From contig JASAMV010001066.1 of NCBI GenBank assembly GCA_030248065.1, positions 1-64,000 on the forward strand: a stretch of DNA of 64,000 nucleotides. Reading direction: 5' to 3'. Below the pieces are notes generated by a model, which was not told the DNA's origin, ran no database searches, and worked only from the letters and a program-made list of their open reading frames with translations. Source of the stretch: Rhynchonema sp. JSB1_4 (lineage: Eukaryota; Nematoda; Chromadorea; Monhysterida; Xyalidae). Both the position numbers and the translations under genes were made by a program. This document shows, one piece after another, positions 1 through 64,000 of the stretch; within the stretch, counting starts at the first letter, position 1; each line of letters starts with the position of its first letter.

Positions 1-802
1 TAAAAACACATGTTTTAACTGTATTATATATATACACATGTATATTACATATAATATTAACTACAGATAAGGATTGCACGCTAATCGTGATAGGAAAAAA
101 GAGATGGTTGATATTTGGCGGCTACGAACAGACGCCATATCGACAGAATCTACACACTTGTCAGACTGCTGGTCCATTTTAAAATTTGCCGTTTCCCGCT
201 CACACCCATACCGCCGTAAAGCAGACTGTGAGCAACTGCTGTCTTCTTATCAGTGCAACGCAACGTGGTGCCATAATTACAGCCACCATTCGATATAGTG
301 GGACAGGGCGAAAGTACGAGGATATATGACTATTATGGTACAGTAGCTGTGTTGCAAAGCGCGCACGTAAAATGACTGTTCGTAATTTTATTAAAAATTT
401 TATGTTTGCATTGTGTTTGAGTATCGCGTAGACTACTGTCTGTGGGCGTCTCCGACATGATATGACATGGTATGTACATCTGTGGTGAAATATGACCGTA
501 GCTAAACGCTTCCATATTCAGCGAATTTTCGGGAAGTGTTGATGACTATGGCGAATATGACTACAACGAATGGTGACTGTACGGGGCGGGGGAGAACAGA
601 CAGGACGACCTCTGGAATCAGCACGTTTCGTGCCCAAAATATATTATTGCTGTATGAAGAATGCCAACTGGTTATATAAGAGGTTATAGGTAGTGATAAG
701 GACAAACTGCAAGTATATAGGACAACACTGACCCACGCTGCCTTTTGGTCAGCGCCAGATGGCAGGCACCGCGGTTTGGTCGTTGATGCTGATACGATAC
801 CA
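1..802. other. No gene seen
   Basis: AT-rich sequence with short open frames on both strands that overlap one another and show no splice signals or recognisable protein. I see nothing functional. Confidence 0.5.
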
Positions 803-1242
803 TAACGAAGTATCCCAAAATGTTCTTTGTGTCGTGTTGTACTACGTCGAAGTACAGTATCCCAAGCCAACATGACGATGTATCCCACGACGCAGTATCC
901 CAAGAAACCGGCGGAGAATCCCAAAAACAGGCGCAGTATCCCCGAGACAGAAAGAACCCTTGCCACAAATCAATTGGTCTTCGTCAAACTATATATAACT
1001 TTGAGCTCAACGCAACCACTCAAAAACCCACGGGCACAAGCCTAAGCCTAGCAGCAGGCCTAAGCCCAACTTTAAACCTAAGCCAAGTCTAATTACATAT
1101 AGGCCCAAGCCTTGGCCCAAGCTTGCTACGTCATATTGATTGATCTGGGATACTGCGTCGTTTTTTTGTGGGATACTTCGTCCTAGTGTCCCACGAGAAC
1201 AAAATGTGGGATACTTCGTTGTGGGATACTTTGTCGTTTTTT
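803..1242. mobile_element. Fold-back repeat built from GTATCCC units
   Basis: The left part (about 803-960) carries several copies of a unit like CGAAGTATCCCA. The right part (about 1148-1240) carries the same unit in reverse, as TGGGATACTTCG. The two arms can pair, which gives a fold-back structure with a TTAGGC-like island (about 1036-1112) in the middle. Exact ends and target duplication were not resolved. Confidence 0.55.
1036..1112. repeat. Degenerate GCCTAA/TTAGGC-like array
   Basis: A run of imperfect CCTAAGCC units, the complement of TTAGGC, which is the nematode telomere repeat. It is one of about seven such islands in the window. Confidence 0.5.
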
Positions 1243-4200
1243 CGGTTTGAGATGCTTGTGTCCAGTGCCGCTGATACAGTGATGACCTGCGGAAGAAAAG
1301 TGCTAAAGGGTTTAGGCGTGTTACTTAGAGTATAGGCATACAGTATGTTTCGACATAATCAATGCCGTTAATCGGAATTAATTCCCAACAGATCAGCCAT
1401 GACGTTGACTGTGGGCAAGAAAAGGGCATGCGTGCACGCCGCTGTGGCCGCCAAGCAGTAAACTGTAGGTACCCACGGGCATAGTGACTGCAGCGTTGAA
1501 TAAAAAATTTTATTGTCGAACTTTTACAAAAAAATTTTTAAGATTTGTTATTTCAATTCCGATCCACAAAATTTTCGGTTCTCAATGTGAAAAAATGCTG
1601 AAATCGAATTGATGAATATATTTGTTTGAATTTGAGAAGATGTGAATAAATACCGAATTGTGTTATTGCAAACGGGCAGCAACAGGGTGACGATAACGCG
1701 ACGATTCGTCTGTGGGGTGGCCTGCCCACCATGTGAAGTCGTAATAAGAAAAGTAAAAGGCTTGTCACGGGGATAGGCGGGTAAAACAATTGGCACATTT
1801 ATAAGCAAAAATGACGTGAAACAGTCGCCTAACCCGCGGTTTAGTGAGCTCCGTCGTTACGGCTTTTATATATAATCTTACACTATAAGCAGATTTGACT
1901 TGCTGGAAGAACTGAATGCGCGCATGATGACGGCTGTTTAGGTTGTTTACAAGAGCTACGGACTGCCCAACACAGTTTGTGGCACTGTGCCGAAGCGCCG
2001 CAGGCGATTTATTGATAAATATTTACATACATGCAAAAACATGCACAAAAACAGTTTTCGCCAAGAAGAGGAGAAAATAATAAAAATTGTGAAATAATAA
2101 GAAAGTGCACTTAATCTTTTAATTTTTAGCGACCGAAATGTAGCGAACATTTTTCTGAAACAAAAAATTTTTTTTTCAAAACTGCTTTCAACTGTGTATA
2201 CGATAATATCGTTATTTAGTACCTCGTAGATTCGTAGCAGGATTTAAATTTAACGATACAAACCGTTCGCCAATGAGTGTGCGGCGCTGTGTGCGATTGC
2301 GTGCATGTATAATGGCATGTAACGTGCACCAAATTTTCCAAAAGTTGGTTGTTCTTCTGTCGGTACACACATTTTGACTGGCGAGACGCCAAACAGAATT
2401 GTGCGAGCGCAGATACTAGTCGCGCCATGGCGCCAAGGTCACAAGAATCAAACACGTTTCATTTTTTTTTCTTAAATTAATTTCGTATTTTAACCAAGTG
2501 TATTGAATACGATAAAACGCAATTTAGTTCCATCTTCCATGTGATCATCACAACACCGAATAAAAAACTGTTTACTGCGCGCGTTTCTGCGTACACGTGC
2601 TGTGTATTGTAAGTTCGCAAAATGTAGATACAGTAGTAGGTATGTACATGTGGAATCTGACTGGCACGGAACACTTGTTTGTATTTCGATGCAAACCACA
2701 TGAAAAACGAAACACTACTGCTTCCAAAATGATTCAAACGGAGCAAGCGCAGCTCCATTCTCAAATGTTTGATCACAGCCGTCTCCACGTTTTCTGAAAT
2801 GTATTGGTCGCCGAGCATACAGTGGCGTGAACGCCCTCAACAATTTGAGAAGTGTTCTTTGAACTTCCTTTGAGCAAATGGAAAACGGAACACTCATTTG
2901 ACTGTCTAATGTATCGGGATTCTCATGACAGGCTGCTTTTTTTCGATCACATCTTTGAGATATAACCAAGTCAAAGTGCGCAAATACGCATATGTCAATT
3001 GTACCTAAAAAAGACAGATCACTTCTTTTACCCAAAAATCGCGTGAAAGAAATGAAAAAAATCGCGCGTTGTCGGGAAGTGCTGAAAAAACGCATATGAA
3101 GGACAAAAAGTTGGCCACTTTTTTGGCGTAAAAGTTGATGGTGACCAAGCCTAGTGTTGTTGCGTCTGCATGAATTGCATAGCCCGGTTTACTTTGTAAC
3201 AGTATTATGCATGATGTGTTGTGGAAACCTTCGTTTCTGCTACACCGTTTTTGCATATTGATCACGAGTAGAAAACCGCAGTAGCATGTCAATCAATGTC
3301 AAGCATGTAATTAAAACATATTATTTTTGGTGCCTGTGAGTGAGGTGTTACAGGCGCTGCCGGCTGTTGTTGTTCTAACGTTGCATTCACCTGTCTGAAC
3401 TTTGCCGCCAAAGAAGAATGCTGAAAGAAGAAACACGCGGCATGGTTTGCGGTCAGAGGATGCCGCTCTTATAGTACCTACAAGGTACACTGGTATATGT
3501 TGCCCCTCCATCGTGAGACTCTGATCACATACCGCAAGGTGCTGCAGTTTGCTGTACGTTTACTGCCACGTGCAGTGAGTAGGTCATCAAGGGCCAGCAA
3601 AACTTAAAGTTCATCCAAGATGACGCGACGACAACACTGAACTTTATTGTGTGCCGGTTCAGTGCCGGGGCACAAGTTCAGGCCCGGCCGATTCAGGCCC
3701 GACTAGGGCCTAAGTCTAAGCCTATAAATGGGTCAAATATGCTGGGCCTGATAAACTAACGTCGGGCCTGAACTTCCGGGCCTGAAAAGTCGCGGAATAC
3801 ATTAAACTGCTTGTGGCTGTGGTTTTTCGAAAAAATACCATGCTGCAACTTCTGCTTTGTACGTGCGCGCATTGGCATGCCATCAAACCTATTAGCTACA
3901 CTGCATCAAAAGAACAAGGGACACGCACCAATCAGTAACTGGGTTTTTTGGTACACACTGTATCATTATGTGGAAATTCTTCATGACAAAATTGGGAAAG
4001 CAAAATTCTAGCCGAGTAAACGAATATAAAAAGCATTCCGACAGTACAGTATCAAACAGACAAATGCCAGCAATATACGAAAAGTAAATACGTAAGAATG
4101 CCGTCGGTTGATGCACACACTTAAATAGAAACGTGACATACGCAGTGATTTGATGAAGTACCGTACCATTTAGGATGGGCCAAGACTTTTAAAGTCTGAT

Positions 4201-4311
4201 GAACGTCGAACGGGTTACAGCTTTGACGTGGAAATTCCATAGGTCACGAGGGTGACTGCGGCGTTTACGTAAGTTGTGATGTAACCTCTGATCGTTGTTG
4301 TGATGAGCGTA
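1243..4311. other. No gene seen; one TTAGGC-like/GGGCCTGA island
   Basis: No coding exon could be supported. At about 3660-3790 there is a GC-rich patch of repeated GGGCCTGA and GGCCTAAG units, beginning with GGGGCACAAGTTCAGGCCCG. A related sequence recurs near 40831 and 55394. The rest is AT-rich and featureless. Confidence 0.45.
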
Positions 4312-4649
4312 TACTCCGTCCATCAGCTCATGTCACTTTGTGATCCTGCTGGCCGACTTGTTCCCTTCCTCTACGTCCTAATGAAGGAGAAATTAAGCTT
4401 CCGAAAAAAATTATTTTTGCTCCTAAATTGTGTTTTTAATGATTTTTATGAAATCGACGTGCTTTGTCCATTTTAATTTAATTTAATTTTAAATTTGGTT
4501 GGATTCAATCGTTTTCGACACATTTTATCATTTTTTTAAGTTTTTTCTGCAAAATCGGTCACACTCAATTTCTCTTTCATTAGAACATGGAGGAAGGGAA
4601 CAAAGCAGCCAGCAGCATCGAAAAGTGACATGAGCCGGTGGACGGACTA
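4312..4649. mobile_element. TA-flanked inverted-repeat element, family A copy 1
   Basis: About 338 bp with long terminal inverted repeats starting TACTCCGTCCATCAGCTCAT and ending in the complement. It is flanked on both sides by TA. The arms extend through the words TTCCCTTCCTC and CTAATGAA (about 85 bp) around an AT-rich centre. Two further copies lie at 6064 and 16840. No open frame for a transposase is present, so it is a non-autonomous element (MITE). A TA target duplication fits the Tc1/mariner-like groups. Confidence 0.85.
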
Positions 4650-4678
4650 TACAGTACATATGGCATTACAGAATGGTA

Positions 4679-4953
4679 TTGGTCGCACAATGGCTATATA
4701 AGAATTCATCAAATGAATCCTGATTTTCACGTTCAGTCACTCTTAACTAACCACTGTGCTATTTGTGATTCTCACAAAACATTTTCACCTGAAAATAATC
4801 CAGCAGAGCACCCACGTTGCTGCGGGCCTGAAACATTTTGGTGATTGCATGTTTTGGCGACCGCGCAACGCAACGTCACTGCCCCGTCACTTTCCCTCTT
4901 TGCGATTCAGGAAAAAAATTTGACCAATTCTTATAAAGTCATTGTGCGACCAA
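4679..4953. mobile_element. TA-flanked inverted-repeat element, family B copy 1
   Basis: A 275 bp element with ends TTGGTCGCACAATG and CATTGTGCGACCAA flanked by TA. Near-identical copies of 275 and 274 bp lie at 53402 and 53709. The arms continue to TATAAGAATT. There is no coding capacity. It inserted only about 30 bp from a family A element. Confidence 0.87.
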
Positions 4954-5189
4954 TACGGTATGTATGCTGCTGTGAAAGTTTCTGTGAGATTGATTTTGCA
5001 ATAAAACTTATTCACAAGCAGGTATGCCCACGCAGTAATGTAGGTTATGTACCTGCAGTCAGGGGTCAGCCAGTGCACAGCCATATTAAATTACTGAACA
5101 GAACACTGATACCCACGTTTATTCTCCACTTGACTTGACACATGCGGTATGTACCAGGTGCTGTGTATTATATGTACACATGTGTATTA

Positions 5190-5395
5190 CAGTAAGCCCT
5201 CGCTATAACGAATGACTTGGGACGCACACTTGTGGTTGTTATAGCGAATTATTCGTTGTAACGGAATCACTAATGCTGATTTTACGGTAGTACTAATCAG
5301 CAGTACTAATCACTAATACTCATACTGAGTACAAAAATTGGGGCAAAAAAACCGGGACTCGTCGTATCGAAATTCGTCGTAACGAGGGTTCACTG
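5190..5395. mobile_element. Pogo/Tigger-like TA-flanked MITE
   Basis: A 206 bp element. Its left end is CAGTAAGCCCTCGCTATAAC and its right end is the matching complement GTAACGAGGGTTCACTG, with TA on both sides. This kind of terminus (CAGT..CCCTCG.TATAACGAA) is what I know from pogo/Tigger-type elements of invertebrates. It carries no open frame for a transposase. Confidence 0.75.
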
Positions 5396-6063
5396 TATAT
5401 CAATGTGTGCTTGTGCAAGCCTAAATTGATTGGTTGTAGCCAATTGCATTGAATATTCTGAATTTTTTTGGTACGGCGATGATTCATCGAAGCGTTACGG
5501 TAACGCAATAAGAAATACGGTATAACTTGATTACACAAAGTTTGCCAGATATGGTCTGCAGGGTGCTGAGAAAATAATAACGCAGTCATCATTGCTTACA
5601 GAAATAGCACTGAATGTGACTGACTGTGATTTCGCACTGACTGACAGTGATTTTGCAATCTTAACCTAACCTAGGGCTGGAAAACATTTAATGAAATGTT
5701 TTTTTCAAACTTTTGAAAAAGTCTCGGATTCGACGAAATTTGACCAAGTTTGACTCAAAAACGCGAAAAATGCAGGGAATGGTTTCGTGATATGAGCGGG
5801 ATCCACTGGTCCTGTGCTTGATATGGGTCAACCTTGATATGGACCGATGACTGTTGCGCTGTGGCATCAGACACACTAGTTTGTCATCGAATAACGACAT
5901 TTACTCATAAACAACACGGAATTCAGACAGTAAGCCGCAGAAACGCTTGTTGTGTGCAGGCGGAAGCTGTATGAATGCCTGACTGGTGAAACCTGCTGAA
6001 AAAGTTATTGGACATAGAGCTATAATTGCATTTACTGCAAAAACAGCTATTTATATGTATGTA
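5396..6063. other. No gene seen
   Basis: Nothing recognisable; short random open frames only. Confidence 0.45.
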
Positions 6064-6388
6064 TAGTCCGTCCACCAGCTCATGGCACTTTGTGATGCTG
6101 CTGGCCGACTTCTTCCCTTCCTCCACGTTCTAATGAAAGAGAAATTGAGTTTCCAAAAAGAATAGTTTTTGCTCCTAAATTGTGGTTTTTTGAAATCGAC
6201 GTGTTTTATAGATTTTAATTTAATTTAATTTTAAATTTGATCGAATTCAATCGTTTTCGACACATTTTATTATTTTTTTAGTTTTTTGCAATATCGCTGA
6301 CACCCAATTTCTCTTTCATTAGAACGTGGAGGAAGGGACCAAACCAGCCAGCAGCAACACAAAGTGCCATGAGCTGGTGGATGGACTA
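6064..6388. mobile_element. TA-flanked inverted-repeat element, family A copy 2
   Basis: 325 bp, ends TAGTCCGTCCACCAGCTCAT and complement, flanked by TA. It shares arms and AT-rich centre with the copies at 4312 and 16840. Confidence 0.87.
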
Positions 6389-8378
6389 TATGTTTGTTAA
6401 CGTAATGACCGCACACCTCCCTGCATATAAATTCCGGATTTGAATGTTTCTGCGTGCTGAACGTTGGGATTCTCAGAGAATTGGATTTCGCAGGATCAAT
6501 TTTGTTTTTTTTTCACGATGCTGACTACTACCTCCATAAGACAATTGATCAATGATAAAGTACAAAACTAAAAGATGGTGCGCATGTTTTTGTATATGCA
6601 TTATGTAGCGTCCACGTGTGCTGAGAATTTTGCTTTGTATAGTCCAGCAACAGCTAGCACAGAATTTATAGCAGCCACGCTGCCTGATTAGTAAAAGCGG
6701 AAAATCCAGCGATAAGCTTGCCCGGTTTTAGACCGGAAGTTCGCAGACATTTTTTTCTTTTTCTTTTCTTTCTTCTTCTTCACCTTCAGAATCGGCTTAT
6801 TCAACGCTTCGGTGCCTTCAAAAAGTCTTTTTTAATTTTTGGCTGGCAGCCACTTCATATGATTGCCTTCTTTTGTGTCGTTATGCAGAAAAATTCATGC
6901 TTTGGCCACTTCTCTTTCTCTTTCTTTCTCTCGCGGTTTTTTGCTTGCTACCGTAACCCCAGTCGAACCATTCCAATTTTCATGTTTGATGCGAGCGCGC
7001 ACGTTTTCCGCTTTACGGATCAGGCAGTTTGACTGCCATAAATTCTGCGTTAGTTGTTGTCGGACCATACTAATGTTGCCAACGCAACCCTTCTTATGTT
7101 CTTTCCGGAACGGCGGTCTCCCTTCGATGGGCAAATGATGGTGTGGCTAAAAATTCGTTCCCAACGTTCATTTCAGACGGGGAACAGACCGCTGAGATCT
7201 ATACTGATGTTCCACGCGGATGTGGCCACTTTTGCACCAGGTCGTGGCGAAGTGCCACCAATTTTCACACAGATGAAGCGGGGGAAATAGGGACTGACTT
7301 CGACACTGCGCCATACAGAATTATTGGCGTGTTTCTTGTTTCACACAAACGCACAGCAGCAGGCGGTTGCTTGTGTTGCACAATGGAAAGGTAGCATGAA
7401 AATGGCTTGCTGCATATGTTTATCTAACCAAACACAACCTGAACAAGCACATCAACAGGCTGTTTCATTCACATCACTGAGATGTCCGCTTAATGCCACC
7501 CCAGCGTCAAAGAGAAAAAAAACACAAAGTTCACCAGTGTGTGATCGGGGGATGACATTCCAAGAAACAAAAACGAAACGATTGTTTAGATTCTTCCCAC
7601 CGCACAAACCCATGGGCGTCACCTGCAAGCACCAGGAGTCAACAGTTTGCTGTGAAGGAAGCTGCGATCAAGCATGCCAAGCTGTGCAAAACTAGACCTA
7701 TCCGGCCACGATGAGATATTTTGGGCTTCATGCCTACATTTTCTGTCCCATTTTTTGATCGACGCCAAGGATTCTACTCAATGAGATGCTACAAAAGACA
7801 CCTGGGTAAAAAAACTGGCTACGGAATTACAATGCGCAGCGACCACGCATTTCTGAGCGCTCCCGCAACGATACTGTACAACTGTTGCTTGTCAAACTGA
7901 ACAGACTTGGTTCATTGCATGTATAATTGTATACATCTGCGGGTACTGCTTTTTTGGTGTTTTTGAAAACAGCAAGCGTAAGGTGCAGTATAATATCCGT
8001 ATAACCATACTTTGTTAAGATATCTATGCATGTTACATTCTACTGCTTTCTAAGCCTAGGCACCTTACAGTGGCTACTCAAACATGATCAGTCTATCTGA
8101 ACTTGTATTCCCCAACAGATCAATCCCAAAGCCTTCGCCTATCGGTAGATTTCGAAGTCAGTGCCTAATGTATAAACATAGGCCGTGCACAAACATGGGG
8201 TAATATCTGAGCCAGGTTACATTGTGCAGCTGCATCACTGTAGGGGTATTGTGCATTTTCGCTGGTTGGCTGACGATCGAATACGCAGCAGCTTCTCGTC
8301 TCAGATTTCGAGTTTTATACATAAAGCCCATAATTATAGCACGTGCTATGCTACAACACACGTGATATCGTTATACAT
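6389..8378. other. No gene seen
   Basis: No exon could be supported upstream of the gene starting at 8379. Open frames overlap in several frames and none shows a conserved pattern. A promoter for the downstream gene should lie here, but I recognise no core element. Confidence 0.4.
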
Positions 8379-11300
8379 ATGGAGGACGCATTCGATAGTG
8401 CCAAGAAGGCCTTATTCAAGGCGGGCGAAAAGGCACTGGCCAAAGCTGGAAACATTATGATGGATGAACTTACTGATGTTGAATGTCTGTTGTCCTACAC
8501 GAAACTGTCGGTGAAGATCGCAGATGCTGACGCAGTGTACGATGCCGGCATGGACTACATACTGCACAATCAGACACAATTCCAGCCGATCACTTTTCAG
8601 GTACCTTTTTGGGCTCACGTGACGGGCATCTGGTGTATTCACTCACAAATCCACCCAATATCGCTTGCTGGCGCAAGCATAACCCCCGAAATGACCATTT
8701 TTTACGGTTTCAACACCGATTTTGCTCGATTTTCCTCTTAACAAATTGACCTTTTTTGAACAACCCCCCCTGGGTATCCGAGATTTTTCATTTTGGCTAT
8801 CCGGTATCCGAAAATTTTGGATTTTGGGTAACCGGTATCCTGACTTTTTGATTTCCCAACGACACCACTGGCGACCTCTGTTCGAAAGTTAGGGGAGAAA
8901 AATAAAAGACCCCCTAAACTGACCCCCAGTGAAGAAATGGAGCCCCCTTCTCACCCCACTTGCTTTGCCAAACCACCAACCGTTTCAACCACTATATTCC
9001 GCTCTTCCGAGTTGGTTCCATTTTTGGTTGTCCTTTCGCTTCGCTTCGTCGCTTCTTCTATTTTCGCCTTTCGTTTCACCGTTGCTCGATGTTTTCGTTT
9101 TGTATCAGTCAAACCGGCACCCCTGTTCATCTTTTTTCTCGACATTATTGTAGCGTGAATCTGAAATATATGGTTTGAAAGCGGAATAGGCGGGCCGGAA
9201 CAGGCTAGCCGGCCCAAAAAATAGTTAGTAGAACTTAGCGCCAGCCCGGGCGGGGTCGAAAAAGGGCGCGCGCGCCGTTTTCATGCTTAGGCTTCGTTTA
9301 GGCTTTAGCGTAGGCTTTTACTGAATTCAACGAGGTTTAAACATGCAATCAACTCGCTGCTGTTTCTCCCAAAAACAGGGCCAACAAGAGAAAAAGAAAC
9401 CACGTGTAAAGAAACACACGCGCGCGCGCGCCAACAACAGCCAATCAGCAGCCGACTCCGTCCCCTTTTGCGCGGGAAATGTCGGCCATTTTCTCACGCA
9501 ACTTTGTGGCGGGTTTTCTCGCGATAGAAGCGATGTTTCAAAAATCGGGCTCTGTCTAGACCTACACCACGACTAGGCGAGTTCATTGATATGTAACACG
9601 CCCGATTTCATGCAGTTTCCTGGGAGGAGTTAACTTAAAACAAAACTGCACCATTTTTTGGGAACGCGGACACCCCTCTTTCTCGGGTGTCTGGAAAACC
9701 ACTTTCTGCTGCACCGATCGGGCTGATTTTTTCAGCGTTTTGTGTCGGCGGGTATACGACATTATCGCAATAATAAAATTGGCAAAAGCCCAACACACGC
9801 GCTCACGCCAGCACCCCCGATTTTAACACTACAGGTATAGCAAAATTTTCGATAATCTGACCTGCTGATGTTTCATTCTGCGTTGCGAATTTTTTTCCCC
9901 ACACAAACACTATTGAATACGTGAGCTATCTTGTGAATATGTCGCCAATAAGCTAATGCCAGGATGTCTTCTTTGTTTTGCTGTTGCCTAATTCCGGTGC
10001 TATACTCACGTATAGACAAGGATTAACCAGACAATTTTTGGTTTGTTTTTTGTTGGGGTAAACTTGACTTCGGTTTGACCCAATTAGGTAACGATAGCGA
10101 GGGTGGACTGTACGCCCAAACAGTGTGGTGGCCAGGAGATCGCGGAGGTCTGCTCATACAGTCTGCCAGTCAAGTACATGTTACGTCACGTCATGTCAGC
10201 AATTTCAGGATTATGTGTTGTGCCTGTGCGTCTTGTGCGCCCGTACTCATCTCGAATAAAGTCGGTGCTCTAGCAAGTATACTATTGTCATAAAGGCAGT
10301 CTACGGGAGGTTGTCACTCAGCCCCCGAATACCGTAACCCACCGCAAGCGAGATCGTTGCGACACCCATGCTGATCGCTGCTTATCGACACGTGTATTAG
10401 CGGCAGCAAGCTGGAAATTGTCATCATGCGCGTCGATCACCAAAACTTGGAAATGTTGGTTGGTGTTGGCGCTAACACGCAAAACATAAATAAAAACCAA
10501 AATGGTCTCGACACGATCCTTGCAGATCAAAATTACGGTGGGTTACGGTATTCGGGGGCTGAGTGACAACCTCCCGTAGACTGCCTTTACCATAGTCCAT
10601 CTTTCATTGTCCACTTGTTGGCAACCATGTATACCTATGTATTTTTGGTGTAAATATGGCATTTTTATCAACACAGTCAACAACTGTGTCATACGCAGCG
10701 TTGTTTATACCAGTTGTTGACTGCAATGCCAAAAATGCCATTTATGCCATTTATTTTTATGCACTATCAACAAGTGTCCTATACGCAGCGTGATTTATAC
10801 CACTTGTTGACTACTGCCAAAAATGCCATTTATGCCAAAAATGCCATATATGGCATTTATGGCAATCATCAACAAGTGTCCACACACGCATCTTCGGGAC
10901 CCGACATGTTTGGTCACTGTATAGAAAAATCACTAAATGGAGTGTTTACCACGTGCTTACCTTCAAGTAGGGGACCAAAGCACGTATCGTTCAAAAGTAT
11001 TCCCTAAAAGAGGTGCGCTACAGCGGCGCAGCTCTCAACGTGCTCCATCCGCAGATCCGCGACGAATACGGTGGCAAGCGCGTGGTGCTGGATGCAGACT
11101 TGGTCGCCGGTGTGGGTGTGGTCGTGAAGAACAGGCACAAAGACGAAATCATGCGCATTGCGATGCCGCAAAAGTCGGAGAGTGTGTTGTGCAAGATACA
11201 ACATTCGAGTGGCGCTACGATTTATAAGGTGACCGGGCGTGCCTGAGCGAAAGTTGAGTCTAGAAGTAGTACTCAGCGGCCGCACTGTGGCACATAAACG

Positions 11301-13333
11301 GGCGCACAAAATTATAGGCGATCGGCCTATGTACATATGTGATCGGTCTGATCTTGGTCGGGATACGGAAAGAAGAGCGCGTTAATAAAGGCAGTTACAG
11401 TATTTTCTCCTTCAACGTTGTACTTTAATATTTTTTCAGCTGAAAAAGTATTTTTGTAATCGCTATGCTTCGCATAGGAGCATTGATTTTCTCATCTCGA
11501 AAGATTAAAAAATATTACAAAATGGAGGGTGCGCGCTTTGTACTTAAGGCGGACGTGGTTGAACGCTTTTTTCAGCTGAAAAAAAGATGAAAAAATATTA
11601 CAAAACCGAAAACGACTTTTCGATTTTTTTGCATTTTATGCATGTTTTTTAAACTTAAATTGATGTTTCAATTGCAACGTGGCTGGTGTAAAGTAAGCCA
11701 TGAAACAAGAGTGGGTGTCCCAAAAAAATTCGGACGCACGAATGTGTAAGTTCTGGGAAATAAAACGACCTAAACATGATCAAAAACAACGTGGTGGTCC
11801 GACGCTGTTTTAAATTCGATCTGACCGGTCAAGTTTTACTGCTTTGTGACTTTCAGTGGTTTAAAAACTTGATTGGCCACTTGATTTGTTGAGTGTTATT
11901 TATGATTATAACGTTATGCTCGTTGAAATATTGTGAATGTTATGATCCACGTGATCACGGCGAATTGGATCACGATTCAGGACAGAGAGATTTCTACCCT
12001 AGGTTTTTGTGCATGATATGCGACCCACTTGTGTTTTTGATCAAGTTTAGGTCGTTTTATTTCCCAGAACTTACACATTCATGCGTCCGAATTTTTTTGG
12101 GACACCCACTCTTGTTTCATGACTTACTTTACACCGGTCTTGTTGCAATTGAAACATCAATTTAAGTTTAAAAAAACATGCATAAAATGCGAAAAATTGA
12201 AAAGTCATTCTCGGTTTTGTAATATTTTTCATCTTTTTTCAGCTGAAAAAAGCGTTCAACCACGTCCGCCTTAAGTACCAAGCGCGTACCCTCCATTTTG
12301 TAATATTTTTTAATCTTTCGAGATGAGAAAATCAATGCTCCTATGCGAAGCATAGCGATTACAAAAATATTTTTTCAGCTGAAAAAATATTAAAGTACAA
12401 CGTTGAAGGAGAAAATACTGTACCTACTGTATGTATTATTGTCATTAGGCCTACGCTCAGGCTTTTGATTAGACCTACGCTTCCCTCAGCATTAAAGGTG
12501 GAGTTATACTCGTTCGTCGCGAACACAACGAACACGACGAACAAATTCTATTTTTGAGCCATTTGAGCAGGATGAACCAAATCGATTTTCAAAGTGTTAA
12601 TGCAGGGCGCAGTAAAGAAATGCACATAACAAATGTTTCAATAACTGCACACAGCTCACTGCAAATCGCGACGAACGAGTATATGTAACTTCATTTAAGT
12701 GGGGACTGCCCTTCGAAAACTAAGCTGCTTTGACCCCGCTGTTTTATCCGTGACGCCTTGGCCACGTGACTTGTGCATTTTAAAGTGCACATCGAGATTA
12801 TTGACGGTCGTCACCGATTCCGCACCAACCCAAAAGAAGTTGTTTATTAGCTTGCGTTTGGTATGTATTTGATACCGCTGTTTTGAGACTGAGCACATTC
12901 GAAGCCCAAAAAACATACATAGATCGAAACGGCCACCAATTTGATATCCACCGATCCGCACAATACATAATCTGATCACACACGCAATAATGAAACATCA
13001 CAGGTGTCAGTGCCAGACAGCACCGGTCGTATTCGCGTTGCGAAGACGACGGCAGGCAGCAGCACCGCGAGCTCGTACGCCCAATTCGATCAATTCAACA
13101 TTTGGTACATGCGCGTGCCTGTCTGGCTCAAGATGGCATTCGACGCGCGCGGATGGCTGGGCGAGCGGAAGCGTGTCAATATTGGTTCGTTACTGGGTGG
13201 TCGCGAAGAACCTTTTCAGTTGGGCTATGGCCTGGTCACATGGGGCTTCGTTGATTTTGTGCGGATGCGGAGCGCAATGGTATTCGCTAATTTCCCCGCA
13301 CCCGTCAGCGGAAAGGTCGTGCCACCACCGTGA
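8379..13333 (+). CDS. Unrecognised three-exon gene (about 255 aa)
   Basis: Three exons join in phase 0: 8379-8600 (ATG to ACTTTTCAG|GTACCT), 11013-11228 (AAAAGAG|GTGCGC to TATAAG|GTGACC) and 13004-13333 (CATCACAG|GTGTCA to TGA). The product would be 74+72+109 residues. The N-terminus (MEDAFDSAKKALFKAGEKAL) is an Ala/Lys-rich amphipathic helix. The middle exon is rich in Val and Asp with a beta-like pattern (RVVLDADLVAGVGVVV). The last exon has a hydrophobic stretch and ends in SGKVVPPP. I do not recognise the family and assign no function. The exon joins are supported by phase and by amino-acid composition. A decamer TGAAACATCA lies immediately before the last acceptor. Introns are 2.4 and 1.8 kb and hold transposons. 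Confidence 0.6.
9283..9320. repeat. TTAGGC-like island
   Basis: Three TTAGGC or GTAGGC units within about 40 bp, inside intron 1 of the 8379 gene. Just upstream, at 9180-9280, is a GC-rich patch containing CGCGCGCG. Confidence 0.45.
10293..10587. mobile_element. 295 bp inverted-repeat element
   Basis: Ends AAGGCAGTCTACGGGAGGTT and exact complement, flanked by TA on both sides. The arms match for about 50 bp, through ACTCAGCCCCCGAATACCG. It is non-coding and inserted in intron 1 of the 8379 gene. Only one copy is seen in the window. Confidence 0.85.
10660..10885. repeat. Imperfect tandem repeat of about 90 bp units
   Basis: Two and a half copies of a unit containing CAACAAGTGTC, ATACGCAGCG, TTTATACCA, TTGTTGACT and GCCAAAAATGCCATTTATGCC-type words (10677-10755, 10768-10850, partial to 10885). 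It is in intron 1 of the 8379 gene, directly after the 295 bp element. Confidence 0.65.
11398..12420. mobile_element. 1.02 kb fold-back transposon with ~395 bp terminal repeats
   Basis: Starts CAGTATTTTCTCCTTCAACG and ends in its complement, with TA on both sides. The two arms are nearly identical (a few substitutions) over about 395 bp, leaving a unique centre of about 220 bp (11800-12020). CAGT ends with TA duplication fit Tc1/mariner-like elements, but there is no transposase frame, so I call it a long-arm non-autonomous element. It sits in intron 2 of the 8379 gene. Each arm contains one copy of TGATGTTTCA (11661-11670 and complement 12150-12159). Confidence 0.9.
12443..12482. repeat. TTAGGC-like island
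   Basis: Degenerate TTAGGCCTACGC and AGGCTTTTGATTAGACCTAC units just outside the 1.02 kb fold-back element. Confidence 0.4.
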
Positions 13334-13509
13334 GGAAACAAATTTTAGAAACTGACCAGCGTTTGAGCTGATCAAACGCTTCTTTAACGCTCTACCTGAC
13401 TTACAAAATGGCTGGAATAACAACTGCGGACAAGGTCCACCTTGCATGCAGCTTCCGCGCTGTATTATGGTAAATTTCGGTATTGCTTTGAGAATTTTCA
13501 GGCAAAATC

Positions 13510-13683
13510 ATGCCCAAATTACGAACGGTCCGCAGCAACGCGATGGTGGTGAAATTCGCGCCCAATTCGGATGACCAGTGTAGAGCGATCACACTGTCGT
13601 TGGGCATCATACAACTGCTCAAAGAGGGATACCATGAACTGCACAATTTGTTGTTGATGTCGCTGCAAGAAGACGCTGTTTGA
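13510..13683 (+). CDS. Coding-like island, 57 codons, unknown
   Basis: An open frame from ATG to TGA whose composition looks like real protein (MPKLRTVRSNAMVVKFAPNS near the start, LLKEGYHELHNLLL near the end). It is preceded by GAGAATTTTCAG|GC, a fair acceptor, so it could be the last exon of a transcript or a fragment of an old gene. The word GACCAGTGTAGA occurs at 13574 and again at the stop codon. A similar reading (GIFHELHKQR) recurs in one frame near 14066, which suggests a decayed duplicate. It is not assigned to the gene upstream, because that gene ends in a stop at 13333. Confidence 0.3.
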   Translation: MPKLRTVRSNAMVVKFAPNSDDQCRAITLSLGIIQLLKEGYHELHNLLLMSLQEDAV

Positions 13684-16600
13684 CCAGTGTAGACTGCCTT
13701 GTTTTTGCATGATTTTATAATTTTTGCTGTGGTGCGTATCGTAGGCTAGCATGCCAGGCTTTTCGTTAGTGAGCTCTTGTTGAAACGTCAGGTGTTCGAA
13801 GTCTCTCGAACTGATGTTTCCCCATCAACTGTGAAACATGTGATAATGTATAGAATGCCTACCAATAAGTTTTGGGCTGTGGTCGAGTTTCATTTCTTCT
13901 GCCAATCTGAGCGTACTGAACCTAGTGCAACACATCGACAAATAAAGTTCAAAGTTTTACGGATGTTTTGGCACAGTGCATCCCGTCGACATAAAGCTTC
14001 ATCGCCAGTTGCCGTCAAACGACTCAAAGATCTTGTCTGTGCCCTTACGCCAATTTTGGCCCATTAACGGCATCTTCCATGAACTACACAAACAAAGAGC
14101 TCTCTCACACCGCTTTTTAACGGTTTATTTATTGGCTGGACGTTTCCATTTCTGCAACTTTGTTGATTTTTGAGTGAAATCATTGTGCACGCGCAAGGCA
14201 AGGTGACCGGCTTCAGATGCATCGCAAATTAATGCATGATCCAAATTATAAAATGGTGATGCTCGCTGCCCACCGCATTCTCGCAGTGCAGGGAAACTCC
14301 TGTTCGAAGCCGGGCGTACTGTGGTCAAAACAAGTCGTCAAATCACATGTCTTAATTCTCGCGCTCATTTCGAACTCATGTGTTATTGCTTGATTTCACG
14401 ACAAGATTTTATTACTTGATTTGACGACAGTACTGTTAGTCCGAAGTTGAAGCAGGCATCGCCAGCCCAACACACAGTCAACGCATGGCTTGTTTGACTG
14501 TGTCTTGACTGCTCCAACTTCGACCGGGAGTTCCCCGCGTCTGTAAAAAGTAATTAAGGTAAAAGTAATTAAGGCAACGAAATTACAAACTTACAACACT
14601 TTGATGTGATTCGCTCATGTCAGTGAGCCGCATTCTTGGGTTTGTAAGCATTTGACGCACTCTAGTTAACTGTCCCCAAACCTTCGGCGAATCACAAAAG
14701 TAGACTAAAGGAAAATTATTACGCCCACTCATAAAGCGACCAAAGGCTTCAAGCAGGTTTCGCAGCAACAAATACAGTATTCATATGGCGAGAAACGACT
14801 ATAAACTGTATTAACTTTCGTACCCAGAGCATCTTAGATAGTCCCGAAGGGGCTCATTCCATCGCGATATTATCTGTAAAACCTAACAAATGGCTTCTTG
14901 TTCCAAGCAGTTGCTGCGAAAACAACATTCTGCCACTTTTCATCTTGTTCGACCAGCTTTCTGTCAAAAATGTTCGCTTCTGAGACCACAACGAACTTTA
15001 ACTATGGTTCGAGCTTATGCAATGTTCTGTTTCTGTATATTATTGCGGTAGTCGTTTTTCTCTGGCAGCAAAACAAACTCGCGCAGCAGTTCAAAAAATC
15101 TGCCGTTCCAAAGAAATGCAAACCACACTGTTTTTATCTCGTGGACTGAGGATGCGGACAAAAGGGCAAAACCATAGACAGCTTGAATCCTAAAGTCAAC
15201 CGACAGAAATAACCCAAGCTCTACAGTTTGACTCAAGTGCTTTGCTGGTTTGGCTCTTATTCACTGAAAGTCACTTCGCAACCCATTGTTGACCTGGACA
15301 CCTTCAAGAAAGTGGTCCGCCACAAGTCAAACTCTTGCCATATGACGACTCAGTAAGATTGGATGCAATACTTAAACATCGGATCAAACTGGATGGGGCA
15401 GAATATACGAAATTCAATTATACCCTTTAATTTCGATAAAGATGGTTCATTAGTGCTTGGAAAGTAAGTTTGATAGATATGATTTTTGTTTTTAAATTCT
15501 CATTTTTTCCTCGCTCTGCCCGGTTTTGTGCACTTTCCCGACTGAGAGGTCGACAATTGAGCAATATACATGTATTACGAATGCGACCCAACTCGGCATG
15601 TCTATGACCGGAACACAACAACACATAAAACATAATTGATGCTTTCTTTCCGCCAAACATTGACTGCCCACCGATTGTGGGTTTCTTGGGTGCAGGGAAT
15701 GAATCCCCAAGCCCAACCTTAAAAACTTTTGACTCGTAGAGAACTATAACTTGCACCCAACAACTGAAAACGATGACATAAAAATGTCAACTTCCGAAAA
15801 AATTATGTATACGACTCGGTGTTTTTGTGCGAATGACACAAACGAGCTGTTTGTTCTTGTCGTCGCTTTATCTTTCATGTTGAGCACTGTTTCTCCGAGT
15901 TCGACCCCAGAACCGACTCTGACAAATGTTTTTTGTCGCAAAAGTTTCTTGCTTGAGGCCGTGTGTTTCTCAATAACTCAAAAAATGTGCAAAAACTAAA
16001 GCAAAAAAATTCGGCACCCAGGGTTACACGAGATACATACATACATGTACGAATTCATAACGTGGGTGACAATCCCAAAGGAGCCAGTTCCAAGTTCTTT
16101 TTTTGAGGTCACTGTTTTAGCTCCCCCAACCCCGCAGCTTTGTGTTGCGTTCAATCACCCTCAAAACCGTTCTCCCACCTATCGCTTTGATTCTGAGAAT
16201 CGCTGACGGTCATGGTGCCAGGTTATGTCTGTCGACCAGAATTAATTGGCGGTCTTTTGCATTTTTGCGCTACTTTCACACTAATATTCACCTTTGGTGT
16301 TGAGTATTATACTCTAGGAATACAATGCGAGTCACAAAGTCTTTCCAAAAGCCTACATCAGCATGTACACACAGCTACCAGAGCAAGTAGCGTCTCAGAG
16401 CGCGCAGGATTTTTTGACCCACCGCGGTTGACTGCGCGGTCAACGTCGAGCCCACCGTGTCACACACAAGAATAGTTACCGCGTCCAACACGGCGGTACC
16501 CGGCTACAATTGTCGGCGCATTTGTGTGTCAGACATTTATATGTTCGTATACTTAACGATCCGGTGGGCTCTCGTTTGACCGGCGGTCAATAGCGGAAGA

Positions 16601-16839
16601 GCAAAAAATCGTGAAGGAGGTCTGTAAACGTTACATCACGTCATAAGTACCATTAAACTTTGGTGCATCGAGTTCCCATGTGCGCTTGATAGGGGGTTGG
16701 CACAGCTCTCTCTCAGATGCTAATTTCAGAGGGGCTAGTTTCGTTAGTGCGCGAATATTGATACCATACTTACCTAATGTAGCACGTACCTAAATGGAGC
16801 AAAAGCGCAAGTTGCGTGCGTACCCACGCAAAATAGGTA
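13684..16839. other. No gene seen
   Basis: No supported exon. At about 14330-14440 there are words related to the GTCGTCAACTC element family described elsewhere, but no clear boundaries. Confidence 0.4.
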
Positions 16840-17170
16840 TAGTCCGTCCACCAGCTCATGGCACTTTTTGATGCTGCTGGCCAACTTGTTCCCTTCCTCC
16901 ACGTTCTAATGAAAGAGAAATTGACTTACCGAAATAAATTATTTTTTCTCTTAAATTGTGATTTTTAAGAAATCCACGTGTTTTATCCATTTTAATTTAA
17001 TTTAATCTTAAATTTGATCGCATTCGATCTTTTTCGACACGTTCTAGCTTTTTTAGGTTTTTTTTGCAACATCGGTCACGCTCAATTTCTCTTTCATTAG
17101 AACGTGGAGGAAGGGAACAAGCCAGCCAGCAGCAAGCAACACACAGTGACATGAGCTGATGGAGGGACTA
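16840..17170. mobile_element. TA-flanked inverted-repeat element, family A copy 3
   Basis: 331 bp, ends TAGTCCGTCCACCAGCTCAT and GATGGAGGGACTA, flanked by TA. Same arms as the copies at 4312 and 6064. Confidence 0.87.
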
Positions 17171-20100
17171 TACGCATATATTGCGAGCGCCGGGTTCTCC
17201 CGGTGGTGTGGATATATCGTGCGACTCGCAGGCAAGCCACACGAGCTGGTGGTTCATGTGTGAGTTCTGATACTTGTCCCGGGTGCTAGGTGCACATGCA
17301 CATTTGAGGTGAACTATGATAGCATGCGTGTGAAGGTGCTCGCTTCTGTATACCATCGTTCCTGCTTCACTGAATAGCAGAGTATACTCACTCACGACGT
17401 GTATGTGTCCACTTGTGGCCGGCCTTGCTTCCCGCATAGTGATTTCTCCTCCGACCCGACACTTGTGTATGCTTTTGCTTGTGTACCGGCCTGGCCCCTA
17501 GCAATGTGGTTATATAGCTGACATGTACTTTTTATTGAATTCCTCCTCATAGTGGCCAACGACAGGCAGAACCATCAGCAGACTTGTTGTTTAGTATGCC
17601 GTCGTGGCAGCAGTATAGTAATGGTGTCCCTGTGCTGCTTTCTGATTATTTTCTACTACTGCACTTGTGTGCGCGCGCCTGTTTTAGTACCAGCGGCTGC
17701 TCTAGTTTTCTGGTACGTTTGTGTACCCTCGTTAGTAGTCAACTCACCGACTGATTTGGGCCACCACGTACATATAGGTACGTATATGTAGTCTGTGTTA
17801 GTTGTTTTCTTGCCGTTGCATGCAACCAAGATTGACTGACATGCACTTTTTGCGGGTACAATTACATAGTGCATTGCCGTATATGGCACCTTGACTGAAT
17901 ATCGTCGGATTCGGACCAAATGCATCTTTCGGGTGCAGATCCAGCGTGTGCTTGTAAAAGTGGCCGCCTGCGTCTGCCTTACCGGGACTGGGTTAATGCA
18001 GCTGCGTGCCCCGGTTTAATAGTGCGCCTGTTAGCCCAATGTTATGGCCAGCTGGCCCGACTGTGGGCCACAGTGTACATAACTTTTCATTCTTTTGATG
18101 CACGCGTACTGTGGAGCGGCACATCTTTTTTCTTTTCCTTCTGCTGTCCTGCTTTATTCCGCTTCGATGCATTTGCATTGGCTGCATCTCACATTTGAGA
18201 CATTGTTATTTCATCCGTGTACTTACCGCACTGCATGCGCGCAACAAAGGATTGCGTATTGGCTGCTCAGAAACTGGGTACGCATGACTATAGTGTGATC
18301 TGCTAATTATACCACCAAAAGAGTCACTCAAGCTCCCTACATGTACATACCTAGTTTCGTATGCTTATGCATACATACGGCTGAACTTTGAAATGTGACT
18401 CCCTTTTGCAAACGTGTGTGCCATCGATCAAGCATGTATTACCTCTGCTTACACAACCTAATCATTACAACGACATGAGTTTTCCACTGTCAAGCCCTGT
18501 GCGCCCGCAGTATTCAAAATTGTATTACGATTTCCAAGCTCAACCAGCTCCGTGTCACAAATACACCCACACAAGACATGACGCAGCAGAAGTGTTCCCT
18601 TATCACTCGTTATCATAATCTGGTTTCCTGTTTCGAACACACAAGCCCAGCGCCTGCGCCTTTCCGGGGTCTTGTAATAAGCTCAAGAGGCGCTGCTGGT
18701 ACACTCCAGTTCAAGCTGTGTTATTGAATAAATTTGCTGGGTACGAGGTTTTCAAAATGTCGTTTGCTTCAAAGGTAACCAACAAATTCAAAACTAACAC
18801 ATGAGCGAACACCCATTGCTACTACTGTATGTACATCTATTTATGTGTCTGTACGTTTGCACTCTTGTGCTTCTTATCTGTCTGGTTCATAGTCATGCAG
18901 TTGCGACTTTCAGCCCTGACCAGAGTAGCCGTACTGTGCGTGCTTGAATTATATGTGCATGCGGCCTTCGAATCAAGTGCTCCTGCCATTATTCTGGTAC
19001 CATTTATGCGCGCATGTACATTTGTGTGTGTGTGCCACTGACAGCTGTAGGGTACCATCAAAAAGTGATCATAAATGGTACAAGGGACACTGGTACCCCT
19101 CCTGTGCACCAGGACATGGACATGCACGTATGCGGTGGTGCCATAGGGTGTCACGGCCGGTGTACCATGCACATGCGTGCATGCGCACCCCCAGTTTATT
19201 GCTCTTTTACTGCTCGTTTCATAAACATGCCGAGCTCGTGTCGCCCCCCTCTGAATCCAAGGAGTGCCAAAGTGCCTGGCATAACATGTTGCTAAACTTT
19301 TCGCACTATTTCTGCTTTATCAAGCCCGGGGGAGTTTTTGCAACGATCCGTGCAACTCTCAAACATAACTGGACTGAAGTGTTTTTAAGAGATACGAAAT
19401 CAGATGTGACATATACGCGGTAGTAATGTCAATTCGTATCCTAACTAAGGGTCATCATAGAGAATACATACCTAGAATGACGTGAGTACTTGATTCTCAA
19501 TAACCATCCGCTTCGGAGGAGGACCTGTTTTTTACACAGACAGCCAGACTGTCTATTGTAAGAACCGTGACTATTTTATAAAAATTCAGACAGCATCCAG
19601 TGGAAACCGCCTGAATTTTTATAACTCCACCCTGGATTCGGCCCAGAACAAGCATCTACAGTGGATTGTACAAAGCATTAGCTTTCTTTACTCAGCCATA
19701 TCTTGCCGCCTTCAGGCCTAATGACGCCTTGATGTTAGTTAGCCCGGACTGAAACATTACGCTGACCTGAAGCTGTGGCTATAAAGGTCCAGTCGGCAAC
19801 TCAGGTGGTGAACTGTCGTGTAAATCAGCGCGAAAATTTATAATGGGAGTTGATGACCGAGTTGACGACAGTATTTTTAGCCGAAAATGTCTTGGTCGTA
19901 TTTTCATTGTTGCACTACACACCCACCAGTATAAGCAAAAGCAACATTTGACTGTAATTCTAGCCACTTTAACGTATTTACGCAAGTGGCGCATTGAGTT
20001 TGGTTATACAGTAGGTGCCAGCCATATTCGGAATACACACGCTATACATACACATTCGGAATTTCCCGCGTATTTGTTGTGGTAACCGTAAACGCACATA

Positions 20101-23100
20101 AATCCCTTCAGAAACTCTGGGGTGCACCATGTACCTTGCTGTCTATAGCAACTACGAATCCGAAAGCCCCAAGAAGATTGAATATCTTTTGCAGTAGTGT
20201 TGTGTTAGGTAGTGCAATAGCATTTATTTAGTAGTGGTAGTGGCAGTGGTACTTCTCTGTGTTTCTACACCTTATGTCAGCCAATCATATACTGGTCTGG
20301 TTACGCTCGCGCGTCGGTAAACAATGGGTGTTGGGCCGTCAAGACATAACGTATAATTTTGCGGTTTGAGTTTCAGGTACCGGCATTAATTGTCTCGTAC
20401 CTGAACAAATGAAAAGTATCATGGATAGTTTAAAATGGTAATTTTCTGACGCAATTAAAAAATGACGTGGAATTCAAACTTAAACTCTAGAACCGACTAT
20501 GAAAGTCCACCAGTGATTGTTTACTCGATTATTTAGGTGCCGAAACTGTTGTACTTTAGTGGAAGGTACAGACTTACGATACGACAGTTAGGAATAATGT
20601 ACACTAACACAAACAGTGTCCGCTCTCGCTGTGTTTCAACAATGTTTGCTTATATTCGAGCCCAACGCCGCTGGCAAAGTCAACTTTCATTGTGCAAGTC
20701 AAGCAATAGTCGTTGCGATGAGGTATTGAAGGTAGGTATAGGCATTGTCGTTATCTGGTCTTGCCAGGGTATTGATGTATAGACATCAAGAAGTTGAAAA
20801 AAGGTTTCCCTGAAGAAACGTGTACCTTTCATTTTATCCAAGTTTTGCTCAACCCGTTTTTATTGAATTCAATCATTTTTGATGAAACTGAGATTCTCTC
20901 TCACACTCACTTATGAAATAACAGAAACTGGAAGTTCTAAAAAACGTGGTCTCTTGCTTCGTTTTCCACTGCGCCGGAATAACGCGTCTCGGTCCAAATT
21001 TTGAAGCCTTAAAATCTGCGTGACGTGTGCACAAATCGATTATAAATACAGCCGATATTTAAAATTAATATTATTTCCATGTCAGTGGCCCCAGCTGTAT
21101 TGTAGTATAAATACAATGACGTATTCAGGATATTGGACCAATAATCTCGTTTTGAAAGCAAAGCGGCATGCGCGCGCACGTTTTGTTGCATCCGCACGCG
21201 TATTATGATACGGCAGCAAATCATTTCACCTGGTTACGACCGGGTGGCCTGGTATACTAGAATTTGCTGACCATTGCAATCATAATTGCCACTGCTAATC
21301 GGAAACTTGTTGAGCTTGTATCAACTGCGTTTTTGAATGCTGAAAACCTTATACACTCTGGTTTTTTGCTTTCCCTCGCCACTCCACCTTGGAGCATGAT
21401 AATCATACCTTCAGCAAAATTTCACAAAGGTTCTCAATCAAAGCCGCACTCAATTGGAGAATACGATTCCCACAATTCCAAATATCCACATTTGACACAT
21501 AACGACTACGCAACATTGAAATCAACCATAAAGTAGCTGCAGCCGCCCCGGGTAAAAGTCGGTCAAACACACGACTGCATGACATGCGCATATGCGATAC
21601 TGTTTTGAGAACGGATTACCAAACGTTTCTCGTTCATAAACGAACCAAGTGACTTTAGCATTTGTTGTGCGCGCGTACTAACTTCGCGACATCTTATGTA
21701 TGTGACAATTGCGCAAGCGTGTTCTTGGTTTCGGTACGAACTTATTGATGCATCACTGATCCTGACATGAACGGGAATATTTCAAGCTTTTGTAACCGGA
21801 ATCTGGGTGTTTAACGGTCAGATTTCCGTCTCCATAACTGGTGTTAATGGCAACGCGATGAACTGTACTCAACGCCTGTTCGATCTTAGTGCCCTGTTTC
21901 TCAATGAAGGGGTATCACAGCAGGTCTGTGGCGCACGCCCCCATTTTCTGGCCAACTAATGTGGCATGTCTGTACCCAAGTACCGTTGATTCAGTCGCGA
22001 TAACCTACCGTTGTCACTAACCATGAGTTGATCATAACATTTAAAATGACATTAAAGTTACATACTATACACTTATGCACGTGTTCATGGTCGTACGTAT
22101 GTACACTTGTCCCAACAGCTCAAGTTCGTATTTTAATCACTCAACGGTTACTTTTGGAGCTTTCCAAAACCTGCCTGATTCTGGTTTTTCTTCACATCAA
22201 GAATAAACCAGAGAATGGTACATTGTTGCCTTTTGTATACTACATACTGTATGTGGTCACTCGGTCTTTCGCTTGACTGAATGCTCTTGGAATGTTTAAA
22301 AAATATTTTCTTTGTTAACGAACTGATTACAACAACCACAGGACAGGATTAGGATTCCGCTGTTGTTTTTGCCGAGACAATCCTATATTTTGAATTATAA
22401 CCATACAGAAATCGTCAGAAACACGAAAACTGCAGCCCTTTCTTGTGAAATTGCGCATTCTTTTTAACCGCTTCTTATCTTGTGGGCGTCGGCATCTCTT
22501 GGTGAAAAAACTATAGGTACAGTACATTTATACTGTATGCATATGTATGTTCTGCATTTTATACTTTCACATGATAAATATTACAGTTTGACTTCAGTGT
22601 GGATCTTTGTGAAACCGTCACTTTCCTTGAAATCACAGGCACCATATTAAATTGCGCCGCAAGAATTCGGTAGTTTTTATGATTTTAACCGCAACATCGA
22701 TCTTTCTGACTTTATGCATTCAGAACAGATGTTTGTTTCGGTATGTCTATTTTTCTAACATCGGAACTTTTTCCGCGCGTTTTTATGCGTATGAATGAAG
22801 TTCCAGCAGTTCTAGTACATTTGTGGGTGGTTGTTTGTCTGCTTCCAAAATAATTCTGTTCGTTTTTATCCTTTCCATTGTTTTGTTTCCAATCTGCTCA
22901 TGGTGATTCATCTGATTTTGCTGTTCAATTCGTTTCAGTAATGTACTTCAGTCGCACAAACAGAAAAATTCCGATATCCGAAAATCACCCACGAAGCACG
23001 TATTGTACATGGTCGTCTACATACATACATAGATGTCGTCTGTGACATTTCATCGTGTTCCGTGACTCCAAAGCGAAACAAAGCACAAATTGACACATTT

Positions 23101-26100
23101 TCACGCCCGTATCCTCTTTTCATGAAAATACTAAATTTTTTATTAGCTCAGTTTTGCGTTTAAAATCAGGGGCCGATTTCACGAAAGCACATGCATAACA
23201 TTGTGCATTGTATTTTCAATTTTCGACATTTTGAGAATGTCGCCCCATCCAATCCGGTTTGTATGGTATGTAACTTGTGTTGCTGAATGAGCTTGTTGAT
23301 TCCTACCTAGCACGGCCTGGTCCTCTGTTCGGTGCATCAGTAACAAATCGTTGGGTACCATGACTATGTCAGTCAATCAGTCAGTTCAGGGGTACCCCTA
23401 CTCTGTGTGTGTGTTGGCAGGGTCACTGATGGAGCGCTTTGTTTTCCACTATATGCTTGCGGATGTTTGATCTTTTTGCTTGATTGCACCCTGAGTCCGC
23501 ATTTTAGCGCGACTTTTAATTGGGGCCCATGTGTGAGAAACGGGATCTATAACCAGCAGCCAGCACTGTTTGAGTCTGGTACCAAACAATTTTCATATCA
23601 CGAACCACGCTGCCTGACCTAACATTGCACACTGGGCTAATCACACGCGCACGCAAAAGCAGATGTCGCGGTGGCATCTAAAAGCTGAGCTGCTGCATGT
23701 ACTATGTATTCATGGAATCTTGTTGTTTTTCCCCGCTTCTGTTCTGCGCGATTCTAATTTTGCTGGCTTTGTGCTCCGTTCCACCCAAAGCTCTGCTTTC
23801 TTTCTCTCCTGAAAAATTTTCTTTTTCAGCAAAAAGCCATACACAAGGTTTTTACCACTGAACCTGACAATAGAATATAGCACCCCTATTTTCGAAGTAT
23901 ACACATACATACAGTACATATACCTACATAGTTCAGACACTCTCTGCCCATTAACAAGCTCCTCAGTAATCAAGCCAATCGACTGCACAAAAGCAATATG
24001 TCATCTGTCATAATGGTGAATGATCTTAGGTCTTATCTTGTCTGAAAGGACCACCCGCGCGCATGGGCAGAAGCGGAACATTTACCGACTTCTAGATGTC
24101 TTTATATATACAGTAGGTGCAGTGATAATATACGATGTTATCTATGACTTCTGTGAGCTGACATGACAGTCGGTAAACAAACCGTGTCGTTTCTGTTTTA
24201 TGACATTTTTCTCTCGCTCTCCCTGGGTTGTCATGCTCTGCCCGTTGCTTTTTGACATTCTCGACTGACGGGATAACAGATAAATTTCGCATTGTCTTGT
24301 CACCACAGACGTGGGTGGCCCATTTGTTTGGTGTGCCCGTGGCTTTTGTTGAGTTGTTCACCCAGAAGTCCGTGGTACCGAAGACATTTCCATTCACCCA
24401 AAGCAAAGCCCAAACACGCATTTCAACGTCATTTCCTGCGCACTGCACCAAACCACACATAAATTTCGCGTGTCCGTTATCCCTATTCCCTTTGCATGTC
24501 TATGTGTGCGTGCAACCAGCCCACTCATAAGCGTAAATGGTCCGTATTTTCTCTCTGAATGTGCACAACTTGCACGATAATCAACAGTATTTATGGGTGT
24601 AATGCTGTGTGCAGTGGCTTAGAGAATACCAGCCCAACATTCAACAGCCTGTGTTGTCGCTTGGTCATCCGTTTCACAGTGCGTAAGAGCGTATATTTGA
24701 TGGCGTTAATGATTATAATTCAACTAGGTATCCTCCACGCATGTGTATGTGTGTTTGCGCAGTCGCACTGCAGTAAATAGACCCATCCGTTTCATCATTT
24801 GAAGAGCTTCCAGACCGAACATGAATCCCTATTTTCAGCTTGTTGCTTTCCTGAACTGAGTATTCCCCATTACGAAGGCTTTATTTTGGTCCTCTTCGAG
24901 CCGGCGCCCTTCAGATGCCAATTCTTGTGATTCGACAGTCGTTATTACGATTTTCAAGCTCCCAGAAAAGCACTCCAGATGAGATAATTAAATTATTGGC
25001 GGTTACCATAATGCACAAATACGTCTGGGACCTAATTATTGCATTTTTATTTTCAGCAGCTTTCGTACAGCCCGCTTTTTGGTGTAGGTGCTTTTTGAAT
25101 CGGGTGTGGGTCATGCAGAAACGCTCTTGCATAATCCCAATTGCACACATATTTTTATTTGTGGTCCATTTAATGGTTGATAGCATAAATACGCTTTCAG
25201 GAGTCTCAGACCACCCGGCTTTCTTGGTACTAATGTGTAAGCAGTTGTTCTTTTCAAGCACAAATAGAGCGTTGTCACGTAAATAAGAAAAATTGTCGTC
25301 CCACGAAATGTAATAATAAGCAAGACAGATAGTGCACCAGTGGTGCTCTGTTGCCCCACCGTGTTGTGAAATTCCCGAGAGAGAATTATTGTACGCGCGC
25401 GAAAATTGGTGTGGTGCAATGATCTTATTGGGTACTGGCAATGGAAGTCGTGGTGGTGCACACAGCACTGATGATGACCTGCTGCAACGACCGGCTGTGA
25501 ATTCATGGGCTTAAATAAGCAACCAAATGAATGGTACAATTTCGCTAGATTCCCATCATCAAGGTATACTACCTACATAGTTGCGGTGCTCAAGAACAGT
25601 GAAGCACACCAGCGTAGTCTTTCGTGGTTATGGCAAACGTAGTGCGCGCGTACCACGTTTCTCTGCATGTGGTTGGCAGAGTAGGTAGCAAATTTCATTA
25701 TTTCATTTTCGGTCGCGCGTCTGGTATCATCAAGCCTCACGCATCTGTCCCACGTTTGCACACGAATAGGATTTCTCTTGTTCTGCTTGCTGCTATATCA
25801 GCAGCTATGTATTCATGGTGGCGCTCAAAATGTTCTTCCCATTGCCGTCGTAAAAATTCACGCAACACAACAGCTATGTACATATACGTAATGTACTAAA
25901 CCTCTGATTCACGGAGCGGAATACCCATGGAGCATATGTTGTGGAAAGTGTACTCTCCTTTCCGAAAGAACTTTTGACCAGGTGCAAGTGGGGTACGTTC
26001 TCACTAGCAATGGGCGAGTATGCTTGTTGGCAGCAGACGATGTTGAATAATAACTGGTGAATAATAATAATAACAATAATAATATTATTACTTTCTCATT

Positions 26101-28818
26101 AGTTCGTCGCACGACTTGAGGCCTTACAAAACTTTTGAAAATATTGAACACTGCATAAGATTTAGTCACAAGTAGTTTTTACGGGGTTGTTTGTTTCGTC
26201 ATAGGCGTCGCTGTGACTGTGAATGTTATCTGAAGGCTGAACCAGCTCCCCGAAGAATACAAAAAAATTCTCAAGATTTTAATCAGATCAATCTCAATTT
26301 CATGATTGCCCTCATAGATTATGGTCAGATCAGGTCAAGAAAAATAATATGGCAAATTCTCAGTCCATTTTGCAACCCGGAATATGGACCCTTATTCTTT
26401 TTGCTGCTGGATATCTTGCTGCTGCAGCAAAGGCCAAAAACAATAATGTTTGTTTGCGCACGCTTATATCTTGTGATATCCTGTATCCGAGAAGAAAATC
26501 ACGCATAGGCACGATTTTGACCTTGTCTGGCTGTGGTCGGTAACAAGGCCACAATCATGCTGGCTATATATTTTCGCTTTTCGAGGTCCGCCAACATCTT
26601 TCTACATGCATGTTGTTTACTCATCTCTAGTGATCTTCTTTATTTGATCCTTTTCTTCCAAATAACCTGTCTGTGTGTTTTCCACAACAAATAAGGAAAT
26701 GCAGATAATGATTGGTCACTTTCGTGATTTCTCCCTCATTTTTTCTTCATTCGTGAATTTGCGCTCTCCTATTTTCCTGAGGTCAATCAAGCGCTTGGTC
26801 ACATCCCATACCTGTGTGTGGCAAGCCCCCACACACAAAAGCTGGTGATTCGTTTTAAATCAAGAAAGTCTATGGGACGTCTGTGAGATTTGGTGATCAT
26901 TACGACTTCTTTATTAGTTCATTGGGGCAGAGACCTTTGCAACGTGTGCGAGCAACCATGATGAGCTCACAGTGCACCCCACTTTCGGCTGTGTGTCGAT
27001 TTTGATGTTTCATCAGTTCTGACTACAATGGGTCGTGCAACCCACATATTGCTTTTTTTATCAATTGAAGTCTCAATTTTAACTCGTGGCTCTGCTCTCT
27101 GTTATCAGTACGCCCCTCCTATATGGCTCGGTTGCATCACTGATTCAAATTCAAACCTGTTCGCAAAAAAATCGGCTGGTCCATATGAAAAAAGTATGCA
27201 TGCTTCTCATCATTTCGTGTATATAAATGGCCCAAACGTCTGTGATTGATTTACATACAGACGCATCCCACGCAATAACGATGTGACTGAGCGCACCCAA
27301 GTGGGACATGATTCGGAATTTGTTATATTTTGAGACAAAACGCGTTTCCAGAGACGCAATAATTTCTCGGAGCGACAAACCCCGTGCGTGACACACGCAG
27401 GTGTGTGTTTAGGACACGCGCTGCCTTATTTTACTATAAAGTCGATTTGTCAATTGTCTAAAAGTCAAAAGATGGTAAACATCGTTTCAAATATAACATA
27501 AAGTGTGCGTCTGTAGAGTGTGTTCGATTGATGTTATCGTCGTCTATAAATGAGTGGTCAAGTGTTCAAGTCAAAAAGATTGAGAGCCATACCTGAACCT
27601 GACGCGTTTCTGACAGCGTTTTCGGGTCAAAGACTCAAAATATTCTCCAAGGTCCAGGTGAGCATAAGTAAGCAGTAAGAAAGAACCTAAGTTTGTACTT
27701 GCACCTTGTATGCCTTTGAGCTGTTCCCTGAAGACTTCTCTTGTTTGTTGAAAAGTAACAAAATGACGGTCTTATATCGTGCGCAAACCAGCGCCAAGTT
27801 GTGTAGTTTATGGTAATTTAGCGCTGAATCACTACGTGCGCGCATCTGAAAGTGTTCGCACCTCGTAAAACGACTCATAGAAAATAGCCTTTCAAAATGG
27901 CTGCATTTGTCATTCATGTGGAAGCACCTTTTTTGTAAATTGTGAAGTTTATAAAATGACATGTGGCTGCAAGCACAACTTTCAACAACACGCCGCGCAA
28001 AATGTATATCGGCTTGGCAGACAGCAGCTGGAATATTTTCGCTCATTCGGTTTTTCACTTGTGAAACTGGCGGCCATTTTTTATTTTCGAATGTTTGGTT
28101 TATGTCAGTGCACACACGCACACACCACTAAGTAAAACATGAACATAGCAGCAGGTCTACATGCCTACCTTTTGTAAACCATGTTCCTAGTATGTAAACG
28201 TAATGTCTGTTGCTGACGTTTTTTTTGTAAAACCGCTTTTGATACTACATGTTATTTTCAACAGTCGGTACCTCAGGTATGTACAGTATATTGACTTTCA
28301 TGTTAAAAAACATAACTTTTTTAGCAACACATCACATGCTGGTCTGGTATTGGTAGAAAGTTGAAATTTTTTAACCTTGTTTATGTTGCGTGTTATCAAA
28401 TCACAAGGCCACGATGTTACGTCTACAACAAACCGTTTTCAATTCTTTTGATATTTGCGCAAATTTTACAAAATATACGCTAGCATTATTTGTGGCGACC
28501 TTTTCCCAAAATATCAGCACGCTTCTGTTGACATTTTATCGGCCCAATTGTAATTGAAGGTCGGCGGGCTAAATCTTATGATCTATGTTGGCATCATTTC
28601 CTGCTACTATATAAATTCACAGAATCTTCCTATTCAGCAGAACAAAATCAAGATCCATAAAAATACCATCACGAAGACAACAGCGACAGAGTGGGGGGCC
28701 AGTGGGGCCGACAACTAACTACTATGAGGAGACCGAAATTATCAGAACTTATGAAAATATAGAAGAATCTACATATATCTAAATCCAAATTAATCGACAA
28801 CCAATCAATCAATCAATA
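17171..28818. other. 11.6 kb without a supported gene
   Basis: No exon with good splice signals or recognisable protein. The longest frames (for example 24911-25468 on the minus strand, 185 codons, and 24915-25286 on the plus strand) overlap on opposite strands and show no family signature. Short (AATAAT)n and CATACATA runs occur near 26060 and 23020. The decamer TGATGTTTCA occurs once, at 27003. Regulatory content cannot be judged from sequence alone. Confidence 0.4.
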
Positions 28819-31800
28819 ATGCCGGTGAATGAGCCCCACGCCATGGTCCCACCCACAGGTGCCCCGGACCTGCCCAGTCCTGCAGTGCCCGACGTAACGC
28901 GAGCCCGTTATGGGCACTGTGATACCCCATTCACAATGGACGACTATGACTTGCCCATATTGACACTGTGTGGCGTGCTATTTGTGGCTGGAATTATGTA
29001 CTGCTTCCTGGGTTGGTCGAAATTGTTGACATTGGGTATTGCCGTTTGGAATTGTTGATGTTCGATTGTTCGTTCCCTGTCAAACTTGGTGATCACTCTT
29101 TTTGTGATCTGTTTCGGCACATTGCAGAAACACGGCTGAACTCAATTTTCATTCGGCTCTATTATGCCGGTTCATAGTCTTTATGCCGAACCGAATCGGG
29201 TTCAACTATAATTAATGTGATACGCTCACTGTAAGCCCAAAAAGTCAAGAAAAAATTTAAATTTAAGAAAAATTTAATCACGACTTCTTTCTTTCAGGTT
29301 ACCGTCTATTCAAAGCAGTCATGTTCGCGACGGGCGTGTTGTTCGCGTCTGTGGTCGTCTACGTTGTGTGCACCAGTGAACAGGTATACCTTTGAAGGGC
29401 GTGTCTGACGTTCTTAGAAAACCGTACGGTTAATAAATTTTTGACATTTAATCGACACAACAGTTTGGCTTCCACAAATACATGTACATCACTGATTATA
29501 CAGTTCGATAAGTTGTACATTGTCGATAAGGAAACAAAAAAGTCCCGTGACAGCCAGGCGCAATCACCAAGTTTAACTTGTACCCACCCAACCCCAATAA
29601 ATCGATCACTTGCAGGTCCTGCCCCACCAACTCGGCAACGCAGCCGTATCCCTCGGCGCCGGCGTTCTATTCGGTCTAATCACCATGCTTGTCGAATACG
29701 TGGGACTGTTCCTGACCGGTTTCCTCGCTGGTCTGCATCTGGGCGTTGTTGTGCTTGTCGTCGCCAACTACACCACGCATCTGCACTCGATATGGATCAC
29801 CATAGGTGTTCTATTTATGTGTGGCCTCACCAACGCGCTGATGACACTGAGGTGGTCGAGGTTGGTGCCTGAAGAACGGGCTAACGGCACTGTCGTCAAC
29901 TCATATCGTCAATTTCCATATCAATTTTTTTCTCTCTCTTATTCAGGGCTGCTTGAGTTGACAACGATAGTTGACCACTTGAGTTGACGACTGTACCATT
30001 AGCCAGTATATGTTTACTGGCTGTGAGCGATTTTATAGCTTTTGCGATTCACATCCGCAAAGCCATGTGAGACATCAGCGCATCGCAATGCCACTGATGT
30101 TTCACAGGGCCGTGGCGAACTTTGTCATGGCGTATCAGGTTGAATATGATCGTGGGCCTGACAATCTGATTCATTTTGACATGGTTGATAATCTGCTCGG
30201 TGCCTGAGAGATGTGTAAATTTGACCAGCATAAAGGTTTTTCTATTCCAAGCTTGGAACCAACTTTCTTACCTGGTTCTACAAAAAAGAACAATAAGGTA
30301 TTTCAAGCCAATAAATCAATTCGTGATACTCACGACCAACTGGACCCTGATGTCCCCAGCAAAAGGGCACCGCTCGGCCTACATAAGTATTGATTTTGTG
30401 TAGGTGTTCTTAACATTTGATGAACGAGAAACTCCAGCCGGGTTCACAACGCATATGCGCGTTTGAGCCTCAACCTGGCTATGCTTCAACACTAAAGGCA
30501 AACTACGCCAACACGAGCCCAATTTCGGAGGGACGTGCGTGCAAAAGGAATAGAAAGAGAAAATTCTCATGCACCACGTTGTATTCTACAACGTGTGACA
30601 TTTCCCAGATCAGCAGCCATGTATGAATGTTTCACAAATCTGCCACCTCCGAAATCGGGCTCGTGTTGGCGTAGGGTGTTACTACATATATATATGTACA
30701 TGATCACACGCGCAAACGCGCGTATGCATCGTGAAGCCCTCGTAACATAATGTTTCACGCCCATGCCTAAACACACAGATCCATGCTGATCACCGGCACA
30801 TCATTGATCGGTTCGGCCATGGTCATGGTCGCACTCGACTACATCACGCAACGTTTCGCCGACCTCTACTGGCTCTACGACATCATGCACATGAAACATC
30901 CCCCGTTGGAGGCTGTGTGCTGGTATGGCTGGCTGCTGATGGCCATGTGGCCCGTTGCGTTCATGACCGGGCTGGTTGTGCAATTCAGACTTACCGGCGA
31001 CCGGCGGACACTCAGGAAATCAGGTTGGCGAGCGCGGTATTCAGTTTGCTTGTATTTGCTCATGTCAGATGGTTTTGTCAGTCAGAAATTTCGGTCAGTC
31101 ATATTAAAAACTAATTGACACAGACTGAGAGAACAGCGAAAAACAGTAGTGTGTCCAATTCCTAGTTAGCCTAAGCCTTAGCCAATTCCTGCTAAGCCTA
31201 AACGTTAGGCTCAGTTTACGTGGGTCTTTACAGGCTCCAGGCGCCTTCATACACTTCGGGTTCAGGCGTCAATTAGATAAAAGAGCAGGATGGTATCTTA
31301 GAATGAAGAACTGAAAATTTTGACTCACCTTTCTGACTACATACTTGAGAGCGCTAAATTTGACTGACAAAAAACCAAGCTGACAAAAATAACCGACACA
31401 CCAATCACCTTCAAGGCTCACCATCGTCATCTCGCGCGGGCGAGTCCCCGCACCTCCGCGAAGTCCGATCAACGCATGCACAATCATCGCAACAACAACA
31501 ACATCCGCCTCGACACAAACGAACTGCACACGCCATATTGAAGGCACCGCCGCATCACAAGGCGCAGGCTGTGATCACGAGCACTACTAGTCCCATACAA
31601 GGCACATCGCCCCTACAATCGCCGTACAGGAAAAAATCGTTCCGGTCGTTGTACAAGGCTAGACAGAAACATGGAGATGTTATTTGTCAGGTACAGAAGT
31701 GGGGGATAGCTTTGCGAGGATATACTGTACAATACTCCGACAATACATTTGGGGGAAACTTTTCAAACGCGTTGCCTGATCCGCAAAGCGCATTATGCGT

Positions 31801-32525
31801 GTATTAGCTGCAGCGGTCACGTGACTGCCAGCCGCTCAACACACAAGTCTAACGTAGTGATGTGCGAAATGCTACGAAACTCAGCTGGCTGCGCGAGCTG
31901 CGTGCGCTTTACGTATCAGGCAACGCGCGTGAAAAGTTTCTCCCTAAAGTCTTGTCAGAGTATACCTGTATGTTTGTAAAATGTCTGTTGATCTCAAAGT
32001 CCGGTTCTATGTGGTTGGGGGCAGATATTGCGAACACCTCCGTCATTTGTAAGCCGACGCGCCCAGCCCCAAGTCTACAGCACACGCCAAAGCCAGACCA
32101 AGACTCGCAGAAACTCTACACTGTCATTGTGGAGCTTGGCTTTGTCAGACTTCGGCTTATTGTTTGGTCATTTAACGCAAATCGTCAATGCTGGTCGTCA
32201 AAGCAACCAGACCAAAGCAATTTCATATGAACGCCAGGAGACATAAATTCTAGGGCATCCACAATAAATTTCATATTCCCGCATGTAGTAGGGTTACGAA
32301 TTATTGATTATTCTGAGATGAATATTTTATTTTACAATACCATACTTTTTGTGTTTGCAGAGCTTCATGGACAGTATCGACCGACAACGCCAGGGCTCGC
32401 AAACTGGCGGTGGACTGGGCAGCAATCGCAACAGCAATGACATTACGACACTGTCTAGTGAGAATACTAGGATTACGGTACTAAGCGAAGGCAACACACC
32501 GCCGATGGGGGATGCAGTTAGATGA
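28819..32525 (+). CDS. TMEM198: TMEM198-like multi-pass membrane protein (402 aa)
   Basis: Six exons join in phase: 28819-29011, 29298-29383, 29616-29860, 30779-31023, 31416-31690, 32361-32525. The chain matches the TMEM198 family (TM7S3/TMEM198-like domain): an acidic N-terminus; a first helix ending YCFLG; the join YRLFKAVMFATGVLFASVVV; two to three helices in exon 3 ending ALMTLRWSR; two in exon 4 (ITGTSLIGSAMVMVALDYI, CWYGWLLMAMWP); then a basic cytoplasmic tail with SPYRKKS and, at the end, SFMDSIDRQRQGS, equivalent to the family's DRQTG tail. About seven membrane segments are expected. In vertebrates TMEM198 has been linked to Wnt/LRP6 signalling; a role here is inference. The tail carries a QQQQHPP insertion. 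Three of five donors are GTTGG. TGAAACATCA begins at the base after the stop codon. Confidence 0.88.
29889..29998. mobile_element. GTCGTCAACTC short interspersed element, copy in TMEM198 intron 3
   Basis: Begins CACTGTCGTCAACTCA and ends TTGAGTTGACGACTGTACCA, so the ends are mutual complements. It carries the internal word GGGCTGCTTGAGTTGACAAC. Related copies lie near 33898, 39283 and 41998. It is short (about 110 bp) and non-coding. Confidence 0.6.
30108..30207 (+). CDS. Candidate alternative terminal exon of the TMEM198-like gene
   Basis: Inside intron 3 there is an acceptor, CTGATGTTTCACAG|G, followed by an open frame of 33 codons ending TGA (RAVANFVMAYQVEYDRG...DMVDNLLGA). Exon 3 of the TMEM198-like gene ends in phase 2 and this piece begins with one base, so the two can be joined in frame. 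That would give a shorter protein lacking the last helices and tail. The alternative is a decayed gene fragment. Composition is protein-like but matches nothing I know. Confidence 0.3.
31165..31265. repeat. TTAGGC-like island in TMEM198 intron 4
   Basis: Imperfect GCCTAAGCC and GTTAGGCTC units over about 100 bp. Confidence 0.45.
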
Positions 32526-32601
32526 TGAAACATCAAATGGGATCATACAATTTCGTGCCACGATCACGCTCAGGCATTCGTGGTATATTGGCCGATTATG
32601 G

Positions 32602-32827
32602 GTGGAATTTTCGAAACGGTGTAAAGGTCAGTTGGGCGTAAAGGTCGGCGGTGTAAAGGTCGGTCGAAAGCTCGGTCGGCGTAGCTCGGTGTAAACGTGA
32701 AACATTGCCTGTTATTAACGTGGAATGTTTCAAGTTTACACCGAGGTCTATCACACTGAGCTGTCGACCGAGCTTTCCACCGACCTTTACACCCAACTGA
32801 CCTTTACACCGTTTCGAAAATATCACC
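32602..32827. mobile_element. 226 bp inverted-repeat element downstream of TMEM198
   Basis: The arms begin ATTTTCGAAACGGTGTAAAG and its complement. Repeated AAAGGTCGG words run inside the arms, and two TGAAACATTG/GAATGTTTCA words lie in the centre. Target duplication was not resolved. It is non-coding. Confidence 0.75.
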
Positions 32828-34663
32828 CTATGTATCTACGAACTTTGAACGTTGTACACTGCCATAGCTTTATCTCAAAACATATAATTCTTATTATTTG
32901 TGTGTTGGGGAACATTTCAATATAGGTACTTTCTCTCACATTTGTTTTTTTAATTTTTCTCGCTTCTCTCATTTCAACAATCAGTTTCGACTAAACACAC
33001 ATGTGACCTGGTTACAAGATCCTGTGAACGGAATTATTACATCCGCGTTTGTTGCGTTTTGTTGTGCATCGCGTAGGATTGTTCCACGCGTTCGCTGTTT
33101 ATCGTTCAGTGTCGTACCCACGATTTGTACATACCGTATGATCAGACAGTGTACACAAACATGATAATTTGTGTGATCCGCAGAAGAAAAAGTTCAAATT
33201 CGACATGTTATTGACGCTGCTTGCGCACGCTGTATTATGTTTGTCAGAACACGCACCAGAATCCTGTACACGTTTGTATATTTTGCTATCGTGCACATAA
33301 GGGCGCAAAACACCGTTTCTTCACGCAGGATACACGTTACAATGTGCCGGTAACGGATTTACATTTCTGTCGATGCAGCAAAAGTCGAAAAAAAACATAA
33401 AGATGTCATACATTTGATGGTGTCAAACGCTACATACCACGTCGTTCAACACAACATATACGAGGTCAAAATTTGAAAAGTTAACGATGTGGCGAAACCA
33501 TAATTACGGGGAAGAACGATAACGATAATCTAAGATAGGCAAAGGCCCTACAAAAACATAGCGACGCTGGGATTTGGCTAAAGTGTTCGCACACTAATAT
33601 TATCTACCAATCATGTAAATCACCGAGCTAAGGGAACTCTACGTGCATGTGAAATGTCCACACTTCATGGTGATTTTGTTTGGGCCGCAAAAACCGTGTG
33701 TCCTCATCAAGAACGCGTGAATGATCTAAATTGTCGACTATGTCACAAAGACAGCAGACTGTACAACAGGGCAAAACGCTATTCCGAAACAACTACATTG
33801 TATGTATAAATCGAGACTGGTTCTGACAAAGTTTTACAACTGCTAGATACATGTAACGCATTAACCGGGGCTTGTTGTGGTTTCGTCAAAAAAGATCGTC
33901 AACTCCCACGTATAATTTCTCGCGCTCATTTAAGGGCTGCTTGGGTTGACGACGATAGTTGACCAGTTGAGTTAACGACAGTACCATTAGCGCTTATACA
34001 ACATAGAACCTGCAACGCCATTAAGCAGCAATTATGTCCGGATTCTTCCAATAGTTGCATCGTTGCATCTCGATCGCGCGACCATCGCAAATGTCAGCGC
34101 TGTCCCGTCGGTGACAATGCCGTTTTCGGTACTGACGCTTGAACGAATTACACGGCGACCACGAAGACCACGACGTCCAGTGCGCCGACGACCAGTGATC
34201 GTCTTCTGTGAATAGTTTTTCTTGTTTTTCTTTTTAGGAACAATGCATGAAAGTAAACCGTAAGTTCGGTGCAACCAACTAAATGACAAGTTATAGAGTA
34301 AATGTACATACAAAGAACGATTTCAAACTTGGTGACCGTATCCGATCGGATGAGACTTGCCTTGGTCAAGCCTGATTCCCGTATTAAGGGTATTAAGAAA
34401 TCAAATGGAGCCACTAATTTCGTCCGGCATAAATTTTAGGTTGGCAAACATCTTTTGAATCTTCAAAATTCAAAAAAGTCACTTGACCAAGTCAGGACCG
34501 GTCCGATCCGATCCGATCACCAAGTTTGATATCGCTCGTGTTCACTAACGATCGTTGCGTTGTGCGTTCAGTTTTGCCAGCCAACGTTTGAAGAAGTCCG
34601 ATCTCTCTGATTGACCTGCGTAGTATGTTCATGGGTTAGAAATATTTTGCAGCCAGCCTGACG
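32828..34663. other. No gene seen; one GTCGTCAACTC-type element
   Basis: About 33898-34002 contains GTCAACTCCC, GCGCTCATTTAAGGGCTGCT and TTGAGTTAACGACAGTACCA, a copy of the short element family. Two GATCACCAAGTTTGA-type words lie near 34322 and 34500. No exon supported. Confidence 0.4.
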
Positions 34664-34765
34664 ATGAAGAACTTTTACGCTGGTCAAATTAGTGGCATCA
34701 TTGAGAATATTCTGAATGATATCCTCGGCGTTGTCGGGCCAGGTGGACCGATCATCGAGGTTTGA
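34664..34765 (+). CDS. Candidate small exon or short peptide gene
   Basis: ATG-started frame of 33 codons with strongly protein-like, hydrophobic composition (MKNFYAGQISGIIENILNDI ... GVVGPGGPIIEV). It is preceded by ATATTTTGCAG, a good acceptor. It either ends at TGA 34763-34765 or is spliced at ATCGAG|GTTTGA. The rest of a plus-strand gene was not found, because the large minus-strand exon starts 20 bp downstream. The word TTTTACGCTGGTCAAATTAG inside it recurs at other loci, so it may instead be repeat-derived. Confidence 0.3.
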   Translation: MKNFYAGQISGIIENILNDILGVVGPGGPIIEV

Positions 34766-34784
34766 TTACCTTGGTGCTATAATA

Positions 34785-37700
34785 TCACTCAGTTATGTTC
34801 AGAATTGTACCTATTTTCCCACCTCCACTCCCATTTGTCCGCGGCCGTGTGATGCGCAGTGGTCGCTCTAGTCGCCGACGTTGTTCCGTCTTGACCAGTG
34901 TATTTGCATTGACCGTATTTTCATTGTTGTCGGGCCGTGTGGCGTGCGGGAACGTCCACAGCGGCTGTTGTCGCATTTCGTGTCGTATCTGAGCGGTGGG
35001 TGACGGTAGCAGGGGACGTGGGCGGGGAACGACATTGGGAATCGAAGATGGGGAAGACACACCACCGACGAGGGATGCTGGTGGGAACGCCGTGACTGCA
35101 CCCCCGCCCTGTGAGGGCAAGCCATACGATCCATAACCGCTAGGCACTGAGCCTGGGCGTGCCAGATAGGCAATGGCAGGACGGATAGGGTAGCTGGGTT
35201 GCGTCACTGGGCGACCACCCGTGGAAGGGTAAGCGCCACCCGCTGGTTGGGGACCGCCTGTAGAAGGATAAGCACCACCGGCGGTTTGGACACCCGGAGA
35301 TGGGTAGGCACCACCCGCGGGTTGTTGGTTTGGCAACATTGAATGCGACATGGACATGGGGCTTCCTTGTTGTGGATAAGTGGGCTGCACGATTCGGTTC
35401 CATTCCAGATGGGATTGGGGATTGGTATATGGTTGATACGATGATTGCTGGGCTTGATCGGGCTGAATATGTGGCTGGTAGACAGGGTTAGTTCCATATC
35501 GTGATTGTTGCTGACCAGCTTGTGTTTGAGGTACGACCACAACGTTGCGATCTGGGGGTGGCCAGATTTGGGATACTACTGAAGGACCAGTGGGTACTCG
35601 TGTCTGCAATTGGGCAACCACTGGGGCAATCGGTGGTCGAAACTGACCCGGTGTCGTAACCGATCCCCGAAACACCTGACTAGGCCTGACCTCAAGATTA
35701 ACACCGGTCCAGCCCTGCGGGGCCGTTTGTGGCGGACCTTCACCCACCTGCCGCCTGTTCGTGACCGTGTGGGCCACTTCGTCACCCCAGAATTGCGGTG
35801 TTAGTGCACCGTAGTTACTAACCACCTGCTGCGGCGGTTCCGCTGTGGTTGTGCTGCTGGTCAGCTGGTAGACGTTGTAGGCACCAGCTGGGGGTGGCGG
35901 TGTGCTGTACCTTCGAGGCGGCGCCGGAACGTAGCCGGTTCCGAACTCATCTTCTCGCGGCGATCTCGTAAACGTCAGCGGACCGGCGACATCCGGTAGG
36001 CTGAATTGTGCCGTTGGTTTGAACCACGGCACCGGCGTTGTGGTCGGGGGCAGCCAGAGACCGCGTTTGTAGCCGTACGGAGGGTACGTGGGTACCGCTT
36101 TAAAATCGCGTCGCACCGGCGTGACCGGCCTCGATGGTTCCGTGGGTACCAATGAAATGATCGGCGACTTTGACAGAAATGCGTCCATTGGGTCAACGAT
36201 GGCGGTTTTCGTGGTGGTCTTCAGGTCCGGGTCCCTGGCAGCTCGCAGCATGGTCTCGAAATGCATCAGTGCCCCGGCGTCTGGCAGACCTAATGTTTCA
36301 TTGCCATACATGATGATGAATTGCTGATTGCTGTGACCGGAATCCTTCTTTAGGTTGTTGTTGACGGTAATATGGTGCGTGTGACCGTTGGGTAAGCGGA
36401 TTGTGCGCTGTACCACCGTGTGTCTCGGCTGCACTGTCAATGGTTCTGGTGTTGTTGTTGATAATGTTGTTGTGGCTCTTCGTGTTGTTGTTATAGTTGT
36501 TCTCAGTGTTGTTGTTTCAGGTCGTGTTGTTGTAACTGTTGTTGTCCGTTCAGTGGGTGCCAGTTGTGTCGTATCCGGTGTTGTTGTTGTGGACGGCGGT
36601 GCGCCGAACATTTTCTCCATCAACTCAATCAACTTGTCCATACGTTCCGCATCATCGGTGTTCTTCGATGGCTGACGAGCCGAGGCCACCACCGGCTCTG
36701 CTGCCTCCTCACTGCCACTTTTCGCGACGAACGACGATGGTTTTTGCTCATCATCGCCTGTTTTCGGCTGAAATCTGCCCGATGTCGGCGGTATCTCCGG
36801 GAATGTGCGCTTGTGTTTGTCGAAAACTCTGAAAAACGGCGGCACCACATGCAGAATGTCATCGAGCGGATCTGGCGATGGTGTCGCCGCCTGCCGTCCA
36901 CCAATGTCGTCCACCGAAACAACTTCAGTGCGATAGTTGGGCGGCAGTTTCAGGCGTTGGTCGGACGGCATGCGAATGGGCAACGTGCGATAATCTGGCT
37001 GGGCCCCGCCAACGTTGACGACGATAAATCGGGTATCTTCGTTTTCTGTTGCATCAATTCCACTTTCCGATCCATTATTCCGCAGCGATACAGCTGATTT
37101 GATCGTTATTGATTGATCATGCGGATCGGTGGTGCTGGTCACTTCGGCCACTGGCTGGTGATGTTTCACAATTTGCGGCGAGGGTTGTCTGAGATGCTGC
37201 GGTGCCAGGCGTACGGGCAGGGTGCGGTAATCGGGCTGTGCCTCTGTACCCACGTTTACAACATACAAATGTGTTTCCTCGAGCAAGACCGGTGTGGTTT
37301 GTGTCGTCGAAGTGGTTGTGGTCGTCGTTTTCGCCCGTTTGAGTTGACCAGTGCGCAATTGATGTGGCGTCATGTGCACTGGCAGCGTTCGGTAGTCCGG
37401 CTGCGAGTCGGTACCGACGTTGATCACAAAAATATCGGTTCGATCCTGGTTGGCTAGTCGGAACACCTTAGCCGTTTTGGGTCGGGCGGGCAGCGGAAGT
37501 GAAGTGGTTGTTGTGGTGGTCGTTGGTGGCTCCAATTGCCCGCGAAACATATTCGACGTTTTTGCCCTGCTTCCCTTCAACAACTGATGCGGCGTCAGAC
37601 GGACGGGCACGGCGCGGTAATCGGGTTCGGTGTCGGTGCCAACGTTGACCACGTAGATCTCAGCTTGATCCTGGTGGTCAGGTCGAAACTGAACCGCCTG

Positions 37701-37935
37701 GTTTGGAGTGGGCAACTGTGTTGTTGTTGATGTTTCATTATCTCGACTCGGCAGCGTGCTCACTGGTATGGCTCGATAGTCTGGATGGGCTTCAGTTCCT
37801 AAATTAACCACGTACAAATGAGTTTGATTATTCGGGCTGAACACCGTAGCTTCATGTGGAATCGGGATTGGTGGCGGTTGATTTGGACTGTCTGGTCGAA
37901 ATATGGAAGTCTGTTTAGGGACCGGCACGGGAGGA

Positions 37936-37974
<39 letters not shown>

Positions 37975-38275
37975 GGTTGTTGCTGTTGCAGTGGTTGGGG
38001 TTCGGGCAGCATTTCCACCAACGAAGATGTGGCAGGTGTGCTGCTGCTGCTGCTCAACTGGTAGACGTTGAAGCCCGGCCTGAAGATCACGTGATCGCGC
38101 AATCTTTTATGTCCGAACTTGCTGCGTACCATTCGCAGTCGATTGAATTTTGGTCCGACGCTGCGTCGACGTTGCGTGATCGTCATACGTTCCAGTTTGA
38201 ATGAATAGTCCTCGGACTGACGGTGATGCTGGCTGCTGCCGGCTGATGTTTCAGTCGTTGAACTGCTGGTTGACC
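34785..38275 (-). CDS. Large Pro/Thr-rich protein with five VVNVGT..PDYR repeats
   Basis: One uninterrupted frame. Reading from ATG 38186 it gives 1133 residues, but the frame stays open upstream to a CATGTTTAG|GG acceptor at 38275 with the same Ser/Thr-rich composition, so the true N-terminus is probably in an unseen exon. Counting from 38186: basic N-terminal segment 1-40; NVYQLSSSSSTPATSS; poly-Gln 67-83; five diverged copies of a unit [YF]-VVNVGT-[DE]-xx-PDYR-[AT]-x-PVR at about 122-142, 175-206, 250-281, 305-335 and 384-412, often preceded by an FRPD-type box; Thr-rich spacer about 530-590; a second NVYQLTSS; three AGGAYPS[PT]G copies; basic C-terminus. No enzyme signature and no transmembrane segment is visible. 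The composition suggests an extracellular or cuticle/mucin-like protein, which is inference. Family unknown to me. Confidence 0.72.
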
Positions 38276-38600
38276 CTAAACATGAGCAGCTTCTGTTTTT
38301 TTGGCTGTTTTAGTTTGCAACCGCCAGAAACCGAAAACGCTTCAGGGACCAACTTTGTAGATTGAGTGAAACGAACATATCTCAAACGATGAGAATGCAC
38401 TGGTGTCTTGCGGACGTGGTTTGCACACAGTCAATCACCTTTCTTTGCAATGCACGCCCACAAGACACCAATGCACTTGCATCGAAAACCTCAACCCCAA
38501 AACCGGTCCGGGTTTGGCCTTTCGGGCTTGGAATATGGCAAACTGAAGGGCTACTATGTAAACCGCATTGAACTGACCTGCTTCCACAACGACGACCATC

Positions 38601-38649
38601 ATGCAGCACAGTGACGTCACCATTGACACCAAACGGTTGTACATCTTCG
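38601..38649 (+). CDS. Candidate alternative first coding exon of the glycosyltransferase-like gene
   Basis: ATG followed by 16 codons (MQHSDVTIDTKRLYIF) and a strong donor, TTCG|GTGAGT, in phase 1. An acceptor in the next exon region, CCGATTTCAG|TG (about 39766), has the matching phase. The join would replace the first residues of the 39709 start. Without a transcript it could equally belong to an unrelated gene. Confidence 0.35.
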
Positions 38650-39282
38650 GTGAGTTCTTCGAACTAAAAAAACGTGCCGAAGCTAAAGCAGAGTGCAGAA
38701 TCGTCTTCAGCACGTGATATGTTTTCTTGCAAAATTTTTTAACACCATTTTGCGTTATTGTTTCGAGAGGCGTACTAGGATGTGGCACTGAATTATATGG
38801 CCTCTCGGTGTTAATAATCGTGACACAATAATTATGCGTGTGTCTGCACATAAACACTTTCACCCGTCATTCGTGACCCTGTGAACTCTTTGTTTGTCTG
38901 CCTGTTTGTGCGCTTCAGATCATTCGATTATATGATATGGACAGGTTCGTGATGAATATGCGTTACGCATGCATTCTAAGGATATTTTAAATAAATATAG
39001 GCAATGATGAACTCCCACGATACTGCACAGCATTGCAGGATCGACGGAAGAACTCTGGGGGTATACTGTGATTGCCAACCACCGTGCTTTAAACCATTCT
39101 AAAACTTTCATAGCAAACCTTGAAGTTTGCCTTAAACCTCAAGAAATGTCGGTTACCGATTATTGGGCTAAAACGACACTGTGCTCTTCCCTGAGCGTCA
39201 GATAAGTTCTGGCAAGCAGGCACGAACGAAGCAAATTATGTAGGCTTATTGTTCACGCATGGGCTAATTGATGTGTGGTCAA

Positions 39283-39372
39283 CCCAAAGCAGCCCTAAAT
39301 GAGTGCGATAATATATACATGACCTTCCGCAAGTTGATGACTTTAGTTGACGATCTGAGTTGACCACATATC
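39283..39372. repeat. GTCGTCAACTC short element copy
   Basis: Contains GTGGTCAACCCAAAGCAGCC and, at the other end, GATCTGAGTTGACCACAT, partly complementary ends of the family seen at 29889 and 41998. Confidence 0.45.
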
Positions 39373-39708
39373 AATACGTAAGCGTAAGCGTAAAGTATTG
39401 CCATTCTTGTACATTTTCGTTTTGAGCACGCACGTGCATAAGGCGACGCGACGACACATCAAATTTTGAGTTCTATTGATTTTCTCAAGAATACTGACTT
39501 CTACATATAAATGAAACTTGTTTGCTTGGACGTTGCGTGTTTACCGTGTTTTATTTCTCCTGTAAAAACCAACCTACGTACATATTGTACATTACATATG
39601 ACGCGCGCTTTTGTTTTTGGTAACATATGACGCAAACGTTTTCAAAGTGGAAGAAAATATCTTTTTACTTTGGCCATCGCAAAATTTGTATACCGAAACT
39701 GTGCTAAA

Positions 39709-42700
39709 ATGAATCCCAAACACGTCACATCAACGGCGTCACGACTCCAGCCGATTTCAGTGCACGAATTATTCAGAGGTTTCCGCTTGTCTGGAGCCAG
39801 TCAGGGCCTACGACAAGCCTTGAAAAGCCTCTCAAGAGTCTGCACAGCAGCGAAACGACTGTTTTGGTGGACTTTCATCTTGCTTGTGCTCAGAAAGATT
39901 TGGAAAGCTCATCAGGCATGCTCAAACGTTCGAACTTGCTGGCATACGTTTGCGCCGGAAACGTTTGCCGACTCCGATCATTTCCGAGCTCTGGTTGAAA
40001 CATTAACGAGCAACAACACACGTCGGCCGCCGGCGATTTTGATGCTGAATAGACATGCACTGTCGATGACCTATAATTGGTACGCTGGATGTTTGTGACC
40101 CAGAGTAACCGCCCGTCTGTGGAAACAGAGCGAAACAGAAACACGCTGCATAAATGGCGTGTTTCCTCTGATGTTTTCGTTTCTTGCGGTGGGGTAGCGA
40201 CACCGCAAACGGCAGAACCGAGTTCATGAACTGAACCTTGCTGCGGTCGGAATGGCATCGTGGAGATCCAAAAAACAGCTGCAGAAAATGACCGCGCATC
40301 ACCGGAAACAGGCGGCTTTTATTCACATCAGGCATTGTTAATTAACATATTTGTAAATGCGGATTACGGTTGAAGCTATACTGACTATCGGCATGACACT
40401 TTGCGTACTTGTCGGCGTTGCCTTGCCCACGCAGGGTAGAGGGCACTGTCGCCAAAATGGAAGGAAGACAATTTCTCTGCCTTATGTATTTCATTCCGAC
40501 CACTTCTGCCCATTAGTTTCGACGACGTTTTATGTTTACCCAACGTGAGACCAACAAGATATCAGGCCGATAGTCAGAAAATCCTACCGTAATTTACGTT
40601 TACAAACAAATGTGTAAACGCAGCAACTCCAACCGTAGTAACTCCTAATGTAACAACGTTCAGGTTGTGCAACACAGCGCAACTGCCGGGTGTACATGAA
40701 CGAGTGTGGATGGTAACCTTGGACGAGACGGCCAGGAACGAGCTCGCGTTCAGATGGCCGCGAATAAGACAGTTCTACTGGCACAGTCCTTGCATACAGG
40801 TGAGCTGACATGATCCATTCCGCCGCTTTTCAGGCCCGGCCGATTGAGTCCTAGCAAGTTTGAGCTACGTTACCAGGCTCAGGCTCATAGGCTCCAACTG
40901 GGCCGGAACCCTTAAAACGGGACTGAACCGTCGCATAATGCGGCTGCACTACTCGTTCTGTTTTTCTATTCCGATGGCATGAGATAAAAAATAACTTTGT
41001 TTGCTTTTCAAAAGAATAATTTTGTTTACTTTTAAAAAAATTTGTTTACTGTTAGAAAATTATTTTGTTTACTTTCAAAGAGAACTAATTTTTACACATT
41101 ATTTCCATCAGGATCGTTTTATGTACGGTGATGCCACCTACCATGCCTTTTTCGCGTTTCGTGCAAACTTCGCCGCTGCGCTGGCAGACGCTGGTGAGCT
41201 ACCGGTGAAATTTGATTAAGCCCCACTGGAATTGGAGAATTGGAAATCTGTTTTGAGACTTTTAAACAAAACATTTGTCCCAAATAACCCTCCAGGAGCT
41301 CAATCGAAGTTCTCCGGTATATCATTTTGTTTTTTTTTCATTTGTCACGTACGATCCATCGTCTAGTAATCACGCACAAAATAAATGTATTATACATACG
41401 CAAACGCACCAGATTATCGTTTGGAAGAAAAAAAATCAATTTTAAATACGTGAATATACGCGGCAGGCATTTCATTTTGGATGATGCAACAAGATACTTT
41501 CTGGCGCGAAAGTCTGTTCGATTTGAATTTTGACGACGACAGGGATTTTGACATTTTGTTCGATCGAATTGGTGCAACACCGACCAGTGAGCGAGCTGAC
41601 TGGATTAACGGTTGGCTGATGTTTCAGAGGAGAAAAGGCACTGCTGGTGTTTGTAACGTGTTCGGGCGGAATCGGCTAATGTTTCACGGCAAGAATTCAT
41701 TTCTTTGGAAACCAATTCACGTGTGCCACACCCGAGCAAGCCATGTACATTACGAGTATGTAATAGATCCACTCCCGATTCCAGGCCAGTGCTCCAGAAA
41801 GGTACATATAATGCATACCTCTTGGTTGTCATGGGCTGAATTCCCGAACCCGTGGAAACACACTTTGAACTTCTGACCGAACTAGCGGCGAACCAGGTCA
41901 TCGTCAGTGCAAATGCACCAGATGGAAAGTGATACATAGCCTGAAGACACCGCAGGTTTCACTTTTGTCAAATTTTGATGTTGTGTATCACGGCCAATGG
42001 TACAGTCGTCAACTCAAGCAGCCCTAAATTAGAGCGCGAGAAATATTGCACATGGAAGTGGACGACAGGAGTCGACCATCTGAGTCGACGACAATACCAT
42101 AAGCCTGTATATAACAGGTGCGCATTTCTTTGTGCGTGGCAACGCGCGCTCGGCCACATTGTTCAAACGTGTTGCGACCGGCTTGTATTGGTGGTACGGA
42201 CCTGATGTGGGTCTGATGAACTGGGCATGCGCGCAGCGCAATACGACAGCGTGCAAACAGATGCCACACAGGTTGGTGTACAGTTTTTTTGGATGGAAGA
42301 CGCGCCTTGTGATATATAGATTACAGTATATGGTTGATTTCGGAAGTTATTGTTTTGCTGATTAGAAACGACATTGGACGAGTGATTGGTATAATTGGGC
42401 CGAATTCTCGAAAGCCAATTGCGCGCAAGCGTAAACGAGAATTTATGTATACTAGATGTACATATATACGATCACAGCCCCAGATCAATGTTGTTCCTGG
42501 CTGTTCGCTTTTGACCTTGGTTATTTAGCGATTTATCCTCTGATTTTGACCGACGTAAAAGCTCCATGAGCTGGAGGCGTTGAAAAAACACCAGTCGACA
42601 AGATGTACATGTATGTAAGAACGGTCACGTGAAATGCCCGTTCATACTTGCATTGACATGTCTAACAATGACCACTTGCCCAGGTGAATATTTACTCCAA

Positions 42701-43724
42701 TTACATAGATCACCAAGTCTGATGTCGTAAAAAGTTTTCTGCACTATCACAATCGGACTCACTTTACATCTCTGATGTTTCACATAATATCCAGGTACGT
42801 AAACTGTTGGGAGTGGCTAACGGAGGGCAATCGTTCGGAGCCTCCCTATCTGATGCAGCTGGACTGCGAGACGGACAGCAGCAGCGGCAAATTAGAGGGA
42901 ATGAAGAAATTCGGATTGTATTTCCTGAACGAGCAAGGCGTCAGCGATGATGCGGCTACATGTGCGAAACCGGAGATATTCGCACCCGTGCATCAGCAAA
43001 ATGATCCTCTCTCAAACAAACAGTTGCAAAACTGCAATCAAACAGCTGTGCGACTCGCCAGACGGGCCGCCAAGTCAGGTGCGTCTGCTGTATTTGTTTA
43101 TTATCAAACTTGGTGATAGCGGCACCAGTAAATCTAGATATCCTTACGTAAGTATATGGATTGAAGTTGCACACATGTGCGTACTATTTTAGGTCTAATG
43201 TTTCTGCGAAAAAATAGGCAGCAAATGCTCATTTTACGGCCGGCTTGCGTGCTTTTTCATCTCTCGCATTGAATGCTATGATGACCGAACGTTCATGGTC
43301 TTATCGCCACAGAATGAAATGAGCCGGGATGGGCGTTTATTAGAGAGTGGACCTTTATCGAGAATAAGCATCTTTTTTGTTTTTCAGCGTGAATGATCCC
43401 TGTTGCGTTTATTGGGAATCGGCGTTTATTTCAGTTGGGGGGTGTTCACTATAGGAAAAATGCGGCTTCTTTATGCGCGAGAATGAGGAACACAGGCCTG
43501 AGGACAGACTTCACCCAAAGTTGCAGCTGGCACTAAGTACTGTGGGTTTTTGCATCCTTCCCATTTCAGGCAGCATCAATCACAATTTCAAGCTGTCCTG
43601 GTCGCGTGCCCACTTCAAAATGTATTGGCAAATGGCCGATTACTTAATTTCGCTGCCCTGGATCGGTCCCGTGGTCAACCGCTTTATGGTGCTCATGGGA
43701 ATGTACTTGATGATCACTTTGTGA
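39709..43724 (+). CDS. Type II membrane nucleotide-diphospho-sugar transferase-like protein (about 441 aa)
   Basis: Seven exons join in phase: 39709-40079, 40664-40799, 41112-41193, 41467-41610, 42118-42271, 42795-43078, 43570-43724. The protein has a short cytoplasmic part, a hydrophobic segment near residues 51-61 (LFWWTFILLVL), then a lumenal domain with ILMLNRHALSMTYNWLCNT, LPGVHERVWMVTLDETA, YGDATYHAFFAFRA, GISFWMMQQDTFWRESLFDL, ADWINGAHFFVRGN and CWEWLTE..PPYLMQLDCET. This order of motifs is what I recall for the nematode-rich nucleotide-diphospho-sugar transferase family (PF03407-like); I could not run a search. A Golgi glycosyltransferase role is inferred; donor and acceptor sugars are unknown. 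AATAAA lies at 43757-43762. Two donors are GTTGG. The start at 39709 is the weakest part. Confidence 0.75.
40833..40920. repeat. TTCAGGCCCGGCCGATT / TAGGCTC repeat island
   Basis: Begins TTCAGGCCCGGCCGATTGAG, shared with about 3679 and partly with 55412, followed by CAGGCTCAGGCTCATAGGCT units. It lies in an intron of the glycosyltransferase-like gene. Confidence 0.5.
40988..41092. repeat. Imperfect tandem repeat, about 25 bp units
   Basis: Four units of the form AATTTTGTTTACTTTYAAAA in the intron just before the exon at 41112. This is probably simple-sequence slippage. Confidence 0.55.
41998..42105. mobile_element. GTCGTCAACTC short element in a glycosyltransferase intron
   Basis: Starts ATGGTACAGTCGTCAACTCA and ends GAGTCGACGACAATACCATA, so the ends are inverted repeats of about 20 bp. 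The internal word AGCAGCCCTAAATTAGAGCG is shared with the other copies. Confidence 0.65.
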
Positions 43725-43756
43725 CGAGCGATTGGCTGTATAACTTGTTGTGTGTG

Positions 43757-43762
43757 AATAAA
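43757..43762 (+). promoter_or_regulatory. Poly(A) signal of the glycosyltransferase-like gene
   Basis: AATAAA 33 bases after the stop codon at 43724. It is the only canonical signal close behind that gene. Confidence 0.6.
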
Positions 43763-46700
43763 GTTTCAGCAATATAAAAGCGCTGTTTTGCAATCGTACC
43801 TAATCGGCACAGCTGAGAAGCCGAACCACAAACTAGCAAAACCTGCCTGAATTGCTCAAAGTTCAAGCGAAAAGCAGTTCGTTTTCGAACCTATGTGAAT
43901 TAAAATTTTTCGCTTCGCGCTCAATTATACATAAATGTGCCATTTTTGTCGAACCAAGCTCTGCCGTATACGACGACAACAAGCTTACCACTTGGCGACC
44001 TCGACTTTGAGGACACGGAGAGTATGACACCGTGTACACGGCTGAATGCGCAATGGACGCAATGCGGTATTGAGTAGGTACAGTTAATACACAGACGTCC
44101 GCAGAGTGGTATGGAACCGTCTAATACGCTAGTCAAATTTTTGATATGCAAAAAATGTTCAAATGTACGCTAAATCAAAAAATCTATCCAGCCCTGTAGA
44201 TCCGTGACCGCGAGATTGATGTTTACCACGTGCCATAGAGCGTAACACTGCCAGCAGCCTGATGTACCGCAGCCGGCAGTGACTAAGCGTACAATTAGAG
44301 GTCAGCCCGATGCTGACTAGCTTGATACATGATCGATGTTCCCAGCTTCAGTTGTTATTGCTTAGCCACATCGACATTTTGTCTGACAGTGGTTCAGAGA
44401 GTCAATTTCGCCCTTGAAAGTGCTTGTGAAGGGCGTGCTTATAGCGTGTACGAGTGATTTTAAAAGCATGTACATACCCATGTCGTGCGTGGGCCACGGC
44501 TGGTTAAATGCGATGCACGCTCTGGGTATATGTAGTTACATAAGAAACTGCGTGGTAATCTACATAGACACTTTAACAAACTGCACCTGAGGCAGCATGT
44601 ACCTACCTACCGAGCCAATTTCCTCGTTTGGCACCACAAAAAAGTTCGCGCGCGGCGTGAACAAACTTCCGATGAAGCAAACAGCGCTTGCCATTGCCAC
44701 TAAAAGTACATATATGTACAGGTACACCATGTCGTCGTGATCGCATAAGTATACATATGTGCGCCGAGAGCTTGTTCATATCGTGTCGTGCTTGGGTTAA
44801 AAACTTATTGATCAGTCTTGTATACACGCGCTCACTCATTCTGTGCTCTTGAGCTGGTCCTACGCTGCCCGGACGCGGCTTCAAAAAATGCACCGCGCAC
44901 CACTGCAAGCTCACACTGTGTGCTTGTCAATGCCACAAAGCAGCCTTTTTTGTGGGCGCGATGCTGGTTTTAAGCCCCTTTTCCTGTTTCTTGTGTTCTG
45001 TGTGTGTGTGCGTGCGTTTGCTGCTTTGCTTGTCTGGCGCTCTATTTTGTCCCACACACACACACCATCAACAAAAAACACACGTCCCGTCGTGGTCATT
45101 ATGAGGCGGTGCGCTGTGTGCTCATTTTGCCGGCGCTGAAAGATTTTTTGGTCCAGTTATGTGGTTCACGTTTATTTGTCGCGTTTCTATTCCAAGATGG
45201 GCGAACCTCTCAAATCATATTGTCACAAATAATTGCTGACAACATACACACACGTTTTCAATCTCTGTTTTCAATGAATTTTTTGACAACCTCATCTTAT
45301 GTATCTGTTGGTATTATACCAATGGACACTAGGCCATCTACTCCCTCTTTCCAGCGCCAAGGCAAAAACTTTTGGACAGCGTTCATTTTCGTTTGGTTTG
45401 GTGTCTTTGGATTTAAAAAAAACCATTTGGTCGAATATATGCATGCTGCCGTAGCCAAATCGACAAGTTAGAGTGTACTTTCGAAAAACGTTCCGAAATA
45501 CCAAGTACACTGTATGGGCAATGGGAATTTTTTTCCATCTGTATGGCACAGCTAACAGACCTGAACAACAAAACACGAGTTTTTCCAGCAGCCATTTTAT
45601 ATGCCTCCTGAAGATGGAATTTAGATTGCACACTTTTTATCTGCGTACATGCACATGCGCATATACAGTGGATGTGTCTCATTCGGACCGAGTGCAATCC
45701 GTGAACTGTATTGTGAGTGGCTTGGTTGCGTCTTGCCCAGCTTTTTTGAGGGCATACGCCGGATAAAGCCAAGCCGAGCAGAACTTGCACAATTGAACGA
45801 CTGCCTTTCAGTCACACACACACGCAGATGCAAGATTTGATAATTTCGTGTTTGTGTGGGCGTTATGTATCACTCTTTCTGGACGGGGGACAAAACTTGG
45901 TGACCGGGCAGCTGCACCACTGTATGTATTGTATATGTGTGCTCTTGTTACAAAAATGTTCTAAGCATATTGCATTGCATTGAGGGTGGACCTGTCTGGT
46001 GGTAAAGACTGTGGGTGGTTTGAAAGTGAATTTTTCTGGCACCATTGGTTTCTTTCATGCCAGAAAAGTGCACGCACCAGTGCAGCACCAAAACTTACTC
46101 GGTAACCCAAAAAGTGTGGAAACCGATTTGTGAGGCTAGATCTCGGCCGTTGTTGCACGCTGACCCAGTTTTGCAAGGCGTGCGAACAAAACTTTGCTTA
46201 GCTCGATCGTCAGAGCCCTTGACCACGCCAAATTTTAACCCACAAAGCTACATTAGAGCGCTTGCGCATTCGAACACCTTCAAAGGTGTGTCCACGTGCA
46301 ATAACGGCCGAACTCTAGCCCCACAAGACGGTTTCTTTACTTTTTGGGTCACCCTGTATCTTGGTATACAAATTTCTATGTTTGCTGCCCTTCAATGTGA
46401 TACGCCCCATAGTTAATGTCCAGATCTAAACCCGAAAATCAACTTTCGAAGGATTCGGGCAACTGTTATGTTTCAGAACTGCAAGTAGTTAATGCTCCGG
46501 GTTTAGAACTTGGAATCAACTATGAGGCATATTTTATTCACTTACTAAACGAAAGTGGTGCTCGCCCCGGGTGGTAGTTAGGGCCTGCGGCTGGGGTTAG
46601 GCTTGGGCTATGACCAGCATTTAGGCTTTAGCTTTGGGCTTAGGCCGACAATGAGGCACAGGGCTAGGCCCTGGTAGAACCCCTATTTCAGAATTTTTTG

Positions 46701-47272
46701 TGCGATCCGATCCGATCACCAAGTTTTAATCGTGACTTTCCTTTATGTGGCCACACGAGTGTGGGATACTCATGCACACACTCGCTAAACAACAATTGTC
46801 TGAGTGGACACAATATAAACGACCGACATCCTGCTCAGGCGCTTTTCGGGTCTGCTGGCAGGAAATTGCGATATTTCATGAAAAGTATGTACGTAGTGGG
46901 TAGGTGGTCGTCGTAAATCAAATTTTTTGCGCTGTGGTCTCTTTGACATGCAATAGGTAGCATATACTAAGGTACTGTCTTTCGTACTGATGCTCTGTGC
47001 TCGTACAGAATCAATTGTGGTTGTGGTAATTCGGTCGACAAAAATCATTTCATCATCAGAATCAGTTGTACAGGTTTTTAATATCATGGTGTAAAAGATC
47101 TTTCACATTTGAAGTGTCAATTGCGAAAAGCTGCTTGTTCTTTAAAATACCAATCTGTACTTCTTTTGTTCAGCGTCCTGGTTTGCTCAAAGGGGCTAAC
47201 CGATTTGCGCATGGAGCGTGAGGCAATCAACAAATTTTAAGGGCCAAAATCAATAAAGTCGTACAATTTCAG
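43763..47272. other. No gene seen; one TTAGGC-like island
   Basis: No supported exon. At 46570-46672 there is an island of TTAGGGCCTG, GGTTAGGCTTGG, TTTAGGCTTTAG and GCTTAGGCC units. GATCACCAAGTTTTAA follows at 46708, and its complement CAAAACTTGGTGACC occurs at 45893. Confidence 0.4.
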
Positions 47273-47303
47273 TGTCAACCAACGAACGAACACACCGGCC
47301 GCC

Positions 47304-47441
47304 ATGCAGGCAAATTCGATCGGCCACATAATACGAAACGGACACCACCACGAGCCCTATTGTAATCACAATCGCTATCACAATTACAACAACGGCGCGG
47401 CTGTTTCGCGAATCCGGGTTCGGCAACTATGGTGCTGGTAA
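47304..47441 (+). CDS. His/Asn/Tyr-rich open frame overlapping the membrane-protein frame
   Basis: ATG in a good context (GCCGCCATGC), 45 codons ending TAA (IIRNGHHHEPYCNHNRYHNY within it). It begins 31 bases after a TACAATTTCAG acceptor and overlaps the next frame (ATG 47429) by 13 bases in another frame. It is either the true N-terminus of that protein, displaced by a frameshift or by splicing, or an upstream open frame that limits translation of the main one. Confidence 0.35.
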   Translation: MQANSIGHIIRNGHHHEPYCNHNRYHNYNNGAAVSRIRVRQLWCW

Positions 47442-47830
47442 TTCTGGCCGGACTGTGCGCCCTGCTGTTGTTGTTCATGTGGATTGCACAACGTTACTAC
47501 GATATTATCTGTCGAGCACATGACCTGGTTAGGGTCGCCAGTCGGACCAATCACAATTGCGAGGATCTGCCGCCGAATTATAATGAATACTGCGTGCAGC
47601 ATCAGCCAGCTGGACACAAGTCAACGACGGCCGTAATGCACAATGCGCACATCGTAAGGCAACAACAGAACAAACCGTTCAACTATGGCCATTCAAACAT
47701 TACTGACAATACCGTAACCAACACGAAACTTGAAACATTACTCAGCGCAGATTGTAGCGTTCAGCCATTGTTGTTGAATGAAACATCACCGAATAAAGCG
47801 AACATTGCTCTGACCGATCTTCATTCTTGA
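47429..47830 (+). CDS. Single-pass membrane protein with PPxY motif (133 aa)
   Basis: ATG to TGA, no intron. Residues 1-19 form a strong transmembrane segment (MVLVILAGLCALLLLFMWIA) followed directly by RYYDIICRAHDL. Next comes a polar tail with EDLPPNYNEY, a PPxY motif of the kind bound by WW domains of Nedd4-type ubiquitin ligases, and then a Gln/Asn/Thr-rich region. There is no cleavable signal-peptide pattern, so a type III or N-terminally extended protein is likely. An upstream frame (47304-47441) overlaps the start and may be part of it. TGAAACATCA occurs inside the coding region (47779-47788). I do not recognise the family. Confidence 0.55.
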   Translation: MVLVILAGLCALLLLFMWIAQRYYDIICRAHDLVRVASRTNHNCEDLPPNYNEYCVQHQPAGHKSTTAVMHNAHIVRQQQNKPFNYGHSNITDNTVTNTKLETLLSADCSVQPLLLNETSPNKANIALTDLHS

Positions 47831-50255
47831 TAATATCAATTCTGCCTGCAAATTCTTCGCACTGAACTTGAATTGAACAACCAAGGTCGATTCAGAACAT
47901 CATAATAAAAAGCAGCCCTGCTTGCCCAACCAAGGTATGGTCTGTTGGATGAAACACGTTTACAGTATATCCAGATTTCGATTACAAAATTGCTAAAAAC
48001 GCCCCGTATCCAGTCCAGAGACCCGGGATAATCGAGTTCTGATCTTCTCCCTGGGCTTGCTCTGAGACGGGACCTGCTTGCCATCTTTGACTTTGATGTT
48101 TGATATGTAAGGGCTGCATTCTCACTCCAACTGATATGGCCTGTTTATCTCATTGTCGGCCCTGGGGGGTTCTGGAAACTGCCTGACTAAACCGCGTTTA
48201 TGCCGTTGATGTGCGTTTTTATTGCCCGGTTGCCCACATTGCACTGTTTGTTGCTTCACTCACGTTTAACGACAGTTTAGGGTCTGTGGTCTCTGTGGAC
48301 ACTTTTTGATGAACGAGATTCTGTTGGCTTGTGTCTTGGCGAGCGGTTCTCAGTGTGTGGTCCCAATTTTCGACTTTTCGTTTTATGAGTTTGTGTGTTT
48401 CTAACTATACTGCTCACTCACTGCAGATATTTTGATGGTTGCAGTCGTTGGTAGGGTAGTTTTTGTTATTTGCGCATGATTATGTAGTGCACAACAACAG
48501 TGGGACTGTTCACGAGTTGCATAACATATGCGTTCATGAAGCTGACTGTCGGAGGGTAAGATTTACATATGACTGCTAGACACTTTCTGGTCAATGATAA
48601 ATGAAAGTTTTTATTATTAACAGTGTCTTTTGGTTTTTCTCACCATCAGTTTCAGCTTAGCTTGTTCATTCATTCTTTTGACGCCGACACCTGTATGGAA
48701 CAGCCAACGAATCGCTGTTGCTGCGCTCTTGTATCTCGTCTCGTGCTCCCTCCAGCGAGGCGACATACTGTAGCACCCGCGTGACCGCGCGTGCAGCCCT
48801 GTTTCCATGCAAAAGCTTTCTCGCCTGTGTTATAAAAAAGATACAAGATTTTTTCAGAATATTCTGTAAATTTCCAACATTTAGCAATATGAATGTAAGA
48901 AACTAGCATCCTAGCTTTTCATTCTCGTTTTTGAGGATTCAAACAATTTTTGTCGCATGATTTTCTGACGGACCCCAATAGTGAGCAGACTGTGTATGCA
49001 TAACGCAGTTCCAGACGCATAGGATTGCTTACAAATTCATCTTACAGTGTATGTACAGTTATGTACATGCATTGGCAAAGAGTCGCTGCGCTTGTATCAA
49101 GCTGCGTATACAAGGACCTTTATTGGGTACAAGATCGCAAGAGTTTACCGTTTACAAGCGCCGCGCTGCTTGACATAGGAGAGCTTTGTATGTACATTAT
49201 TAACCTTGAGCGGTACCTAAAAAACTGTGCTGTTGCTGTTTTCAATATCCAATCCTCTATCAGTTTTTTGCCGCTGTTGGCTCATGTATATGCAGTGCGC
49301 TCAGCTGTGCGTGTCTTGTCTAGCTCTCGCAACACCCTTTTAGTTGTTCGAGATATTTTTGGCGTTCAAATTGAGCTTTTGCAACGTTTTTTGTGTAAAA
49401 GCACCGTTTGTTATCCACCGGCGTCGCTCGCGTGAAATCCAATTGCGTAAGTTTTTTTTATTTTGTTGCACAAATGATGTCAGCTGACTGATTATGGAGC
49501 CATTGTGGTGGTCGTTGCTGTTGCTTGAAGCCGATTTGGTACTTGAAATTCGGAGCAAATTTTTTATGTGTTTATGTGCAGAACAACATAAGCGAATCTA
49601 GGGTTTCTGGCAGATCAATCGTAACTTTGCATTTTTGTCTCATTTTTTGAACAATAATCCTCGAATGCATGGGCATAGTAACAGTCCTTCAACGAAGACT
49701 TGCGCGCCCGCCCCCGCTTTACCTTTATATTGGTTTATTGTGACCACTTTGCACGGTCCTTTTCAGATTTTATTATACGATATTTATTGAAACGTCTCCC
49801 TGGTCGACAATCAAATCAGGCGCTGCTTGCGCCATGCACACTTTCGGATGCAATCAGCTCAGACGAAGCAAAATTGCCAGCTTTTTTGAGAACTGCGTTT
49901 ATGATGGCGTGCACCGGCATACGAATTGACCACTAAAACTAGGAAATTTGCTACACATGACGTGCTTCACAATTTTGCGTCACATGGGAACTCTGCGTGT
50001 GACAACATTCCTTCCCCAACTAAAAAGCTGTGACAAGTCAGCTATCAAAGTATTTTTAATAGTTCTCACCAGCGGGCCTAAATAAACGCCCCAAGTTTTG
50101 GCAAACACTAAAGGTAATCTCATACCGAGGTTGGAAAAATCAATATAGTTTTGTTTATGTTATCGTTAATTTTCAGCTCTCCCACCCGCCCCGGCCACAC
50201 CTCAACTCAAATCATGTCCGTGATTCGGCAGTGCCGTTGTTGTGGCTAGCGGATA
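47831..50255. other. No gene seen
   Basis: Between the small membrane-protein gene and the kinase gene I find no supported exon, no inverted-repeat element with clear ends and no tRNA. Confidence 0.4.
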
Positions 50256-58200
<7,945 letters not shown>

Positions 58201-58511
58201 AACATCGCCCCCACACACTGCACTGCACTGCAGAAGCGCTCATTCACACGATATTTTGTTCTTATCGAAAGATTTCTATTTGATCAAAATACGGGCTACT
58301 TAATTTTTATTTTTTCGTTTTGTACTAGTATGGCTATTCGTTGTGATATTATCGATTCTAGTCCAAGCCTATAACTGCTTGTGTATCATGTGTATTATAT
58401 TGTTCACTGTTGATATTTGTGTTACAATTGTGCTGATGGTATTGTACCAGTATCTTGCATTTACAACTGTTCCAGTATGGGAAATTTGATTTAATATCGA
58501 CAATTATTTTG

Positions 58512-58517
58512 AATAAA
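58512..58517 (+). promoter_or_regulatory. Poly(A) signal of the kinase gene
   Basis: AATAAA about 310 bases after the stop codon; only 230 bases separate it from the 3' end of the convergent TLDc gene. Confidence 0.45.
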
Positions 58518-58745
58518 CGAACTTGATGTCCATACCACGGAATGCATACTGGAAGGAATGCGTCGAACTACGCTCAGGTGATAGAAAAATAAGCATGTTA
58601 GTGCCGTGAGCGCATGTAAAACCACCTGGCACGTTTCTACCCGCCGCACAAGCACTCTGATTTCGCTGCATGACTAGAACTTAGCAAATAAAACAATATG
58701 CAAACTGTAAGCATCACAGTTATGTTTTAATATTGCAATATCCAA

Positions 58746-61700
58746 TTATTCTCTGTCTCTGTCAATCTTTTCTCTCACTATATCGCTGTGTGCAAACGCA
58801 CCAACCCCCGCCATCTCCATCAAACTTCTGTCCGGATTTTCGTCCCATCTGCCTGGTAACGGAACCTGCAAATTTGTAATGCCAGACGTGTATCGATTTA
58901 TAGGCGAAGAACTTTTGATCGGAACGATGTGAAGTAGCCGTCCGATCGCTGATAAATATTTCAATTTACAACCTCCACAGCTCACCTTCGATCTATGTTC
59001 TGCTTGGCGTTGTTCCCAGCGTTTGTGCTGCTGTTGCATGGCCAGGGCAGTTGGGGGCCCGCAACCCCACACCTGAAACATCACACAATCAGCAACAGTG
59101 GCTGACAATAAGACCACAACAAATTTTTTGGTCACTCTTTCAGAGGCCTCCTGCCCTTTGGTTTGGGTATGAGAAATTTTTCGAGAAAATTTACCGAAAT
59201 TTGGGCCGAAGTTCGGAACTTTACGATTTCTCAACGACGCCACTGCCAATAATAGTAAACAATTACCGTACCTCGAGTGCATCTACATTCGACAGATCTG
59301 GCAATATGCTGATCAGCGGTTGACTGCGTTCCGATTTGACCGTAATACCTGAAACATTTTCACACTGAAAAGGCAGTTCACGATGAAGTATTTTTGAAAC
59401 ACCCGTCATACAAGCGTGTGACGGACAAAATAGCGGCCACTGAAAGAGATGCGTAATTGGGGTGGAGAGTCATAGGTATGGGCTTAACTCCAAGTCTAAG
59501 ACTGAACCCATGCCAAAATACTGCATAAACTTAAATAAACAAACAGCGGTCGCTGTATTTTCCACTACTGTTCCATCCGTAACCCCATACAAACAAATAC
59601 CTGTGGCCGATCGGCCGTTCATGTTCATGCAAACGGTGACGTTTTCGTGTCTCGCACAGTCGGGCAACAACGTGACGCACAAACAGTCGACGCCGCCAAA
59701 TGGGACGCTCGACTCTCTATAAGTCAGAAGTTGTTTGACGTTAATTCGCGGCATGATTACTTGCTCGGGGAGCTGATGTGAAACTGCGAAAATTATTTTT
59801 GGAGTTATTGTGGCAACCAGCGAAGAATAGGTGAGCGAAAGTCAGCTTCACAGTCAGCTTTACCCAAACGGGCAAAAAACGGAACGGGCCGTATCAACCT
59901 TGCTTGCATAGACTTGGCATGGATTTGGGCTAATTTGGTTGACTTGTATTTGGTGACAGGGTCGCGCGTCAATTTCGGCCAGCGTAAGTGTTCCCTGATC
60001 TGCATCAAATCAACAACTTTTACGCTGGTCTGAGTGCGTCTTATCTATCATAAAATGCAACTCAACCAAAATTTGTCCACGTCCATGCCAAGTCTATGCC
60101 AGCAAAGTAGATACGGCCCATGAATGACCGAATTATTGATCACCTCCAGGACTGATCAATTGCTACAGCACACAATGAATCATCAACCAAATGCACCAGC
60201 GTGACGGTAGGCGCTTTGTATGCCAACACGTGCGTTTCGAATCTGAAAATGCACGCAGTTTTTGCGTTGGACAAAGATTGTACTACAATTTCAATGACAC
60301 CGACAAGTAACATGACTAATTTTTGCTCGTTGACACGTTAAGTGCAAGTAGAATTTTCTCTCGGTCAAATTCTACCCAAGGTTCTGCGCAAAAAAATTGA
60401 AAATTTTGAAAAACCAAACCAAGCTTACCATTTCACAATCCCCCTAAAAAATACAGATCTTATGCGCCAGGCGTTGTTTGTTTCTCAAAGAAACCTTGTC
60501 TAAAAGTTCATTCGTTTCATTTGCACAGCACATTTTTGTCAATGCACAGTTTTGTCGCAGCACCAGATAACAGCTAATTAACTGGCCGCGTGATAAAAAC
60601 GTTTTTTTCTCGAAAAACAGTGAAAAAACCGAAACAGAGCCGACCCTCGGCCTCGACCGAAGGTTCCCCCCAAAACACGGATTTTTTTCGGAATTAGGGA
60701 CCGACTTCTTTCAAAACAGGAATTCATCATGCTAAATGTCGCCGTAATTACTTGTCGTGGGCATAGCAGAACGTAATAACCGTTGTTAAACACACGCGCT
60801 GTGTCAGTAACACACAAAGTATGCGCCCAAAATGCTTGTATTGCGTTTCCCTATGCTTTATACACCACTGTTCTTTCGGTTTTTTTTCAAAAATAAAAAG
60901 AACCGGTTGTTCGGCCGGCAACAACAATATATAGCAAATAGTAAGACATGTCACCTGTTCGTACTGAGCCCATGCTGTGCACTCTGGTAGAGCAGCGTCC
61001 AACAAGCAGGAACAGCAACTTGTTTGTCATTATCATCCGAGCTGGTACTGGTTGACTTGCATTCAGTCAGATACGATGTGGGTATGGCGCGTTCAACGAA
61101 CCACAATTGCATCGGGGTTAGGATGTCGGACACGGCCAATGGCCCCTGTTATCGATTATACAAGCTTGTCGAGTGCAACATCAGAGATGCAGCATCAGCA
61201 TGTACAAGCGAAATGACCAGAATACGACCACGGTTGGTGCAGTAAAAGACGGAACAAGATACTTTTCTGCTTTGAATATTTTGCGATTGCGCTGGAGCGC
61301 TAAGTTCAATCAATGCAAAAGTTGTCTTCAACTCCGACCGCTACATCTGACGGTGGTCGATGACTGTTGAGCAACTTTTACACCGGTAAATGGGTGTTCC
61401 AATTCCAAAGATATCGCAAAATAGTCCAAAACAATATTTATCTTCTCTACGCCGTGCACCGGCCTTCAAACTTGATCCAGCCAGCCATGTGCATCTTTGG
61501 ATCGATATGCAACTGCAACAATTTGTTGCGTTGCTTTTTGTGGCACACTGAGCCAGGAAGGTCGCTAGTCCTTCTTTTACCTGAACTTCAAAGTCTTCGC
61601 CCGTTAACCGAAGTCGAATCAAATTTGAAACATCATCACAGCATCGCGGACAACACGCATTCAACGCACGCCAGCACGGCTCGTCGCGGTCAGACGTCTG

Positions 61701-62427
61701 TGAAATTATTATGGGAGCGCGTTTAGATCATTTTACGGAAACTTCAACAACAATTTTATGTGCAAAAACTAAATAAATACCGACCGATGCTCTTTTAATC
61801 GCTTCAGCAAATTTAAGGTCGGATCCCGACTCCGACATCCACACGCCTGATGGCCGACAGCAGGCTCGGAGGAAATTTGAGAACTCTGAATGAGGAACGG
61901 GCAAGCTCAGGACGACAAAAGGAAAAAAGTAAAAAAAACAAACAGGATTTTGACAGAAAATGAAGAATTTATCCGTGCCGAACCTGGCACCAATTCACCA
62001 ACAACAGAGCAAGGATCGACAGACAAGCGAACCAGCAAATCACAACCGTGTCTCACGTACGAATCTTTATTCAAACGGTCGGACTCAGCGGACAACGATC
62101 GGAACAGTGCAGCGCCAAGTTCTTGGCCGAAACAATCCTGAAAAACAAGTTTTTGAATTGGGAGGATTGGCTAAAATCCTCCAAAACCAATTGCATGTGA
62201 AAAAAGCACAGGACACTGGTGAAACTCACAGAAAAGGTTGAATTGAAATCCACATGAGATGAGTCTAATTTAGCGTGGAGTTTGTCAAATCCCGAAGTCA
62301 ACTGATGCTCAAAAGCAGCTGATTTCAATTCCAATCTGTTTTCGCACGTGGTCGGTGGTTGATTGCTTTTGCTTGATTCTTGCGCATCTCCATGTTTTGC
62401 CTTTGGGGCGCTTTGGTCATTACCCAT
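58746..62427 (-). CDS. TLDc-domain protein, MEAK7 (TLDC1)-like
   Basis: Minus-strand exons in order: 62230-62427, 61984 or 61991-62137, 61581-61697, 60955-61145, 60144-60242, 59601-59716, 59272-59348, 58986-59072, 58746-58865 (about 383 aa). The start MGNDQSAPK allows N-myristoylation, as in MEAK7. Mid-protein PMQLWFVERAIP leads to the TLDc opening CWTLLYQSAQHGLSTNRF, then KAPTVTLVHLVDDS, AIDQSWRES..PFGGVDC, DALEVWGCG, and a tail with DENPDRSLMEMAG and HSDIVREK, matching the end of MEAK7 proteins. In vertebrates MEAK7 acts on lysosomes in an mTOR-linked pathway; a role here is inference. About 35-40 residues expected between NMNGRSATG and SERSQP are not found in the exons I can join, so an exon may be missing from the model or the domain may be shortened. 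The second exon's donor is ambiguous. Confidence 0.72.
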
Positions 62428-63051
62428 GATCTTGATTGCAAAAATAATCTGGTCCCCAGGTTTCGCTCCGTGCTGTTCAGTTTCTTCACATAATTATCAT
62501 TTGTGAGCGGGCATGGGCAGGGCGGGCGCAATCGCAGACTCAATCCTACCCCAGTTTTCTTTTGCTTTGATTTGAAAAAGGCCGGCTGCAATGCTGATTG
62601 TTGACTGCGATTATTTGTTTCTTTCGATGTTCCATTGATTTGTTCATTGCATCAGTTTCAATCTGGGAGGGATTGGATTGAGTTGATGGATTGTTTTGAT
62701 GGATCCTGACTGAGCACAACTGCAACAATAACATGAACAACGATCGCGTTTATTTGCACTGACACGCAAATGGTTTTGAACCAGTGTTATTGCGGCATGA
62801 AAAATAACGTGATAGATATTACTGAGTCTGAAGTTTTATTAATTTGGCCAGAAACGCACCCACTTATTAATGCTAAACGCGGAACATCAGCTACTTCGTG
62901 CGCCTAAAGTTAGCTCAGGAGAGCGAGCACTCAGTCAGTACAGAAATGTCCTGAGAGCGTCGAACAACCGAGTGACCACAGACAAGTGACAAAAACCCTG
63001 AAAACAAACAAATAACTGAAAACGGGATAAAAAAATGTTTCCGTCAAATGT
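62428..63051. other. Intergenic; probable promoter of the TLDc gene
   Basis: About 620 bases between the first coding exon of the TLDc-like gene and the end of the leucine-rich-repeat gene, both on the minus strand. No TATA box or other element is convincing. Confidence 0.35.
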
Positions 63052-63780
63052 TTACGCGAACTGATGATAATTTTCAATGGTGATTTCGGTGCCGAACCGA
63101 ACGACCGTCAACGAACGACCAACAAAACGCAAAAGACAGCCTTCAATTGTCGACCTGGCCATTTCGTGTCGCCAACGTCGCTGTGAAACATCAGTGGGCG
63201 CGATGCTGTGCCCATTCTTCACGCTGTAATCAATCGTGATCGGACTGTGACTGCTGTCAGTACGAGTTGTCAGTCGTTGTTTGTCAGTTAGTCCGATCAC
63301 AAACCCCAACATCTGTCTGATTGACAATCGTGCATGACAATCCATGTAGAGTGTGTTCAGACGTGGACATGTGTCAATCAATTGAAACATCAGCGCGTTC
63401 ACTTGCGACTGTGCAATGTTGGGTGATTGTAGACACAGTTGTAGCACTTGCAGTTCGGGCAGCGCTAGTTTGAATGTGGCAGGCAATGTTTGGATGCGTG
63501 CATGCGCGTGTACGTATAGTTGGCGCAGCCAAGGCAGTTGGACGCAGACCTTGGCCAGATGGGTGAGTTGACTTTGCGTGGCGCATTTCAACGACAAACG
63601 ACGCAAATTGGTGAACAGCTGGTAGCGAGCGTTGAACGCACGACCGAACTCTACGTCACGCCGATTGGCTTGTTCGAATCCGACAACACGCGAGCGCACC
63701 ACATCTGTAGTTGGAATAGATGGATGGATTGAGCATGCATAAAATTTGGGCATTGATTCCGTGTCGTGGTCACGTGACAT
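63052..63780 (-). CDS. Leucine-rich-repeat protein (F-box/LRR-like), possibly partial
   Basis: Open frame of 242 codons from ATG 63780 to TGA. Residues about 55-155 form leucine-rich repeats: FTNLRRLSLKCATQSQL, LPWLRQLYVHAHARIQTLP, LPELQVLQLCLQS and CPRLNTLYMDCHARLSI. The pattern (short strand followed by a helix) resembles the LRR part of F-box or RNI-like proteins. No F-box is present in the window; it could lie in an upstream exon beyond 63780, towards or past the window end. The ATG is the first in frame after an upstream stop, but the N-terminus is uncertain. The decamer TGATGTTTCA occurs twice on the coding strand, encoding LMFQ and TDVSQ. Confidence 0.6.
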   Translation of the reverse strand: MSRDHDTESMPKFYACSIHPSIPTTDVVRSRVVGFEQANRRDVEFGRAFNARYQLFTNLRRLSLKCATQSQLTHLAKVCVQLPWLRQLYVHAHARIQTLPATFKLALPELQVLQLCLQSPNIAQSQVNALMFQLIDTCPRLNTLYMDCHARLSIRQMLGFVIGLTDKQRLTTRTDSSHSPITIDYSVKNGHSIAPTDVSQRRWRHEMARSTIEGCLLRFVGRSLTVVRFGTEITIENYHQFA

Positions 63781-64000
63781 GTTTGCGCCGAGTGTATCTT
63801 GCTCAAGTAACTGCTCTTGCGATTAATTTCGAGCATCATAGGCTTCGCTACAGCTTTTACGCTAGTCAAAATTAGCGACATCCCACAGAACCGAAATACC
63901 ATAGACACAAAAAGTCGCATGAACAAGACAGGAAAAACGATCCGCACCAGGTTTGGGACCAGCCAAAACATGGTTTTGTTAACCAACTAAGATTGTTTAC
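63781..64000. other. Window end, no gene assigned
   Basis: Sequence upstream of the leucine-rich-repeat frame. It contains TTTTACGCTAGTCAAAATTA near 63855, a word related to 34673 and 60015. Confidence 0.35.

What the first reader, a model, noticed from the sequence alone, without database searches (positions are those of the whole stretch)
9866..63392. A decamer, TGATGTTTCA, is about 100-fold over-represented and hugs exons
Reading both strands I find 20 exact copies of TGATGTTTCA or TGAAACATCA, starting at 9866, 11661, 12150, 12991, 27003, 30095, 32526, 37159, 37728, 38244, 41617, 42773, 47779, 52661, 55599, 56658, 59074, 61626, 63184 and 63383, plus many 9/10 matches (for example 9531, 30748, 41677, 58198). 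With about 57% A+T I expect about 0.2. Fifteen lie inside or within 60 bp of predicted exons, although exons fill only a small part of the window; the 17-27 kb gene-poor stretch has none until 27003. Several sit at acceptors (42773, 55599, 59074), one directly after a stop codon (32526), several inside coding sequence. Both orientations relative to the gene occur (about 10 sense, 6 antisense), which argues against a pure splicing signal and for a DNA-level or small-RNA-level mark. The GTTTCA core recalls the Ruby motif CTGTTTCA upstream of nematode piRNAs; that link is speculation.
Basis: partly seen in the sequence, partly recalled or inferred. Interest (0 to 1): 0.88.

Follow-up and report, generated by a model that had tools for sequence, protein, structure and literature searches.

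The report
Genome-wide ten-base motif in a nematode
A ten-letter DNA word occurs tens of thousands of times in this roundworm genome with few misspelt versions, so it looks like a working binding site, possibly a promoter tag for small defence RNAs, though that was not proven.

Summary
In detail: all 20 copies are where stated. Genome-wide there are 37,556 exact copies in 203.9 Mb, against 345 of the reversed word and 1,233-1,514 expected from a third-order model. Flanks are unrelated, so one transposon is not the source. In held DNA, density is about three times higher in unique than in repeated sequence. Copies lie in introns and inside coding frames, in both orientations; "hugs exons" holds only weakly.

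New: decayed copies are scarce. One-base variants at core positions 3 and 7 are near a third-order background and well below neutral expectation on either yardstick. Copies are kept exact by selection or drive, or are recent.

The genome is a nematode with a probable PIWI-clade gene. The best reading is a Ruby/SNAPc-like promoter element of dispersed, gene-embedded piRNA loci, as in Pristionchus (PMC6436959). It is unproven: the canonical Ruby octamer is not clearly enriched, the 21U start signal is weak, and coding copies are unexpected. A structural DNA-binding protein is the main rival. Confidence 0.4.

The parts
9866..9875 (+). exact motif copy
11661..11670 (+). exact motif copy in an arm of an inverted repeat
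12150..12159 (-). exact motif copy in the other arm of the same inverted repeat (flanks 91% alike)
12991..13000 (-). exact motif copy; open frame not tested against Pfam
27003..27012 (+). exact motif copy
30095..30104 (+). exact motif copy between two open stretches that match the TM7S3_TM198 domain (29601-29984 and 30771-31115)
32526..32535 (-). exact motif copy
37159..37168 (+). exact motif copy inside the 1174-codon open frame 34788-38309 (-), antisense, peptide VKHH
37728..37737 (+). exact motif copy inside the same open frame, antisense, peptide NETS
38244..38253 (+). exact motif copy in the open frame upstream of its first ATG (38186), antisense, peptide TETS
41617..41626 (+). exact motif copy in coding sequence (inside a Nucleotid_trans domain match, 33.5 bits), sense, peptide LMFQ
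42773..42782 (+). exact motif copy; acceptor or open frame, not settled
47779..47788 (-). exact motif copy in the open frame 47366-47827 (+, no Pfam match), antisense, peptide NETS
52661..52670 (+). exact motif copy in an STK32 intron, 14 nt after the donor
   Evidence: junction placed by eye
55599..55608 (+). exact motif copy in an STK32 intron, 6 nt before its end
   Evidence: junction placed by eye
56658..56667 (+). exact motif copy
59074..59083 (-). exact motif copy; acceptor or open frame, not settled
61626..61635 (-). exact motif copy in an open frame without Pfam match, sense, peptide DDVS
63184..63193 (-). exact motif copy in the LRR-like open frame 63055-63822 (-), sense, peptide TDVS
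   Evidence: (LRR_4 18.1 bits, below its cut-off of 27)
63383..63392 (-). exact motif copy in the same LRR-like open frame, sense, peptide LMFQ
50257..55800 (+). STK32 (YANK) kinase gene, exons placed by eye, used to place two motif copies

Best explanation
The decamer is the core of a sequence-specific DNA-binding site, (c/g)T[G>A]ATGTT[T>C]CA, present at tens of thousands of places in a nematode genome. Shown here: the excess, the tight consensus, unrelated flanks, lower density in repeats, the scarcity of decayed copies, and presence in introns and coding frames on both strands. Inferred: the most likely binder is a SNAPc/SNPC-4-type complex, as at the nematode Ruby motif, recruiting RNA polymerase II to make short capped precursors of PIWI-bound (21U-like) RNAs about 42 nt downstream. 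The copies would be a dispersed, gene-embedded ('Pristionchus-type') piRNA gene set with a species-specific Ruby motif (ATGTTTCA in place of CTGTTTCA). In this reading genes host the sites because active chromatin favours their expression.
For: Genome-wide 18,829 + 18,727 copies vs 172 + 173 of the reversed word. EM motif of about 16 bits, about 131 sites in 264 kb, no strong signal more than about 2 bp outside it in 137 sites. Scarce relics: position 3 variants 5,064 vs 4,545-5,106 expected, position 7 variants 1,948 vs 2,011-2,191, where neutral steady-state decay would add about 4,000 per position (my calculation); in 364 kb, one-mismatch words at the six strict core positions 38 vs 36.4 expected, beside 95 exact copies. 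Nematode: 57 Col_cuticle_N matches (that the family is nematode-specific is recalled). PIWI: contigs C1663, C4595 and C3368 give 6 of 14 matches of a PIWIL1-like query (38-52% identity) and none of the 24 matches of an AGO2-like query. The core GTTTCA is shared with the Ruby octamer (PMC6317315 passages). Pristionchus piRNA loci: 88% in genes, about equal sense and antisense, dispersed (PMC6436959 sections 10, 11); its authors infer GTTTC in the ancestral nematode SNAPc motif (section 9) and find 21U starts 42 nt from the motif (section 30). T at motif position 45 in 39 of 91 exact sites vs a downstream mean of 23.9; position 45 is 42 nt after the octamer start, a match I noticed after seeing the profile, and the passages read do not say from which base the 42 is counted.
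Against: CTGTTTCA is not clearly enriched, and the present motif differs from it in the first octamer base and has a TG extension. The T excess is matched at position 56 (40 of 91) and nearly so upstream (max 38); in the relaxed set (179 sites) position 45 has 59, position 56 has 68 and upstream reaches 69; YRNT ending at position 45 is 12 vs a mean of 6.4, while position 36 has 13. No low-melting valley; only a weak G+C rise at 41-55 (z 3.6 relaxed, 1.8 exact). Copies occur inside coding sequence, whereas 97% of intragenic Pristionchus piRNA loci are intronic. Individually redundant piRNA loci would not be expected to be kept so exact. The 5' half-motif described for Plectus was not seen. With the reversed words as yardstick (3,003 and 966) the variants would show an excess of 2,061 and 982, so the lack of relics is less complete than the third-order model suggests. 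The PIWI query also matches the AGO loci (8 of its 14 matches, 38-45%), and nematode-specific WAGO proteins were not used as a control.
Confidence: 0.4

Rival explanations
1. The decamer is the binding site of an abundant structural or regulatory DNA-binding protein (insulator, pairing or chromosome-organising factor, or gene-licensing mark) unrelated to piRNAs, and copies are maintained by selection.
For: Short tight consensus with random flanks, scarce relics, both strands, introns and coding frames alike, lower density in repeats. Close exact pairs (under 140 bp) are divergent in 6 of 7 cases; with relaxed sites 11 of 27.
Against: No candidate factor was identified; the GTTTCA core and the PIWI-like gene would be coincidence.
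Confidence: 0.3
2. Molecular drive: biased gene conversion or transmission favours motif-bearing alleles, so copies spread and are held exact without serving the gene, comparable to bacterial DNA uptake sequences.
For: Same length as the neisserial 10-mer; few one-off variants, permissive positions and core rather than repeated DNA, as described for DUS (PMC2397512 passages).
Against: No conversion data. One divergent duplicate (L031/L032, flanks 92% alike) lacks the copy. I know of no such drive motif in a nuclear genome (recalled; one paper search, listing only).
Confidence: 0.13
3. RNA-level splicing signal: a branch-point-like T[G/A]AT plus pyrimidine/CAG acceptor sequence.
For: By eye, 13 of 19 inspected copies lie within 25 nt of a splice junction; 6 of the 7 on the acceptor side are sense. 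Donor-like GTRAG within 30 nt upstream is 6 vs 2.8 expected.
Against: Donor-side copies are 3 sense and 3 antisense, and copies lie inside exons. G right after the motif is rarer than expected (11 of 87 vs about 20), and acceptor-like words downstream are 8 vs 6.1.
Confidence: 0.07
4. Very recent burst (for example a young insertion process), with copies too young to have decayed.
For: Scarcity of relics alone cannot separate selection from a burst younger than roughly 1-5% divergence, depending on the background used (inference).
Against: Flanks are unique rather than element-like. Duplicates with flanks 86-95% alike (L019/L027 family, window pair) keep the motif intact, though one 92% pair does not. 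In the Src-like kinase exon of L048 the copy fits the reading frame without visible insertion (by eye, against a recalled Src sequence).
Confidence: 0.06
5. Fragments of one dispersed transposon.
For: A few copies lie in repeats (8 of 92).
Against: No shared flanks beyond about 2 bp; density in repeats is about a third of that in unique DNA.
Confidence: 0.02

Closest known systems
Ruby motif of nematode type I piRNA genes (CTGTTTCA)
   Same: GTTTCA core; nematode with a probable PIWI gene; thousands of copies; dispersed and in both orientations as in the Pristionchus-type organisation
   Different: First octamer base A instead of C, plus a TG extension; canonical octamer not clearly enriched here; copies in coding sequence; 21U start and YRNT signals weak; more copies than the 25,883 piRNA entries given for C. 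briggsae (abstract start in the listing)
Nematode SNAPc (PSE) motif of snRNA genes
   Same: Beltran et al. infer GTTTC in the ancestral 3' half, also present in Romanomermis
   Different: The 5' half was not seen; snRNA promoters of this species could not be read
Neisserial DNA uptake sequence (10-mer)
   Same: Ten bases, large excess, few one-off variants, core DNA
   Different: Bacterial natural transformation has no counterpart here; about 1 per 5.4 kb, against about 2,000 copies occupying 1% of a neisserial genome
Metazoan architectural protein sites (CTCF, nematode pairing-centre motifs; recalled)
   Same: Short, tight, abundant protein-binding consensus
   Different: No matching consensus was recognised and no motif database was searched

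Membership tests
Ruby-motif piRNA loci | Host encodes a PIWI-clade Argonaute | tested here: inconclusive
   Leans met; three contigs give 6 of 14 PIWI-query matches and 0 of 24 AGO-query matches; queries recalled from memory, WAGO proteins not tested, no tree.
Ruby-motif piRNA loci | CTGTTTCA octamer over-represented | tested here: not met
   15,676; third-order expectation 13,531-15,080, reversed word 11,744, which itself exceeds its own expectation of 8,828. A small excess is not excluded.
Ruby-motif piRNA loci | T (YRNT) about 42 nt downstream | tested here: inconclusive
   T at position 45 in 39 of 91, but 40 of 91 at position 56; YRNT 12 vs mean 6.4.
Ruby-motif piRNA loci | High then low melting profile downstream (pausing signature) | tested here: inconclusive
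   small G+C rise at 41-55, no valley.
Ruby-motif piRNA loci (Pristionchus-type) | Genic, both orientations | tested here: inconclusive
   Both orientations met: 22 sense, 12 antisense at kinase loci. Genic excess modest and threshold-dependent.
Ruby-motif piRNA loci (Pristionchus-type) | Intragenic copies almost only in introns | tested here: not met
   copies inside coding frames, one within a Pfam domain match.
Ruby-motif piRNA loci | 21U RNAs produced; SNPC-4/USTC bound | not testable with these tools
   No RNA or ChIP data.
SNAPc PSE | Motif in the promoter of snRNA genes | not tested
DNA uptake sequence-like drive | Large excess with few one-off variants | tested here: met
   less complete with the reversed words as yardstick.
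DNA uptake sequence-like drive | Transformation or conversion bias | not testable with these tools
   No population data.
Splice signal | Sense orientation only, fixed place at acceptor | tested here: not met
Transposon fragment | Shared flanks beyond the motif | tested here: not met

The most novel reading that the evidence does not exclude
A eukaryotic nuclear genome in which one 10-base word is maintained exact at some 40,000 sites (perhaps 100,000 with variants, extrapolated), including inside coding sequence, by selection or drive unrelated to piRNA promoters: a nuclear counterpart of bacterial uptake or architecture motifs, with a new DNA-binding system behind it.
Probability: 0.3. Interest if true: 0.92.

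Novelty: new variant of a known kind. Interest (0 to 1): 0.72.

Why it matters
If it is a Ruby-type element, it would extend motif-driven piRNA genes to a nematode not close to any named one seen here, with a divergent motif and a very large set of sites, and would let the SNAPc-to-piRNA co-option model be tested. If it is not, a short word held exact across tens of thousands of sites in an animal genome would point to an unknown DNA-binding or drive system. Either way the motif is easy to test with existing assays.

Tried and rejected
Considered and rejected: transposon origin; chance; pure splice signal. Known RNA genes beside copies: no gathering-score Rfam match in the window, none in L016-L035, one tRNA in L001-L015; L036-L050 were not scanned. 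Inverted pairing within introns: some divergent pairs, too few to decide. A published description of the string: two literal searches (20 of 48 and 20 of 60 papers listed) and one topical search, listings only, showed nothing relevant. Searches (Enoplea/piRNA; CTGTTTCA/SNPC-4; drive motif) were seen as listings, with passages read afterwards from papers of 80 and 81. The library holds open-licence papers only. Species identification by 18S or COX1 was asked for but did not complete. Results against a strong gene association: no correlation of motif count with coding score over 26 blocks (0.11, p 0.60), and a weak one with repeat fraction over 20 stretches (-0.33, p 0.15). The 34788-38186 part of the long open frame found no relative, so its coding nature rests on the open frame alone.

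Papers: PMC6436959 outline and abstract, sections 8, 9, 10, 11, 30, part 1 of 2 of section 13, and passages; PMC6317315 listing and passages; PMC9683057 listing and passages; PMC2397512 listing and passages.
Full report
Observation. The 20 exact copies are at the stated coordinates, 12 on the plus and 8 on the minus strand. In the whole genome that holds the window (203.9 Mb, 5,747 contigs, window = C666:1-64000) the word occurs 37,556 times, 18,829 forward and 18,727 reverse; the reversed word occurs 345 times. A third-order model from 364 kb of held DNA expects 1,233 (motif sites masked) to 1,514, so the excess is 25- to 30-fold on the stricter null and 109-fold on the reversed-word control. 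The mean density is one per 5.4 kb.

Motif. Expectation-maximisation over window plus L001-L020 (264 kb) gives (c/g)T[G>A]ATGTT[T>C]CA(c/t), about 16 bits and about 131 sites. TAATGTTTCA occurs 6,526 times against 620 reversed. In 137 sites the flanks show no strong positional signal beyond about 2 bp, and only a minority of copies have a duplicate in the held DNA. It is a motif and not a repeat.

Distribution. In held DNA, unique sequence has 84 copies in 283 kb (0.297 per kb) and repeated sequence 8 in 78 kb (0.103 per kb), p = 0.0014, L032 left out as a near-duplicate of L031. Counts in the 20 fetched 10-kb stretches are over-dispersed (1.9, p = 0.009), 6 of 20 having none; 6 of these stretches came from contigs seen in the hit list, and the other 14 hold 25 copies. 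Thirty loci fetched around kinase matches hold 34 copies in 99.7 kb, 15 of 30 having at least one. A codon-usage score gives 38 of 95 copies in coding-like DNA (29% of bases) and 58 of 95 within 60 bp of it (47%); at stricter thresholds the excess inside coding-like DNA vanishes (16 of 95 vs 14%, 4 of 95 vs 5%), and the count does not correlate with the score over 26 blocks. So the tie to genes is modest.

Place in genes. By eye, in 11 stretches near Pfam-matched kinase exons plus the window's STK32 gene (19 copies: 17 of the 34 kinase-locus copies and 2 window copies), 13 lie within 25 nt of a splice junction: 7 on the acceptor side (6 sense) and 6 on the donor side (3 sense, 3 antisense). 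I chose those stretches for being near exons, so this is a lead and not a rate. Around all sites splice-like words are at most mildly enriched (GTRAG upstream 6 vs 2.8, acceptor-like words downstream 8 vs 6.1). Other copies are inside coding frames: 41617 within a Nucleotid_trans match, 37159 and 37728 in a 1174-codon open frame, 63184 and 63383 in an LRR-like frame (below the Pfam cut-off), 47779 in a 154-codon frame, and L048:1636 in a Src-like kinase exon. The peptides are those the word allows without a stop (DVS, MF, ETS, KHH).

Scarce decayed copies. If 37,556 copies were neutral and at steady state, each core position should add about 4,000 one-base variants (37,556/9.33; my calculation, uniform mutation, constant birth). 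Position 3 variants number 5,064 against 4,545-5,106 expected, and position 7 variants 1,948 against 2,011-2,191. The third-order model is not exact: the reversed control words number 3,003 and 966 where it expects 2,673 and 672. With those reversed words as yardstick the excess would be 2,061 and 982, still below neutral expectation. Locally, variants at the six strict core positions number 38 against 36.4 expected beside 95 exact copies. So copies are mostly held exact by selection or drive, or they are younger than roughly 1-5% divergence. Duplicated copies with flanks 86-95% alike kept the motif in the L019/L027 family and the window pair; one L031/L032 pair (flanks 92%) did not, and three others there (99%) did.

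Host. Fifty-seven Col_cuticle_N matches mark the genome as a nematode (specificity of the family recalled). Among the 120 listed of 4,076 relatives of the window's STK32 protein, named nematodes reach 49%, an annelid 48%, and unnamed proteins up to 58%, so no close named relative was seen. There are 54 Piwi-domain matches. A PIWIL1-like query finds contigs C1663, C4595 and C3368 (6 of 14 matches, 38-52%, the top score among them); its other 8 matches fall on loci that the AGO2-like query also finds (38-45% there). None of the three contigs is among the 24 AGO-query matches, which reach 88%. A PIWI-clade gene is thus probable; WAGO proteins were not tested and no tree was made.

Mechanism. PMC6436959 describes nematode piRNA loci with an upstream GTTTC-type motif derived from the SNAPc site, either clustered or, in Pristionchus, dispersed in genes in both orientations and 97% intronic. 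The present motif shares GTTTCA, the two-strand placing and the PIWI-like host gene. I therefore rank a species-specific Ruby/SNAPc-type promoter element first (0.4). Against it: CTGTTTCA is not clearly enriched; T at position 45 is present in 39 of 91 sites, but position 56 has 40, and I tied position 45 to the published 42 nt only after seeing the profile; no melting valley is seen; no 5' half-motif is seen; coding copies occur; and per-copy exactness is more than redundant piRNA genes would need. A structural or regulatory DNA-binding protein comes second (0.3) and molecular drive third (0.13).

Verdict. A real, strong and unusual genome-wide signal; the scarcity of misspelt copies points to function, drive or a recent origin; the piRNA-promoter reading is the best supported but unproven.

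Noticed in passing
window 11393-12425: Large inverted repeat (192-nt arms 98% complementary, 649 nt apart, with a nested 144-nt pair that carries two of the 20 motif copies).
   Followed up: partly
window 51372-51890: A (CA)n microsatellite of about 500 bp inside an STK32 intron.
   Followed up: no
window 10291-10589: Inverted repeat with 57-nt arms 98% complementary, 185 nt apart.
   Followed up: no
window 34788-38309: 1174-codon open frame rich in Thr/Pro/Gln with a repeated 'VVNVGT..PDYRTLPVR'-like unit; no Pfam match, and its part from the first ATG (34788-38186) found no homologue.
   Followed up: partly
L031:2850, L026:1783, L010:2957, L006:6024, L048:1636, L042:1835: Close exact motif pairs (51-134 bp) are divergent in 6 of 7 cases under 140 bp; with relaxed sites 11 of 27.
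   Followed up: partly
G000 contigs C1663, C4595, C3368: Three PIWI-like loci with the same exon layout, possibly paralogues or uncollapsed haplotypes.
   Followed up: no
L013: Stretch that is 91% repeated in the held DNA, with long open frames of a recurring short unit and no motif copy.
   Followed up: no
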